Shown here: positions 1 through 55,346 of the stretch, in pieces
Layout: every line of letters starts with the position of its first letter
Numbering within the stretch: position 1 is the first letter of the stretch
Assembly (NCBI GenBank): GCA_902774075.1
Contig: CACYGT010000002.1
Span: 1 to 55,346 of the forward strand
DNA length: 55,346 nt
Direction: 5' to 3'
Origin: an uncultured Bacteroidales bacterium
GTDB taxonomy: Bacteria; Bacteroidota; Bacteroidia; Bacteroidales; Paludibacteraceae
Made by a program: the position numbers and the translations under genes
Notes under the pieces: model-generated
What the model was told of the DNA's origin: nothing
Database searches by the model: none
The model's input: only the letters and a program-made list of their open reading frames with translations

Positions 1-2
1 TT

Positions 3-113
3 ACGGAAGATTTTCCGTTTGGTTTACAGTTGATAAAGGATTTGGCGGTAAAGTATCAGGTAGGAACGCCAACTATAGATAAAGTGTTGGCATGGGGAAA
101 GAAATATATATGA
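3..113 (+). CDS. C-terminal end of an opine-dehydrogenase-like protein (partial)
   Basis: Only the last 36 codons are inside the window; the gene is cut by the left edge and stops with TGA at 111-113. The tail reads TEDFPFGL, then GTPTID, then a short helix. This matches the end of the NAD/NADP octopine/nopaline dehydrogenase family, where a TED-P-GL segment and a V-TPTID segment sit in the C-terminal helical domain. These enzymes reductively condense a 2-oxo acid with an amino group. Next to LicD and glycosyltransferases, a role in making an amino-acid-like decoration of a surface polysaccharide is an inference. Its stop overlaps the next start (ATGA), so translation is probably coupled. The call rests on very little sequence. 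Confidence 0.6.
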   Translation, partial: TEDFPFGLQLIKDLAVKYQVGTPTIDKVLAWGKKYI

Positions 114-802
114 GAGACTTTGTTGTTAAAATATTAGTGAAATTAGGTTTATATAAGCCAATTGTAGAATTGATTAATCGCGTGAAGTTTGAGATTCAGG
201 CGAGACGAATGAAACGCGATGGCCTCGCGATGTTGAGAGCTGCAGACAATGTGTTTTCTCAAATGAATGTGCGTGCCTTTTTAACTTATGGCGCGTTGTT
301 GGGTGCGTATCGTGAGCATGGATTTATTTCATATGATCCAGACATAGATCTTGGAGTGTTAGAAACCGAATTGCCAGAAGATTTGCACGAGAAAATGGAT
401 AAAGCCGGTTTTCGTTTAATTCGTCAAAATTATATTAGCACGACAGGACAAGTAGTCGAAGAAACATACGAATATCATAAACTACACTTGGATATATTTA
501 TTTACATACGCGAGGGAAATGAATTGTATAGTGTGATACAACGTAGGCATGAAACCAAAGAATGGAAAGAAGCAAATGCAACAGACGGCTTTCCGTGTGA
601 TAGGAGTTATGTGCCGGTGTGTGATTTTGAACGTCGTAATTTTCTCGGATTGCAAATTTATGTGCCGGTAGATGCTGATGGGTGGTTAAGAGCAATTTAT
701 TCGGATTCCTATATGACACCAATTAAAAATTGGTCTGCAAAAGATTACAAGACACGTATTGTACATACTCAGGATAGATCTTATCGAAAATATTTCTCTT
801 AA
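110..802 (+). CDS. LicD-family nucleotidyltransferase-like protein
   Basis: LicD proteins have a nucleotidyltransferase fold and transfer phosphocholine or similar groups to surface glycans. The diagnostic segment lies near residues 55-85: YGALLGAYREHGFI followed by DPDIDLG, with the paired acidic residues expected to bind metal. A second block, HLDIFIY, is also typical. The start is placed at ATG 110, because it overlaps the previous stop as ATGA and a GGGGAAAG stretch lies 8-9 bases upstream; an ATG at 92 would add six residues. The first third is clearly AT-richer than the genes from 2.6 kb on, consistent with a transferred polysaccharide locus. The donor group and target sugar cannot be told. 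Confidence 0.8.
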   Translation: MRDFVVKILVKLGLYKPIVELINRVKFEIQARRMKRDGLAMLRAADNVFSQMNVRAFLTYGALLGAYREHGFISYDPDIDLGVLETELPEDLHEKMDKAGFRLIRQNYISTTGQVVEETYEYHKLHLDIFIYIREGNELYSVIQRRHETKEWKEANATDGFPCDRSYVPVCDFERRNFLGLQIYVPVDADGWLRAIYSDSYMTPIKNWSAKDYKTRIVHTQDRSYRKYFS

Positions 803-803
803 C

Positions 804-1736
804 ATGCGGAGCATAAAAACATATTTGGATATTTTGCGCAAGAAAGGCTTGTATATGTGCTTGCGTGAAGCGAAGAAGGCAGTGTGGCCGATTTGGTGGA
901 CGCGAAGTCGGGCGGCCATAGAACAGATACAAGCCGAGCGAGCAAGCAAGTACTTGTGGCGGAGATATAAGGACTTGATTGTAAGGCCGTTAGACGAGAC
1001 GCAGGAGGCGAAGGAACCGACGCGGATTATTTGGGTGTGTTGGTTGCAAGGTATGGAGAACGCGCCTGAGATCGTGAAAAAGTGCGTGGCTTCGGTGAAA
1101 CAGAATATGCCGAGGTACGAAGTTCGTGTGCTAACAGCGGAGAACCTGTTTGAGTATGTAACGTTGCCGGAACCTATCGTGCGGAAGTACAAAAAAGGCA
1201 TCATCACCTTTACGCATTTCTCGGATATATTACGTACGGCGTTGCTAGTACAACATGGCGGAATATGGCTCGATGCCACGGTATTGCTGACTGATGAATT
1301 GCCTGCGCAGATGACAGATGCTCCATTATTCTTCTTACAGTCTTCTAAACTGCAATCCATGCCTCATATGGGATCCAGTTGGTTGCTTATTTCTCACAAA
1401 GGGAATCCTGTCTTACAAAGACTAATGGACTTGTTAGCTGCTTATTGGAGACGCGAAAATAAATTGAGGGATTATTATCTCTTCCATCTATTCTTCTATT
1501 TGGTTTTAACGCATAATGAGCAAGGTATGGGGGCGCAAAAGCGCATTCCGTACATTCCGAACGTGGATGCTCATACGCTTCAGTACTCCCTCTTTGCGGA
1601 CTATGATGAGAATGTATGGAAGCAAACAACATCCCGTTCACCAATCCATAAGTTGACCTGGAAGTTTAATCATAACGAACCCTTAGACAAGAAAGGGACA
1701 AACTATGACTATATCCTTCATCATTTGTACTTATAA
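804..1736 (+). CDS. Capsular polysaccharide-type glycosyltransferase (GT32-like)
   Basis: The protein resembles the Caps_synth/GT32 group of sugar transferases that work in the cytoplasm on capsule or LPS side chains. Recognisable blocks are RIIWVCWLQGMENAP near residues 70-85, and a central stretch with HFSDILRTALL and HGGIWLDATVLL, where the aspartate belongs to the sugar-nucleotide site. The start at ATG 804 lies one base after the LicD stop; an in-frame ATG at 759 would overlap LicD by 44 bases and is less likely. The 3' end overlaps the following GT2 gene by 32 bases. The sugar specificity is unknown. Confidence 0.78.
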   Translation: MRSIKTYLDILRKKGLYMCLREAKKAVWPIWWTRSRAAIEQIQAERASKYLWRRYKDLIVRPLDETQEAKEPTRIIWVCWLQGMENAPEIVKKCVASVKQNMPRYEVRVLTAENLFEYVTLPEPIVRKYKKGIITFTHFSDILRTALLVQHGGIWLDATVLLTDELPAQMTDAPLFFLQSSKLQSMPHMGSSWLLISHKGNPVLQRLMDLLAAYWRRENKLRDYYLFHLFFYLVLTHNEQGMGAQKRIPYIPNVDAHTLQYSLFADYDENVWKQTTSRSPIHKLTWKFNHNEPLDKKGTNYDYILHHLYL

Positions 1737-2610
1737 TCGCGAGAAGTATATCTATGAATGTCTCAGCCGCTTAGCGAAGAATTCTGCCAAAGAAGGCTGG
1801 GAGATCGTGCTCGTCAATAATAACTCTACGGACGGAACAGCCGCGGAGTGCGAGCGGTTCGTAAAAGAGTATAAACCGACTTCGTGGAAAAGCAACAAGG
1901 CTTGTCGTATGCGCGAAATAGAGGTATCGCAGAGGCTAAAGGTGAATGGTTGGTGTTCTTGGATGATGATGCAATGGTGGGGGAGGATTATATCGCGAAT
2001 TTGCAGGCTCATTTGGCAAAATATCCTGATGCCGGCGCTTTTGGCGGAGCGATAGAACCGTTTTTCGAAGGCGATACTCCGAAATGGATCAGTCCGTGGG
2101 CGATGGGTTTTGTGAGTGCGATAGATTTAGGATCACAAGTCAAAATATTACCAAAAAAGAGTTATCCGATAGGTGCCAATATGGGTATCAGTCGCGAAAC
2201 GATTGATAGAGTAGGAATGTTCAATACGGCTCTTGGCCGGACAGGCAATAACCGGTGAGGAAAAGGATATCTTCAACCGCATTCGTCAAGCAGGTATACC
2301 GATTTTGTATTTCCCGAATATTAAGGTGCAGCATTGCATCCCGCCTAAACGTACTACAAAAGAATTTATCGCCAAGTTAGGCGAAGGTGTCGGGATGAGT
2401 GAACAGCTGCGTACCCGTGCGATAAGTAAGGCCTCGTATGCAAAACGTCTTTTTGCAGAGTGCGTCAAATGGGGAGGAACCCTTTTCATCTGGCTCTATT
2501 ACGCAATACAAGGACATCGTCCTAAAGGCGACATCCTTGTATTATTCCGTTGTAATGTTTCTAAGGGTCTGTTTACTTCTTTATCCACTGACGCCAAAGC
2601 GGCCAAGTAA
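1705..2610 (+). pseudogene. GT2-family glycosyltransferase, broken by two frameshifts
   Basis: The conceptual protein is a family 2 glycosyltransferase. It has SFIICTYNRE at the N-terminus, NNNSTDGT, then LSYARNRG, FLDDDAMVGEDY (the D-x-D metal site), and a C-terminal GEEKDIFNR segment. The reading frame breaks twice. Near 1880 one base appears to be missing (frame of 1705 to frame of 1884), and near 2250-2256 the frame returns to the original one. The two changes compensate, leaving about 125 codons out of frame between them, where the original frame meets a stop at 2053-2055. Either the gene is dead or the assembly has two indel errors. Its 3' end runs 38 bases into the convergent YfhO gene. 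Confidence 0.75.
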
Positions 2611-5011
2611 GACCGAATATACTGAGCAGTAAGCCGAGGATAACAAAAGCCATAGACCACTTGTCCAAGCGCAAGGCATCAGGTACAAATTCCATTCGTA
2701 TCGTATGTTCGCCGGCAGGGATAACTGCTGCACGGAGGACGTAGTTCGCACGACCTATCGGTTTTTCTTCACCATCAACATACAGATGCCAACCTTCGGG
2801 ATAGTAAATCTCGGAGAAGATGGCTATGCGGTCGGTTGCACAGTTAGAGGTGTATGTTAGTTTATTGGGTTGATATTCCGTGAGTGTGATCTCGTCGCCT
2901 TCACTCGGGCGTGAAGAGCAAGTCAGCACATCTCGGAACTGCTCGTCAGCAACCGCCGTTGTGTGCAGGTCGAGCGTATTGAGCGCCGCACTCTCGTCAT
3001 CAGGCGTCGGTACGAACTGCACTTCGTTCACAAACCAAGCATTCCCCATCGCTTCGGTATTTGGATAGACGCCTTGTCGTGTGACGATATACTTCGTGTT
3101 AAGCATGTTCAGTACGCTCCAATTCATCTTAGATATATGCTCGTCGATGAGGTCTTGGTAGCGGCGTAACTTGACGGCACTGTATCCACCGATGGATTTG
3201 AGACGATAACTGGTGCGTGCATCGTTAAAGGTGTTGGTGTTGAGGTTCAGTACACGGTAGTCCAGGCTCTTGTCTTGGAGTATTTCTTCCTCCCAAGGCT
3301 GTATCTTGAAGTACGCGTCATTGTCCTTCGCTTTGACAAAGTTATCGTTGTTGAAGAAACGCTTGTCCACAGGAACCATATCAATCAATATTATCATCGC
3401 TAAACCGATGAAAAATATTGAATTGTAAATTGGAGATTGGAGATTGGAAATTTTGATTTTCCATGCGTACCAATAGGTAAGGGCGAAGCCAAGTGCTACG
3501 AAGAGCAGTGAACGCCAAGCGTCTGCTTTTGCCATGGCTACGCGTTGATCTAGGATGGCGTTGTAGAGCCAGTTAGGCACTTGGTTCTTCCACTGCGCGT
3601 CATAAGAGCTCGTCATGTCAATAGAACCGGCAAAGAGTGCTGCAAGCAGACATATACCTGCTGTTACTCCACCGGCGATGAAGAGGTTCGTGCGTAGTTT
3701 CTTCCACTCTATCTCGCCATTGACGATACGTTGTAAGCCCATAAAACCGAGCAAAGGCATCGTGACTTCTGCGACCACAAGGATAGACTCGACAGCACGG
3801 AACTTATTGTACATCGGGAAATAATTGAAGAAGAGTTCTGTGAGTCCCATCAAGTTACGTCCCCACGCCAGGAAGATGGACATGAGTGTCGCGAACAGCA
3901 GCGCCCATTTGTACGGTCCCGGAACGATGAGTAGTCCCAGAACGAATAGGAAACATACGACAGCTCCAACATATACGGCACCGGAGGTAAACATCTTCTC
4001 GCCGCGATAGGTAGGTGCATGGGAGCAAAACTGCTCTGCGTCGCGTTTTGCCACACCTTGTTTGCGCATAGCCTTGCTCAGCTCTGAATCTTTGCCTAAA
4101 TCATATCCGCTTGCGCCGCCTTCCCAGTTCGGGATAAGAAGTGTCATGGTCTCATCGATACCATAGCTCCAATCGGTAGCATACTTGATATCCAATCCTT
4201 CAGCGGGCTTGTCTTGTGCTTGTTTGGTAAGTTCGCTATGTCCGCCGCGCATGGTCTCTTTAACGTACGATTGGTTCATGTTCAACCAACTGATACGTGT
4301 GCCGGCTATTATTCCCAGAGAGAGTGCAATGACAGCTATCGCAATACTGAGATCTTTCCATTGTTTCTCGATGCAATGTATAATGATCTCTGCAATAACC
4401 ATCACTCCTATCAGCATAAATACATAATAGGTCATCTGCGGGTGAAGCGCCAGGCAGCACATACCGAATAGGGTGATCAATGGAGCTCCAAGCCAGTATT
4501 TCTTTCGGAAAGTTGCATATACACCGCCAATGACAGGAGCCAAGAAACCGAGAGCAACTGCTTTCGTGACATGTCCGGCAGGGATGATGAGAAAGAAATA
4601 ACTGCTTAGACCTATCGCGAGGCCGCCAACAATACTGAGCCAGGGATTGACGCCGAAACAAACAAGCATCAAGAAGAACCCTAAGAAATAGGCAAAAATA
4701 ATACCCATTGTCTCGGGCAAACCCAGATGGAGAATGTTTCGTAGAGTATGGTTGGTAATCTCTCCGGATGGCATACTTCCTGTGATTTGGTAAGTAGGCA
4801 TACCACCAAACAAAGAGTTCGTCCAGAAACTGGTTTCTCCGGTCTTTTGGTGGTACTCAAGTACTTCATTGGCATCTCCTTTCCAGTTCATGGTGTCACC
4901 TGCTTGCAGCACTTTTCCTTCCAGCATGGGGCTACAATACAACACGGCAAAGCCGATAAATACTACTAATGCCACCAGATACGGGGCGATTTTCTTCCAA
5001 TCTATTTTCAT
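2573..5011 (-). CDS. YfhO-family polytopic membrane protein
   Basis: This 812-residue protein has many hydrophobic segments across the first two thirds, a large extracytoplasmic domain, and a last membrane helix near residues 785-805. The N-terminal region has the family-typical block after the first helix (AGDTMNWKGDANEV, then GGMPTYQ). The C-terminal region has GWHLYVDGEEKPI and PAGEHTIRMEFVP, seen in YfhO proteins. YfhO is required for lipoteichoic acid glycosylation in some Firmicutes; in Bacteroidota it is assumed to move or add sugars at the outer face of the inner membrane. It is the last gene of the long minus-strand run, 6 bases after the acyltransferase. It contains an in-frame 7-bp-period array at 3421-3462. 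Confidence 0.85.
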   Translation of the reverse strand: MKIDWKKIAPYLVALVVFIGFAVLYCSPMLEGKVLQAGDTMNWKGDANEVLEYHQKTGETSFWTNSLFGGMPTYQITGSMPSGEITNHTLRNILHLGLPETMGIIFAYFLGFFLMLVCFGVNPWLSIVGGLAIGLSSYFFLIIPAGHVTKAVALGFLAPVIGGVYATFRKKYWLGAPLITLFGMCCLALHPQMTYYVFMLIGVMVIAEIIIHCIEKQWKDLSIAIAVIALSLGIIAGTRISWLNMNQSYVKETMRGGHSELTKQAQDKPAEGLDIKYATDWSYGIDETMTLLIPNWEGGASGYDLGKDSELSKAMRKQGVAKRDAEQFCSHAPTYRGEKMFTSGAVYVGAVVCFLFVLGLLIVPGPYKWALLFATLMSIFLAWGRNLMGLTELFFNYFPMYNKFRAVESILVVAEVTMPLLGFMGLQRIVNGEIEWKKLRTNLFIAGGVTAGICLLAALFAGSIDMTSSYDAQWKNQVPNWLYNAILDQRVAMAKADAWRSLLFVALGFALTYWYAWKIKISNLQSPIYNSIFFIGLAMIILIDMVPVDKRFFNNDNFVKAKDNDAYFKIQPWEEEILQDKSLDYRVLNLNTNTFNDARTSYRLKSIGGYSAVKLRRYQDLIDEHISKMNWSVLNMLNTKYIVTRQGVYPNTEAMGNAWFVNEVQFVPTPDDESAALNTLDLHTTAVADEQFRDVLTCSSRPSEGDEITLTEYQPNKLTYTSNCATDRIAIFSEIYYPEGWHLYVDGEEKPIGRANYVLRAAVIPAGEHTIRMEFVPDALRLDKWSMAFVILGLLLSIFGLTWPLWRQWIKK
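3421..3462. repeat. 7-bp-period degenerate tandem array inside yfhO-like gene
   Basis: Six consecutive heptamers on the plus strand; the middle ones are AATTGGA, GATTGGA and GATTGGA, flanked by AATTGTA and AATTTTG. On the coding strand it encodes a hydrophilic stretch (KIKISNLQSPIYNS) between two membrane segments, so it sits in a loop where extra residues would be tolerated. Confidence 0.75.
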
Positions 5012-5017
5012 ATTGTA

Positions 5018-5878
5018 TCAATTTATTCCTAAATAACGATATATAGGCAGTATCTTTTTGAGCAATACGCCGCCAAACGTACATATTGCCACAACGAGTA
5101 GGCTCGTGCTGATGGGTAGGAGGATGAGTTGCCAAAGCGGCGCCGTGGTTCCCGAAAAACCGATCAGCATATAGAACGGCGTGATGAAGACCATATGCAT
5201 CAGATAGGTCATAAAGCTGCAGTCGCTGATTGCCCGGACTATTGCATTCTCTTTGGGCTTTACAAGAGCGCCCCATTCGCGGTACAGCAGATATCCCAGT
5301 ACGTAAAATCCTAAGAAATAGGTCAGTCGGGAGGTGTACTCCAATAGGTAGAGGGACGGATAAACACGTCTTACTACGACATAGCACAGCCATATAGCGC
5401 ATAGGATCAGCAGTTCTTTGCGACTACAGGCTTGCAGGGCTCTTTGCAGGAAAGGCGTTACTGCATATAGCGCAACGATCAAGCCGATGAACCAATATGC
5501 CTCATTGATGCGGTTGGTGAGCATATAGGGAATATAGCAGCGCAGTCCGTCGCCGACCGAATGGATCTCCGGATATTTGCCGGCAAAGCAAGAAAGAAGA
5601 TAGATCACAGCGCTCCAGATCAGGAACGGGATCAAGATGCGCGCATAGCGTTTTTTATAAAACTCCCCAAATGGTCGGATCGGCGCAGATAATTGCAGCG
5701 CACCGGAGATCATCACAAACAAAGGCACACCGCAGCGATGGAAAAGACTATATACCAGCGACAGCGTCGGGTGCAAATCGACATCGATACGCGCCAAAGA
5801 CCATGTATGCACCGTCGCGACCATCAGAATAGCCAGCGCGCGAAGATAATCCAATAATATGTTGCGTTCTTTTGCCAA
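5018..5878 (-). CDS. Acyltransferase family 3 membrane protein
   Basis: The 286-residue protein begins with the acyltransferase-3 signature R-x-x-x-LDYLRALAILMV followed by a conserved histidine (ATVH, near residue 24). It then has VPLFVMISG near residues 51-59, where a glycine-rich turn follows the third helix, and a series of membrane helices. Such proteins O-acylate sugars of surface glycans from the periplasmic side. It is somewhat shorter than the usual 330-370 residues. The only start that keeps the signature is TTG at 5876-5878, directly after the TAG of the MerR gene and in the same frame; the next ATG lies inside the signature (residue 19). See the finding on this junction. Confidence 0.78.
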   Translation of the reverse strand: MAKERNILLDYLRALAILMVATVHTWSLARIDVDLHPTLSLVYSLFHRCGVPLFVMISGALQLSAPIRPFGEFYKKRYARILIPFLIWSAVIYLLSCFAGKYPEIHSVGDGLRCYIPYMLTNRINEAYWFIGLIVALYAVTPFLQRALQACSRKELLILCAIWLCYVVVRRVYPSLYLLEYTSRLTYFLGFYVLGYLLYREWGALVKPKENAIVRAISDCSFMTYLMHMVFITPFYMLIGFSGTTAPLWQLILLPISTSLLVVAICTFGGVLLKKILPIYRYLGIN

Positions 5879-6208
5879 CTACTTGATCATTTTGCGGATT
5901 TCACATAGTTCATTCTTTACGCGCAGGAGGATATCGAGTGCCGCCTGCCGCTGGTCGGAGTGTTTCTCGTTGAGGCGTAGCTCCTTTCGGATCGCCTCGA
6001 TGCGCGTGATTTTGAGTTCGTCGCGGATATACTTGATCCGCTTTATCACTTCCTGATCTTCGCGGGTGTAGTAGCGGTTGCCGTGCCCGTCTTTGCGCGG
6101 GTTGAGTTCCTCAAACTCCTTCTCCCAATACCGCAAAGTAGAAGCCGGTATACCGGTTTCTGTCTCCGTCTCGCGAAGCGAATAATATATCTTTTCGTTC
6201 TCTGCCAT
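5879..6208 (-). CDS. MerR-family transcriptional regulator
   Basis: The 109-residue protein starts with a MerR-type winged helix: YYSLRETETETGIPASTLRYWEKEF at residues 8-32, then a wing with NRYYTRED and a helix (IKRIKYIRDE). A short C-terminal helix, probably a dimer-forming coiled coil, follows, with no cysteine effector motif. Small MerR proteins of this kind are common beside lytic transglycosylases in Bacteroidota, but the signal and target are unknown. It overlaps the transglycosylase stop by one base (TAATG) and ends with TAG directly before the TTG of the acyltransferase in the same frame. Confidence 0.85.
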   Translation of the reverse strand: MAENEKIYYSLRETETETGIPASTLRYWEKEFEELNPRKDGHGNRYYTREDQEVIKRIKYIRDELKITRIEAIRKELRLNEKHSDQRQAALDILLRVKNELCEIRKMIK

Positions 6209-7554
6209 TACTTACAGATTTTCAGTTTTTTACCTTCACGGATATTGTCGTTCTTCAGTCCGTTCCAAGTCTTGAGTTGCTTGACTGTACAGTGGAACTT
6301 CTTAGCAATTCCGCCAAGTGTGTCGCCTCGTTTGATCGTATAGTAGGTCACCCCATTGACGCGGTAAGCGCCGCTGATGGACGTCACTTTGGCGAGGTCT
6401 ATCTCTGCGCGGCGGTTGTTGATGAGGCTGTCAGCTTTGTAAGCCAAAATACTGTCCTCTTGGTCAATGAATGCACCTACTTTCTCTGCCGGCAGGCAGA
6501 GCGTATAGGCCGAGCCTCCGGGGAGAATATCGCGCGAGTACTGCGGGTTAAGACGTCGCAGTTCGTCCATCGGTATACCGAGGTTTTCGCTCACCTGCTG
6601 CAGGTGCAAGCGACGTGTAGTGCGAATCGTGTCCGTCAGCAGCGCTTTGTCTTCCACCGGCGCTTTGCAGATGCCGTGCTCCTGACCATAATTCATCGCG
6701 TAGTTAGCGGCGATGAAGATCGGCACGTAGTTACGTGTCTCGCGAGGCAAGTAGGGATATATGGACCAGAAATCACGCTTTCCACCGGCCCGACGAATAG
6801 CTTTGTTGACATTACCCGCGCCGCAGTTATAAGCGGCAATAACGAGATTCCAATCGTGATACACGGCGTACATGCTACTGAGGAACCGACACGCCGCTTC
6901 GGTAGCCTTCAGCAGATCCATGCGTTCATCTACCAGCGAGTTGACTTCGAGTCCGAAGAGTTTGGCTGTCGCCGGCATAAACTGCCACAAGCCGGCCGCG
7001 CCGACGTATGAACGAGCTACGGGGTTGAGGGCGGACTCGATGATCGGCAAGCACTCCAGTTCGTAAGGCAGTTGATACCGTCCGAGCACCTCCTCGAAGA
7101 GTGGGAAATAATACTCGCTCATGCGCATCAGTCGTGCCACCTGTTTGGGGCTCCGCTTGACGTACCTTAATATGAACGCGCGCACGCGCTCGTTATAGGG
7201 CAGTTCGATGACGCACGGCAGGGCCTGCAGGCGGGCTTTATAGACCGAGTCGGGCAGGGTAGTGGTGTCATGTGTGGCGACGCAGTCGGTGGTATCGAGC
7301 CATCGGAGTGACCACTCTAAGGCACGTAACTCGATGTCCGTGAGGGCCGTGTCATTCGACCATAGTGTGTAATACGGCGGTACCGGCACGATCGTGTCGA
7401 TAGCGAGTTCTACACTGTCCATCGAGGCCAAACTGTCTATCTGCTGGATGATCTCAAGGCTATCCATGCGCGACATGCTGTCCGGCATTTGTACGTCCTG
7501 TGCTTGCGCCAAGAGCGCGAAGCAACATACTATGCTAAAAAAGATCTTTTTCAA
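6208..7554 (-). CDS. mltD: MltD-like lytic transglycosylase with LysM domain
   Basis: This secreted murein hydrolase cleaves the MurNAc-GlcNAc bond without water. A signal peptide covers residues 1-19 (ending AQAQ). The SLT domain spans about 155-295, with the catalytic glutamate in LPIIESALNP (E173), then GLWQFMPAT and AAYNCGAGNV. A degenerate LysM-like stretch lies around 300-345 and a clear LysM motif (YTIKRGDTLGGIAKKF) closes the protein near 400-447. At 448 residues it is of normal length. It follows DUF5683 with a 4-base overlap, in the parA-parB-DUF5683-transglycosylase order common in Bacteroidales. Confidence 0.9.
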   Translation of the reverse strand: MKKIFFSIVCCFALLAQAQDVQMPDSMSRMDSLEIIQQIDSLASMDSVELAIDTIVPVPPYYTLWSNDTALTDIELRALEWSLRWLDTTDCVATHDTTTLPDSVYKARLQALPCVIELPYNERVRAFILRYVKRSPKQVARLMRMSEYYFPLFEEVLGRYQLPYELECLPIIESALNPVARSYVGAAGLWQFMPATAKLFGLEVNSLVDERMDLLKATEAACRFLSSMYAVYHDWNLVIAAYNCGAGNVNKAIRRAGGKRDFWSIYPYLPRETRNYVPIFIAANYAMNYGQEHGICKAPVEDKALLTDTIRTTRRLHLQQVSENLGIPMDELRRLNPQYSRDILPGGSAYTLCLPAEKVGAFIDQEDSILAYKADSLINNRRAEIDLAKVTSISGAYRVNGVTYYTIKRGDTLGGIAKKFHCTVKQLKTWNGLKNDNIREGKKLKICK

Positions 7555-8189
7555 AATTGTATAGCTACTTTTACTTCAGCACTACGTTGGTGCTGGATAT
7601 CATAATAAATCTGCGGTTCTACGTTGAGCGTCAGGTCGGGCGAGATGTCGTAGTCGAAGAGCTGGGCATCGACGTAGGCATCGATGAGCGAGAGGGCATA
7701 GACGATGACGGTAGCGAGTATCGAATAGTCGCGGTACCGCCTCATGATACTCTGCCGGTTCTTGAGGGTGTTCAACCACGTGCTCGCTCCGCCCACTTGC
7801 GAGAGGGAATATCCGTCTGGCAAGACTGCTATATAGGTCTTCACCGGGTCCTCGACCACCGTTCCTGCTTGTATATCCATGTACAAATCCAGATAAGCTG
7901 TCTTGTAGTTGCTGTATCTGCCCTGCGTCCAGGTGATGGCATATCCGCAGCCCATGAAGGCGCCATAGACGATCGGCAGTTTCCAATAGGACTTGTTGTA
8001 GATCTGTCCCGCGCCCGGCACGATAGCTCCCAACCATACAGCCTTGATCGCGTCGGGTTTCTTGGTGAGGTCGACCATGTACTTGAGGTCCTCATCCGAA
8101 CTCGTCGTGTCCACGCGGTGATAGATCGTATCGTGCGCATGAAGGCTCAGCGGCACGAACAGAAGCAATATGTAGAGGAGACGTCTCAA
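7551..8189 (-). CDS. DUF5683 domain protein, envelope-associated
   Basis: This 212-residue protein has a signal peptide (RRLLYILLLFVPLSLHA) and the DUF5683 core: KAVWLGAIVPGAGQIYNKSYWKLPIVYGAFMG broken by hydrophobic hairpins. The GAGQIYN segment is the recognisable part. The function is unknown. It has overlaps of 4 bases at both ends, with parB upstream and the MltD-like gene downstream, which suggests coupled translation and perhaps a link between chromosome segregation and the cell wall. That link is inferred only from gene order. Confidence 0.82.
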   Translation of the reverse strand: MRRLLYILLLFVPLSLHAHDTIYHRVDTTSSDEDLKYMVDLTKKPDAIKAVWLGAIVPGAGQIYNKSYWKLPIVYGAFMGCGYAITWTQGRYSNYKTAYLDLYMDIQAGTVVEDPVKTYIAVLPDGYSLSQVGGASTWLNTLKNRQSIMRRYRDYSILATVIVYALSLIDAYVDAQLFDYDISPDLTLNVEPQIYYDIQHQRSAEVKVAIQF

Positions 8190-9016
8190 CCTAACTTGTT
8201 CGCAATACGTATCAGTTCTTCTTCGTCGGCAAAAGCAATTACGAGTTTGCCATTCTGTATCTTCACTTTGGTGTCCAGCGCCTTACTCAACTCTTTCTCC
8301 AGCGTGGAGTAAGGGTTCGGGGTCTTGTCCTTAGCCTTGGCCTTCTCACCTTTGTCCTCCTGTGCCAACTGCTCCACTTTGCGCACGGAGAGTCCTTCGC
8401 GCAGGATGCGCTGGTAGAGAGCCAGTTGTCGTTCTGCCGAAGGCGTAGCGAGGATAGCACGGGCGTGTCCCATGTCAATCTTATGCTCTTTGATACCCAC
8501 TTGGATCTCTGCCGGCAGTTTGAGCAGACGCAGGTAGTTAGCGACCGTTGCACGTTTCTTACCTACGCGCTCCGCCATACGCTCTTGCGTGAGGTTATAG
8601 TCGTCCATCAGACGCTGGTAAGCGAGGGCAATCTCGATAGCATCCAGGTCTTCGCGCTGGATATTCTCGATAAGAGCCCACTCCATAACCTGCTCGTCCT
8701 TGGCGGTGCGGATATAGGCCGGGATACGCTCCAAACCCGCCAGTTTGCTGGCTCTGAAACGACGCTCACCGGCAATGATCATATAGGTTCCGTCTCCATT
8801 GTCGCGGAGGGTGATAGGCGAAATCACACCGTGCTCACGAATGGAATCCGCTAACTCTTGCAGCGCTTCCTCATCAAAGGTACGGCGCGGCTGATCAGGA
8901 TTGGCGACAATAGCGCTGAGTTCAATCTCCGAGATCGAACTGCCGCCGTTGGTGTCCACATGCGAGGTATCTATCAGGGCGTCTAATCCACGCCCGAGTC
9001 CTGTTTGTTTCTTCAT
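8186..9016 (-). CDS. parB: Chromosome-partitioning protein ParB
   Basis: ParB binds parS sites near the origin and spreads as a CTP-dependent clamp. Visible in order are the N-terminal GLGRGLDALI segment; the ParB/Srx domain with NPDQPRRTFDEE, GVISPITLR and the CTP-binding GERRFRASK motif (residues about 83-91); a helix-turn-helix with LTQERMAERVGKKRATVANYLRLLKLP; and a C-terminal dimerisation segment after a charged linker. At 276 residues it has the usual chromosomal length. It overlaps parA and DUF5683 by 4 bases each. No convincing parS palindrome was found in the window. Confidence 0.95.
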   Translation of the reverse strand: MKKQTGLGRGLDALIDTSHVDTNGGSSISEIELSAIVANPDQPRRTFDEEALQELADSIREHGVISPITLRDNGDGTYMIIAGERRFRASKLAGLERIPAYIRTAKDEQVMEWALIENIQREDLDAIEIALAYQRLMDDYNLTQERMAERVGKKRATVANYLRLLKLPAEIQVGIKEHKIDMGHARAILATPSAERQLALYQRILREGLSVRKVEQLAQEDKGEKAKAKDKTPNPYSTLEKELSKALDTKVKIQNGKLVIAFADEEELIRIANKLG

Positions 9017-9780
9017 ACGTTCTGTCGTTTAATAAGTTCTTTAGCCAAAGCTTTGTAGTTCTGTGCGCCCTTCGAATGCGGGTCGTACTCGAGTACCGAA
9101 ACACCATGCGAAGGTGCCTCACTTAAGCGTACGTTTCGCGCAATAACGGTGTTGAAGACCAGGTCACCGAAATGACGCTTCACTTCCTCATAGACCTGAT
9201 TGCTCAGGCGCAGACGGTTGTCAAACATCGTCAGCAGGAAGCCTTCGATCTTCAGACCCGGGTTGAGTTTGGATTTGATGATCTTAATCGTGTTCAGCAA
9301 CTTAGCGATACCCTCGAGCGCAAAGAACTCGCACTGCACGGGGATGATGACGCTGTCGCTGGCTGTGAGGGCGTTGACGGTGATCAGTCCCAGGGACGGA
9401 CTGCAGTCGATGAGGACGTAGTCATAGTCGTCGCGTACCTGTGCCAGCACGTTCTTCAAGAGCTGCTCGCGATGCTCCATGTTCAACATCTCTATCTCGG
9501 CACCCACGAGGTCGATATGACTCGGGATAAGACTGAGGTTCTTCGTCTCCGTCTGCACGATCGCCGTGTGCGGGTCTACGCCGTTGACCAAGCACTCGTA
9601 GATGGTGTTGTCCAACTCGCGTATCTCCACACCCAAGCCCGACGAGGTGTTCGCCTGCGGGTCGGCATCGATAAGCAGCACACGCTTGCCCTCTTTGGCT
9701 AAAGCGGCGGCTAAGTTGATAGAGGTGGTCGTCTTACCGACACCTCCTTTTTGGTTTGCTAAAGAAATAATTTTACTCAT
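9013..9780 (-). CDS. parA: Chromosome-partitioning ATPase ParA (Soj)
   Basis: ParA is a deviant Walker ATPase that binds DNA non-specifically and drives the segregation of ParB-parS complexes. The sequence shows KGGVGKTTTSINLA at residues 10-23 with the signature lysine, LIDADPQANTSSGLG, VLIDCSPSLGLIT, and the C-terminal NTVIARNVRLSEAPSHG. At 255 residues without an N-terminal DNA-binding extension it is the chromosomal Soj type. It overlaps GT9 upstream and parB downstream by 4 bases, so it is embedded in an envelope operon and has no visible promoter of its own. Confidence 0.95.
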   Translation of the reverse strand: MSKIISLANQKGGVGKTTTSINLAAALAKEGKRVLLIDADPQANTSSGLGVEIRELDNTIYECLVNGVDPHTAIVQTETKNLSLIPSHIDLVGAEIEMLNMEHREQLLKNVLAQVRDDYDYVLIDCSPSLGLITVNALTASDSVIIPVQCEFFALEGIAKLLNTIKIIKSKLNPGLKIEGFLLTMFDNRLRLSNQVYEEVKRHFGDLVFNTVIARNVRLSEAPSHGVSVLEYDPHSKGAQNYKALAKELIKRQNV

Positions 9781-10766
9781 ATCTGTTGTACTATTGTTTC
9801 TGCTTCTATCTGCCGGCAGGCGAAGTTACCGTATCGGCAGTGGTTTGTGCCGTGACAGCTGCACGGTCTGCAACGAAGGTCGTGTCGTTGAACGATATCC
9901 TCGCTGCGTTGTTTCCATCCTTGGAAACCGATCATAGGATGCGTAGCGCACCAGATGCTGATGGCTCTCAAGCCCACAAGACTCGACAGGTGTTGATTCG
10001 CACTGTCCATGCAGATCATAACGTCCAGTTGTCGCATCAGTTCGAGTTCTTCTTCCAGTTTCAGACTCCCGGCCACACTCTTGGTGCGGGGAAAGACACT
10101 GGACCATTGACGTAACATCTCACACTCTATCTCGCCGGCACCGAAGAGGAAGACATGGGTCTGCTCGTCTTTGGTCAGCATCTCGATGATGTCCTTCGTC
10201 ACGCGGTAGGGTAGCATGTTCGACCGTGACTTGGCGAAGGGGGCAAGACCTATCCAGCGGCCGTCTTTCTTGCCAAAACGTTTCTGCACTACTTTCGCAG
10301 CCTCTTTATTGACCGGTAGGGCTGTGAACTCATTATCGGTCTCGAGTCCGGCACGTCGGAAGGCGTCTTGATACCGTTCAAACTCCGTCGGAAGTGGCTT
10401 GAGACCTAAACCGAGTGCCGTGATCAAGTGCTTACGGATACGTCCGTAGTGTACACGCGTCACTTGCTTGCCGCTCAGACGCATGAGCGCGCCGAAGACC
10501 AAGGTACGGGGCAGGCGTTGTAAGTCAATGACGGCATCTATCTCGTCGCGCCAGGCTTTGTATATCTCCCAGACGCCCCGCCATCCTAAGTGGTTGTCCA
10601 CCTCGCGGAACTCGACATTCGGCATCGAGCGGAACATAGCCCCCAACTTCTTCTTGCTGGCTATGATGAACTTGTCATTCGGATAGCGACGACTGAGCGA
10701 AGCAACCACCGGTACGGTCATCGCCACGTTGCCTAAAGTCGCCAAACGAATGATCAAATACGTCAT
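9777..10766 (-). CDS. Glycosyltransferase family 9 (heptosyltransferase-like)
   Basis: GT9 enzymes add heptose or related sugars to the LPS core on the cytoplasmic face. The N-terminus (LIIRLATLGNVAMTVPVV) is the typical GT9 opening. The C-terminal part has the sugar-nucleotide region with MDSANQHLSSLVGLRAISIW, followed by the Cys-rich ending (RCRPCSCHG, then two more cysteines) seen in Bacteroidota members. At 329 residues the length is normal. It starts one base after kduI stops and overlaps parA by 4 bases. The acceptor cannot be told. Confidence 0.85.
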   Translation of the reverse strand: MTYLIIRLATLGNVAMTVPVVASLSRRYPNDKFIIASKKKLGAMFRSMPNVEFREVDNHLGWRGVWEIYKAWRDEIDAVIDLQRLPRTLVFGALMRLSGKQVTRVHYGRIRKHLITALGLGLKPLPTEFERYQDAFRRAGLETDNEFTALPVNKEAAKVVQKRFGKKDGRWIGLAPFAKSRSNMLPYRVTKDIIEMLTKDEQTHVFLFGAGEIECEMLRQWSSVFPRTKSVAGSLKLEEELELMRQLDVMICMDSANQHLSSLVGLRAISIWCATHPMIGFQGWKQRSEDIVQRHDLRCRPCSCHGTNHCRYGNFACRQIEAETIVQQI

Positions 10767-10767
10767 A

Positions 10768-11610
10768 TTACTTGAGGTCTGTTATCTTACTAAAGTCCTG
10801 ATCGCCGTAGTCGAGGTTCTCGCCGCCCATACCCCAAATGAAGGTATAGTTGTGCGTCGCGGCCGCAGAGTGAATGGACCACTCCGGCGAGAGCACGGCC
10901 TGATTGCCTTTCATCCAAATATGGCGGGTCTCTTCTACCTCGCCCATGAAGTGACAAACAGCTTGCTCTTCCGGTACTTCGAAATAGAAATACGCCTCCA
11001 TACGACGGCTGTGTACATGCGCGGGCATCGTATTCCAAACACTACCGGTCGCCAGTTCGGTCATACCCATCTGCAATTGGCAGGTCGGCAGTACCTGGTT
11101 GACGAGCATCTTGTTGATATCACGCTCGTTGCTCATCTCGAGACTACCCATATGCGCTACTACCGCGTCGGCTTTCGTCACTTTCTTGTTCGGATAGCTG
11201 CAATGTGCTGTGGCCGAGTTGAAGTAGAAGAGGGCGGGCTTGTTGGCGTCCAGACTCTCGAACTTCACTTCGCGGTCTCCTCGTCCGAGGTATAGTGCCT
11301 CTTTATAATCGAGTTCAAACACCTCGTCTCCTGCTATCACGCGACCTTTACCGCCTACGTTGAAGATACCTATCTCGCGGCGGGTGAGGAAGAACGGCGC
11401 CTTCAGCGGGTCGATGGCTTCGAGCAGCAGTGTCTCACCTACCGGCATCGCTCCGCCGACGATCATACGGTCGTACATCGAATAGACCATATTCACCTCA
11501 TTCGGCGCAAATACACGCTCTATAAGGAAATCCTGACGCAGACGGGCTGTGTCATAACTCTTTGCGTCTCTCGGGTTAGACGCATAACGTACTTCATAAT
11601 TTGTTTTCAT
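10768..11610 (-). CDS. kduI: 5-dehydro-4-deoxy-D-glucuronate isomerase KduI
   Basis: KduI converts 5-dehydro-4-deoxy-D-glucuronate (DKI) to 2,5-diketo-3-deoxygluconate in the breakdown of unsaturated uronates from pectin or glycosaminoglycans. The cupin zinc ligands are present at H198, H200, E205 and H247, a spacing identical to the E. coli enzyme shifted by two residues. The neighbouring blocks PAHVHSRRMEAYFYF and PEWSIHSA match the family, and the 280-residue length is standard. It has no kduD or lyase neighbour and is placed between an outer-membrane barrel gene and GT9-parAB, which is an unusual context. Confidence 0.95.
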   Translation of the reverse strand: MKTNYEVRYASNPRDAKSYDTARLRQDFLIERVFAPNEVNMVYSMYDRMIVGGAMPVGETLLLEAIDPLKAPFFLTRREIGIFNVGGKGRVIAGDEVFELDYKEALYLGRGDREVKFESLDANKPALFYFNSATAHCSYPNKKVTKADAVVAHMGSLEMSNERDINKMLVNQVLPTCQLQMGMTELATGSVWNTMPAHVHSRRMEAYFYFEVPEEQAVCHFMGEVEETRHIWMKGNQAVLSPEWSIHSAAATHNYTFIWGMGGENLDYGDQDFSKITDLK

Positions 11611-11619
11611 ATCTGTATG

Positions 11620-12318
11620 CTATAAATTTTCAATTTTTACCTTGCGCTTTGCGTGAACGGGCATTAACCATCCAAGGTTGATGCTCAGGTCCATGGGGTT
11701 AGCCATCGAGAAATGGTCGATGGGTTGCGTGCCGTATATACCGCCGAAGGAGAAGTCAAAACGTGCTTCGAGGTGGTAGATGCCGGCTTTGCGAGTAATG
11801 AAATAGACACCTGTCCCTGCAGCAAGTCCCCAGTCGAACTTATGGTCTATCGGTTGGTACTCCACAGATCCGGCTCCGTTGACATAGTCCCCGGCACTCT
11901 CGTCCTTGACGCAATAACCGATCTGCGGACCGAGGTTAAAGAACCACCGGCATTTCTTGCTTCCGAAATTGAGATGCATCAGGATAGGCAGTTCTATGTA
12001 ATGTAAACTGCGGGCGTAGTACGCATTGGAACTCTTCTCCGCCCAACCGCGATGCACGTAGTTCAACTCCATCTGGAAATGGCAGTATTTATGGCCTGCA
12101 TAACGGAAGACAAGACCACCGTTCCCGCCCAACACGCAGGCATTCGTGATCGGACTCATGTTCGCTACCGTAGGCGTGAACATAACCGTGCTTGCACTCA
12201 CTCCGCCGTGAAAACCGAGGTAAAACTCCGGTTCCCGATAGCGAGGTTGCGCCTTGGCTTGAATATAGAACAAGGAGCAAAGAGCCAAGACTATAATATG
12301 TAATTTTTCAATCTTCAA
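11620..12318 (-). CDS. PorT-family outer-membrane beta-barrel protein
   Basis: The 232-residue protein has a signal peptide ending IQAKAQ and alternating amphipathic strands typical of the small Bacteroidota barrel family (PorT / outer membrane beta-barrel domain), for example EFYLGFHGGVSAS, HFQMELNYVHRGW, HYIELPILMHLNF and FFNLGPQIGY. Some family members act in type IX secretion, but most have no assigned role. The start is uncertain: the frame opens at TTG 12316-12318, which lies inside a 7-bp-period array and is the only start that keeps the full signal peptide. It follows the LysM gene by 10 bases. Confidence 0.75.
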   Translation of the reverse strand: MKIEKLHIIVLALCSLFYIQAKAQPRYREPEFYLGFHGGVSASTVMFTPTVANMSPITNACVLGGNGGLVFRYAGHKYCHFQMELNYVHRGWAEKSSNAYYARSLHYIELPILMHLNFGSKKCRWFFNLGPQIGYCVKDESAGDYVNGAGSVEYQPIDHKFDWGLAAGTGVYFITRKAGIYHLEARFDFSFGGIYGTQPIDHFSMANPMDLSINLGWLMPVHAKRKVKIENL

Positions 12319-12338
12319 TTTTCACTTTTCATTTTTCA
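12304..12338. repeat. 7-bp-period array across a stop/start junction
   Basis: Five heptamers on the plus strand: TTTTTCA, ATCTTCA, ATTTTCA, CTTTTCA, TTTTTCA. The array contains the stop of the upstream LysM gene (12329-12331) and the TTG start of the PorT-like gene (12316-12318). A change of one unit would move the spacing of these signals by 7 bases. Confidence 0.8.
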
Positions 12339-13669
12339 ATGACTCTTACGCATTCGTTCTGCCATCCTCCGTTTTCTATTTGTTGCCAGCGTACGTCGGA
12401 CTGAAGGCCTTTGGCTTCTTTCTCGCCGTTGATCCAGGCGACCAATGCCCGCATCAGGTCGTAGCCCAGCAAGTCATATCGCGGCGCCTCACTCACGTGC
12501 TCGCCCACAAAGAACTTCTGCCAAAGCGCGTCATACGCTTCGCGGTCCGTCTCGGCGGTGAACATAGAGGTATAGACCTGCGGAAGGGTGATACCCTCTT
12601 TCTGCCAGGAGTACTGACTCAAGAGACGAATCCGATAGCCTTGGTCTTGCAGTTTCTGCAGGTGGGGTAACAGAAGACGTATCTGTTGGTACCGGTCACT
12701 ATGGAAGTGGATCAGGTTCTCTTTGGCGGTGTCCAAGGCCAGACCCACCGAGTCTTTCAAAAGGTCCGCTACCGGTAAATCACGGTAGAAAATACCATTC
12801 TTGCTCATCTGCTTGCGCAGCGTGCGGATGGACGAAGAGATATCTGCATCCTTGACCTCGATGGCTACGCAGTTGAGGTCCTGCGACTTGATCCACTCGC
12901 AGAGGCTGTCTGCCTCTTGGATATCCGTGGAGTTGAACTGCAGCAGGTTCGTACGCCCGCTTAAGGTCGCGTCGTCGCAGAACGGCAACAATAAGGGCAC
13001 TTGGTGTAACTCGCACCACTCGGCCATACGCGCTATCTGTATCGGATAGACGAGACCCAGCACACCGCGTACGCTGTCCAGTTCGGTCGTATCGCACAGT
13101 TCGGCAATACGACGCTCACTACGCTCCGTGTCATAGACGCGCAGTAAGTAGCGCAGGCTGTCGTTCTGCAGGTCATGCAGCGCCAGCAATGCGCCTTGGT
13201 AGAACTCCATCATGCGCTCGGCACTGCCGCTACGCTTGGTCTGATGGCTCTCAAAAGGCAACATCAGCGCCAACTCCATCACCGGTCGCGGGTCGGGGAT
13301 AATAGTGTCCACTATGGTCGTGTCTGCCAAGAGCGTATCTACGGCGAGCGTATCCGTCTCTTTGGGCTGTTCGATAGGCACCTCGATCTTCTCTTTCTTC
13401 TCACCGATCTTACGTCCCGTCGGAATCAAGATGGTCTCACCGTAGTGCAGACCGCGCTCGCGGAGCTGCGGGTTAAAACGAATGATCTCGCTCTGCGGCA
13501 CATCAAAATTGACGCCGATACGGTAGAGGCCGATACTCTTCTCCACCTGATAGCGATAGACCTCCTCGCCGTTGATGGTGTCCATCGGGTAGTTCAATAA
13601 CTCCTGTGCCTTTGCCTGAACAAAGAGCAAAGACAAAAGACAAAAGACTATAAATGTTTTACTTTTCAT
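12329..13669 (-). CDS. LysM domain protein with periplasmic-binding-protein-like C-terminus
   Basis: The 446-residue protein has a signal peptide ending FVQAKAQ and a LysM-like domain around residues 36-88 (YRYQVEKSIGLYRIGVNF, then a GETILIP ending). A proline- and acid-rich linker follows (about 90-125). The rest looks like a receptor-type periplasmic binding fold (LALMLPFESHQTKRSGSAERMMEFYQGALLAL, VRGVLGLVYP). Such LysM-receptor fusions are common in Bacteroidales and probably bind peptidoglycan; the ligand of the second part is unknown. It overlaps the GldG-like gene by 11 bases. Its signal peptide is encoded partly by a 7-bp-period array. Confidence 0.75.
   Translation of the reverse strand: MKSKTFIVFCLLSLLFVQAKAQELLNYPMDTINGEEVYRYQVEKSIGLYRIGVNFDVPQSEIIRFNPQLRERGLHYGETILIPTGRKIGEKKEKIEVPIEQPKETDTLAVDTLLADTTIVDTIIPDPRPVMELALMLPFESHQTKRSGSAERMMEFYQGALLALHDLQNDSLRYLLRVYDTERSERRIAELCDTTELDSVRGVLGLVYPIQIARMAEWCELHQVPLLLPFCDDATLSGRTNLLQFNSTDIQEADSLCEWIKSQDLNCVAIEVKDADISSSIRTLRKQMSKNGIFYRDLPVADLLKDSVGLALDTAKENLIHFHSDRYQQIRLLLPHLQKLQDQGYRIRLLSQYSWQKEGITLPQVYTSMFTAETDREAYDALWQKFFVGEHVSEAPRYDLLGYDLMRALVAWINGEKEAKGLQSDVRWQQIENGGWQNECVRVIEK
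13622..13649. repeat. 7-bp-period array in a signal-peptide region
   Basis: Four heptamers on the plus strand: AAAGAGC, AAAGACA, AAAGACA, AAAGACT. On the coding (minus) strand they encode part of the hydrophobic signal peptide of the LysM protein (residues about 7-16). Confidence 0.7.
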
Positions 13670-15302
13670 ATTTTCGTTTACGAATAATATACACTATTCC
13701 TCCGATTAGTGCCAGGATAGCCACCGGACTGATGGTACTGATGGCTTGCACTTTGGTGCGCTGTTCGTGTGCACGATGATCATTTAACAACCGTAGGGTC
13801 ACACTCTTCTCGCGCAGACTGATCAGTCCTTCGCTGTCGGTCAGCCACAAGATGGCATTGACCACAAAATCGCGATTGGAGAACTGCACGCCGCTATAAC
13901 GGTCATATCCCATCGGCAGCGGTTGCCCTTTCTGTAGTTCGTTGACGATCACACTCCCGCTACCGATCACTACTTGCCGCGTCTTCACGCCGCTCTTGCG
14001 TATCGGCTCGTCGGTCTCGACGCCTTCAGGCACCATCCGGTGCGCAAAAGCACTGCTGAACGCGCCTTCCATCGACACCGCTACCGGCACGTACTGATAT
14101 TTGAACGTCGTCACGTCGGGATTGAGATCATTAAGGTCCACCTCTCCCGGTGTCGCTGTCACACGGCTGGCGGTACTGGTAGCTAACAACACCCGTTTCT
14201 CAATCCCGTCTTCGCCGCCCACCGCGTCTATCGGACTGACGAAGGTACTCATCACTTGTCCCATGTTTCGGGTGATAGGCGATCCTTGGCTCGTCAGCAA
14301 CAGAGGTGCGTACGTCCACGGCATCGGTTGCAGGTTCGGCTGTTGCGGGTCGGTGCTCACATCCACGGGTATAGGCAGACACTGCAAATCTTGCACCAAA
14401 GCAGGATTGACCCGTACGCCATAACGGAAGAGTTGTTCGGTTAGTCCGAGATCCAGCGCTACAATAGGCGTGAAGCCTTCTTGCTGCAGTACCTGTTCGC
14501 TGAAACGCACGCCGTCCATCGCCCACAACACAGCACCGCCGCGCATGATATACTGGTCGATCACAAAGCGCTCCGCTTCGCTGAACGCTGTCTGCGGACT
14601 GGCGATGATGACAGCCTTGTATCCGTCGAGTTCGTGTCCGGTAACCTGTAACCCGTCATCCGTAACACCTATCGAGCCTCTATCGACCTGAAAATACTTG
14701 CTCAGTGCCGTCATCAGGTCGTAGGTATGCGCCTCGTCGGGTTCGTTATGTCCCTCGAGGATGGCTACGCGCGGTGTCTCAGTCTCTTGCAGCAGGTGCA
14801 GCGCCTCCATGAAGGCGAACTCCAACTGCTCGATGCTGGCGTTGAGGTTCTCCTCTCCGCTGAGGCCTCTGGTGTTCTTAAGTAGCGTCACCACAGCCCG
14901 CCGACCCTTGTATGACATCAGTGCGTAGGGATAAACAGTCGTCTGCGCAGTCTTACCGTTCTGTTCCCGCTCATGGATCACAATCGGTCGCAGACCGAGA
15001 GAATCTCCTTTCACCTTTAACCTTTCACCTTTCACCTTTACGACGTCTCCATACACTCCCATCTCCTCGATGGTCTCTTCTGTCGCTTTCTTGAGGCGTC
15101 GGAAGCCGGCATTAAGGTCGCCGTCCAGCAGTACGGTCACTTCTATCGGCGCGTCGGTCTGCTTGAGCAGGTTCTTTGATGCCTCGCTCAGACTATACCG
15201 CTTGTCGTCCGTCAGATCCCAGCGCAACGTCGCTGCCTGAAGACTGAGCGTACAGAGTAGAGAATACAGCGTACAGATTAATATGGCGCGAGTATATCTC
15301 AC
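13659..15302 (-). CDS. GldG-like ABC-transporter auxiliary protein
   Basis: This 547-residue protein has an N-terminal signal or anchor segment, then LRWDLTDDKRYSLSEASKNLL (residues 25-45), the hallmark of GldG and the ABC_transp_aux family. It continues with the extracytoplasmic domain (VAILEGHNEPDEAHTYDLM, GGAVLWAMDGV) and ends in one membrane helix (AILALIGGIVYIIRKRK). GldG partners the permease GldF in gliding and type IX-linked ABC systems, but no gldF or gldA is nearby. It starts with GTG overlapping the PpiC stop by 4 bases. Two 7-bp-period arrays lie in it, one coding for the signal segment and one for VKVKGERLKVKGD. Confidence 0.78.
   Translation of the reverse strand: MRYTRAILICTLYSLLCTLSLQAATLRWDLTDDKRYSLSEASKNLLKQTDAPIEVTVLLDGDLNAGFRRLKKATEETIEEMGVYGDVVKVKGERLKVKGDSLGLRPIVIHEREQNGKTAQTTVYPYALMSYKGRRAVVTLLKNTRGLSGEENLNASIEQLEFAFMEALHLLQETETPRVAILEGHNEPDEAHTYDLMTALSKYFQVDRGSIGVTDDGLQVTGHELDGYKAVIIASPQTAFSEAERFVIDQYIMRGGAVLWAMDGVRFSEQVLQQEGFTPIVALDLGLTEQLFRYGVRVNPALVQDLQCLPIPVDVSTDPQQPNLQPMPWTYAPLLLTSQGSPITRNMGQVMSTFVSPIDAVGGEDGIEKRVLLATSTASRVTATPGEVDLNDLNPDVTTFKYQYVPVAVSMEGAFSSAFAHRMVPEGVETDEPIRKSGVKTRQVVIGSGSVIVNELQKGQPLPMGYDRYSGVQFSNRDFVVNAILWLTDSEGLISLREKSVTLRLLNDHRAHEQRTKVQAISTISPVAILALIGGIVYIIRKRKYEK
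15008..15042. repeat. 7-bp-period array inside the gldG-like gene
   Basis: Five heptamers on the plus strand: three copies of CTTTCAC, with CTTTAAC second and CTTTACG last. The encoded protein shows the matching 7-residue period (KVKGERL, KVKGDSL). This is one of the cleanest arrays in the window. Confidence 0.88.
15248..15282. repeat. 7-bp-period array in the gldG-like signal segment
   Basis: Five heptamers on the plus strand: GCGTACA, GAGTAGA, GAATACA, GCGTACA, GATTAAT. They code for the hydrophobic N-terminal segment (ICTLYSLLCTLS) of the GldG-like protein. Confidence 0.7.
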
Positions 15303-17077
15303 TTCTTAATTCTCTCCCAAACGTCTTTGTTGAGTACTACCGGGTATTTCTCGCGAAGAGTCTTGACCCATTCCGCCTCGAGGTAGTCCTGGTAGTCGGT
15401 CGTCACTTTGCCTTTCTCATCGGTCCACTCTGCCGGCGCTTTGAGTTTCTTACCTACGCACTCTACGAGCGGCAGGGCCTCTGCGGGCGTAAACTCAGCG
15501 CCTTTGATCTTCAGACCGAACTTATCCACCGCACCGTTCTTACCTTGCTCCCAGAGACCATGTTGTACCTTGACGTATGTCACGCTATCGGTGTTGATAC
15601 GATGGGCGATATAACTTTGAATAGAGTCGGGGTGTGCACTCTTGATGATAGCTTTGGCGGCCTTGAGGCTGCTCTTATCTTTGGCTTGAATGATATAACC
15701 TTTCCAGCGCGGTTGCTCCCAAGTGTAGTTTTTCTTGTTAGCCTTGAAGAATGCCTCTAAGCCTGCCGTGTCCTTGGCAGCCTTGTCCCATACTTCGTGC
15801 AGCGACACTTCGAACAGCAGAATACCGTCGTGGTACTCCTGCACCAGATGTCTCAGTTCCGGATATTTCTCCTCCAGGTGCGCGTCGGCGTAAGCCTTCA
15901 CGTCGGCGTCACTCATCTCTGCCGGCAGGTTATACTCGGCGCGGGTCTTACGGATAAAACTCTTATCGGCTTCTTTTGAACGCTCGTCGCGCAGCACTTG
16001 ACGCTGTACCTGCGTACGCATGGAGTCGAGCGGCAGGATACCGCGCTCGCCTTCTTTGAACAAGAGGTGCCAGCCGTATTGGGTACGAACAGGTGCACTG
16101 ATCTGACCAACCTCCATACTGAAGGCTGCGTCCTCGAAGGCCTTGACCATCTGACCCTTGCCGAACCATCCCAGGTCTCCGCCTTTCATGCTGCTTCCGC
16201 GGTCCTCGGACTCGCTCTTCGCTACTTCGGCGAAGTTCTCCGGTGTCAAGATCGTTGCGAGCGAGTCAATAAGCGCTTTCTTCGCTGCGGACAGGCTGTC
16301 AGCCGGCACCATCTTCATGATATGACGTGCTTTGACCTCGACGTGCTCGCGCTCTTCTTCTACCTTCACGAAATGGAAACCGTATTGGGTGCGGAAGATC
16401 TCGCTGATCTCACCTACCGGCGTGTTATACACCGCCTCCTCCAGCGGATAGACATAACGGAACGGAGTGATCCATCCTAACTCACCGCCGGTCTCCTGAA
16501 CTGCCGGGTCGGTGCTCACTTCGCGTGCTACGACATCAAAAGCCTCTACCGGTTGACGTTTCTCTACCTTCGTCCATTTTCCTTTCACTTTCTTCCTTTC
16601 CGTTTTCAGTTTACCCACCGTTACGCGCTCACGCGCCTCGGTCAGTTTAGCCAGCGCCTCTGCTACGGTCGCACTGTCAGCGCTGCGCGGGCACTGGATA
16701 GCGATATGTGCCGCACGGCGATCATTAGCCAGGTGCAACCAACTCATCTCTACGAGGCTGTCCATCGCTGCCTGGTCTTGCAGGTATTTTGGCGTAGCCT
16801 GCGCACGGTAACCCTTCAGCTCTTTCTTGAAACTCTCCGTCGTGTCAATACCCTGACTCTCGGCCTCGGCTACTTTGAGTTTGAAGTTAATGAACATATC
16901 CAGGTACTCGTCCATCGTCTTGGGATCGACAGCACCAGCCTGGTTGTTCTTCTCATAGATGTAGATAAACTCCTCCGTGCTCACCGGTTTCCCGTTGATC
17001 GTCATCAGAGTCTCCTCCTGCGCTACAGTGCTCAAACATGCACCCATCAGCGCGATTGATAAAAAGATTTTCTTCAT
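15299..17077 (-). CDS. Periplasmic peptidyl-prolyl isomerase, PpiC/SurA type
   Basis: This is a foldase for proteins crossing to the outer membrane. The 592-residue protein has a signal peptide ending STVAQ and a helical chaperone-like N-terminal region. Two parvulin domains follow: about 120-245 (AAHIAIQC, then ELGWITPFRYVYPLEEAVYNTPVGEIS and TQYGFHFVKV) and about 248-350 (KARHIMKMVP, GDLGWFGKGQMVKAFEDAAFSMEVGQIS, RTQYGWHLLF). A long C-terminal helical region ends it. It heads the 12-gene minus-strand run. No TAnnTTTG promoter is visible in the 43 bases upstream, so read-through from the M6 protease gene is possible. A seven-unit 7-bp array extends the first parvulin domain. Confidence 0.9.
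   Translation of the reverse strand: MKKIFLSIALMGACLSTVAQEETLMTINGKPVSTEEFIYIYEKNNQAGAVDPKTMDEYLDMFINFKLKVAEAESQGIDTTESFKKELKGYRAQATPKYLQDQAAMDSLVEMSWLHLANDRRAAHIAIQCPRSADSATVAEALAKLTEARERVTVGKLKTERKKVKGKWTKVEKRQPVEAFDVVAREVSTDPAVQETGGELGWITPFRYVYPLEEAVYNTPVGEISEIFRTQYGFHFVKVEEEREHVEVKARHIMKMVPADSLSAAKKALIDSLATILTPENFAEVAKSESEDRGSSMKGGDLGWFGKGQMVKAFEDAAFSMEVGQISAPVRTQYGWHLLFKEGERGILPLDSMRTQVQRQVLRDERSKEADKSFIRKTRAEYNLPAEMSDADVKAYADAHLEEKYPELRHLVQEYHDGILLFEVSLHEVWDKAAKDTAGLEAFFKANKKNYTWEQPRWKGYIIQAKDKSSLKAAKAIIKSAHPDSIQSYIAHRINTDSVTYVKVQHGLWEQGKNGAVDKFGLKIKGAEFTPAEALPLVECVGKKLKAPAEWTDEKGKVTTDYQDYLEAEWVKTLREKYPVVLNKDVWERIKK
16568..16616. repeat. 7-bp-period array inside the ppiC-like gene
   Basis: Seven consecutive pyrimidine-rich heptamers on the plus strand, for example CATTTTC, CTTTCAC, TTTCTTC and CTTTCCG. 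They encode a lysine-rich insert (KTERKKVKGKWTKVEK) inside the first parvulin domain. Confidence 0.7.
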
Positions 17078-17100
17078 TGCTATATAATTGGTTTAAAATG

Positions 17101-17121
17101 TCAATTTTCCATTTTTCCATT
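17101..17121. repeat. Short 7-bp-period array between ppiC-like and M6 genes
   Basis: Three heptamers on the plus strand: TCAATTT, TCCATTT, TTCCATT. They fill half of the 43-base gap upstream of the PpiC-like gene and touch the end of the M6 protease gene. Confidence 0.5.
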
Positions 17122-20100
17122 TACTGTATCCTTACACCGGTGATGCTATACACAGCCTCTCCGCGGATGATAACTATCTGTCCGTTCATCAGCGCCTTCA
17201 CTGCCGCCGGCTCTACGCTTGTCTCCTCAATGTCCGTCAGCGCACCGCAGTCCACAGTAGTGACGTAGGAGGTGATACTACTATTCTGTTGCTTGTATAA
17301 ATAGATTGAATTCGATGAAGAAGTCTTAGCCGCAAATTCATGAGTGCTGTTGTTATTTTTGGTGTATATGAAATATACCATATACTGACCGGCATTATCA
17401 CTCGCCTCAAACGACCAATTACCATTAGATACACTGACATTGAAAGCATAGCTGTTGCTTTGTAATCCAAGATCGTAGAAATTGCCCGATTTGTACAAAT
17501 ATGCATATTGGTTCACCGCCTCATTGTAGAACGACACGGTATTGTTGTTGCGGGTAATATTCCAAATGATCGTTTCGGCAGGATCACTGATAATATCCGA
17601 GGAAGGAGATACAGAAACAGTGCCGAGATAGTAGTCGCTAAATACGGAGTTCTTCATTGCCTTCGTGCCATTTCCGGCAACTACATAATTACCCGTTGTC
17701 AGTTCATCTAATGTCGTGATCTTACTATAGTCATTACTCAATTCACCTGTTTTTATATGACGGAATACTGCATAGTAGTCTTGATCTTTCGTTACAGTAA
17801 AGTCGGTGACAAGGGTCGGTTTCGTTTCTGTTTCTGTAGTAAGGGCACTTGTTGTCCAACCGATAAACGTATAGTACACGCAAAGCTTATCCGGGTCTTC
17901 CGGAATTTCCGGAGTGCCTCCTTTTTCTATTATCTGTTCTTCGCCCTCCTGTACACCGTTGTTGAAGAACCGAATCGTATAGGTCGGTATCTCTCCGCAC
18001 GTAGGTTCAGTAGTATAATAGGTCGTGCTGCTTGCACCGCTGCCTACTTCCCAAGTGAACGTAATTGCGTCCATATAGAGCGCGCCACTAGCAGAGCGAA
18101 CACCTATATAGGTATAGTCACCGCTTATCGTCAATTCGGTACTTGTGCCGTAAACAATAGAGCCCAGAGAAGTACCTGCATTTGAACCATACAAATCCGA
18201 GGCAGCCGAATATGCTGTGTTCTTACCGTAGATGTTTAATGTGCGACCGGAAGTTGTATTACTATTCCAAGTAACAACTACTTTCTTGATGGTGCCGCCT
18301 GATGTTGTGGTAACAATACCTGAGTTGTTATTATTTGAACGCAACTGAATGGCATCATTACCTCCTGCACTATTACCGGCATAAAAGGCATCAGAATTCG
18401 CAGTTTTTCCACTCCAGCTATCATAATTTGTTCCGCTTACACCTGTTGTAGCGCGCGTCAATTGATCCTCTACGGTCTCACTACTACCACCTTCGCCTTC
18501 TTCGGTGCGGCTAAATACTGCGTAATAGTCTTGATCCTTTGTGGCAGTGAAGTTTGTGACATAAGAGGGCGCTACTGTATTGTCCTCTGCCAAAGTAGTG
18601 GTGTACCAGCCAACGAACGTATACTCCTCACAAGCGGTTGGATCGGAAGTTGGCGGCGTTGCAGCCTGACCTTGTTTGACGTTCTGCGAACTCAGCAGGG
18701 TAGTGTTGTTATAGAACCGAATCGCGTAAGTCGGCAGAGCGTTGACGGTGATCTGGTACGTAGCGGATTTGTCTTCGTAGGTGACTGTAACGTCCTGTGC
18801 TCCGATTTGGTTCATATCCGGCGTGCTTACACTCGTTGGTGTTACGGTTTTGCTATCGCAACCCTCATAGCTCGCCGTTACTACTAATCCCTCGTACGTA
18901 AACGCCTCGCCTTCCGTGAACACCTTCTTGACATTGTTGGTGTTTATCGTAATACTTGTCAACGGTCCTTCGCACGGAGGATTACAAGTCGTGGTATAAT
19001 CGGTGTACGAACTACCGCTGGACTTGCGATACAATTGCGGCAGAAGCATACTCGATGAAAGCGCTGATGTATAGGTAGTGAAACGAGGATTTGTGCTGTT
19101 ATAAAGCATTCTTCCGTAAGAACTTGTTCCGTTCTGAATAGTAGCATCTCCGTCGGAAATACTAATACTCCATGTGGTTGTTCCACTGTCCCAAGCTAAT
19201 TTTTTAACAGCTGTTGCTCCAAGCAAGCCATCCGAAGTGCTCAATGTCCAAGAGCCGGAAGTGCCTCCTAAGGTAAACTCCAAAGTTCCTTCACCAACCG
19301 AACTAATCTCATCGCCGCTGAATGTCGAAGCAACGGAGCCTAATATCTGGCTGCTTATTGCGCCGGCGGTTGCATTATTTGCTTTATTTGCCAAGACCAG
19401 TTTGTCACCGGCTTTCAATGAAGAAGCATCTGTGACTAATGTCCAATTTCCTGCTCCACCTCCCGTTCCCGGTGTCGCAAACACGGCATAGAACGTCGTG
19501 GCTGTCGACACAGCATCTCCGTTCTTTACGAACGTAGGAGCCTCGGTCTCGCTCTCATAGGTAGCGTTCGCGCACCAGCCGACAAATACCTTTTCGGTAC
19601 ATGCGTCAGGCTGACCTTCCGGCAGTACAACACTTCCGGCACTAGTCGTTGTTGTGAACTCACTCCCATTTGCCATCCATGTAATTTGGAACGTTGCTTT
19701 ACCTTCCACCATAATCTCCACATCGTCCGTCACTTTCTCGATATGGAACTCATTCGTACTCTCGTTATACGTAAAACCTATACCATAGGTCAGTTTGACG
19801 CCTCCCATCTCAACGTCCCAACAACTTGCGTCCGCCAAGGTGTAACCAGATTCAGGCGTTATAGTCAAACTCAATGTACTATTGATTGCAATAACACCGT
19901 CTTCGGGATAAGTACAATGTTCTCCATACAGCGTATAATCGCACTCCGTCTTCGTTTGTCCGCCGTTATACTTAAACGAAATCACGCCGTCACTCTCGCT
20001 GATTTGTGTCAGGGCGCAACCGGTCTTCGGTGTGTAACTCTTCACATTGCTTGTTCCCGGGAACGGGTCAGATCCATAGCCATAGTTGCTCGTTTTGCCG

Positions 20101-21503
20101 TCTGCCGGCACAATGGTATAACGTGCATTGCCGGCAGTGTTGTTAGGAGCATTGTTTTCCCACACACTCGACGAGTATTTGACTTGCCAAACAAGCATTC
20201 CATGTCCTGGCAATGCAGCATCCCAGCCTGTCTTCTGGCGGTTTTCAAGATAATAGACCGTTCCGGTATTTGTGAATTCAACCAAGGACGAACCTCCGGT
20301 GATTTGGTAAGCATCGTCATAGCCGGTAGTCAAAGAAACATCCTTCTTCTCGTCCTTTGCCAGGAACTTCGGCGTTGCCCAACCCATGAAGTACTTGTCA
20401 TAAATAGAGTAGTTCGGCGGAGTCATCTCGTTGTTGTTGTAACTTCCGTAGTCCATAATACTCCATTCTTGAGGTGTCTGTACATTCTCACCATTATCTT
20501 CTCCATCGGCATCGTAATAGTCCGGCAAGCCCAGCACGTGACTGAACTCATGACAGAAGGTGCCGATGCCGGAACGGTTACCGTCGCCTCTTAACTCCGC
20601 AGAGCAAGCATAGTTGTTGATCTTCTTGCCATCAAAGGTGGGGATATTCATGGAGGTAATATTACCTTGTGAATTGACATTTACATAATATCCGCTTCCT
20701 CCGTGTGTTTGCTCGTAATAAATGGCACTAATCAATTCCCAGTTGTGGGGCCAAATCGTTTCAGTACCACCACCGCTCGCTTGACCCTTGCCGGCATAGA
20801 TGAAATAAACAATATCTACATAGCCGTCGTCATTGCTGTCATATTTGCTAAAATCGCAACCGGCTGACTCAGCGGCGGTGACGGCATCAATGACAAAGTC
20901 TGCGATATACATATCGTTCTCTTTGTAGCCATTAATCGTGCCTTGCTCACCGTAATATTTCAAGTTGTGACTCAATGTGACAGGACCGACTACATCAAAG
21001 GTCGGGTTATAGGCATTGTTCGACTGCGCATGGAAATAATCTACTGCCGAACCGGTAGCGCCGTTATAATTATAACCGGCTTTGTTGAGCATGTCATTAA
21101 AAGCCGCATTATTATTGGCGGACTTGAAAGTGACATCGCTAAATTGTACCAATACCAGCAAGCCGCGAGGTGCTAAGTTGCGCTCGCCAATAGCTTTACG
21201 AGGCTTCGAAGATTGCAGGGTAGATGCTGCTCGCTTAGCTCGTGCCTGCGCCTTCGTCGGTACAGCTTCCCCCGTTACAACAAACGTACCATCCGCTTGC
21301 TCAAAAGCTTGCTTACCATCTTCTGTCTCCCAATAATGGAAGAACTCATCGCCCATTTGACGAACAGTTATCTGACTCCCGTCTGGTAAGGTCTTTGTCT
21401 GCCAGCCGCGATATGCCGGAACTGCAAACATACTGACGGCCATTACTCCGCACACTACACACGCCATTACCCTGTGTGCCCAAGAAAAGAAATTCCCTTT
21501 CAT
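17121..21503 (-). CDS. Secreted modular M6-family metalloprotease
   Basis: The 1460-residue protein starts at ATG 21501-21503, which gives a clean signal peptide ending FAVPA; an upstream in-frame ATG at 21566 would add 21 unlikely residues. The M6 peptidase domain spans about 90-430, with zinc motif HEFSHVLGLPD at 318-328 and a calcium-type loop DSNDDGYVD. Beyond it lie three beta modules of the InlB-repeat kind (about 600-675, 920-1000, 1170-1245, each with F-GW and DYYAVF or similar), a bacterial Ig-like domain (about 848-921), and repeated jelly-roll-like modules. The tail (VKALMNGQIVIIRG, then YSITGVRIQ) resembles a short Bacteroidota C-terminal sorting segment. It has its own promoter. 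Confidence 0.88.
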   Translation of the reverse strand: MKGNFFSWAHRVMACVVCGVMAVSMFAVPAYRGWQTKTLPDGSQITVRQMGDEFFHYWETEDGKQAFEQADGTFVVTGEAVPTKAQARAKRAASTLQSSKPRKAIGERNLAPRGLLVLVQFSDVTFKSANNNAAFNDMLNKAGYNYNGATGSAVDYFHAQSNNAYNPTFDVVGPVTLSHNLKYYGEQGTINGYKENDMYIADFVIDAVTAAESAGCDFSKYDSNDDGYVDIVYFIYAGKGQASGGGTETIWPHNWELISAIYYEQTHGGSGYYVNVNSQGNITSMNIPTFDGKKINNYACSAELRGDGNRSGIGTFCHEFSHVLGLPDYYDADGEDNGENVQTPQEWSIMDYGSYNNNEMTPPNYSIYDKYFMGWATPKFLAKDEKKDVSLTTGYDDAYQITGGSSLVEFTNTGTVYYLENRQKTGWDAALPGHGMLVWQVKYSSSVWENNAPNNTAGNARYTIVPADGKTSNYGYGSDPFPGTSNVKSYTPKTGCALTQISESDGVISFKYNGGQTKTECDYTLYGEHCTYPEDGVIAINSTLSLTITPESGYTLADASCWDVEMGGVKLTYGIGFTYNESTNEFHIEKVTDDVEIMVEGKATFQITWMANGSEFTTTTSAGSVVLPEGQPDACTEKVFVGWCANATYESETEAPTFVKNGDAVSTATTFYAVFATPGTGGGAGNWTLVTDASSLKAGDKLVLANKANNATAGAISSQILGSVASTFSGDEISSVGEGTLEFTLGGTSGSWTLSTSDGLLGATAVKKLAWDSGTTTWSISISDGDATIQNGTSSYGRMLYNSTNPRFTTYTSALSSSMLLPQLYRKSSGSSYTDYTTTCNPPCEGPLTSITINTNNVKKVFTEGEAFTYEGLVVTASYEGCDSKTVTPTSVSTPDMNQIGAQDVTVTYEDKSATYQITVNALPTYAIRFYNNTTLLSSQNVKQGQAATPPTSDPTACEEYTFVGWYTTTLAEDNTVAPSYVTNFTATKDQDYYAVFSRTEEGEGGSSETVEDQLTRATTGVSGTNYDSWSGKTANSDAFYAGNSAGGNDAIQLRSNNNNSGIVTTTSGGTIKKVVVTWNSNTTSGRTLNIYGKNTAYSAASDLYGSNAGTSLGSIVYGTSTELTISGDYTYIGVRSASGALYMDAITFTWEVGSGASSTTYYTTEPTCGEIPTYTIRFFNNGVQEGEEQIIEKGGTPEIPEDPDKLCVYYTFIGWTTSALTTETETKPTLVTDFTVTKDQDYYAVFRHIKTGELSNDYSKITTLDELTTGNYVVAGNGTKAMKNSVFSDYYLGTVSVSPSSDIISDPAETIIWNITRNNNTVSFYNEAVNQYAYLYKSGNFYDLGLQSNSYAFNVSVSNGNWSFEASDNAGQYMVYFIYTKNNNSTHEFAAKTSSSNSIYLYKQQNSSITSYVTTVDCGALTDIEETSVEPAAVKALMNGQIVIIRGEAVYSITGVRIQ

Positions 21504-21563
21504 GTTCTTATTATATTTATTGTTTATTCTACCCATTCGATTCGTATATACACAAATCGGCTG

Positions 21564-21595
21564 CAAATTTACTGCTTTTTTTTGACATACGCAAA
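21564..21595 (-). promoter_or_regulatory. Promoter for the M6 protease gene
   Basis: On the minus strand: -33 box TTTG (21592-21595), 20-base spacer beginning CGTATGTCA and ending GCAG, and -7 box TAAATTTG (21564-21571). The start codon follows 60 bases downstream. Confidence 0.8.
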
Positions 21596-21614
21596 TCTTT
21601 GTATATTTTTATAC

Positions 21615-21650
21615 AAAAAAAATCACCACCCGAAGACTTCGGATGGTGAT
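21615..21650 (-). terminator. Rho-independent terminator of the three-gene unit
   Basis: On the minus strand a hairpin with outer stem ATCACCA/TGGTGAT and inner CCGAA/TTCGG is followed by eight T. It lies 24 bases after the stop of the 648-residue lipoprotein gene and directly upstream of the M6 promoter. Confidence 0.9.
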
Positions 21651-21673
21651 CAAAGAACTACTTTGCATCAACC

Positions 21674-23620
21674 TTACTTTCGCACTTGGCGCTGCAAGAT
21701 CATTTCCTTTTCCTCTACCGCAGACGGAGCGGAAGAAAGTTCTCCTAACAAATCCACGGTGAAGTTACCTTTGATCGTAGAACCAAAATACGTCGTGAAA
21801 TTAATATTCAGATTTGCCTTCGTCCCTGATTTGGTAACAGTCATAGAACCACCGGTAATGTAATACGGACAGCGATAGCCGAAATTCGTCTGGTTATATA
21901 AATATTTCGGGAAATCATCGAAATTTAAATACGCCGTATAGCCTACTGTATTCTTACTAACCCCGTTAGTGCCCCACACACTGCCCATCATTGTTTCTGT
22001 AACAGGATACGTACCTTCAGGAATCACAATCTCCGGATCTTTCTTGCCGAAGAAGTCTACATTCATCCATAGATCCTGACCATTTGTGAAATGCAAACAT
22101 AGAGTAGCGAGGGTAAAATCATAAGAGATGTAGTATTCGTAAATGGACACATATATACTTGTCGGTTCCGTCATTTGAATCGTGGTGGTCGTGGTCGGCT
22201 CTAAGTTAAATGTATTAAATGGATTTGTCTCGTAAGTCAACTTTTCTTTCTTCTCTACTAAGTATCCACATTGGGCTTCTACGTGCCCACCATATGTGGT
22301 CTTAGGCGCACTGATGGTGATATAATCGCCTTCTTTCAGGCCCAAAGACGAGAACGACTTATCGTTGGAAGTGCGTTTGGTAGAAGTCAGACCATAAACC
22401 GGTAACAAGCCTGTCTCATCAGCCAAATAGAAGTTGCCGTAGGTGGTATTATCGATATAATAAATCACACCCGTCAAGTCGTACCACGTATCTAAATCAT
22501 CTGGCTGGGACTTAAACTGGGCAATAGTCAGCGCCGTACCGCTACCGCCGCCACCTCCGCCGCTTCTTGTGACAATCTTTGAGGTGGTGCCATACGTTTC
22601 ACCACCCTTGATATAGTAGGCAAAATAGTAATACGAGTCATAACTACCGAAATTCAAAGTGGCCGTGAATGTGTGTGAACCGGTCCATGAACTGATGGTA
22701 GAACCGGTCCATGTCTTCAACTTGCCAAAGGTGGCTTCTGTTGTAGGCACATACATAATACCGATTTCCGAGATCGTACCCTTCGCGTCCGTACCGATAT
22801 TGATCGTTCCGCCAACAGTAGCTGACGTAGAAGTTACGTTCGTCGGATCGTTCGTGACGATAGTAATAGCATCTTGTGCACTCGATGTGGTGAAACTTAC
22901 CGAACCGCCATAGACAGGATTTCCGTCTACGACCGCATATGCACGGTAGTAATAATTTGTGCTGGCACTCAGACCGGTCATAGACGTCGAATAATCGCCG
23001 GCTGCACTGCTTGACTGATCCCATTTCTTGAGGCAGGAAGTAATCGTCGGGTTGTTAGTCGTCGACAGCACAAAACCGCGTTTTGTCATGTTCACCGACC
23101 CCGAGCCTTTGGTAATATTACCGTTCAGCGTCGCGGAAGAAGTGGTGATATTCGTCGCGCTGTTGGTCTTGACGGTGACCGATCCTTTGGTAGTAAACTC
23201 GATCACATTACCCGTCTCTTCGCCATAGTTGTTGCAAACAAAAACTCGCGCGTAATAGCTCGTGTTTTTTGTTAATCCGGTGAGATCAACTTCTACCTTT
23301 TGCAGTCTCTCGTACCCGTTGTAACCCTTGTTATTCTCGATCATTACCTTTTTGTCTCCTTTGCCCGGATTACTGTTGGTGGTAGAGTAATACACACCAT
23401 AGTACTCAATCGTAGGAACGCCATCTGCGTAATCAGATATAGAAGTCTGCACACGTCCGTTCTTGTCTTTATAAACAATATCGGCCGTAACAGTGGCACC
23501 GGTGCTCGTAGCAACACTACTCGTATTCTGTATGGCGAGTGTGTAATATTGGAAGTCATCGTCACAACTGCAGCATAATAGCCCGCATAAAAGACTTATT
23601 GCATATATAAATCGTTTCAT
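21674..23620 (-). CDS. Surface lipoprotein with Fn3-like and OB-fold-like domains, function unknown
   Basis: The 648-residue protein begins with a lipoprotein signal (CGLLCCSCDDD). Two fibronectin-III-like repeats follow (about 130-235 and 240-345; ATNITTSSATLNGNI and PTNVTSTSATVGGTI start them, LSASTNYYYRAYAVV marks the F strand). A six-glycine linker near residue 353 leads to an OB-like domain (DTWYDLTGVIYYIDN, YGNFYLADETGLLPVYG, GLKEGDYITI) and a beta-rich C-terminal part. This architecture is common in Bacteroidales surface lipoproteins without enzymatic motifs. It is the last gene of a three-gene unit, 18 bases after the barrel gene, with a strong terminator behind it. Confidence 0.8.
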   Translation of the reverse strand: MKRFIYAISLLCGLLCCSCDDDFQYYTLAIQNTSSVATSTGATVTADIVYKDKNGRVQTSISDYADGVPTIEYYGVYYSTTNSNPGKGDKKVMIENNKGYNGYERLQKVEVDLTGLTKNTSYYARVFVCNNYGEETGNVIEFTTKGSVTVKTNSATNITTSSATLNGNITKGSGSVNMTKRGFVLSTTNNPTITSCLKKWDQSSSAAGDYSTSMTGLSASTNYYYRAYAVVDGNPVYGGSVSFTTSSAQDAITIVTNDPTNVTSTSATVGGTINIGTDAKGTISEIGIMYVPTTEATFGKLKTWTGSTISSWTGSHTFTATLNFGSYDSYYYFAYYIKGGETYGTTSKIVTRSGGGGGGSGTALTIAQFKSQPDDLDTWYDLTGVIYYIDNTTYGNFYLADETGLLPVYGLTSTKRTSNDKSFSSLGLKEGDYITISAPKTTYGGHVEAQCGYLVEKKEKLTYETNPFNTFNLEPTTTTTIQMTEPTSIYVSIYEYYISYDFTLATLCLHFTNGQDLWMNVDFFGKKDPEIVIPEGTYPVTETMMGSVWGTNGVSKNTVGYTAYLNFDDFPKYLYNQTNFGYRCPYYITGGSMTVTKSGTKANLNINFTTYFGSTIKGNFTVDLLGELSSAPSAVEEKEMILQRQVRK

Positions 23621-23638
23621 AATTCTTATGCTTTGAGG

Positions 23639-24295
23639 TTATTTATGTTTGTCTTTGAATGTCCAACCTATGCTGAGCTTAAATTCGTGCAAGGTGCTGG
23701 TCTTATAATCTGTCAATGAAGAATATCCGGCCGCAATAGTAAAGCCCTTGATGTTGCCCTGCAGACCGAAATCCCAATGCACAGCGTGCCCGATACTGAG
23801 ATGGCTCCACGGATTCATCAAGACCCATTGGCCGCTGGATATTTCACGTGTCGTGCTCACATATCCATAACCAATGCCCAGATACAGGTACAAAGGAATA
23901 ACCATTCGCACGATACAACCTCCGGTAAACGAGAGTCGGTTCAGACTGCTTTTGCCGGTATAGAACGGAATGATACCAGAATTATTTAGGTTTATCTCGC
24001 CATTTCTTTGGGCTTCGTAACTGTATCCATAGTGCCCGCCCGTGCCTATCGTGAAATTGGCGTACCAGCCGAACAGTTTGACGCGACCGTAGGAAATACC
24101 GAACGAGTGACGTTTTTGTTCGGAACTCTGCATGATGCCGAAGTTATAGTTCACCAGAACGAAGTTCTCCCATTCATACACGTTTTTCTTCCGGATCCGC
24201 TCGCTCTTCAAGTCAAGACCCGTCACACTGAATGTCTGCGCTGCAACAGACATTGCTCCTATTAAAAATAGGAGCAAAAAGAGTTTGCGCTTCAT
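23639..24295 (-). CDS. Small secreted, probably outer-membrane barrel protein, unknown function
   Basis: I do not recognise a named family. The 218-residue protein has a signal peptide ending SVAAQ and then alternating aromatic or glycine strands (HSFGISYGRVKLFGWYANFTIG, LYLYLGIGYGYVS, HWDFGLQGNIKGFTIAAGYSS). It ends in a strand (FKLSIGWTFKDKHK), as expected for an outer-membrane barrel of about 8-10 strands. It lies 4 bases after the upstream gene and 18 bases before the Fn3-like lipoprotein, so the three are probably one transcript. Confidence 0.7.
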   Translation of the reverse strand: MKRKLFLLLFLIGAMSVAAQTFSVTGLDLKSERIRKKNVYEWENFVLVNYNFGIMQSSEQKRHSFGISYGRVKLFGWYANFTIGTGGHYGYSYEAQRNGEINLNNSGIIPFYTGKSSLNRLSFTGGCIVRMVIPLYLYLGIGYGYVSTTREISSGQWVLMNPWSHLSIGHAVHWDFGLQGNIKGFTIAAGYSSLTDYKTSTLHEFKLSIGWTFKDKHK

Positions 24296-24299
24296 AATT

Positions 24300-24875
24300 T
24301 TAACGGATTATTTCCTCTGTACGCTCAGTTCTATCGGTCGACTTCTTCTCAATAGAAATGATATCCAGATTCTTTTGTTTGATCTGATTGTTCAGCTTAA
24401 TAATCGTGCTGTCAGCTGCTTTGAGGCTGCGGAAGTTGTTGTACGTTGCAGGATAACCCTTTACGCGTACTTCCAAACGCATTTCCAAACCTCTGCTGCT
24501 CAGCGTCTTCGTGCTGTAAATAGGAGAAACAATCAACGACGCACCCGAGGCATCAATGAACTCATAAAGCGCTTGCGCTTTCAACTCGTTAAGCTTGTTT
24601 GTCAAAAATTTCTCAATGCGCTCAAGATAGGCCGTCTCTTGCTCTTTCTTCTTAATCTCCGGCAACGTCACTACCTCTACTATCTTGTGCTCTTGCATCG
24701 TGTTGCTCATCACATGCAAATCTGCTACCAACGGCACAATAAAGAAATTGCCGTTGTTACTGATTTGAGTAGCCTCATACTTACTGATACTTGCGCCCTG
24801 AATCGTCGTGTTCTGCGCAAAAACGGTAATGATACCTGCAAACAGCAGGCTTGACAAAAGGAGAAGTTTTTTCAT
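24300..24875 (-). CDS. Secreted protein with coiled-coil tail, unknown function
   Basis: The start is set at ATG 24873-24875, which opens directly on a signal peptide (KKLLLLSSLLFAGIITVFA); the frame extends upstream but without one. The 191-residue product has a mixed alpha/beta core (FFIVPLVADLHVM, ASLIVSPIYSTKTL, LEVRVKGYPATYNNFRSL) and ends in a charged helix (IIKLNNQIKQKNLDIISIEKK). No enzymatic motif is visible. It is the first gene of the three-gene unit and has a promoter 84 bases upstream. Confidence 0.7.
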   Translation of the reverse strand: MKKLLLLSSLLFAGIITVFAQNTTIQGASISKYEATQISNNGNFFIVPLVADLHVMSNTMQEHKIVEVVTLPEIKKKEQETAYLERIEKFLTNKLNELKAQALYEFIDASGASLIVSPIYSTKTLSSRGLEMRLEVRVKGYPATYNNFRSLKAADSTIIKLNNQIKQKNLDIISIEKKSTDRTERTEEIIR

Positions 24876-24958
24876 AATTGTGTTTTTTAGAGTGTTATTG
24901 GTGTTGTTTTTTAGTGAGTGACTGTTGTAAATCCTCTCCTCTTTTTCATTTCCCGCTG

Positions 24959-24990
24959 CAAAATTATAAAAAATATTTGATATATGCAAA
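24959..24990 (-). promoter_or_regulatory. Promoter for the 24.9 kb three-gene unit
   Basis: On the minus strand: TTTG (24987-24990), 20-base spacer beginning CATATATCA, then TAATTTTG (24959-24966) followed by CAG. Confidence 0.75.
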
Positions 24991-25033
24991 TTTTTAAGAA
25001 AAAATCTCAAAATTTCTTCCCTCTTCCCTCGGA

Positions 25034-25077
25034 CCGACAGTCAACCGACAGTCAACCGACGGTCAACCGACGGTCAA
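25034..25077. repeat. 11-bp tandem repeat, four units
   Basis: Four head-to-tail units of CCGACRGTCAA with R = A, A, G, G in order; the third base change is shared by neighbours, as expected from stepwise duplication. It lies between two divergent promoters. Confidence 0.93.
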
Positions 25078-25183
25078 AGCTTACGTCAGGCTTCTCTCAA
25101 GCCCCAAAATGCCCCATTTTTTGTCAACATTTACTATATTATATATTATATATATAATATACATTTTGTTCGTCATTTTTTCA

Positions 25184-25215
25184 TTTGCATATGTCAAAAA
25201 ATTGTTGTACCTTTG
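25184..25215 (+). promoter_or_regulatory. Promoter for nrnA
   Basis: TTTG (25184-25187), 20-base spacer beginning CATATGTCA and ending GTTG, TACCTTTG (25208-25215). The ATG at 25235 is 19 bases after the -7 box. Confidence 0.85.
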
Positions 25216-25234
25216 TCGCCTAAATTGGAAAAAT

Positions 25235-26269
25235 ATGGCAATTGAGTTAAATAAAGAACGGGTAGCGCAGGCGAGTGCGCTGATTGAGAAGGCAAAAAAA
25301 ATCGTCATCCTTACCCATGTAGCCCCCGACGGAGACGCGATGGGTTCGGCGCTCGCGCTGTATCACTATTGTAAGGGTGACGGGTTGCAGGTTACCGTCA
25401 TTGTACCGAATGCTTTTCCGGCGTTCTTCAACTGGATGCCGGGTGCGGATAAGATCCTCATCTACGAGACGCAGGCTGCGGAGTGCGACAAGGTGATCGC
25501 AGAGGCGGACCTGTTCCTCTGCACGGACTTCAACGAGCCCAAGCGTATAAACCCCGCAGGGGATAAGATGCTCGCTAATCCTGCGCCGAAGATCATGATT
25601 GACCACCACCTCAATCCTACGGACTTTGCCGACGTGACCTTCTCCTTCACGGAAGCTTGTTCGGCCTCGGAGATTGTTTTCCGTCTCCTCTCCGCTTTGG
25701 GTGTTCAGCCTACCTTCGATATCGCTACCTGTCTCTACACCGGCATCATGACGGATACGGGCAATTTCTCCTATAACTCGGACTGTCCTGAACTATTCGA
25801 AATAGTTGCTCAACTGCTGCGGACAGGCATCGATAAGAATGCGATCTATAACGCCGTTTTTAATCAGTATTCGACTGATAGAGTGCGCCTTACGGGCTTT
25901 GCTTTATATCGCAAAATGCGTATCTATCCGGACTATCACTTGGCACTTATCACCCTCTCTGCCGATGAGTTGGATCAGTACCATTACAAGACCGGAGACT
26001 GCGAAGGACTCGTCAATATGCCCCTACAAATAGCTGACGTTCATTACTCCGTTTTTATGCGCGAAGAACGTCCGAAACCCGGCACGACGAGACCGCGGAT
26101 ACGTATCTCGTTCCGCTCACAAGGTGACCGTCCGGTCAATGTATGGGCACACGAAATCTTCCACGGAGGAGGACATATGAACGCCTCCGGCGGAGACCTG
26201 TTGGGATCGCTCAATCAAGCCGTCAAACTCTTTGAAGAGAGTTATCCCAAATATATCTCAAAAGATTGA
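25235..26269 (+). CDS. nrnA: DHH-family phosphoesterase NrnA-like
   Basis: These enzymes degrade 2-5-mer RNA and hydrolyse pAp to AMP. The 344-residue protein shows the DHH motifs: LTHVAPDGDAMGSALAL near residues 27-43, LCTDFNEP, MIDHHLNPTDFADV, GIMTDTGNFSYNS. The C-terminal DHHA1 glycine motif is GGGHMNASGG. The start at ATG 25235 fits both the promoter spacing and the family N-terminus. It ends 4 bases before the convergent RNA methyltransferase gene, with no terminator hairpin between them. Confidence 0.9.
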   Translation: MAIELNKERVAQASALIEKAKKIVILTHVAPDGDAMGSALALYHYCKGDGLQVTVIVPNAFPAFFNWMPGADKILIYETQAAECDKVIAEADLFLCTDFNEPKRINPAGDKMLANPAPKIMIDHHLNPTDFADVTFSFTEACSASEIVFRLLSALGVQPTFDIATCLYTGIMTDTGNFSYNSDCPELFEIVAQLLRTGIDKNAIYNAVFNQYSTDRVRLTGFALYRKMRIYPDYHLALITLSADELDQYHYKTGDCEGLVNMPLQIADVHYSVFMREERPKPGTTRPRIRISFRSQGDRPVNVWAHEIFHGGGHMNASGGDLLGSLNQAVKLFEESYPKYISKD

Positions 26270-26273
26270 AAAC

Positions 26274-26981
26274 CTACGCGTTACGGCGGAACTCCGCCAG
26301 CACAACCGCGGTAGCAATAGCAACGTTGAGACTCTCCGAAGTCTCAGCGTTTTTTGGATAAGAAGGGATAAGGATCGGGTGGGTAATAATAGACCGCACG
26401 GCGCTTGAAATACCATTGCCCTCATTTCCCATCACAATAATGCCCTCTTTCGGCAATTCCGTCTCATACATATCCTTTCCGTCCAACAATGTGCCGAAAA
26501 TCGGACATTGCTGTTCTGAAAGCCATTTAGGGAGATCTACATAATGAACCCTCACGCGCGCTAAAGCCCCCATCGTAGCTTGTACCACCTTAGGATTATA
26601 GCAATCGGCGGTGTCTAACGAACAAACTATATCTCGCACTCCAAACCAGTCGGCAGTCCGAATAATCGTTCCCAAATTTCCCGGGTCCTGGATACCATCT
26701 AACCCTAAGGTTAAATCACAAATATCAAATTTCAAATCACAAATGGTGTGTTTTTTAAACACACCTATCGTTCCCTGCGGCGTTCTCAGACCACTCATCT
26801 GTTCGATCTCGGTGCGGGAGGCATTCTCGCCTTCGCGATAGAGGTGAACAAGCTCAAAGCGCTTACACAATTCCTCTACGCATTTATCGCCTTCGGCAAC
26901 AAAGAGACCCAGTTCGTCGCGGAACTTTTTTTGCTGCAAAGAGCGGACTAATTTGACCTGTGCTTTCGATATTTTCTCCAT
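26274..26981 (-). CDS. TrmH/SpoU-family RNA 2'-O-methyltransferase
   Basis: This SPOUT enzyme methylates ribose 2'-OH of rRNA or tRNA with SAM. The 235-residue protein has an N-terminal substrate-binding domain (KISKAQVKLVRSLQQKKFRDELGLFVAEG). The knotted catalytic domain has GLDGIQDPGNLGTIIRTADWFGV (motif 1), IIVMGNEGNGIS (motif 2) and ESLNVAIATAVVLAEF (motif 3). The start is ATG 26979-26981. It is divergent from tamL and shares a palindromic promoter core with it. An in-frame 7-bp array adds about 12 residues (TICDLKFDICDLT) between the two domains. Confidence 0.9.
   Translation of the reverse strand: MEKISKAQVKLVRSLQQKKFRDELGLFVAEGDKCVEELCKRFELVHLYREGENASRTEIEQMSGLRTPQGTIGVFKKHTICDLKFDICDLTLGLDGIQDPGNLGTIIRTADWFGVRDIVCSLDTADCYNPKVVQATMGALARVRVHYVDLPKWLSEQQCPIFGTLLDGKDMYETELPKEGIIVMGNEGNGISSAVRSIITHPILIPSYPKNAETSESLNVAIATAVVLAEFRRNA
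26713..26747. repeat. 7-bp-period array inside the RNA methyltransferase gene
   Basis: Five heptamers on the plus strand: AAATCAC, AAATATC, AAATTTC, AAATCAC, AAATGGT. The protein shows the 7-residue period (ICDLKFD, ICDLTLG) directly before the conserved LDGIQDPGN motif. Confidence 0.88.
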
Positions 26982-27000
26982 AATTATCCAAAATCTGCTG

Positions 27001-27032
27001 CAAAAGTAGTAAAAAATTTGCATATATGCAAA
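27001..27032 (-). promoter_or_regulatory. Promoter for the RNA methyltransferase gene
   Basis: On the minus strand: TTTG (27029-27032), 20-base spacer, TACTTTTG (27001-27008). Its -33 box is one arm of the palindrome TTTGCATATATGCAAA at 27017-27032. Confidence 0.8.
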
Positions 27033-27048
27033 AAAAGTTGTAATTTTG
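27017..27048 (+). promoter_or_regulatory. Promoter for the tamL operon
   Basis: TTTG (27017-27020), 20-base spacer ending GTTG, TAATTTTG (27041-27048). Its -33 box is the other arm of the same 16-base palindrome, so the two divergent promoters overlap by 16 bases. The ATG at 27059 is only 10 bases after the -7 box. Confidence 0.82.
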
Positions 27049-27058
27049 CGTGCTATTT

Positions 27059-29227
27059 ATGGGAAATAGAGTTCGTACATATGTCTTTTTGGCGCTGAGC
27101 GTGCTGTTTTTGGCGTCTTGTAACACGACGAAGTTTGTGCCGGAGGGGCAGTATCTGCTCAACAAGGCACGGGTGAAGTGTGACGACAAGATGGTCTCGA
27201 CGACCGAACTGCGCAATTACCTGAGGCAGAAACAGAACACGGAGATATTGGGCTTCTGGAAGTTGCAGTTGGATGTCTATAACACGGCACCGACGGATAC
27301 GACGACCAAAGCCAAGAAACGGCTTGCGCATAATGCGTTTAAAATGGGTGAGGCGCCTGTGATCTACGACGACCAGTTGACGCAAGTGAGCATGCAGCAG
27401 TTACGCCAGCAGATGAGTAACATGGGTTATTTCCATGCTACGGTGGACACGGTCAAGAAGATCAAGAACCGCAAAGTGGACCTGACCTATATCGTGACGG
27501 CCCACGAACCATACAAAGTGCGGGGGTACGACGTGGATATATCCTGGGACGCGGTGAGTGAGATAGCCAGCAACGATGGGTGTAAGGTCTTCTCCGGCAC
27601 GCAGTTCTCCACAGCGGTGTTGGACGATGAGCGCGCGCGTATAGCGACCATCATGCGCAACAAGGGTTATTTCTATTTCGAGAAATCGATGTTGGAGTTC
27701 ACAGCCGACAGTTCGTTATTGTCTCACGAGGTGGATATCAAGATCCATATGGCGCCGTATGTGGAGCATCTGGACTCGGCGGCGCTGGCACGCCTGCATC
27801 GCCAATATACGATTCGTAACATCGACTACCATCTCGATCATCCCTTCCTTCGCAAGGGTGCCCTGCGTCGTGCAACACGTTTGCGCGCGGGCGAACGATA
27901 TGCAGAATGGCGCGTAGAGCGTACGTACGCGCGTATGAACGCCCTGCCGCCTGTCAAATATGTGGATATCGCGTTCACGCCGGTAGAGGATACTTTGCTG
28001 GACTGCTCGATCACCGTAGCGCGCGGACGGCTCAACTCCATCTCTGCCGAAGTGACAGGAACCTACAGCGCAGGCGACTGGGGAATCGCGGGAGAGGTGA
28101 ACTACATCAACAAGAATATCTTCCACGGCGCGGAAGTGCTCAATGTAGGCGGACGTGCGTCTTACGAATGGCGCGCCAACGGCGGACGGGCTATTGAGGC
28201 TAAGGCCGACATCGGACTGCTCTTCCCCTCGAACGTCAAGATCAACGCAACTTATAACTACCAGCAGCGTCCGGACGAGTACACTCGAACGATCGTCAAT
28301 GCCTGCTTGGGATACCGTATCCCCCGTACACCGGGTGACCGCTGGACACACCAGTTCAACCTCGTGGATGTCAACTATATCTACGTGCCGTGGATGTCGG
28401 AGGAGTTCAAGCGGCAATTCATTGAACGCAAGTCTGTGCTGAAAGCCAGTTACGAGGACCATTTTATCTTAGACTGGAGTTATATGGGGTCGTTCTCGAC
28501 TTATAACCAGCGCTTCCCGAACCGCTCGTTCATGGAGTTGGCGCTCCGCGCAGAGACTGCCGGTAATGCCCTCTATCTGTTAGGCCTGGCTGCGAACCTG
28601 CCCAAGGACGAGCATGGTCATTACATGCTATGGAAAATCCCGTTCTCGCAATACGCGAAAGGCGATATTCACTTCACTTACCATGGTATCATCACCCCAA
28701 AACATCATCTGGTAGGCCATATCGGTCTGGGGGTGGCTGTGCCGTACCTCAACTCGACGGTCTTGCCGTTTGAGAAACGGTATTTTGCCGGCGGAGCGAA
28801 CAGTGTTCGTGGATGGCAGGCACGTACCTTAGGACCGGGTGCTTTCCGTTCGGAAGGCGGCAAATATGCCTATGACCTGCAGGTGGGGGATATCAAGATC
28901 GATGCGAACCTCGAGTACCGCTTTAAGGTGCTCTCGTTCCTGGAGTTGGCGGCCTTCCTGGATGCAGGAAACATATGGACGATCTATGACTACGAGGACC
29001 AGCCGGACGGCGTCTTCCTCTGGGATCAGTTCTACAAACAGATCGCGTGGAGTTACGGCGTGGGTATCCGTTTTGACCTGTCGTTCTTTATCTTCCGTGT
29101 GGACTTCGGTGTGAAACTGCACGACCCGAGTCGTATCAACGAGAACAGACAATGGCGCACGGCGAACAACGGCTTGTGCTGGAAGGACGATATGACGTTC
29201 CATTTTGCAATTGGATATCCGTTCTGA
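27059..29227 (+). CDS. tamL: TamL-type BamA/TamA-family outer-membrane lipoprotein
   Basis: TamL is the Bacteroidota TamA-like assembly factor of the outer membrane. The protein has a lipoprotein signal (LSVLFLASC, then NTTKFVPEGQYLL, the typical mature start), POTRA-like domains over roughly residues 30-330, and a 16-strand barrel. The barrel ends with FAGGANSVRGWQARTLGPG (the VRGW/F lid motif) and a final strand MTFHFAIGYPF with terminal phenylalanine. ATG 27059 is chosen; GTG 27050 would start one base after the -7 box. It leads a six-gene operon through mnmA, and its stop overlaps the rnhB start (TGATG). Confidence 0.9.
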   Translation: MGNRVRTYVFLALSVLFLASCNTTKFVPEGQYLLNKARVKCDDKMVSTTELRNYLRQKQNTEILGFWKLQLDVYNTAPTDTTTKAKKRLAHNAFKMGEAPVIYDDQLTQVSMQQLRQQMSNMGYFHATVDTVKKIKNRKVDLTYIVTAHEPYKVRGYDVDISWDAVSEIASNDGCKVFSGTQFSTAVLDDERARIATIMRNKGYFYFEKSMLEFTADSSLLSHEVDIKIHMAPYVEHLDSAALARLHRQYTIRNIDYHLDHPFLRKGALRRATRLRAGERYAEWRVERTYARMNALPPVKYVDIAFTPVEDTLLDCSITVARGRLNSISAEVTGTYSAGDWGIAGEVNYINKNIFHGAEVLNVGGRASYEWRANGGRAIEAKADIGLLFPSNVKINATYNYQQRPDEYTRTIVNACLGYRIPRTPGDRWTHQFNLVDVNYIYVPWMSEEFKRQFIERKSVLKASYEDHFILDWSYMGSFSTYNQRFPNRSFMELALRAETAGNALYLLGLAANLPKDEHGHYMLWKIPFSQYAKGDIHFTYHGIITPKHHLVGHIGLGVAVPYLNSTVLPFEKRYFAGGANSVRGWQARTLGPGAFRSEGGKYAYDLQVGDIKIDANLEYRFKVLSFLELAAFLDAGNIWTIYDYEDQPDGVFLWDQFYKQIAWSYGVGIRFDLSFFIFRVDFGVKLHDPSRINENRQWRTANNGLCWKDDMTFHFAIGYPF

Positions 29228-29841
29228 TGTTAAAAGCGCAGATGATAAAAGGGCTGGTGGAAGCCGGGTGTGATGAAGCGGGAAGAGGTCCGCTGGCAGG
29301 GAGTGTGTTCTGTGCGGCGGTGATCTTAGACCCCGAGCGGGTGGAGCATATACCGGAGTTCGCTTGGCTCAATGATTCCAAGCAGTTGACTGACAAACAG
29401 CGATATGCTTTGAGGCCGGTCATTGAGCGCGAGGCGGTCGCATGGGCAGTGGTCGAAGTGACGGCCAAAGAGATAGATGAACGCAATATCCTGCAGTGCT
29501 CGATTATCGGCATGCAACGCGCTTTGGACAAACTGAGTGTGCGTCCCCAACATATCCTCGTGGATGGCAACAAATGGAAACCCTATGTGCCCGAAGGCGA
29601 ACTGTTAGAGGTACCCGCTCACACGGTGGTCCATGGTGATGCAACATATATGTCAATAGCCGCGGCAAGTGTGCTGGCCAAGACCTATCGCGACGATTAT
29701 ATGCTGAGACTGCATGAGGAATATCCGCAATACGGCTGGGACAACAACAAAGGCTATCCGACTGCCGAACATTATGCAGCACTCAAACAATACGGCGTCA
29801 CGCCTTACCATAGAATGACGTTTAACTTAAAATTAGAATAG
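29227..29841 (+). CDS. rnhB: Ribonuclease HII
   Basis: RNase HII removes ribonucleotides from DNA and the RNA strand of hybrids. The 204-residue protein shows the active-site opening CDEAGRGPLAG (first acidic pair near residues 16-17), DSKQLTDKQR, HILVDGNKW with the third aspartate, and the late AAASVLAKTYRDDYM. The start at ATG 29227 overlaps the tamL stop by one base; a second ATG at 29242 is also possible. It is followed after 2 bases by sppA. Confidence 0.94.
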   Translation: MLKAQMIKGLVEAGCDEAGRGPLAGSVFCAAVILDPERVEHIPEFAWLNDSKQLTDKQRYALRPVIEREAVAWAVVEVTAKEIDERNILQCSIIGMQRALDKLSVRPQHILVDGNKWKPYVPEGELLEVPAHTVVHGDATYMSIAAASVLAKTYRDDYMLRLHEEYPQYGWDNNKGYPTAEHYAALKQYGVTPYHRMTFNLKLE

Positions 29842-29843
29842 TT

Positions 29844-31622
29844 ATGATTTTTTATCGTAGAAATGTAGTGGAAGCAGAGCCGCAGGCTCGTCCACGTCGT
29901 AGAGTAGGTTGCCTCGGCGGCTGTCTCATCTTCTTTGCTGTGTATTTCATCTGTAGCGCTATCCTTGGATGGATTCTGGGAGATACTTTCTCGTCCTCGA
30001 AGGTCACACTGCAAGACAAGACCGTTTATCGTCTGGAGATGAAGGGTACGCTGGTGGAGCAAGGCCAGAAGGAGAATCCTTTTGCAGACCTAATGAGCTC
30101 AGTGCCGTACAGCAGTTATGCCGGCCAGCAGGAGACTGTAGGATTGGACGATATCTTAAGCAATATCCGCCTGGCGAAGAACGATGACAAGATCCTGGGT
30201 ATCTGGATCGACGGAGCAGAGTTGAGTACCGCTCCTGCGAATGCGAAAGCGATCCGTGATGCGCTGATCGACTTCAAGACCAGTGGTAAGTGGATTATTG
30301 CTTCGGCTAAGAACTACGGTCAGACGAACTACTATATCGCTTCGGTAGCGGACCGTATCTGTCTGGACCCGACGGGCGCTGTGTCCTGGAATGGTCTAAC
30401 GGCGCAGAAGATGTACTATACTCGCGCGATGGAGAAGATAGGCGTGGAGATGCAGATTCTCAAGGTTGGTACGTTCAAGTCGGCTGTGGAGCCTTTCTTC
30501 CGTACCTCGATGTCGGACGCCGATCGTCTGCAGACCGAGCAGTATTTGGCTGGTATATGGGACGAGTACAAGACGGCCGTAGGTGCAGCACGTCACCTCA
30601 CTCCCGCTCAACTCGACGCGCTGGCTGACCGCTTTATGGGTATTCAGTCGGCTGAGGCTAACCTCGAGGCAGGGCTCGTAGATACGATCATTTATCAGCA
30701 AGACATGGACTCGCTCTTGCGTGTGTTCGCCGGCACAAAAGACTATCACCTGCTTACGACCGGTAAATTGGCTTGCGTAGATCGTCCGAAATCAAAGGCG
30801 AAAGACAAAGTGGCGGTGCTCTATCTGGAAGGTCAGATCTATGAAGACGGTAACGATGGTATCGTAGGTAAGAAGGTCGTTAAACAAATCAAGAAGATTC
30901 GCAAGGACAAAGACGTCAAGGCTGTTGTCCTTCGCGTCAATAGCCCGGGTGGTTCGGCTGACGCCAGCGAGCAGATCTGGCACGCTGTTCAGAACCTCAA
31001 AGCCGATAGTATCCCTGTTGTCGTTTCGATGGGTGACTACGCCGCTTCGGGTGGATATTACATCTCCTGCGGTGCAGACTATATCTTCGCAGAGCCGACT
31101 ACTATCACCGGTTCCATCGGTATCTTCGGTACGATCCCTAACGTCAAGAAACTGCGTGAGAAAGTGGGCCTCGATATGGACGGCGTTAGCACGAACAAGC
31201 ACTCCGATATGGAGGTCAACATGATGTATAATGGCATGAACCCGGCTGAGCATCAGTTGATGCAAGACATGATTGAGCGCGGTTATGACCTGTTCACCCG
31301 CCGCTGTGCCGAAGGCCGTCACGTTAGCCAGGACTACATCAAGTCCATCGGCGAAGGACGTGTGTGGTTAGGCTTCAAAGGTAAAGAGATCGGTATCGTG
31401 GACGAACTTGGTCATATTGACAACGCGATAGACAAAGCCGTTGCTTTGGCCAATTTGGAGAACTACAGAGTAGTGTACTATCCGGAGGTGAAAGACCCGT
31501 GGGAGGAGATCTTGAAGTCGTTTGATAACAAGACCGACGAGGAGAAACTGATTCTTAAGTTGCGTGAGTTCTGCACCAAAGCGCGCATCATGGCTCTGAT
31601 GCCGGAAGTGACGATTAAGTGA
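29844..31622 (+). CDS. sppA: Signal peptide peptidase SppA, 67-kDa type
   Basis: This inner-membrane serine protease degrades leftover signal peptides. The 592-residue protein has one N-terminal membrane helix (about 24-44) and two ClpP-like domains. The catalytic lysine is K156 (ASAKNYGQTNYY) in the first domain, and the nucleophile S402 lies in GDYAASGGYYIS of the second, the split Ser/Lys dyad expected for the long form. RVNSPGGSADAS and TGSIGIFG are also conserved. It overlaps lpxK by 4 bases. Confidence 0.94.
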   Translation: MIFYRRNVVEAEPQARPRRRVGCLGGCLIFFAVYFICSAILGWILGDTFSSSKVTLQDKTVYRLEMKGTLVEQGQKENPFADLMSSVPYSSYAGQQETVGLDDILSNIRLAKNDDKILGIWIDGAELSTAPANAKAIRDALIDFKTSGKWIIASAKNYGQTNYYIASVADRICLDPTGAVSWNGLTAQKMYYTRAMEKIGVEMQILKVGTFKSAVEPFFRTSMSDADRLQTEQYLAGIWDEYKTAVGAARHLTPAQLDALADRFMGIQSAEANLEAGLVDTIIYQQDMDSLLRVFAGTKDYHLLTTGKLACVDRPKSKAKDKVAVLYLEGQIYEDGNDGIVGKKVVKQIKKIRKDKDVKAVVLRVNSPGGSADASEQIWHAVQNLKADSIPVVVSMGDYAASGGYYISCGADYIFAEPTTITGSIGIFGTIPNVKKLREKVGLDMDGVSTNKHSDMEVNMMYNGMNPAEHQLMQDMIERGYDLFTRRCAEGRHVSQDYIKSIGEGRVWLGFKGKEIGIVDELGHIDNAIDKAVALANLENYRVVYYPEVKDPWEEILKSFDNKTDEEKLILKLREFCTKARIMALMPEVTIK

Positions 31623-32632
31623 TCAAACTGATTACCATACCGCTGAGTTGGCTGTACACAGTAGGAGTGGCGATACGTCATTTGCTGTTCAACCAACATC
31701 TGCTGCCCTCTGCCAGTGTGGGGGTACCTACTATTTGTGTGGGTAACCTTGCGGCGGGGGGAACGGGTAAGACGCCGATGGTAGAGTACCTGCTGAGGCT
31801 TTTGTTGGCCGAGGGTTACCACCCGGCCGTTCTCTCAAGGGGCTATAAACGCAAGACACATGGTTTTGTGATGGCCGACACCTCTTCGACGGTTGCTACG
31901 ATAGGCGACGAGGCGATGCAACTTCACCGTAAGTTCCCTGATGTACCGATCGCGGTCTGCGAGAGTCGTGTCCGGGGCGCCAAGCAGTTGAAACGACAGG
32001 TGGAGCAGCTCGATGTCATCCTCCTGGACGACGCCATGCAGCACCGCGCTATTCGTTGCGGAATGACGATTCTCCTCACACCGTACGACCACCTCTATAT
32101 CGATGACCATATGTTACCATGGGGCACGTTGCGCGACCTGCCATCGCGGGCACTCAAGGCGGATATAGTGGTGGTGACAAAGTGTCCGGATACGATCCGA
32201 CCGATAGACATGCGGGTGGTGGACAACAGACTTCGTCTTCCCTCTTACCAGCAACTGCATTTTGCCGGCCTCGAGTATGCGCCTATGGAGCAGGAAGGTA
32301 TACCTTTGGTACTCTGTGGTATCGCGCAGCCACAGTACATGCTGGACTATGTGCGCACAAAATACCCTCAGGCGGAGTTGATGGCTTATCGAGACCATTA
32401 TCAGTACAAGCCCGAAGATATCGACGATATTATGGAGCGGGCAAAGAACTTTGACTTTGTGTTGACGACGGAAAAAGATATCCAGCGTCTGCGTACGACA
32501 GCCTTGGTGGATCGACTTCGTGAGCAAGGCAAACGCCTTATCGCCCTGCCGGTACAGGTGCGTTTCTGTTCGCCTAGCGAACCCTTTGACCGGAAAATAC
32601 TGAATTACGTGAAGGAAAATGTCCAAAGGTAA
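31619..32632 (+). CDS. lpxK: Tetraacyldisaccharide 4'-kinase
   Basis: LpxK phosphorylates the 4' position of the lipid A precursor at the inner membrane. The 337-residue protein has VGNLAAGGTGKTPMVEYLL (P-loop near residues 41-53), then PAVLSRGYKRKTHGF and VILLDDAMQHRAI (the catalytic D-D-x-x-Q-H motif, here DDAMQH). It begins with GTG at 31619, overlapping the sppA stop. It is followed, with a 14-base overlap, by the MsbA-like transporter, which flips the finished lipid A. Confidence 0.93.
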   Translation: MIKLITIPLSWLYTVGVAIRHLLFNQHLLPSASVGVPTICVGNLAAGGTGKTPMVEYLLRLLLAEGYHPAVLSRGYKRKTHGFVMADTSSTVATIGDEAMQLHRKFPDVPIAVCESRVRGAKQLKRQVEQLDVILLDDAMQHRAIRCGMTILLTPYDHLYIDDHMLPWGTLRDLPSRALKADIVVVTKCPDTIRPIDMRVVDNRLRLPSYQQLHFAGLEYAPMEQEGIPLVLCGIAQPQYMLDYVRTKYPQAELMAYRDHYQYKPEDIDDIMERAKNFDFVLTTEKDIQRLRTTALVDRLREQGKRLIALPVQVRFCSPSEPFDRKILNYVKENVQR

Positions 32633-34484
32633 TATGCTACATATTCTCCGGCGTTTTGTGCCGCCCTATAGAGGGTTGATGGTGTTGAATATCCTGTTCA
32701 ACCTCCTCTCTACCGTGCTCTCGCTTTTCTCGTTCGCCGCGATCATTCCCGTGTTGCGCATCCTCTTTGGTCTGACGTCCGTGGACGTGCAGCGAGTGGA
32801 TCTCGCCGCGGTGAGCGGTCTGCAGGAGACGATTGCAGCGCTGAGAACGAACATGTACTGCCTGCTCAACGACCAGATAGCTGTGCATGGAGCGAGTGTA
32901 GTGTTGCTCTGGCTGGGACTCTTCCTCGTGCTGATGACAGCCCTCAAATGTGGTGCGGCATGGCTGGCAAATTACTTCATGGTGCCTATCCGTACGGGCG
33001 TGCTACGAGACCTCAGACAACAACTATACGATAAGATACTGTCGCTCCCGATGGGGTATTTCACTCAGGCGCGTCGCGGCGATGTGCTGTCGCGTATGAC
33101 GAATGATGTCAACGAAGTCGAGTCGTCCATCATGTCGGCTTTGGATATCCTCTTCAAAGACCCGATCATGATTCTCGTTTATCTAGTGACGCTCTTTGTT
33201 ATCTCCTGGCAACTGACGCTTTTTGTCTTGATCCTGATGCCTGTAGCGGTCTTCTTCATCGGCCGTATCGGTCGTAGCCTCAAGCGAGCTTCGACAAAGG
33301 GACAGGAACAGAACGCAGAGATCCTCTCGTCGGTTGACGAGACGCTCTTGGGATTGCGTGTGGTAAAGGGCTTCAATGCGCAGGATAAACTGCGAGCACG
33401 TTTTGCAACCCTTATCAATGCGACCCGTGCAACCTTCAACCGTATAAACCGTCGTTATTACCTGGCTCACCCGCTATCCGAGTTCCTTGGTACAGCCCTG
33501 ATAGCTCTGATTCTGTGGTTCGGAGGTTTGCTTATTCTGGGGGAGCACTCCACGATAGACGCTTCGACCTTCATCTATTATCTGGTGATCTTCTATTCGA
33601 TCATCAACCCCGCGAAAGACCTGAGCAAAGCCGCGTACGGTATCCGCCGAGGTCAGGCATCGCTCGAGCGTATAGACACAGTACTCAATACACCGTCTAA
33701 TATCCTTGAACCCGCTCAACCGCTGCCGATTCGTTTTGAAGAGCAGATTGTATTTGAACACCTCTTCTTTGCTTATCAGTCCGATAGACCCGTGTTGACC
33801 GATATCGAACTCACGATACCGAAAGGCAAGACGGTCGCCCTCGTCGGGCAGTCGGGTAGCGGAAAAACCACCCTCACGGACCTCTTGCCGCGTTTCTATG
33901 ACCCGCAGCAGGGCGCAGTGACAATAGACGGTATCGATATACGTCGTTTCACGACGCATGACTTGCGCAGCCTGATGGGTATCGTGTGCCAGGAGCCGAT
34001 CCTGTTCAATGATACGGTCTATAACAACATCACCTTCGGTGTCGACACCACACAGCCCGCACCGAATGGTCTAACCTGGCGGGAGGCAGCCGAACAAGCA
34101 GCGAAGATAGCGAACGCACATGAGTTCATTGAACTGATGCCGGACGGATACGATACCGTCATAGGTGATCGCGGAAGCCGTCTCTCCGGCGGACAGCGCC
34201 AACGACTCTCTATCGCACGGGCCATCCTCAAGAACCCGCCGATACTCGTTTTGGACGAAGCCACGTCCGCATTGGATACCAAGTCCGAGCGGCTCGTACA
34301 AGAAGCACTCGAGCATCTCATGCAAGCCCGTACAACGCTTGTTGTAGCGCACCGTCTTTCCACTATCCGTCACGCCGACCTCATCTGCGTGCTGCACGAA
34401 GGACGTATCGTTGAACGCGGTACACATGACGAACTCTATGCCCTTGGCGGCTATTATACCAAACTCGTCGATATGCAAGCCTAA
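32619..34484 (+). CDS. MsbA-like ABC exporter (permease-ATPase fusion)
   Basis: The 621-residue half-transporter has six membrane helices in the first 340 residues, with a coupling motif near MGYFTQARRGDVLSRMTNDV, and a nucleotide-binding domain. The latter has Walker A VGQSGSGKTT, Q-loop GIVCQEPILFND, signature LSGGQRQRLSIARAIL, Walker B ILVLDEATSALD and H-loop VVAHRLST, all intact. Placement right after lpxK supports lipid A/LPS export, but other lipids cannot be excluded from sequence. A long extra loop between the first two helices (about 45-90) is as in other Bacteroidota members. It stops directly before mnmA. Confidence 0.88.
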   Translation: MSKGNMLHILRRFVPPYRGLMVLNILFNLLSTVLSLFSFAAIIPVLRILFGLTSVDVQRVDLAAVSGLQETIAALRTNMYCLLNDQIAVHGASVVLLWLGLFLVLMTALKCGAAWLANYFMVPIRTGVLRDLRQQLYDKILSLPMGYFTQARRGDVLSRMTNDVNEVESSIMSALDILFKDPIMILVYLVTLFVISWQLTLFVLILMPVAVFFIGRIGRSLKRASTKGQEQNAEILSSVDETLLGLRVVKGFNAQDKLRARFATLINATRATFNRINRRYYLAHPLSEFLGTALIALILWFGGLLILGEHSTIDASTFIYYLVIFYSIINPAKDLSKAAYGIRRGQASLERIDTVLNTPSNILEPAQPLPIRFEEQIVFEHLFFAYQSDRPVLTDIELTIPKGKTVALVGQSGSGKTTLTDLLPRFYDPQQGAVTIDGIDIRRFTTHDLRSLMGIVCQEPILFNDTVYNNITFGVDTTQPAPNGLTWREAAEQAAKIANAHEFIELMPDGYDTVIGDRGSRLSGGQRQRLSIARAILKNPPILVLDEATSALDTKSERLVQEALEHLMQARTTLVVAHRLSTIRHADLICVLHEGRIVERGTHDELYALGGYYTKLVDMQA

Positions 34485-35576
34485 ATGACCAATCACCAAT
34501 CACAAATAACAAATAAGCACAGAGTGCTTCTCGGAATGTCGGGCGGTATAGACTCTACGGTGAGTGCCATGCTTCTGTTGGAGCAGGGCTATGAAGTGGT
34601 GGGTGTCACGTTCCGCACCTACGACTCCATGAAGGAGTCCTGCCTCGCCAAAGAAAAAGGTTGCTGCACGATAGACTCGATTATGGAGGCGAAACGAAAT
34701 GCCGAGAAGATGGGCTTTGAGCATCATATAGTCGATTTCCGTGAGACCTTCCGGCGCTGCGTAATACAGAACTTCATTGACGAGTACATGGCAGGACGAA
34801 CCCCCAACCCCTGTGTGCTATGTAACAGCACCATCAAATGGGGCGAGATGCTGCGTCTGGCGGACGAGCTGGGCTGTGACTATATCGCTACCGGACACTA
34901 TGCCCGTATTGCTGAGCGGGACGGAAAGGTGTTCTTACGCACTGCGGCAGACACCAAGAAAGACCAGACGTATTTTCTTTGGCGACTAAACGAAGAGCAA
35001 CTTCGTCGTACGATTTTTCCCTTAGGCGACTATACCAAAGATCAAGTTCGCGAGATAGCGCGACAACACGGATACGAGAAATTGGCGGTCAAGAAAGAGA
35101 GCCAAGAGATCTGTTTTATTCCCGACGATGACTACCGTGCTTTCTTACGCGCGAACGTACCCGATTATAAGGAGCGCGTGCGCGCGGGCGAGTACGTAGA
35201 CACGGAAGGCAAGGTCTTAGGCCTCCACGAAGGCTACGTCAATTATACCATCGGTCAGCGCAAGGGACTCGGTATAGCCCTTGGTCACCCGGCGTATATC
35301 ACGCATATCGATGCTGCTACGAACCGTATCACTCTCGGCACAAACGATGACATGTACGCGACAGAGCTGAAGTTTGAACCTGCGGTATCCCGATATTCCG
35401 GTATCCCGGTATCTCAGATCACTGCCAAAGTACGTTACCGCAGCCAAGCCGTGCCTGTCAAAAAGATAGACGGGAATTGCCTTCTGTTTGCAACTCCCGT
35501 CTGGGGTATCACTCCCGGTCAGTCCGTCGTGCTCTATGACGACGATCTTGTGGTGGGGGGAGGGATTATTTGCTGA
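34485..35576 (+). CDS. mnmA: tRNA-specific 2-thiouridylase MnmA
   Basis: MnmA makes 2-thiouridine at position 34 of Lys, Glu and Gln tRNAs. The 363-residue protein has the PP-loop [15 protein letters not shown] near residues 18-32, catalytic cysteines in [13 protein letters not shown] (near 108-111) and [11 protein letters not shown] (near 210), and the C-terminal beta-barrel. The first eleven residues ([11 protein letters not shown]) are encoded by a 7-bp array that begins right at the ATG; homologues start about at [12 protein letters not shown] second, 8-bp array lies at 35383-35414 in the C-terminal domain. Its 3' end overlaps the convergent rubrerythrin gene by 11 bases. Confidence 0.94.
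34486..34520. repeat. 7-bp-period array forming the mnmA start
   Basis: Five heptamers: TGACCAA, TCACCAA, TCACAAA, TAACAAA, TAAGCAC. The mnmA start codon overlaps the first unit. The units closely resemble those of the array in era at 54802-54836. Confidence 0.88.
35383..35414. repeat. 8-bp-period array inside mnmA
   Basis: Four octamers: CGGTATCC, CGATATTC, CGGTATCC, CGGTATCT. They encode [10 protein letters not shown] in the C-terminal domain. The same octamer family recurs before kbl and before dnaK. Confidence 0.85.
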
Positions 35577-36114
35577 AATAGCGTTTGAAGAGACCTTCGA
35601 AACCTTTACCGTGACGAGCTTCGTCGCGTGCCATCTCGTGTACGGTGTCGTGAATCGGATCGAGGTCCAACTCTTTCGCACGTTTAGCGATCTTCAGCTT
35701 GTCTTCGCAAGCGCCGGACTCAGCGAGCATACGTTTCTCGAGGTTGGTCTTGGTGTCCCAAACAATCTCACCGAGCAGTTCAGCAAAACGGGAAGCATGG
35801 TCTGCCTCTTCGAATGCATAGCGGCGGAAAGCTTCTGCTACCTCCGGATAGCCCTCGCGGTCAGCTTGACGAGCCATAGCCAGGTATTGACCTACCTCGG
35901 TGCACTCACCGATGAAGTGTGCGCGGAGACCTTCGGCAATGATCGGGTCTTTCACGTCTTTAGCAACGCCGAGTACATGCTCGCAAACGAAGTTCAGTTT
36001 GTCGTCGGAAGCCACTTTCCATTCTACGATTTGTTTACATTGCGGGCAACGCTCGGGAGCTTCAGTACCTTCGTGAACATAGCCGCAGATCGGGCAAATA
36101 AATTTCTTTACCAT
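35566..36114 (-). CDS. Reverse rubrerythrin
   Basis: Rubrerythrins reduce hydrogen peroxide in anaerobes. Here the rubredoxin iron site is at the N-terminus (C7, C10 in CPICG; C23, C26 in CPQC). The four-helix di-iron domain follows, with E-x-x-H motifs in EEADHASRF and DEARHGKGF and an additional [13 protein letters not shown] helix. This domain order is the reverse of classic rubrerythrin. The 182-residue length fits. It is convergent with mnmA. The 35 bases upstream, before the SulP gene end, show no clear promoter. Confidence 0.93.
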
Positions 36115-36149
36115 AGTGTTGAATTTTTTAGGGTTAATAAAAAGATAAA

Positions 36150-37895
36150 TTATTTTTTTGTTCTTAATTCTTCATTCTTCATTGTCAGCAAGTCTTCGGC
36201 GCGGCGGAGGGCAAAGTGGATGTTCGCGCATATATTATGCGGATCCATCTGTTGCTCGATACCGCCCTGCATCAGTTGTTTGTGAACATGATCGTTCACA
36301 CCTGAGAGGATGATGGTAATGCCTTCGTTATGAGAACGTTGGATAAGCATCGATAAGTTATGCATAGCCGTCGCATCCACGAACGGCACCTTACGCATCC
36401 GAATGATACGTATCGGATATTTCTCGCCGGAGACGTGCAACATGATCTCGTCAAAACGGTTGGCGATACCGAAGAAATACGGGCCATCGATCTCATATAC
36501 TTCGACACCCTCGGGAATCGTGAGGTGGTCGAGATTAGACTGCACGTCGGTATCTTCGTTGGGGTCTATCTCGTTATGAAGCGTACGGATATGTGTTTGC
36601 TCGTTGGTGCGCATGAGGAAGAGTACCATCGCCAGCAACAGACCCACTTCGATTGCGACCGTAAGGTCGAAAATAACGGTGAGTAGGAAAGTGACGAGCA
36701 GTACCCAGAAGTCGCGGTTTCGGTGTTTGAAAAGGCCCACGATGGTCTTCCAACCCGACATGGAGTAAGCCACCATGATCAGTACTGCTGCGAGGCATGA
36801 CATCGGTATTAGACCGACGAGTTGACCTAAAAATAGCAGCACGAGCAGCAGTACCACTGCATGTATGATACCTGCCACAGGCGTACGTCCGCCGTTATTA
36901 ATATTGGTCATCGTACGTGCGATAGCGCCTGTGGCGGGGATACCACCGAAGAAAGGAACGACAACGTTCGCTACGCCTTGTGCAATCAATTCGGTATTGG
37001 AGTTATGCCTGTCGCCTATTACACCATCCGCTACCATGGCAGAGAGGAGGCTCTCGATAGCGCCTAACATCGCGATCGTGAACGCGGATGGGAAAAGTTT
37101 CTGCACCATCGTAAAGAACGATTCGCCTTCTGCCAGTTCCATATTCGGCATATGCGGAGCCGGGATGCCATGCGGCAGTTCATAGAGATCACCGATCGTT
37201 TGCACCGTTGCTATACCCCAAGAAGCGGGTGCGTATGTCTTAAGCACCCACACCGCAAAAGTCGCGAAGATGATGGCGGCCAATGAACCCGGGATACGCT
37301 TGGTGATCTTCGGCGTGAAGATACAAATAAACAGCGAGAAAGCACCTATACCCAGCGCCCACCAATTGACGTTAAAATGCGCAAAATAGTATATCCATTT
37401 ATCCACAAAGTTCGCCGGTACATCGGTTAGTCCGAGCCCGAAGAAATCGTTCATTTGAGTCGAGAAAATGGTCAGCGCAATACCGGCTGTGAAACCTACG
37501 ATCACAGGATAAGGCACGAACTTGATGACTGATCCAAAACGCGCAAAGCCCATGATAATGAGCAAGATACCTGCCATAATGGTAGCCAGCGTCAGGCCAG
37601 CGAGACCGTACTGCTGAATGATACCGTAGATGATGACGATGAAGGCACCGGTCGGTCCGCCTATCTGCACTTTACTACCTCCGAAAAGGGAGATCAACAG
37701 ACCCGCTATGATAGCAGTCACCAGACCCTCCGTCGGACCCACTCCCGACGATATACCGAAAGCGATAGCAAGAGGGATAGCTACGATACCGACGATGATA
37801 CCTGCGAGCGCATCTTGACCGAACTGCGCACGACTGTAGTTGCGCAGCGTGGTGAATAACTTAGGATAAAAAACGTCTTTAATGCTATATTGCAT
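36150..37895 (-). CDS. SulP-family anion transporter with STAS domain
   Basis: The 581-residue protein has the SulP signature region early ([27 protein letters not shown]), a polytopic core of about 12-14 helices to residue 425, and a C-terminal STAS domain (about 460-560, [33 protein letters not shown]). Sulfate, bicarbonate or other anions are possible substrates; none can be chosen from sequence. A promoter of the shared type lies just upstream at 37917-37948. The last codons ([11 protein letters not shown]) are made by a 7-bp array. Confidence 0.9.
36161..36188. repeat. 7-bp-period array at the 3' end of the sulP gene
   Basis: Heptamers on the plus strand: TTCTTAA, TTCTTCA, TTCTTCA, TTGTCAG. 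They encode the charged C-terminal tail of the SulP protein. Confidence 0.72.
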
Positions 37896-37916
37896 ACTGA
37901 TTTTCTAATTTCGGGA

Positions 37917-37948
37917 CAAAGGTACAACAAAAAATGCACATATACAAA
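37917..37948 (-). promoter_or_regulatory. Promoter for the sulP gene
   Basis: On the minus strand: TTTG (37945-37948), 20-base spacer beginning TATATGTGCA and ending GTTG, TACCTTTG (37917-37924). The start codon is 21 bases downstream. Confidence 0.82.
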
Positions 37949-37985
37949 TAAAATTGAAAAAATTTTGCTTTTTTTTATAAAAAAA

Positions 37986-38017
37986 TTTGGTCATGTCAAA
38001 AAAAAGCAGTACCTTTG
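37986..38017 (+). promoter_or_regulatory. Promoter for rpmB-rpmG
   Basis: TTTG (37986-37989), 20-base spacer beginning GTCATGTCA and ending GCAG, TACCTTTG (38010-38017) followed by CAC. An untranslated leader of about 60 bases precedes rpmB. Confidence 0.88.
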
Positions 38018-38083
38018 CACGCTTTTTCGTGTAGAAATGCGAAAAATGCCCGAATTTGAAATAAATATAAAATATATACTACA

Positions 38084-38329
38084 ATGTCAAAAATTTGTCA
38101 AATTACAGGCAAGAGTGCCATGGGCGGTTGCAATGTGTCGCACTCGAAACGTCACACTAAGAGGACGTTCGATGTGAACCTTTTCCGCCGCAAGTTCTAC
38201 TGGGTAGAACAAGATGCATGGATCGTGTTGGACGTGAGTGCCGCCGGTCTGAGAACGATTAACAAGATTGGTCTGAACAATGCCCTCAAACAGGCAGCTG
38301 CGAAAGGCTACATCAACATTATCTTTTAA
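38084..38329 (+). CDS. rpmB: 50S ribosomal protein L28
   Basis: The 81-residue protein begins [21 protein letters not shown], the L28 opening, with [14 protein letters not shown]-type core (here [13 protein letters not shown]) and [11 protein letters not shown] near the end. It binds 23S rRNA in the large subunit. It is followed 16 bases later by rpmG, the usual Bacteroidota order. Confidence 0.97.
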
Positions 38330-38345
38330 CGAAAGGAGCTAAACA

Positions 38346-38534
38346 ATGGCAAAGAAAGTAAAAGAAGCCCGCGTTCAAGTAATCCTTGAGTGCACAGAGC
38401 AAAAAGCCAGCGGTGTTCCGGGAATGTCTCGCTACATTACTACCAAGAACCGCAAGAACACTCCTGATCGTTTGGAGCTCATGAAGTACAATCCCTATTT
38501 GAAGCGTTACACGCTGCATAAAGAGATTAAGTAA
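38346..38534 (+). CDS. rpmG: 50S ribosomal protein L33
   Basis: The 62-residue protein has the L33 core [33 protein letters not shown] and LKRYTLHKE. It lacks the two CxxC pairs, so it is the zinc-free form. A GAAAGGAG stretch lies about 9 bases before the ATG. It sits between rpmB and the DUF4295 gene. Confidence 0.97.
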
Positions 38535-38563
38535 TTAACCCCTAATTAGAAAGGCTTAGAACT

Positions 38564-38716
38564 ATGGCAAAGAAAGCGGTCGCAACACTGCAAACGGGTA
38601 ACTCCGGACGTGCGCACTCTAAGTGCATCAAGATGGTTAAGTCTCCTAAAACGGGCGCTTACATCTTCCAGGAAGAAATCGTACTGAATGAGAAAGTACA
38701 GGAGTTCTTCAAGTGA
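38564..38716 (+). CDS. DUF4295 family small protein
   Basis: This 50-residue basic protein reads MAKKAVATLQTGN, then SKCIKMVKSPKTGAY and FQEEIVLNEKVQEFFK. DUF4295 proteins are found almost only in Bacteroidota, directly after rpmB-rpmG, and are thought to be ribosome-associated; the function is not established. The ATG is 29 bases after the rpmG stop, and a strong terminator follows 30 bases after its stop. It is short enough to be missed by ORF length cut-offs. Confidence 0.92.
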   Translation: MAKKAVATLQTGNSGRAHSKCIKMVKSPKTGAYIFQEEIVLNEKVQEFFK

Positions 38717-38746
38717 TTAAACCCTCTATATGAGGTAAAAAGCAAG

Positions 38747-38782
38747 AAAAATGACATACGAATTTGCGTATGTCATTTTTTT
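38747..38782 (+). terminator. Terminator of the rpmB-rpmG-DUF4295 operon
   Basis: Perfect hairpin with arms AAAAATGACATACG (38747-38760) and CGTATGTCATTTTT (38767-38780), followed by further T. The 3' arm and T run are also the spacer of the next promoter. Confidence 0.92.
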
Positions 38783-38794
38783 GTTGTATCTTTG
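38763..38794 (+). promoter_or_regulatory. Promoter for the lipid kinase gene, overlapping the terminator
   Basis: TTTG (38763-38766, in the hairpin loop), 20-base spacer beginning CGTATGTCA and ending GTTG, TATCTTTG (38787-38794). The ATG at 38819 is 24 bases after the -7 box. Confidence 0.85.
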
Positions 38795-38818
38795 CACCCG
38801 TATTTGTGCTTTAATACC

Positions 38819-39742
38819 ATGTTAGGAATCATTATTAATCCCAAATCGGGCAAGAGTTACTTCCGTGCGCAGCGCATTTATCTGTGGAAGTTGCTTCGTA
38901 AACGTCATGAACCTTTTGCGTATCGTGTGACCAAATATGCCGGTCACGCCATCGAGTTAGCGCGCGAGTTAGTGGAGAAAGGATACAATGAGATTCTTAT
39001 CCTTGGCGGCGACGGTACGTTGTCGGAAGCCATCAACGGTATCATGCGTTCGACCCTCACCCCTGAGCAGCGCGCGCAGATACAGGTGGGCCTTATGCCG
39101 CGTGGTACGGGTAATGACTGGGCGCGGTTTTGGAACTTGACCAAGAAGCACAAAGAGAGTCTGCGCCGTTTCTTTGAGGGCGAAGGACATCCGATAGATA
39201 TCGGCTGTGTCACTTATTGGCGCAATAACATCGAGCATCACCGTTATTTCATTAACTCAGTCGGCTTTGGAGTGGACCCGCTCTGTTGCAAGAAAGCGGA
39301 GGCCTTGAAGTACTATATCGGTTCACACCACGTCAATTACTTGTTCGGCCTCATTGCCGCGATCGTGCAACATAAAGCACAGCACATGGTACTGACGGTG
39401 GACGGCAAGCAAGCGGTGGACGACCGACTCTTCACAATGAATATCGGTAACGGTCCTTTCTCTGGCGGCGGTATCCGTCAGAACCCCGAGGCAGACCCGC
39501 AAGATGGTGTCTTTCATACGATGTTTATTAAGAAACCGACCTTCAAACAGATTATTGCGGCACTTCCCAAACTCTATAACGGTCGCCTAACCGAGTTGCC
39601 GTTCGTTTATCCTATCGTGGGTAAAGAGATAACTATTTCGTACAAAAAACATATCCTGATAGAGGCAGATGGTATATTGGAGAATTTCATCGGACCGTGT
39701 AAGGTGACTTGTCTGCATAACGCCCTTCAGTTTAGATGCTAA
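38819..39742 (+). CDS. Diacylglycerol/lipid kinase family protein (DagK/YegS-like)
   Basis: These enzymes phosphorylate diacylglycerol or related lipids. The 307-residue protein opens with GIIINPKSGKSYF, then has the nucleotide-binding LGGDGTLSEAINGIM (near residues 62-76) and PRGTGNDWARF, both classic. A C-terminal beta domain includes FSGGGIRQNPEADPQDG. Start ATG 38819 is placed after the -7 box; earlier in-frame codons would lie upstream of transcription. In many relatives rpmB-rpmG-DUF4295 is followed by ftsY; here this gene takes that place. It overlaps the next gene by 7 bases. Confidence 0.9.
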   Translation: MLGIIINPKSGKSYFRAQRIYLWKLLRKRHEPFAYRVTKYAGHAIELARELVEKGYNEILILGGDGTLSEAINGIMRSTLTPEQRAQIQVGLMPRGTGNDWARFWNLTKKHKESLRRFFEGEGHPIDIGCVTYWRNNIEHHRYFINSVGFGVDPLCCKKAEALKYYIGSHHVNYLFGLIAAIVQHKAQHMVLTVDGKQAVDDRLFTMNIGNGPFSGGGIRQNPEADPQDGVFHTMFIKKPTFKQIIAALPKLYNGRLTELPFVYPIVGKEITISYKKHILIEADGILENFIGPCKVTCLHNALQFRC

Positions 39743-40650
39743 AACAGCAAGGTTCAAATAGGATTTATACGCGGGAGACGGACGAGACGGGTCGAAGTGT
39801 CATCCGCGTACAGGGAACGAACAAGGACGAGAATCGTGCGTTTATCTATATGGCGCGGCATTTTCGTTCGCTGGGACTACCAGTTCCGGAAGTCTATTGG
39901 GTCAGTGAGGATGAGATGAGTTATACGCAAGAGGACTTAGGCGACACGATCCTCTTCGACCATCTGGACAATACCTTATTATTAGAGCGCGCAATGCGCG
40001 CGCTCGCGCATGTACAAATAGAAGGCGCGAAGGACTTCAATTGGACGATCTGTTTTCCGGTACCCGCAATGGATGAGAGGGCAATACGGTGGGACCTCAA
40101 TTATTTCAAGTACTGCTTCCTGAAGGGCACGAAGATCGAGTTCTCCGAGCCAAAACTGGAGGACGAGTTTGATAAGATCGTACAAGTCATCCTTGCGCAG
40201 CCTGCTGATACGTTCCTGTATCGTGACTTCCAGAGCCGTAACGTCATGATCAAAGATGAACAGCCGTATTTCATTGACTTCCAGGGCGGCCGAAGAGGCC
40301 CTACGCAGTACGATGTAGCTTCTTTCCTCTGGCAAGCAAAAGCCAACTTTACACCCGAACTGAGAGAGCAGTTGATAGCAGCCTATCTGGACGAGATGGA
40401 AAAACTGAGTAATACTTACCATTTTCCATTTTCCATTTTCCATTGGAAGAAAGCTCTGCCGCATTTTGTGTTGCTTCGGACGCTGCAAGTCTTAGGTGCT
40501 TACGGTTATAGAGGCTATTTTGAGCGCAAGCCGCACTTCTTGGAGTCGATACCGCTTGCCTTGCGAAACTTGAACGATATCCTTGTCCCATTACAAAACG
40601 AATATCCTTATTTGTATGCTCTTAGTAACGATTTACTCCTTCTCGTTTAA
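39736..40650 (+). CDS. AmgK-like sugar kinase (aminoglycoside phosphotransferase fold)
   Basis: AmgK phosphorylates MurNAc/GlcNAc at the anomeric carbon in cell-wall sugar salvage. The 304-residue protein shows the kinase motifs: SYTQEDLGD, catalytic FLYRDFQSRNVMI (aspartate near residue 159), and metal-binding FIDFQGGRRGPTQYDVASFLW. Homology alone does not fix the substrate, but the murU-like gene two positions downstream supports it. An in-frame 7-bp array (CCATTTT units) encodes FPFSIFHWK in the C-terminal helical lobe. It overlaps the RapZ-like gene by 35 bases. Confidence 0.82.
   Translation: MLKQQGSNRIYTRETDETGRSVIRVQGTNKDENRAFIYMARHFRSLGLPVPEVYWVSEDEMSYTQEDLGDTILFDHLDNTLLLERAMRALAHVQIEGAKDFNWTICFPVPAMDERAIRWDLNYFKYCFLKGTKIEFSEPKLEDEFDKIVQVILAQPADTFLYRDFQSRNVMIKDEQPYFIDFQGGRRGPTQYDVASFLWQAKANFTPELREQLIAAYLDEMEKLSNTYHFPFSIFHWKKALPHFVLLRTLQVLGAYGYRGYFERKPHFLESIPLALRNLNDILVPLQNEYPYLYALSNDLLLLV
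40419..40446. repeat. 7-bp-period array inside the amgK-like gene
   Basis: Three perfect CCATTTT units and a fourth, CCATTGG. It is the least diverged array in the window. Confidence 0.9.
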
Positions 40651-41017
40651 GCGAGGTGTGCCGGTGGATCAGTCGGGTAACGGAGGCGGATACGTCTTCG
40701 ACTGCCGTGGTACCCATAACCCCGGTAAGTACGATGAATACAAGTCCTTGACGGGCTTGGACGAACCGGTGATACACTTTCTGGAGAAGGACGGCGAGAT
40801 ACTGACATTCTTGGAGTCTGTGTATGCTTTGGTGGACCACCATGTGGCGCGGTTTATTGAGCGGGATTTCGAGCATTTACAAGTTTCTTTTGGCTGCACA
40901 GGCGGCCAACATCGTTCTGTCTATTGTGCCGAACAGTTGTCCAAGCATCTCCAAGAGAAATACGATGTGCGTATTCATCTGGTTCATCGGGAACGAGGCA
41001 TAGAGAAACAGTTATGA
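40616..41017 (+). CDS. Free-standing RapZ C-terminal-domain protein
   Basis: In gamma-proteobacteria RapZ senses GlcN6P through its C-terminal domain and directs decay of the small RNA GlmZ. This 133-residue protein is that domain alone: TIYSFSFKRGVP, VFDCRGTHNPG, LTGLDEPVIHFLE, and VSFGCTGGQHRSVYCAEQL, the most conserved block. No P-loop kinase domain is present. ATG 40616 gives the correct domain start; ATG 40583 would add 11 residues. It overlaps the neighbours by 35 and 4 bases, so the three are surely co-translated. Its role here, perhaps sensing an amino-sugar phosphate, is inference. Confidence 0.85.
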   Translation: MLLVTIYSFSFKRGVPVDQSGNGGGYVFDCRGTHNPGKYDEYKSLTGLDEPVIHFLEKDGEILTFLESVYALVDHHVARFIERDFEHLQVSFGCTGGQHRSVYCAEQLSKHLQEKYDVRIHLVHRERGIEKQL

Positions 41018-41730
41018 AAGCGATGATTTTTGCAGCAGGTTTGGGTACACGCCTAAAACCCTTGACGGATACGATGCCAAAGGCACTTGTGCCGCTGGCC
41101 GGTAAGTCGTTGCTGCAATGGCAAGTAGAAAAACTGCGGGATGCAGGTATCACGGATATCATCGTTAACGTCCATCATTTTCCGGATATGATCATTGAAG
41201 CTGTGCGTGCGAACGAAGGGTGGGGTTGCAACATCGTCATCTCCGACGAGCGAGACCTGCTCCTTGATACCGGCGGAGGCCTCAGAAAAGCTCTTACACC
41301 GTACACCTTACGCCATACACCTATACTTGCTAGCAATGTGGATATCCTCTCCAATATAGACCTCAATGCCTTGATAGCCACGTATGAACAGACGGGTATC
41401 TCTCAACTCGTTGTTTCAGATCGCCAGACCCAGCGTTATCTTTGTTTTGACGAGCAGAATACGCTCTGTGGCTGGACAAATATCGCTACCGGTGAAATAA
41501 AAGGTCGTGACGGAAGACACCTCGCCTTTAGCGGCTTGCAGATACTAAGCCCGGAGGTGTTGGCCTTGTTGCAGCACTATCCGAAAGAGAAATTCTCCCT
41601 TATAGAATTCTATCTGCATTGTATGAATAAGGTGTCGTTACAAGCTTACGTCCCCGCCAACTATCGAATGATGGACGTGGGAAAAATCGACCAAATTGAC
41701 GAGGCCGAACGCTTTGCTGAAAGCCTGTAA
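41014..41730 (+). CDS. MurU-like sugar-1-phosphate nucleotidyltransferase
   Basis: The 238-residue protein has the nucleotidyltransferase opening MIFAAGLGTRLKPLTDTMPK, with G-x-G-T-R and P-K, LVPLAGKSLLQW, the metal-site aspartate in ASNVDILSN, and YRMMDVGKIDQ near the end. MurU makes UDP-MurNAc from MurNAc-1-phosphate, bypassing fosfomycin-sensitive MurA. With the AmgK-like kinase it would form a short salvage route; glucose- or mannose-type substrates remain possible. The start (ATGA) overlaps the RapZ-like stop. A 7-bp array at 41293-41327 encodes LTPYTLRHTPIL. Confidence 0.83.
   Translation: MKAMIFAAGLGTRLKPLTDTMPKALVPLAGKSLLQWQVEKLRDAGITDIIVNVHHFPDMIIEAVRANEGWGCNIVISDERDLLLDTGGGLRKALTPYTLRHTPILASNVDILSNIDLNALIATYEQTGISQLVVSDRQTQRYLCFDEQNTLCGWTNIATGEIKGRDGRHLAFSGLQILSPEVLALLQHYPKEKFSLIEFYLHCMNKVSLQAYVPANYRMMDVGKIDQIDEAERFAESL
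41293..41327. repeat. 7-bp-period array inside the murU-like gene
   Basis: Five heptamers: CTTACAC, CGTACAC, CTTACGC, CATACAC, CTATACT. Confidence 0.78.
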
Positions 41731-41771
41731 CTAAAAAAATGACCATATAAATGCATTTTTTTGCAAAAATA

Positions 41772-41803
41772 TTTGGTCATGTCAAAAAAAAGCAGTACTT
41801 TTG
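41772..41803 (+). promoter_or_regulatory. Promoter for tRNA-Lys
   Basis: TTTG (41772-41775), 20-base spacer identical to that of the rpmB promoter (GTCATGTCA start, GCAG end), TACTTTTG (41796-41803). The -33 region is also the 3' arm of a weak inverted repeat (ATGACCA 41739-41745, TGGTCAT 41774-41780). Confidence 0.87.
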
Positions 41804-41825
41804 CACCCGCTTTTGAGATTTACAT

Positions 41826-41898
41826 GTCTCCCTAGCTCAGTTGGTAGAGCAACTGACTCTTAATCAGTGGGTCGAGAGTTCGAGCCTCTCGGGGGACA
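41826..41898 (+). tRNA. tRNA-Lys (anticodon CTT)
   Basis: Full cloverleaf: acceptor GTCTCCC/GGGGGAC (one U-G pair), D stem GCTC/GAGC, anticodon stem ACTGA/TCAGT with loop CTCTTAA (anticodon CTT), T stem GAGAG/CTCTC with TTCGAGC loop, discriminator A. CCA is not encoded (CAC follows). It is flanked by its own promoter and terminator. Confidence 0.96.
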
Positions 41899-41901
41899 CA
41901 C

Positions 41902-41927
41902 AAGGACACGAGTAGTGTCCTTTTTTT
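41902..41927 (+). terminator. Terminator after tRNA-Lys
   Basis: Hairpin AAGGACAC, loop GAGTA, GTGTCCTT, then a T run to 41927. Confidence 0.93.
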
Positions 41928-41936
41928 GTATAAATA

Positions 41937-41968
41937 TTTGGTCATATCAAAAAAAAGCAGTACCTTTG
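41937..41968 (+). promoter_or_regulatory. Promoter for the histidine kinase gene
   Basis: TTTG (41937-41940), 20-base spacer beginning GTCATATCA and ending GCAG, TACCTTTG (41961-41968). The ATG at 41978 is only 9 bases after the -7 box. Confidence 0.88.
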
Positions 41969-41977
41969 TAGCCGGAA

Positions 41978-43978
41978 ATGAAAAAAGCACTGAGATATAT
42001 AGGCCTTTGTTTGCTGATAGTGCTCTTGTCGAGTTGTAAGAGCGAACAAGCAGAGGTAAAGCGTACGGCGAAATTGCAGGCTCAAGCAGAAGCTAAGACA
42101 ACCGCTCTATGCGAAGCATTGAATCGTAACGCACCGCTGGACACGATACGTTCGATAGCGGAAGAAAAGGACGATGTGCTGTTTTATGTCTTTGACGCAC
42201 AGCAGATGGTTTATTGGTCATCCAACAGGCTGGCTTCGGACGCAGTCTATCTGACCGTATATGACGTGTGGCGCGAGAAGACGTTCAGCAATGCGAAGGC
42301 GCTGACTCGTTGGACGCGAGCGGGGACCTATAACGTACTGACCGTGTTGCCGCTCAGTTATACGGAGTTGGAGGACTTTACGGACATCAACACCATTGCT
42401 TCGCAGACCTTCTCGTTTAGGCGCTTGTTGGAGTCAAACACCAAGCCCTACGCTACTTCCCGACCGTATTTCATCTTGTGTCATGTGCTGCTGGGCCTGG
42501 TCGTCTTGTGTCTGCTCATTGGCCTTATCCGAAACCGCGGTGTGCGTAACATGCGCCTCTCGACGCGTATCATGTATATCATCCTCACGCCGGTTTTGGC
42601 GGTGTTCATCTATATCTTCTTCATGTCGATTCGTTATGTACGAACGACCAACGAGGAGCATCAACGTCATGACCTGCAGATGAGGTCGGAGTATATCCAG
42701 TCGTACCTGCGCTCGCTCTATTATTGGGACGTCTCGTTGAGTGCATCTCAGGCACAGGGCTTGTCCATCGACCTGCATGACTTGGGCTACGACATGAATC
42801 AAGACATCCATGTCTATGGCCTGAATGGCGAACTGCTGGCCTCGTCTTCGCCGGTATTGTTCAACAGCGGCCTGCTCTCGCGGCGCATGTCTCCTGAGGC
42901 TCTGTTCAACCAAGAACATACAATTGTCTGCTACGAGCAGATAGCGTCGCACCCGTACTTGGTTTCCTATATACCCTTCCATAACGGCTCGTTTGTGACG
43001 ATCGGTTACATCGCAGTACCGTATTTCCTGAGCGAACAGTACCGCAACGCCCAGATAGATGCCTTGCTGGTGCGTCTGTTACCGCCGTATATCATCGTGC
43101 TGCTCTTGGCGCTATTCTTTGCTTTCGCGGCCGCCAAAAGCATGACAGCTCCTATCTCGATGTTGACGGACAGAATGCGACATTTTGAGATCGGTGCGAA
43201 GAACAACCATATCGACTACCCGTATCACGATGAGCTCGGGGCTTTGGTAGAGCGCTATAACGTGCTGGTAGATAGGGTAGAGGAGAGCGCAGAACAGTTG
43301 GCGAAAGCCGAACGCGAGAGCGCTTGGCGAACGATGGCGCGGCAGATTGCGCACGAGATCAACAACCCCTTAACGCCAATGAAACTATCCGTCCAGAAGC
43401 TCCAACTCAAGCGCGGTACGGACCAATTTGACGCTTATTTTGAGAAGACCACACAGATGTTGATATCAGAGATCGATAACTTAGCCCATATCGCGCAGTC
43501 CTTCTCTACCTTCGCCAAACAACCTGAAGTGGTGACGGCGGAAGTCGATGTGGCCGAAAAACTCTCGCATGTGATCACCCTCCAGCGGGCGAACGACGAG
43601 CAGATACCTATCCGTTATGTGGGCGCAGACTCTGGCGTCATGGGCTTGGCGGACAAGGAGCAGATCTCGCAAGTCTTTGTCAATATCATCCGCAACGCCA
43701 TTCAGGCGCTCGAGGAACAGAAAGATGGCGATATCATCGTCACGCTCAATGCGCTCTACTCCGACCGCGAGATGCAGATATCCATCTCCGATAACGGACC
43801 CGGTATCCCGGCGGATGTGCAAGAGAAGATCTTCCGTCCGAACTTCACCACTAAGTCCAACGGAAACGGTCTCGGCCTTGCTATCTCCAAGCGTATTGTA
43901 GAAGGATCCGGTGGACGAATAGAGTTCGAAACCTCCGATAAGGGCACGACGTTCTTTATCTATTTGCGTAAAAAATAA
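41978..43978 (+). CDS. Membrane sensor histidine kinase (NtrY-like)
   Basis: The 666-residue protein begins with a lipoprotein-type signal (LLIVLLSSC, C20) and a short periplasmic helix-rich part. Helices follow near residues 168-188 and 198-218, a second extracytoplasmic part, and a helix near 358-380. A HAMP-like linker leads to a HisKA domain with the phospho-acceptor in IAHEINNPLTP (about H458). The HATPase has FVNIIRNAIQAL, ISDNGPGIP and NGLGLAISKRIVEGSGG. No receiver-domain partner is adjacent; an AraC regulator follows with a 1-base overlap. The lipobox on a polytopic kinase is odd. Confidence 0.88.
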   Translation: MKKALRYIGLCLLIVLLSSCKSEQAEVKRTAKLQAQAEAKTTALCEALNRNAPLDTIRSIAEEKDDVLFYVFDAQQMVYWSSNRLASDAVYLTVYDVWREKTFSNAKALTRWTRAGTYNVLTVLPLSYTELEDFTDINTIASQTFSFRRLLESNTKPYATSRPYFILCHVLLGLVVLCLLIGLIRNRGVRNMRLSTRIMYIILTPVLAVFIYIFFMSIRYVRTTNEEHQRHDLQMRSEYIQSYLRSLYYWDVSLSASQAQGLSIDLHDLGYDMNQDIHVYGLNGELLASSSPVLFNSGLLSRRMSPEALFNQEHTIVCYEQIASHPYLVSYIPFHNGSFVTIGYIAVPYFLSEQYRNAQIDALLVRLLPPYIIVLLLALFFAFAAAKSMTAPISMLTDRMRHFEIGAKNNHIDYPYHDELGALVERYNVLVDRVEESAEQLAKAERESAWRTMARQIAHEINNPLTPMKLSVQKLQLKRGTDQFDAYFEKTTQMLISEIDNLAHIAQSFSTFAKQPEVVTAEVDVAEKLSHVITLQRANDEQIPIRYVGADSGVMGLADKEQISQVFVNIIRNAIQALEEQKDGDIIVTLNALYSDREMQISISDNGPGIPADVQEKIFRPNFTTKSNGNGLGLAISKRIVEGSGGRIEFETSDKGTTFFIYLRKK

Positions 43979-44838
43979 TGTTTTTCGAGATCATTCAACC
44001 GACAGAGTCCTTGCGACCTTATATAACGCGTTATGTGTTCGTGCGCGCGGAGGGCTCGACGGATACGATGGCTCCACCGGCGGACGATCCGCGTTTTGTG
44101 AACGGCAAGCATGTGCAACCCCTGCTGCCTAACTACGGTAGTTTTGTGTTCATGCGTAACACGGAGGTGGACATCAACGGAGTGCATTCGGAGGGACTTA
44201 CGTTGTTGGGAGCTAACCAGACAACGATCGGTCTGACGACACTCAGTGGCTGGTTTGAAGGCATGTTGTTGGATTTTGAACCTGGTGCCATGCATGCGTT
44301 GTTAGGCATCGACTTACAACAGTTGTCCGGCCAGGTGCTCACGGCCGTTGAGTATGGCGACGAGGGCTTGATGCAGTTAGATCGTATCTTCAAAAGTACC
44401 CCCAAAGCAGAGGAGATAGCGCCCTTGTTAGACGCTTTTTTCTTAGGCCATCTGCCACATAAAGAGGATACCAACTATACGCGTGTTCGGAAAGTGGTTG
44501 CAGCGTGCGACGCGGTAAAAGGCAATATGTCGGCTTTAGAGATGGCTTCGGTGGCCTGTCTGGGCGAACGGCAGTTCTTACGCGTGTTCCGCACCTACGT
44601 CGGTATCCCGCCCAAGCAGTTTGTGCGCCTAAGACGTTTTCACAAAGCACTCCAAGCGATGCAGCGTCAGGCTGCAACCGGCAAGCCGATCGACTTAATG
44701 TCCATCGCACTAGAACATGGTTACTATGACTTGAGTCATATGGCGCTCGAGTTTCAGCAGATGGGTTGCGTCTCCCCGAGTCATTTTCGCATGGTAGGAA
44801 TACCGCTAACCCCCGATTTCTCTGTCTTTTTTGCATAA
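43978..44838 (+). CDS. AraC-family transcriptional regulator
   Basis: The 286-residue protein has an N-terminal sensor-like domain of the kind found in Bacteroidota AraC proteins (EIIQPTESLRPYITRYVFVRA at the start, FVFMRNTEVDINGV inside). The C-terminal double helix-turn-helix covers about 180-280: MASVACLGERQFLRVFRTYVG and MSIALEHGYYDLSHMALEFQQ, ending SPSHFR. The start overlaps the kinase stop by one base. No receiver domain is fused. Whether the kinase controls it is unknown; a receptor-type gene lies 116 bases downstream. Confidence 0.87.
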   Translation: MFFEIIQPTESLRPYITRYVFVRAEGSTDTMAPPADDPRFVNGKHVQPLLPNYGSFVFMRNTEVDINGVHSEGLTLLGANQTTIGLTTLSGWFEGMLLDFEPGAMHALLGIDLQQLSGQVLTAVEYGDEGLMQLDRIFKSTPKAEEIAPLLDAFFLGHLPHKEDTNYTRVRKVVAACDAVKGNMSALEMASVACLGERQFLRVFRTYVGIPPKQFVRLRRFHKALQAMQRQAATGKPIDLMSIALEHGYYDLSHMALEFQQMGCVSPSHFRMVGIPLTPDFSVFFA

Positions 44839-44864
44839 AAATGTACAAATGTCCGTTTTTTCAT

Positions 44865-44894
44865 ATTGTATATCGACAAAAAGCAGTACTTTTG
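44865..44894 (+). promoter_or_regulatory. Probable promoter for the outer-membrane receptor gene
   Basis: The -7 box TACTTTTG (44887-44894) preceded by GCAG is clear. The -33 box is weak: ATTG at 44865-44868 gives an 18-base spacer, while a 20-base spacing gives ATAT. This deviation may mean it needs an activator, for example the adjacent AraC protein. Confidence 0.6.
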
Positions 44895-44954
44895 CAACAG
44901 ATTTAGGTGTAACCTTTTTCTAAACCGTGTATCAATAAAGAAAATGGTAAAGAT

Positions 44955-47426
44955 ATGAAAAAGATTTTATTAGGAATTTTCTTGTTGTTAGCTGCCCATT
45001 TGTCGGCGGCAACCATCAAAGGCTCGGTCATCGATGCAAAAGGTGACGCGATGCCCTTTGTGACGATATCAGTTTTGTCGCAGGACTCGACGCTGATAAC
45101 GGGCGCTATCACCGATGACGATGGTAAGTACGAGGTAGAGTTTAATGCTCCCAAGTATATCATTCAGGCCTCGTATGTGGGCTATCATACAGCTTTCGGC
45201 GGGCCGGACTTTGTCATGCGCGAAGAAACAGAGCGTCTCCAGGAACTGGAAGTAAAAGCCAAGAAACCGCTTATCGAGCGCCAGATGGACAAACTCGTCG
45301 TCAACGTCAGTGCTTCGCCCTTATCAGCTGGTTCGAACGGTAACGATATCCTTCGCCGCTCTCCGGGAGTCCGTATTGACAAGGATGGCAACATCACGGT
45401 AAACGGCAAGGCGGTGGAGATTTGGATAGACGGTAAACCTTCGTACCTCTCCGGGCAGCAACTCAAAGCGATGCTTGACGGTACGGATGGTAACACCATT
45501 GAGAAGATAGAGATCATCTCTAACCCTTCTGCCAAATACGACGCTTCTGGGTCGGGAGGTATCATCAACATCAAGACCAAGCGTAACATGATGAAGGGCC
45601 TGAACGGAATGCTCTCTGCCGGATATGGCGGCATGTATTTTGGCGATGTGAAACGCTGGCTGCAGATGGACATGGTGTCGCTCAACCTCAACTACCGTGG
45701 AGAGAAGACCTACACTTTTGGCCAGTTGACGCAGGTCTTTGCGCAGAACGATATCGACCTGGAGACCTACCGCAAGACGCCGTTGTTGGAGAACTACTCC
45801 ATCTCTGGCTACAATTTGGACTTCCAGTACTATATGCTCAAGGTGGGTAATGACTGGTATATCGACTCGCTCAATACATTGGGCTTTATCCTGCAGGTTC
45901 CTTATATGGATGTGCATCAGAGAATTATGCCCGGCCGTAATTATGCGAATATCAACGGACCGACCGATACGATCAATAGCATTACGGAATCGAGCAACCG
46001 GCTGAAAGCACCTCAGCACACCGCGAACCTCAACTATACCCACACTTTCTCGGAGGCTTTGGAACGCGAGTTGACGGTTAACGTGGACTATAACCGGTAT
46101 AATAATGGTTCTATTAATCACCAGGTGACGCGTTATGACAAGCCCTATGAGGGAAATACGGTACTCGGCTTGCATATCAACAGCCGCCAGATCGTAGATA
46201 TCTATAGTGCGAAACTGGACTTCCAAACGAAGTTTTGGCAGACTGGTATGATTGAGTGCGGCGTCAAGTACGGCCTCTCTTCAACGAACAACTATATGCT
46301 CACGGATTCCACGCGGAATGACTTTCCTATTCCGACGGACACGAGTGCTTTCCGTTATGACGAACATGTGGCCGCCGCCTATATATCTGTCGGCAAACAG
46401 TTTGGCGAACACTGGTCTGTCAAACTTGGTCTGCGTGGCGAATATACGTATAGTTACGGTGCCTGGATAAGTGCGGATAAAGTGACTAGGAAATCGTATT
46501 TCGATCCCTTCCCGACGGTGTATGTAGGCTATACGACCAAGCCGCTTGGCAAACTGCAGCAACCGATAGCGGTCAGTGCCAGCTATACCCGACGTATCAA
46601 GCGCCCGAATTACTGGATGATGAACCCCTTCCGGACCTATGTGGATGCCTATAGCTATCAAGAGGGTAACACGGAACTCACGCCTGAGTTTAATAACGAT
46701 GTAGAACTCCATTTCTCATGGACGCAATACTTGAACCTGACCTTTAATTTTGCCCATACGCAGGATATGTTCTCCCAGAAAGTGACGATTTTGGACAATG
46801 GTATGGGATCTATCCAGTGGAGCAATTTCGGTACTTGTACGACGCATGGCGGCAATCTCTCGTTGACTGAACTGCCGCTGGTTCCAAAGTATGTAACGGC
46901 AGAGGATGGTACACGGTCGATGCAGGGCGCATGGCTCGCGCTTACCGTTAATGCCGGCTGGCTGCACTTTATCAACAAATCTTACGAGAAGAATGCAGAT
47001 GGCACACCGGTCTATGAGAATAGAAACCATTACGGCTATGTAGGCGGTACACTCTCCTCCTATCTGCCAAAAGATTGGATCTTGACCTTGGACGGCAACT
47101 GGTCCAGCCCGATGACAACGGGTTATGACCGGCAGGGTAGCACGTATTTCCTCAGTTTCGGAGTCCGTAAGACCTATATGAAAAAAGGCCTTATCTTCAA
47201 CCTCAATGTGCAGGATCTGGCCCGTTCACTCTCATTCACATCGAATACGGAAGGTATGCCTACTGGACAGGCGAGCTGGTTCCGCAATACGGTCCGCCAA
47301 CAGCGCGTAATGTTCTCGCTCACCTGGATGTTCGGTCAGTACCAGCAGCACAAGCAACGTAAAGTCGGCGATATGGACGAGCTCAACCGCCTCGGCGGCG
47401 GAGGTGGTGTCTCCACGGGAAAATAG
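44955..47426 (+). CDS. TonB-dependent-receptor-like outer-membrane protein
   Basis: The 823-residue protein has a signal peptide ending HLSAA and a carboxypeptidase-regulatory-like domain (about 21-105, IKGSVIDAKGDAMPFVTISV). A plug-like domain follows (DILRRSPGVRIDKDGNITVNGK, IEIISNPSAKYDASGSGGIINI, about 130-205), then a large beta-barrel closing near FSLTWMFGQYQ. A glycine-rich tail (GGGGGVSTG) ends it. This is the Bacteroidota barrel-3 family. Substrate unknown. No SusD partner is adjacent, which argues against a standard glycan utilisation pair. Confidence 0.87.
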   Translation: MKKILLGIFLLLAAHLSAATIKGSVIDAKGDAMPFVTISVLSQDSTLITGAITDDDGKYEVEFNAPKYIIQASYVGYHTAFGGPDFVMREETERLQELEVKAKKPLIERQMDKLVVNVSASPLSAGSNGNDILRRSPGVRIDKDGNITVNGKAVEIWIDGKPSYLSGQQLKAMLDGTDGNTIEKIEIISNPSAKYDASGSGGIINIKTKRNMMKGLNGMLSAGYGGMYFGDVKRWLQMDMVSLNLNYRGEKTYTFGQLTQVFAQNDIDLETYRKTPLLENYSISGYNLDFQYYMLKVGNDWYIDSLNTLGFILQVPYMDVHQRIMPGRNYANINGPTDTINSITESSNRLKAPQHTANLNYTHTFSEALERELTVNVDYNRYNNGSINHQVTRYDKPYEGNTVLGLHINSRQIVDIYSAKLDFQTKFWQTGMIECGVKYGLSSTNNYMLTDSTRNDFPIPTDTSAFRYDEHVAAAYISVGKQFGEHWSVKLGLRGEYTYSYGAWISADKVTRKSYFDPFPTVYVGYTTKPLGKLQQPIAVSASYTRRIKRPNYWMMNPFRTYVDAYSYQEGNTELTPEFNNDVELHFSWTQYLNLTFNFAHTQDMFSQKVTILDNGMGSIQWSNFGTCTTHGGNLSLTELPLVPKYVTAEDGTRSMQGAWLALTVNAGWLHFINKSYEKNADGTPVYENRNHYGYVGGTLSSYLPKDWILTLDGNWSSPMTTGYDRQGSTYFLSFGVRKTYMKKGLIFNLNVQDLARSLSFTSNTEGMPTGQASWFRNTVRQQRVMFSLTWMFGQYQQHKQRKVGDMDELNRLGGGGGVSTGK

Positions 47427-47447
47427 AAAAAAGATGCATTTTTTTAT

Positions 47448-47485
47448 AAAAAATGACGTACACTATTGCGTATGTCATTTTTTTT
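47448..47485 (+). terminator. Terminator after the receptor gene
   Basis: Arms AAAAAATGACGTAC (47448-47461) and GTATGTCATTTTTTT (47470 onward) pair with one G-U wobble, followed by T to 47485. The 3' arm is the spacer of the gdhA promoter. Confidence 0.87.
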
Positions 47486-47496
47486 GAGTACCTTTG
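47465..47496 (+). promoter_or_regulatory. Promoter for gdhA, overlapping the terminator
   Basis: ATTG (47465-47468, in the hairpin loop), 20-base spacer beginning CGTATGTCA and ending TGAG, TACCTTTG (47489-47496). Confidence 0.82.
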
Positions 47497-47539
47497 CAGT
47501 CGCAAAGGTTTAACAACAAAATGAAAAACACATAAAACA

Positions 47540-48883
47540 ATGAAAGTACAAACAATTATGTCGCAATTAGCGGCAAAACATCCGGGCGAGGCAGAGTATC
47601 TGCAGGCCGTACAAGAAGTGCTTGAATCCATCGAAGAGGTGTATAACCAGCACCCTGAGTTTGAGCAAGCGAAGATCGTGGAGCGCATGGTCGAGCCCGA
47701 TCGTATCTTTACGTTCCGTGTAACGTGGATTGATGACCAAGGTGAGGTGCAGACGAACCTCGGTTACCGCGTTCAGTTTAACTCCGCTATTGGCCCGTAT
47801 AAAGGCGGTCTCCGTTTCCACCGCGCCGTAACACCTTCAATGCTGAAATTCCTCGGCTTCGAGCAGACCTTCAAGAACGCGCTGACGACGCTGCCGATGG
47901 GCGGTGCAAAAGGCGGTTCGGACTTTGATCCTGTTGGCAAATCCGACGCAGAGATCATGCGTTTCTGCCAGGCCTTCATGCTCGAACTCTGGCGCTGCAT
48001 CGGTCCCGACCAGGATATCCCCGCAGGTGACGTAGGTGTTGGCGGTCGTGAGATAGGTTTCCTCAATGGTATGTACCAGAAGCTCGCGCGCGAGTATCAT
48101 ACAGGTGTCCTCACCGGTAAAGGTATGACATGGGGCGGTTCGATCCTTCGTCCTGAAGCAACCGGTTTCGGAGCGCTTTATTTCACCCAGCACTTGCTCC
48201 ATGAAGCAGGAAAGGATATCAAGGGGAAGACGGTTGCTATCTCCGGCTTCGGAAACGTGGCGTGGGGCGCTGCAACGAAAGCCATCGAACTGGGCGCGAA
48301 AGTGGTAGCCATCAGCGGTCCTGACGGTGTCGTAGCCATCAAGAACGGCATCACCAAAGAAATGATTGATTACATGCTCGTTATGCGTGCGTCGAACCGC
48401 AATAAAGTGCAAGACATGGCGGATAAGTTCCCGAAGGAGTGCGTCTTCACAGCCGATAAGAAGGCATGGTCGATACCGTGTGACATCGCCCTTCCGTGTG
48501 CGTTCCAGAACGAACTCTCCGAGGACGATGCCAAGGAACTGAAAGCGAACGGTTGTTGGTGTTGCTGCGAGGTATCGAACATGGGTTGCCAACCTGGCGC
48601 TATCCATTTCTTCCAGAATAACGGAGTCCTCTTTGCTCCGGGTAAGGCCGTCAACGCAGGTGGTGTAGCTACCTCTGGTCTCGAGATGACCCAGAACGCA
48701 GAGCACCTCAGTTGGAAAGCCGAAGAAGTCGATGCCCGTCTCCACCATATCATGGAGTCCATCCACGAGCAGTGTGTGAAGTTCGGCCGTCAACCCGATG
48801 GACATATTGACTATGTCAAAGGCGCTAACATCGCCGGCTTTATGAAAGTAGCACAAGCTATGTTAGAGCAGGGAATAATCTAA
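47540..48883 (+). CDS. gdhA: NADP-type glutamate dehydrogenase
   Basis: GdhA assimilates ammonia by reductive amination of 2-oxoglutarate. The 447-residue protein has YKGGLRFHRAVTPSMLKFLGFEQTFKNAL, the catalytic-lysine block PMGGAKGGSDFDPVGKSD, the GVGGREIGFL region, and the Rossmann motif AISGFGNVAWGAA. Length and motifs fit the hexameric NADP-dependent form, although coenzyme choice is not proven by sequence. Promoter and start are well placed. Confidence 0.95.
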   Translation: MKVQTIMSQLAAKHPGEAEYLQAVQEVLESIEEVYNQHPEFEQAKIVERMVEPDRIFTFRVTWIDDQGEVQTNLGYRVQFNSAIGPYKGGLRFHRAVTPSMLKFLGFEQTFKNALTTLPMGGAKGGSDFDPVGKSDAEIMRFCQAFMLELWRCIGPDQDIPAGDVGVGGREIGFLNGMYQKLAREYHTGVLTGKGMTWGGSILRPEATGFGALYFTQHLLHEAGKDIKGKTVAISGFGNVAWGAATKAIELGAKVVAISGPDGVVAIKNGITKEMIDYMLVMRASNRNKVQDMADKFPKECVFTADKKAWSIPCDIALPCAFQNELSEDDAKELKANGCWCCCEVSNMGCQPGAIHFFQNNGVLFAPGKAVNAGGVATSGLEMTQNAEHLSWKAEEVDARLHHIMESIHEQCVKFGRQPDGHIDYVKGANIAGFMKVAQAMLEQGII

Positions 48884-48890
48884 AAAAAAC

Positions 48891-48928
48891 TTCGGTATCC
48901 CGTTATACCGGTATACCGTTATACCGAA
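48891..48928. repeat. 8-bp-period palindromic array before kbl
   Basis: This is a 38-base element bounded by TTCGG and CCGAA. Inside are four octamers (CGGTATCC, CGTTATAC, CGGTATAC, CGTTATAC). It is nearly its own reverse complement (three mismatching pairs around ACCGGT) and can form a hairpin, flanked by A runs on both sides. The same 38-base design recurs before dnaK. Confidence 0.88.
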
Positions 48929-48936
48929 AAAAATCT

Positions 48937-50130
48937 ATGTACAACGATTTTCAGAAACACCTGCAGGCGACCTTGCAAGAGATCAAGGAAGCAGGCTTAT
49001 ATAAGAACGAGCGTGTGATCATCACGCCGCAGAGTTCGGGTATCCAAGTGGAAGGCGGACAAGAAGTGATTAACTTCTGTGCCAACAACTACCTCGGCCT
49101 CGCCGATAACAAAGAGCTCATCGAGGCAGCCAAGGCCCGCATGGACAAGCGCGGCTACGGTATGGCTTCGGTACGTTTCATCTGCGGTACGCAGGACACC
49201 CACAAAGAACTCGAGCGCGTCATTTCTGACTTCTTTGGTACCGAAGATACCATCCTTTATGCCGCTTGTTTTGATGCGAATGGTGGCCTCTTTGAACCGC
49301 TGCTGACCGAAGAGGATGCGATCATCTCTGATGCTCTCAACCATGCGTCGATCATCGATGGCGTACGTCTCTGTAAAGCAGTACGTTACCGCTATGCGAA
49401 CGGCGACATGGCGGACCTCGAAGAGAAACTCAAAGAGGCTCAGGCACAGCGCTTCCGTATCATCGCGACCGACGGTGTCTTCTCCATGGACGGAAATGTA
49501 TGTCCGCTGGATAAGATCTACGAATTGGCGAAGAAATACAACGCCCTCGTCATGGTGGATGAGTCGCACTCTGCCGGCGTAGTAGGTAAGACCGGACATG
49601 GTGTCACGGAACTCTATAACCTCCGCGGAAAAGTAGAAATTATCACCGGTACGTTGGGTAAAGCTTTCGGCGGCTCGGTAGGTGGTTTCACCACGGGACG
49701 CAAAGAGATCATAGATCTCCTTCGTCAGCGTTCGCGTCCGTACCTCTTCTCGAACTCTATCCCCCCGATGATTGCAGCTGCGGGTATCAAAACATTCGAG
49801 ATCCTCACTCGCTCGAACGAACTGCAAGACCGCTTGCACGAGAACACCGCTTACTTCGTAGAGCGCATGAAAGCGGCGGGCTTCGATATCAAGCCGACTC
49901 AGTCGGCTATCTGCGCAGTCATGCTTTATGACGCCAAACTCAGTCAAGTCTTCGCGGCAGAGCTGCAGAAAGAAGGTATCTATGTCACGGGCTTCTATTA
50001 TCCTGTTGTGCCGAAGGGCCAAGCGCGTATCCGCGTACAGGTTTCTGCAGCCCACACACGCGAGCAACTCGACAAATGTATAGCAGCCTTTACGAAGATT
50101 GGCACGAAACTTGCTGTATTGAAATCATAA
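48937..50130 (+). CDS. kbl: Glycine C-acetyltransferase (2-amino-3-ketobutyrate CoA ligase)
   Basis: Kbl splits 2-amino-3-oxobutyrate with CoA to glycine and acetyl-CoA. The 397-residue PLP enzyme has INFCANNYLGLADN, RFICGTQDTHKELE, DALNHASIIDGVRL, VMVDESHSAGVVG, and the PLP lysine K242 in TGTLGKAFGG, all intact. It is followed by tdh, its metabolic partner. Its stop lies inside a 7-bp array that bridges to tdh. Upstream, only the octamer element separates it from gdhA, and no TAnnTTTG promoter is visible. Confidence 0.96.
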   Translation: MYNDFQKHLQATLQEIKEAGLYKNERVIITPQSSGIQVEGGQEVINFCANNYLGLADNKELIEAAKARMDKRGYGMASVRFICGTQDTHKELERVISDFFGTEDTILYAACFDANGGLFEPLLTEEDAIISDALNHASIIDGVRLCKAVRYRYANGDMADLEEKLKEAQAQRFRIIATDGVFSMDGNVCPLDKIYELAKKYNALVMVDESHSAGVVGKTGHGVTELYNLRGKVEIITGTLGKAFGGSVGGFTTGRKEIIDLLRQRSRPYLFSNSIPPMIAAAGIKTFEILTRSNELQDRLHENTAYFVERMKAAGFDIKPTQSAICAVMLYDAKLSQVFAAELQKEGIYVTGFYYPVVPKGQARIRVQVSAAHTREQLDKCIAAFTKIGTKLAVLKS

Positions 50131-50155
50131 ATCATAAATTTGAAATCATAAATGA
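50121..50155. repeat. 7-bp-period array across the kbl-tdh junction
   Basis: Five heptamers: GAAATCA, TAAATCA, TAAATTT, GAAATCA, TAAATGA. The array contains the kbl stop (TAA 50128-50130) and the tdh start (ATG 50152-50154). Confidence 0.88.
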
Positions 50156-51177
50156 AAGCGCTTGTAAAGCGATATGCCGAGCCGGGTATCTGGATGGAAG
50201 ATGTTCCGATGCCGGAAGTGGGCGTGAATGACGTCCTTATCAAGGTCAAGAAAGCTGCAATATGCGGTACCGACCTACATATGTATAAATGGGATGCATG
50301 GAGTCAAGCGCACTGCAAACCGCCTTACACCATGGGGCATGAGTTTGTCGGTGAAGTAGCTTGGGTAGGTGTCGGTGTCAAGAACTTCAAGGTGGGTGAC
50401 CGCGTCACGGCCGAAGGACATATCACCTGCGGGCACTGCCGTAACTGCCGCCGAGGTATGGGACATGTGTGCGAGAACACCATCTCTGTCGGTATCATGG
50501 GCAAGGACGGTTGCTTCGCCGAGTATGTCACGATTCCCGAGTCCAACGTTGTCAAACTGCGCGACGAGATACCCGATGACTTCGCAGCCATCATGGATCC
50601 TTTCGGCAACGCTACCCACACGGCCTTGGCTTTCCCGCTGCTTGGAGAAGATGTGCTCATCACAGGTGCCGGCCTCATCGGTACGATGGCAGCAGGAATA
50701 TGCCGTTATGCAGGTGCCAAGCATATCGTAGTGACGGATATCAATCCCCTCCGTCTGGATATCGCCAAACGTATGGGCGCGACGCTTACCGTCGATGGCT
50801 CCAAAGGCGAGACGATACAAGGCGCTATGGAAGAACTCGGTATCAAAGGCTTCGATGTAGGCCTTGAGATGTCCGGTGCTCCTGCGGCCTTCAACGATAT
50901 GATTGAGCATATGTACAAAGGCGCCAACATCGCCCAACTCGGTATCCTGCCCTCCGACACCCAGGTTAACTGGTCCGACGTCATCTTTAACGCCCTCACG
51001 ATCAAGGGCATCACTGGACGTCGTATGTGGGAGACATGGTACCAGATGGAGCAGATGCTCCTCGGCGGACTCGACCTCAGCCCTGTCATTACACACCGCT
51101 TTAAGTTCGAAGATTTCCAAGAAGGCTTTGACGTTATGGTCAGCGGTCAATGCGGAAAAGTACTATTGGAATGGTAA
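50152..51177 (+). CDS. tdh: L-threonine 3-dehydrogenase
   Basis: Tdh oxidises threonine to 2-amino-3-oxobutyrate with NAD, feeding Kbl. The 341-residue zinc alcohol-dehydrogenase-type enzyme shows the catalytic-zinc cysteine in AAICGTDLHMYKW (C38-region), GHEFVGEV, structural-zinc cysteines in HITCGHCRNCRRGMGHVCE, and a Rossmann motif (ITGAGLIGTMAAG). NISVG-type segment NTISVGIMGKDGCFAEY is also typical. It forms an operon with kbl. Confidence 0.96.
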   Translation: MKALVKRYAEPGIWMEDVPMPEVGVNDVLIKVKKAAICGTDLHMYKWDAWSQAHCKPPYTMGHEFVGEVAWVGVGVKNFKVGDRVTAEGHITCGHCRNCRRGMGHVCENTISVGIMGKDGCFAEYVTIPESNVVKLRDEIPDDFAAIMDPFGNATHTALAFPLLGEDVLITGAGLIGTMAAGICRYAGAKHIVVTDINPLRLDIAKRMGATLTVDGSKGETIQGAMEELGIKGFDVGLEMSGAPAAFNDMIEHMYKGANIAQLGILPSDTQVNWSDVIFNALTIKGITGRRMWETWYQMEQMLLGGLDLSPVITHRFKFEDFQEGFDVMVSGQCGKVLLEW

Positions 51178-51208
51178 CCAAAACAATTAACTCAAATAAT
51201 TAACAACA

Positions 51209-54124
51209 ATGAAAAAGTATCTACTTAGCGCACTGCTGCTCGTTTGCAGCATCGCAATCTGCTCAGCTTTTACCCGCGAGGGACTGACTGAGTACAAGTT
51301 AGACAACGGTCTCACTGTCATGTTGTGGGAAGACCACGACCAGCCTGATGTAACCGGATACGTAGTTGTTCGTGCCGGTGCAGTGGATGAACCCGCTGAA
51401 TACACAGGACTTGCTCACTATTTGGAGCACATGCTCTTCAAGGGTACACAGCGTATCGGTGCCCTCGACTGGGAGAAAGAAAAACCAATGTATGATTCCA
51501 TCATTGCGCTCTACGACCAGTATAGCGAGGCAAAGGATCCCAAGGTTCGTGAACAACTCGCTACGCAGATCAACGAGGTTTCTATGCGTGAGGCGAAGAT
51601 CTCTTCCACGGAGGACTTCTTCAACATGCTCGACCTCATCGGTGCAGAGGGTGTGAACGCTTACACCTCTTATGACCTCACAGCATACCACAACTCGTTC
51701 CCTGCTGCTGAGATGTACCGCTGGCTCACGATCTTCTCTGATCGTCTGATCAACCCTGTCTTCCGTACCTTCCAAGCGGAGCTGGAGAACGTGTTCGAGG
51801 AGTACAATATGTACGCCAACGAGCCTTCATCGCAAGTGCAGAACCAACTCTTTGCGGATATCTACAAAGGTAGCCCGTACGAGCGCGAGGTGATCGGTCT
51901 TCCGGAGCACCTCAAGAACCCGCGTCTGTCCAAACTGATTGAGTTCTACAACACCTGGTATGTGCCTAATAACATGGCACTTATCATCGTCGGCGATTTC
52001 GATACAGAGATCACCAAGCCGATGATTGCCGAGACCTTCTCGCGTCTGGAGCCCAAAGAGTTACCGGAGCGTCCTTCTTATCCGGAGGTATCCTTTGCCG
52101 GCAACCCGACCAAGCACTATAACCTCGGTTATAACCCGATGGAGACGTGGATCTATCAGGGTGTCAAAGAAGGCGATCCCGATCAGGATGTGCTGGATTT
52201 CGTGTGCGCATTGCTCTACAACGGAACAACAGGTCTGTTGGATAAGATCAACACCAAGGGTGACGTGCAGTTTGCAGGCGTGTTCAATGACGCTCGTCGT
52301 AACACCGGACGTCTGATCATCGAGGCTGTGCCGTACTACGATGCGAACCAGCAGATGTATGAGTCGGGCAAGGCTACCAAGGACATCATCATGAAAGAGG
52401 TGGACAAGATCAAAAAAGGTCAGATCGACGATGAACTCATCGCTAACGTGAAACGTCTTTACGCGCAGAGCGAGAAGATTCAGAGCGAGCGTCCTGCTTC
52501 GAAGATGAATGCGCTCGTTGATGCCTTTACCTATGGTAAACCGACAGATGATATCTTCACTGAGAACGAGAAGATCCAAGCCCTCACCAAAGAGGAGATC
52601 GCACGTGTAGCAAAGAAATACTTCGATGCTCCGTACATGACCATCTCGTTCGATGAGGACACCAAGACGCAGAAAGCAAAGACCTTACCGAAGCCGAACA
52701 TCAAACCGCTTGACCCGGTAAAAGATGCGAAGACCGCCTACGCGGAGACTTTCCAGAAGCTGCCGAAGGGTGAACTCAAGCAGACCTTCAATAACTTCAA
52801 CGACGTACAGGTAAGCACGATCGCGGAGAACGTAACACTGCATTACACGCCGAACGACAAGAATGACGTGTTCAGTTTATCGCTCCGTTATGGTGTCGGC
52901 GCACACGAGATGCCGCTCTTGCCGTACGCAACCGTGCTCATGGAGAACGCAGGTATCATGGGTGAAAAGAAACTCGAGGGTAAAGACTTTGACCAGCAGG
53001 TAGCTGAGCTCGGCGGATCGGTTTCTTATGGCTGCTCCGACTCGTATTTCACAGTGTCTGTCTCGGGCGAGGATGCTAACCTTAGCAAGATTATGAACCT
53101 CGTTTCTCGTCAGCTCCTCATGCCGTACCTTGAGCAGAAACAGCTCGATGCTGTCAAGGGTTCGGAGTTCATCTCGCGTCTAACCCGCCAGAAACGTACC
53201 GCTGTGCAGAAATCAGCCCTCTTGCAGTACGCTCTCTATGGTAAGAAATCGCCCTATCTGGACGAAGTGCCCTTCTTGGATATCTGGCAACTGGGACTGC
53301 CGCGCGTTCAATCGCTCGTAGCACAGGCTCGTGAGTACGCACTCGATGTGTTCTATTGTGGTACACTGCCGCAAGATCAACTCGTTGCTGCACTGCCGCT
53401 GACCGAAGGTATGAAGCCGTCCAAATCGCCGTTCATCAAGGATCGTCAGTCGTATGACAAACCGACCGTACTCTTCTTGCCGAACAGTAACGTACAGCAG
53501 GCGGACCTCTATTTCTACATCAACGGTCGTCCGTACGAGATCGCTTCGGATGTTCAGTCTGATGCCTTCAACCAGTACATGTCCGGCGGTTTCACAGGTA
53601 TTATCATGAACGAGATCCGTGTGAAACGTTCTATGGCTTATTCGGCTTACGGTGTCAACGCAACGCCGGCCCTTCAGGGCAAAGACTGCTATTTCTACGG
53701 CTACGTAGGTACACAGTCTGACAAGGTGGTCGATGCCATCAACGTCTATCTGGATATCTTGAACGACATGCCGAAAGACTCGACGCAACTCGTTGCTCTC
53801 AAGGCGGCCCTCAAGCAGGCTTCGCAAACGGCTAAACCGTCTATGCGTAACAAAGCCGCTACTTTCGAGGCTTGGCAGCGTGTGGGCTATCAAGATGACC
53901 CGGCTAAAGTCAATGCAGACGCGATCGACAACCTGACATTCAACGATATCGAGAAGTTCTACGAAGAGAACATCAAGGGCAAACCGATCACCATCATCCT
54001 CATGGGCGACCCGAAGAAGATCGATCTGAAGGCTATCCAGGAGAAGGCAGGTTGCAAGGTAACCAAACTGTCGCCGGCTAAACTCTTTAACTCGATCGAT
54101 GAGTTGTATGACGCAGTCATGTAA
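51209..54124 (+). CDS. M16-family zinc metallopeptidase (two-domain)
   Basis: The 971-residue protein has a signal peptide (residues 1-20) and an active N-terminal M16 half with the inverted zinc motif HYLEH (H70, E73, H74) in GLAHYLEHMLFKGT, followed by the downstream glutamate region. The second half (from about 530, VTLHYTPNDKNDVFSLSLRYG onward) repeats the fold without the motif, as in pitrilysin-like proteases that close as a clam. It probably acts on peptides in the periplasm. Its 3' end overlaps the era start by up to 26 bases. Confidence 0.92.
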   Translation: MKKYLLSALLLVCSIAICSAFTREGLTEYKLDNGLTVMLWEDHDQPDVTGYVVVRAGAVDEPAEYTGLAHYLEHMLFKGTQRIGALDWEKEKPMYDSIIALYDQYSEAKDPKVREQLATQINEVSMREAKISSTEDFFNMLDLIGAEGVNAYTSYDLTAYHNSFPAAEMYRWLTIFSDRLINPVFRTFQAELENVFEEYNMYANEPSSQVQNQLFADIYKGSPYEREVIGLPEHLKNPRLSKLIEFYNTWYVPNNMALIIVGDFDTEITKPMIAETFSRLEPKELPERPSYPEVSFAGNPTKHYNLGYNPMETWIYQGVKEGDPDQDVLDFVCALLYNGTTGLLDKINTKGDVQFAGVFNDARRNTGRLIIEAVPYYDANQQMYESGKATKDIIMKEVDKIKKGQIDDELIANVKRLYAQSEKIQSERPASKMNALVDAFTYGKPTDDIFTENEKIQALTKEEIARVAKKYFDAPYMTISFDEDTKTQKAKTLPKPNIKPLDPVKDAKTAYAETFQKLPKGELKQTFNNFNDVQVSTIAENVTLHYTPNDKNDVFSLSLRYGVGAHEMPLLPYATVLMENAGIMGEKKLEGKDFDQQVAELGGSVSYGCSDSYFTVSVSGEDANLSKIMNLVSRQLLMPYLEQKQLDAVKGSEFISRLTRQKRTAVQKSALLQYALYGKKSPYLDEVPFLDIWQLGLPRVQSLVAQAREYALDVFYCGTLPQDQLVAALPLTEGMKPSKSPFIKDRQSYDKPTVLFLPNSNVQQADLYFYINGRPYEIASDVQSDAFNQYMSGGFTGIIMNEIRVKRSMAYSAYGVNATPALQGKDCYFYGYVGTQSDKVVDAINVYLDILNDMPKDSTQLVALKAALKQASQTAKPSMRNKAATFEAWQRVGYQDDPAKVNADAIDNLTFNDIEKFYEENIKGKPITIILMGDPKKIDLKAIQEKAGCKVTKLSPAKLFNSIDELYDAVM

Positions 54125-55058
54125 TTCCCATAGAAGCGGCTTTGTCAACATCGTGGGAAACCCGAATGTGGGCAAATCAACCCTTATGAATGCCTTGGTG
54201 GGGGAGCGCCTTTCGATCATTACGTCGAAGGCGCAAACCACCCGCCATCGTATCATGGGTATCGTCAACGGCGAGGACTTCCAGATGGTCTATTCCGACA
54301 CTCCGGGAGTCCTCTCGCCGAACTACCAGCTCCAGAAACAGATGTTGGAGTTCTCCCGTTCGGCCCTCGTGGACGCTGATGTGCTGCTCTATGTGACCGA
54401 AGTGCAAGACAACCCTGAGCGGAATGCCGATTTCCTGGATAAGGTTAAGAAGATGGCCGCCTCGGGTACGCGCGTGTTCCTTATAATAAATAAGATAGAT
54501 CTTACGACGCAAGATACCCTCGAGCGTCTCGTTGAGTTCTGGCATGCCCAACTGCCCGAAGCCGAGATCTTCCCGATCTCCGCGCAAGAGAAGTTCGGCG
54601 TCGCTCAACTCTTCGATGCCATCAAGGACGCCCTGCCTGTCGGACCTCCTTTCTTCCCAAAAGACCAACTCACCGACAAGTCCGAACGATTCTTTGTCAA
54701 CGAGATCATTCGCGAGAAGATTCTCCTTAATTATGACAAGGAGATCCCGTACTCCGTCGAAGTCGAAGTGGAATCCTTCATTGATCATTCGGAAGAAAAA
54801 ATGACCAATGACAAATCACCAATGTCCAATAGAAATCTCGTTGAGATTTCTGCTGTCATCTACTGCGAACGCGAGTCCCAGAAAGGAATTATCATCGGCA
54901 AAGCCGGCTCTGCCCTCAAGAGAGTAGGGAGCCAGGCGCGCAAAGATATCGAGGAGTTCCTTCAGAAGCAAGTCTTCCTCCAACTCTTTGTCAAAGTGGA
55001 CCGCGATTGGCGTTCCAATGTCGGTCGTCTCAAGCACTACGGCTACGATTTGTCATAG
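54108..55058 (+). CDS. era: GTPase Era
   Basis: Era binds 16S rRNA and helps 30S assembly. It has G1 GNPNVGKST, switch region SKAQTTRHRIMGI, G3 DTPG, G4 NKIDL, G5-like ISAQ, then the KH domain with GIIIGKAGSALKRVG and FLQLFVKVDRDWRSN. Start: ATG 54108 is chosen; ATG 54099 would add three residues, and both overlap the protease gene. A 7-bp array inserts about 12 residues (KMTNDKSPMSNR) between the helical linker and the KH domain, where other Era proteins have a short turn. Confidence 0.95.
   Translation: MTQSCNSHRSGFVNIVGNPNVGKSTLMNALVGERLSIITSKAQTTRHRIMGIVNGEDFQMVYSDTPGVLSPNYQLQKQMLEFSRSALVDADVLLYVTEVQDNPERNADFLDKVKKMAASGTRVFLIINKIDLTTQDTLERLVEFWHAQLPEAEIFPISAQEKFGVAQLFDAIKDALPVGPPFFPKDQLTDKSERFFVNEIIREKILLNYDKEIPYSVEVEVESFIDHSEEKMTNDKSPMSNRNLVEISAVIYCERESQKGIIIGKAGSALKRVGSQARKDIEEFLQKQVFLQLFVKVDRDWRSNVGRLKHYGYDLS
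54802..54836. repeat. 7-bp-period array inside era
   Basis: Five heptamers: TGACCAA, TGACAAA, TCACCAA, TGTCCAA, TAGAAAT. It is in frame and nearly the same unit family as at the mnmA start. Confidence 0.9.
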
Positions 55059-55093
55059 CCCGTAACCCGTAACCGGTAACCCATAACCCCTAA
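55059..55093. repeat. 7-bp-period array directly after era
   Basis: Five heptamers starting on the base after the era stop: CCCGTAA, CCCGTAA, CCGGTAA, CCCATAA, CCCCTAA. It ends where the terminator stem begins. Confidence 0.93.
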
Positions 55094-55129
55094 AAGTCTG
55101 CCATTTTGTCATGTTTGGCAGACTTTTTT
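55093..55129 (+). terminator. Terminator after era
   Basis: Arms AAAGTCTGCCA (55093-55103) and TGGCAGACTTT (55116-55126) with a 12-base loop, followed by T to 55129. Confidence 0.94.
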
Positions 55130-55167
55130 ATTATGGCATAGTATTTGTCATTTTCTAAGCGAACGGT

Positions 55168-55205
55168 TTCGGTATTCCGGTGTTCCGGTATCCCGAGATC
55201 CCGAA
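55168..55205. repeat. 8-bp-period array before dnaK
   Basis: This 38-base element is bounded by TTCGG and CCGAA, with octamers CGGTATTC, CGGTGTTC, CGGTATCC, CGAGATCC. It has the same length, ends and unit family as the element before kbl. It lies 33 bases upstream of the dnaK start. No TAnnTTTG promoter or heat-shock inverted repeat is visible in this leader. Confidence 0.88.
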
Positions 55206-55223
55206 AATAACGAAATTAATTAA

Positions 55224-55346
<123 letters not shown>

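Follow-up and report, generated by a model that had tools for sequence, protein, structure and literature searches.

The stretch of DNA analyzed here (the window, 55,346 nt) comes from an uncultured Bacteroidales bacterium of the family Paludibacteraceae and carries short tandem arrays of near-identical 7-nt units inside genes and at their edges (Table 1). The array-bearing genes include era, SpoU and SulP, plus the mnmA junction. Fifteen heptamer coordinates had been listed in a preliminary description of the window, and 13 of them were recovered in an independent lag-7 scan. The other two were not: 16568 showed no 7-nt periodicity in the scan, and the stretch listed as a heptamer at 17101 has period 8. 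TRF returned a period-7 row at 12 of the 13 confirmed arrays, the exception being 15248. The window holds 16 lag-7 segments scoring at least 9.5, whereas 60 dinucleotide shuffles averaged 0.23 and never exceeded 2, and seven exact lag-7 runs of at least 10, where 0.02 were expected (50 shuffles).

Table 1. Period-7 arrays and one period-8 stretch in the window.
Position	Strand	Unit(s)	Location	Lag-7 score
3414..3452		AATTGGA/GATTGGA	Inside YfhO-type gene (2573-5011, -; Pfam)	19.2
12261..12290		GAGCAAA (weak)	Adjoins array 12294..12338; upstream of called start (12183) of OMP beta-barrel gene (-; Pfam), whose longest ORF reaches 12318	10.2
12294..12338		TCAATTT/TCACTTT	Extends into 3' end of gene 12329-13669 (-)	20.9
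13618..13648		GACAAAA	Close to 5' end of gene 12329-13669 (-)	17.6
14638..14663		CCGGTAA/CCTGTAA/CCCGTCA (weak)	In ABC_transp_aux/DUF7088 gene 13659-15302 (-; Pfam)	10.4
15004..15039	-	GGTGAAA GGTGAAA GGTTAAA GGTGAAA (sense)	In ABC_transp_aux/DUF7088 gene 13659-15302	
15247..15276		AGCGTAC/AGAATAC (weak)	5' end of longest ORF 13659-15302, upstream of called start 15227	10.2
17102..17122		TTTTCCAT (period 8)		
26713..26744		AAATCAC/AAATATC	Variable loop of SpoU rRNA methylase (26274-26981, -)	
34484..34516	+	AATGACC/AATCACC/AATAACA	Stop/start junction preceding mnmA	19.6
36154..36183		TTCTTCA	3' end of SulP sulfate permease gene (36150-37895, -)	
40416..40444	+	TTTCCAT	Loop C-terminal to APH domain, gene 39736-40650	
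41295..41321	+	TACACCG/TACACCT	In nucleotidyltransferase	
50122..50153	+	AAATCAT/AAATTTG	Fills junction 50130/50152	
54800..54830	+	AATGACC/AATCACC	Within era (Pfam)	13.3
55056..55093	+	TAGCCCG TAACCCG TAACCGG	Begins on era stop codon	20.3

The genome sample consisted of the window and 20 further stretches (L009-L028, 368.7 kb), amounting to 424 of 1,797 kb (24%); 123 segments were found, one of which was dropped for a run of N. The excess over shuffled sequence extended beyond the window: the 424-kb sample has 278 arrays/Mb, compared with about 4/Mb in shuffled controls, and the scan extended over L009-L028 gave 281/Mb at a score of at least 10, compared with 4/Mb. Harmonics of period 7 appeared at 14 (210/Mb) and 21 (144/Mb). 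The remaining periods gave, per Mb with shuffled values in parentheses, 2 (4) for period 5, 19 (5) for 6, 54 (6) for 8, 61 (2) for 9, 14 (4) for 10, 38 (6) for 11 and 7 (6) for 13. The called CDS of the sample contained 55 lag-7 segments, compared with 0.4 (maximum 2) in 10 rounds in which codon order was shuffled within genes, and a codon effect is therefore excluded.

The arrays have 3-8 near-copies of a unit (median 4.7 units), usually 7 nt long but in some arrays 8, 9 or 11 nt, and are mostly 20-60 bp in size. Among the 118 arrays of the own sample, 45 straddle a gene edge (4.2 expected), 20 are intergenic (10.0 expected) and 53 lie fully in coding sequence. The claim that arrays run across stop and start codons and through the reading frames of conserved genes is supported. 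Period-7 arrays cover 33% of the bases where codirectional gaps measure 30-59 bp and 1% where they measure at least 120 bp; in the own sample they amount to 5.2% of intergenic bases, so most free DNA is non-array. Of the 125 coding arrays, 36 have a variant unit that abolishes a stop which the pure array would set in frame. Genes were called with a simple purpose-written caller, which leaves start positions uncertain and by construction removes in-frame stops from coding arrays. In an AlphaFold model (block pLDDT 65-83), the nucleotidyltransferase array falls where helix 89-97 ends and in the loop that leads to strand 104-108.

The 321 arrays compared use 118 distinct consensus words. Identity of consensus units was 0.027 within genomes, 0.0125 between genomes and 0.0014 for noncoding heptamers, and an EM motif gain of 0.68, as against 0.09-0.15 in controls, indicated a shared unit grammar. 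The units AAATCAT and AAATTTG of array 50122..50153 are also mixed together at L015, L017, L023 and L027. Array 15004..15039 contains a 23-mer mosaic present five times in its own genome. Of 61 genomes, 8 have copies of one 23-mer mosaic, and the flanks of most copies inspected are unrelated. Sharing of mosaic unit order within genomes was not in excess of unit shuffling (22 vs 15.4, sd 4.3, max 27), and the copying of long mosaic blocks within a genome was rejected on this basis; copying between loci is therefore clear only for the pair at L150, where two array-holding pieces (46 and 34 bp), identical and equally spaced, lie at two successive junctions. Heptamers were shared between distant stretches of the same genome in modest excess (132 vs 106.7 permuted, sd 11.8); with the own genome left out the values were 33 and 23.5 (sd 4.4).

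Array density is high in most of the sampled close relatives (Paludibacteraceae), although L064 has none and L071, L072 and G031 have few; it is mixed in farther congeners, and stretches of 20-40 kb from each of six other families of the order contained no arrays. At the junctions listed, orthologous loci in sister species have arrays that differ in unit or period, or lack an array, and the mnmA junction is among those where the units differ. This density and these differences at sister sites support the proposal of a clade-wide process that makes and diversifies heptamer arrays. Of 436 ortholog comparisons, 124 showed an array at the corresponding position, compared with 6.9% at random places (five genes only); an array stood there in 6 of 14 orthologs of the SpoU methylase, 3 of 6 of the nucleotidyltransferase and, at the aligned loop, 4 of 7 of the APH-domain gene. 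In L065 and L068, which are 84.5% identical overall, loops have been replaced between near-identical flanks. The closest pair (94.8% identity) had no indel in its three arrays per 15 kb. The main period of one congener, G011, is 8 rather than 7, and 16 of its 31 octamer arrays are within one change of ATTTGACA, whereas three other genomes gave 1 of 22, 0 of 13 and 0 of 14; sharing of 11-mer words was not found in G011 (2 of 267 pairs). In this group of uncultured rumen bacteria, the frequent filling of short gaps and variable loops with heptamers that change from species to species points to an unusual way of making new sequence.

The likeliest mechanism, which we propose with moderate confidence, is that short blocks are copied at a preferred step into DNA under weak constraint and that selection then retains open frames. 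In this pathway, a stalled or repaired strand would realign at partly matching words separated by a short fixed distance, or at a different array, and copy a short heterogeneous block, generating a new array. Repeated rounds of copying would then produce degenerate tandem units. Gene junctions would tolerate blocks of any length, and inside genes only those that keep the frame open would survive. We infer the formation of arrays by realignment and block copying from sequence comparison; no responsible enzyme, active array-forming event or recombination step was seen in the sequences compared.

A polymerase-set, 7-nt local replication slippage that creates perfect arrays, later decaying by point mutation, is a possible but rather doubtful alternative. 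The dominance of period 7 with its harmonics and the concentration of arrays where selection is weak agree with it, as does the over-representation of heptamers in many bacterial genomes reported in PMC4679880 and PMC4692102, which both cite the slippage idea. Nevertheless, plain slippage followed by decay fits less well than short-block copying. Only 6.5% of the arrays are perfect, and the lengths of orthologous junctions compared between species formed no 7-step ladder, differing by a multiple of 7 in 0.168 of 125 non-independent pairs vs 0.143 expected. Interior unit deviations do not show the genome's bias towards transitions, with a ts:tv of 243:439 (0.55) compared to 280:208 (1.35) at fourfold sites; the noncoding ratio was 33:28 in a small set, and the difference from this noncoding set at the strictest filter was not significant (p 0.1). 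Unit variation is without the point-mutation signature of the genome. Furthermore, agreement between genomes is 9 times as frequent for units as for noncoding heptamers, and single 7-nt steps within genes would be expected to shift the frame. The 7-nt slippage first suggested for the window is not supported as the whole story: gap lengths show no preference for multiples of 7, the lexicon is common, the spectrum is not that of point mutation and a congener has 8 as its main period.

It is unlikely that the arrays are functional signals, such as sites for RNA- or DNA-binding regulators, terminators or fail-safe three-frame stops at gene ends. Array edges do peak at the stop codon, where 36 array-gene pairs lie at offsets -3 to -1 from its end (149 arrays not fully coding, from the own sample and 30 relatives' loci). 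In the 144 codirectional-junction arrays, the C-poor strand is the sense strand in 95 and a stop falls within the sense unit in 94. For 19 of 321 arrays, compared with 3, an inverted partner array that differs at no more than 2 of 14 positions lies up to 150 bp away, and a translational role has been proposed for TAACTGA (PMC4679880). However, the same lexicon is used in coding arrays, which favor neither strand (62 sense, 63 antisense), a result that also eliminated Rho or C-rich RNA signals. One and the same junction has different words, different periods or nothing across sisters, among the junctions listed. Letter-shuffled units are equally stop-rich (0.70 and 0.31 vs 0.72 and 0.27), and selection of stop codons into the units was accordingly rejected. 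More probably, the arrays are filler, neutral or selfish in nature, rather than signals.

Still less probable is that the arrays are the product of a dedicated mobile element or enzyme that writes or inserts them, such as a reverse transcriptase, a telomerase-like enzyme or a REP-type transposase. The species-specific word in G011, the 23-mer mosaic copies with mostly unrelated flanks, and RVT_1 matches in array-rich G002, G015 and G030 would be compatible with such a writer. However, RVT_1 was unmatched in G000 (86% complete), G034 and G035, which are also array-rich, and this led us to discard repeats written by a reverse transcriptase (retron, DGR, telomerase-like). Y1_Tnp matched G000 only weakly and had no match in G002, G015 and G034, and no target duplications came to notice in passing. 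Loss of mismatch repair was discarded on the basis of MutS_V, which was found in 60 of 61 genomes, including G000. A Y-family polymerase (PF00817) was also discarded: G022 is without PF00817 and has 202 arrays/Mb, and several genomes with PF00817 are array-poor. Within the genus, PF00817 is apparently absent from some array-poor genomes, an absence to which incompleteness and kinship of the genomes may contribute. Chance, codon bias or assembly artefact can practically be dismissed: although the relatives are mostly metagenome assemblies, the shuffle and codon-order controls rule against it and the pattern is repeated in assemblies from many projects and hosts.

Short-block copying may be part of something broader, which we advance only tentatively and with low confidence: a genus-level writing process whose step can be set and whose word is particular to the species, and which replaces weakly constrained DNA, including the surface loops of housekeeping proteins. 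It would use 7-nt words in one clade and one favored 8-nt word in another, and short-block copying rather than point mutation would drive the evolution of loops and junctions. Heptamer repeats, the slippage idea and cases from Bacteroidetes are already published (PMC4679880, PMC4692102). The statement in the preliminary description that none was known in Bacteroidota was mistaken, as PMC4679880 includes TAACTGA and other heptamers in five Bacteroidetes. The close species presented here have arrays at densities of hundreds per Mb, often at orthologous sites where the words differ, and a congener has another step; the question is therefore testable by comparison. Such comparison can address what sets the step, the source of new words and the origin of new protein-loop sequence. 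If block copying outpaces point mutation where arrays lie, the way in which the evolution of loops and junctions is modeled for this group will need to change.

Cyanobacterial STRR elements are dispersed heptanucleotide tandem repeats; the words GGGGACT and GGGGATT, to which the sequence comparison was limited, are absent here. Phase-variation microsatellites are tied to surface genes and switch through the gain or loss of units; the array-bearing genes of the window include era, SpoU and SulP. Short-patch double illegitimate recombination is an existing idea; among the open-access papers listed, none used that phrase and none described such repeats in Paludibacteraceae. Mrazek et al. reportedly described over-represented heptanucleotide simple sequence repeats in prokaryotes in 2007. 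PMC4679880 and PMC4692102 credit the 7-nt polymerase-slippage idea to that study, and the latter cites the bacterial heptamer excess as on record since 2007 with slippage as its suggested cause. As in those repeats, for which polymerase-related slippage was proposed, a 7-nt unit is over-represented here, and tandem 7-nt units exceed chance (281/Mb vs 4/Mb), which is the general mark of heptanucleotide SSRs. Unlike them, the arrays are short, degenerate, dense (about 280/Mb), diverse in their words and also located in protein loops, and one congener has a main period of 8.

TAACTGA direct repeats occur in Beggiatoaceae, Cyanobacteria and five Bacteroidetes (MacGregor 2015, PMC4679880). They resemble the present arrays in being heptamer direct repeats that adjoin genes, with other heptamers in Bacteroidetes. 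Between two close Cyanothece strains they vary mostly by 7-nt indels. They differ in having one favored word, whereas here there are many, also in coding loops, and TAACTGA is the consensus unit of none of the 321 arrays. In the BOGUAY genome they are mostly intergenic, immediately upstream of start codons, unlike the arrays described here, of which 53 of 118 are fully coding and whose edge spike is at stop codons. The GGGAATC and GGGGA(C/T)T repeats of Xanthomonas and Nostoc form heterogeneous arrays, most often four units long, which related species have between the same genes but with variable length and sequence (PMC4692102). The present arrays share the heterogeneity and the variable orthologous junctions. 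However, those heptamers are G-quadruplex words and are depleted from the coding strand of ORFs, whereas here coding arrays are common, GGG or CCC occurs in just 16 of 321 units, and neither GGGAATC nor GGGGAYT is the unit of any of the 321 arrays. Finally, Rickettsia palindromic elements (PMC10969869) are also short repeated DNA in frame within unrelated genes, but they measure about 150 bp, whereas the arrays described here are mostly 20-60 bp and only 19 of 321 have an inverted partner.

A lag-7 scan of the window (match +1, mismatch −1.14, x-drop 6) identified 16 segments with a score of at least 9.5, against a mean of 0.23 and a maximum of 2 in 60 dinucleotide shuffles. Exact lag-7 runs of at least 10 numbered seven, while 0.02 were expected. 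The preliminary description had listed 15 heptamer stretches. Thirteen lie within lag-7 segments, and TRF (score 30) gave a period-7 row at 12 of these; the remaining two of the 15 are in the table. The excess also extends beyond the window. A 424-kb sample of the same genome (the window plus 20 stretches, one N-run segment dropped; assembly of 1,797,085 bases, 95 contigs, 86% complete) had 281 lag-7 segments per Mb at a score of at least 10, compared to 4 after shuffling. Period 7 was dominant, followed by its harmonics 14 and 21; periods 8, 9 and 11 were less raised (54, 61 and 38 per Mb), and periods 5, 10 and 13 reached 2, 14 and 7 per Mb. Within called genes of the sample there were 55 lag-7 segments versus 0.4 when codon order was shuffled per gene. 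Arrays of other periods were also observed in the window; the two period-8 arrays in the table have CGGTAT in common.

Coordinates of individual arrays and related features (window positions unless a stretch, L, is named; G, genome)
Position	Feature	Details
16568	Heptamer stretch of the preliminary description	Absent from the lag-7 segments
17101	Heptamer stretch of the preliminary description	Period-8 stretch
25033-25077	11-bp array ACCGACAGTCA	4.1 copies, 97% match, outside called genes
35383-35413	Period-8 array CGGTATCC	Inside mnmA
48893-48926	Period-8 array CGGTATAC	Between called genes
41014-41730	Nucleotidyltransferase gene	Array inside
L141:3185-17349	TAATGGT-type arrays (G002)	Several junctions in succession, one array of 90 bp
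L141:14149-14299	Opposed reverse-complement arrays	At a junction
L076:8587-8676	Opposed reverse-complement arrays	At a junction
L070:11129-11157	Opposed reverse-complement arrays	At a junction
L219:789-888	Long octamer array (G011)	
L221:12855-13097	Long octamer array (G011)	

The closest named relatives' loci came from Paludibacteraceae and Bacteroidales assemblies of rumen and gut origin. Among the 30 closest, one (L064) had no arrays and two (L071 and L072) had one apiece. In a first set of congeners, with 25-200 kb scanned per genome, arrays per Mb were 160 in G002, 270 in G034, 370 in G015, 382 in G035, 350 in G030, 200 in G036, 100 in G027, 183 in G007, 50 in G008, 60 in G011, 0 in G028, 75 in G033, 119 in G014 and 150 in G017. 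The values in a later set were 500 in G006, 300 in G003, 202 in G022, 75 in G005, 62 in G031, 61 in G024, 50 each in G001, G009 and G016, and 0 in G020, G013, G004 and G012, the last three from less than 10 kb each. The heptamer arrays are real and spread across a clade. Six other families of the order, scanned over 20-40 kb each, had zero arrays. At least one array was present in 10 of 20 stretches (two short) from other Bacteroidota, five of the 10 having been chosen through a word-search match there. Since 5 of the 15 stretches that were not pre-chosen also had arrays (maximum, 5 in 20 kb, in L202), the trait is not exclusive to the genus. Four distant Bacteroidota (G140, G198, G159 and G223) carry long tandem arrays of GGTGAAA, the commonest word here. 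A genome of another family, G301, had 30 matches to the backwards control word; amplification of different words therefore occurs elsewhere in the phylum. The presence of a Y-family polymerase (PF00817) did not track array density cleanly, with no match in G011, G028, G033, G005, G013, G022 and G031, for some of which incompleteness may account, and no enzyme responsible for the arrays was found.

The arrays are concentrated at gene edges. Using our own gene calls (coding fraction 0.89), 53 of the 118 arrays in the own-genome sample were fully coding, 45 straddled a gene edge and 20 were intergenic, where random placement expects 103.8, 4.2 and 10.0. The 152 arrays in the 30 relatives' loci were distributed similarly (68, 49 and 35; expected 128.5, 5.6 and 17.9). 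A clear spike of 36 array-gene pairs had the array edge at −3, −2 or −1 from the end of the stop codon. Codirectional gaps of 30-59 bp contained an array in 18 of 43 cases in the own genome and 37 of 91 in the relatives' loci plus four congeners. Coverage of all intergenic bases was low (5.2% and 3.6%, respectively) because long gaps contain few arrays. Eleven-mer arrays were mainly intergenic (29/33 in relatives, 9/15 in the own genome). An inverted partner was found within 150 bp of 19 of 321 arrays; such facing arrays could possibly form long hairpins or terminators.

The 125 coding arrays, free of in-frame stops by construction of the gene calls, contained 182 off-frame stops. In 36, a pure array would give an in-frame stop that a variant unit abolishes, TGA being replaced by TTA in 8 of 40 such codons. 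TTA was also the commonest TGA variant in junction arrays (39, either strand), so this variant is not gene-specific. The mosaic GGTGAAAGGTTAAAGGTGAAAGG was detected in 8 of the 61 genomes, with 10 copies in G015 and 5 in the own genome; most of the copies inspected are flanked by unrelated sequence, and the backwards control gave 0 matches. As a single 7-nt step breaks the frame, coding arrays would have to change in three-unit blocks or by replacement at compatible length.

Comparison of the same loci in sister genomes, suggested in the preliminary description, revealed arrays that differ in word or are absent. The junction before mnmA has AATCACC, AAAGTTG, AAGGTGA, CAAATNN or other words among the species listed, and in some of them a gap of 0 or −4 and no array. 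Within proteins, the arrays are located in hypervariable loops. For 31 internal coding arrays, an array was found at the aligned place in 124 of 436 ortholog comparisons (28.4%), compared to 604 of 8,720 (6.9%) at random places in the same genes; the 436 are non-independent, since the arrays come from five genes only (SpoU methylase, APH-type, nucleotidyltransferase, mnmA and Omp85) and pairs were counted in both directions. Thirty-nine coding arrays had at least four orthologs; the loop length of 28 was within 4 residues of the median for the orthologs, and the other 11 were longer by 5.5 to 24. The three longest are N-terminal, where the called starts are uncertain. In the AlphaFold model of the nucleotidyltransferase (mean pLDDT 78, 7 sequences), the array encodes a helix end and the loop preceding a strand, with lower confidence there. 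Stretches L065 and L068 (84.5% overall identity) have loops swapped out between near-identical flanks, and one L068 gene has AAATCAT in both of two loops. The closest pair, L059 and L065 (94.8%), showed no indel within three arrays per 15-kb stretch. From these few cases, turnover seems to occur at the species scale rather than at hypermutable loci.

Plain point-mutation decay of once-uniform units would carry the usual transition bias. Interior deviations from the array consensus had a transition:transversion ratio of 243:439 (0.55), while the ratio for L065 against L068 was 732:338 over all well-aligned sites and 280:208 when only fourfold sites were counted (Fisher, p 1.8e-13 versus fourfold sites; p 0.0055 versus a small noncoding set, 33:28). 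The strictest subset (40:59) gave p 0.0027 and 0.1, respectively. Lacking this bias, the units do not seem to have diversified by such decay alone.

Copying between loci was also considered. Stretch L150 has identical, equally spaced array-bearing pieces of 46 and 34 bp at two successive junctions 1,465 bp apart. Sharing of unit order exceeded the unit-shuffled control between genomes (64 vs 27.3, sd 6.2), to which orthologous arrays, counted in, probably contribute, but not within genomes (22 vs 15.4, sd 4.3). Copying between loci therefore stays a hypothesis, with L150 as the one clear case.

Consensus words agreed at 0.0270 within and 0.0125 between genomes, versus 0.0014 for noncoding heptamers; with two near-duplicate loci dropped, agreement was 174/6,430 and 508/41,019. 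Part of the within-genome excess is regional: agreement in the other genomes drops from 0.083 below 2 kb to 0.035 between stretches, while the own genome had no clear distance trend. Word sharing between stretches of five genomes was 132 versus 106.7 with permuted labels (sd 11.8; reached by 5 of 300 permutations), and 33 versus 23.5 (sd 4.4, max 38) without the own genome. The best single motif, the C-poor A-[ATG]-T-[TG]-[GA]-[AT]-[AGT], gained 0.68 per array (25 random starts); with letter-shuffled units the gain was 0.13-0.15, and with noncoding heptamers 0.09-0.14 (10 starts per control). Oriented by this joint motif model, coding and junction arrays looked similar. In 200 kb of the congener G011, period 8 was commonest (31 arrays), followed by periods 11 (24) and 7 (12). 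Sixteen of the 31 octamer arrays, spread over 6 of 10 stretches, were at most one change from ATTTGACA, compared to 1/22, 0/13 and 0/14 in three other genomes. One of the two long G011 arrays in the table is a perfect TGAGGAGA over 100 bp.

The preliminary description knew of no precedent in Bacteroidota; the portions consulted of PMC4679880 and PMC4692102, however, report heptamer repeats for Beggiatoaceae, Cyanobacteria, Bacteroidetes, Xanthomonas and Nostoc, and cite a polymerase-footprint slippage idea credited to Mrazek et al. 2007. Heptamer-derived satellites in bacteria are mentioned in PMC6749651, and in-frame Rickettsia elements are treated in PMC10969869. In the same portions of these four papers, we found no account of a lexicon of many words, of arrays occupying hypervariable loops at orthologous sites, of units whose differences lack transition bias, or of a period that shifts between congeners. 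The process proposed initially is supported insofar as arrays are made and diversified across a clade; slippage with a 7-nt step is not supported as its sole basis. The arrays are of a known general kind, yet there is more to them than plain slippage would suggest, and their mechanism is inferred.
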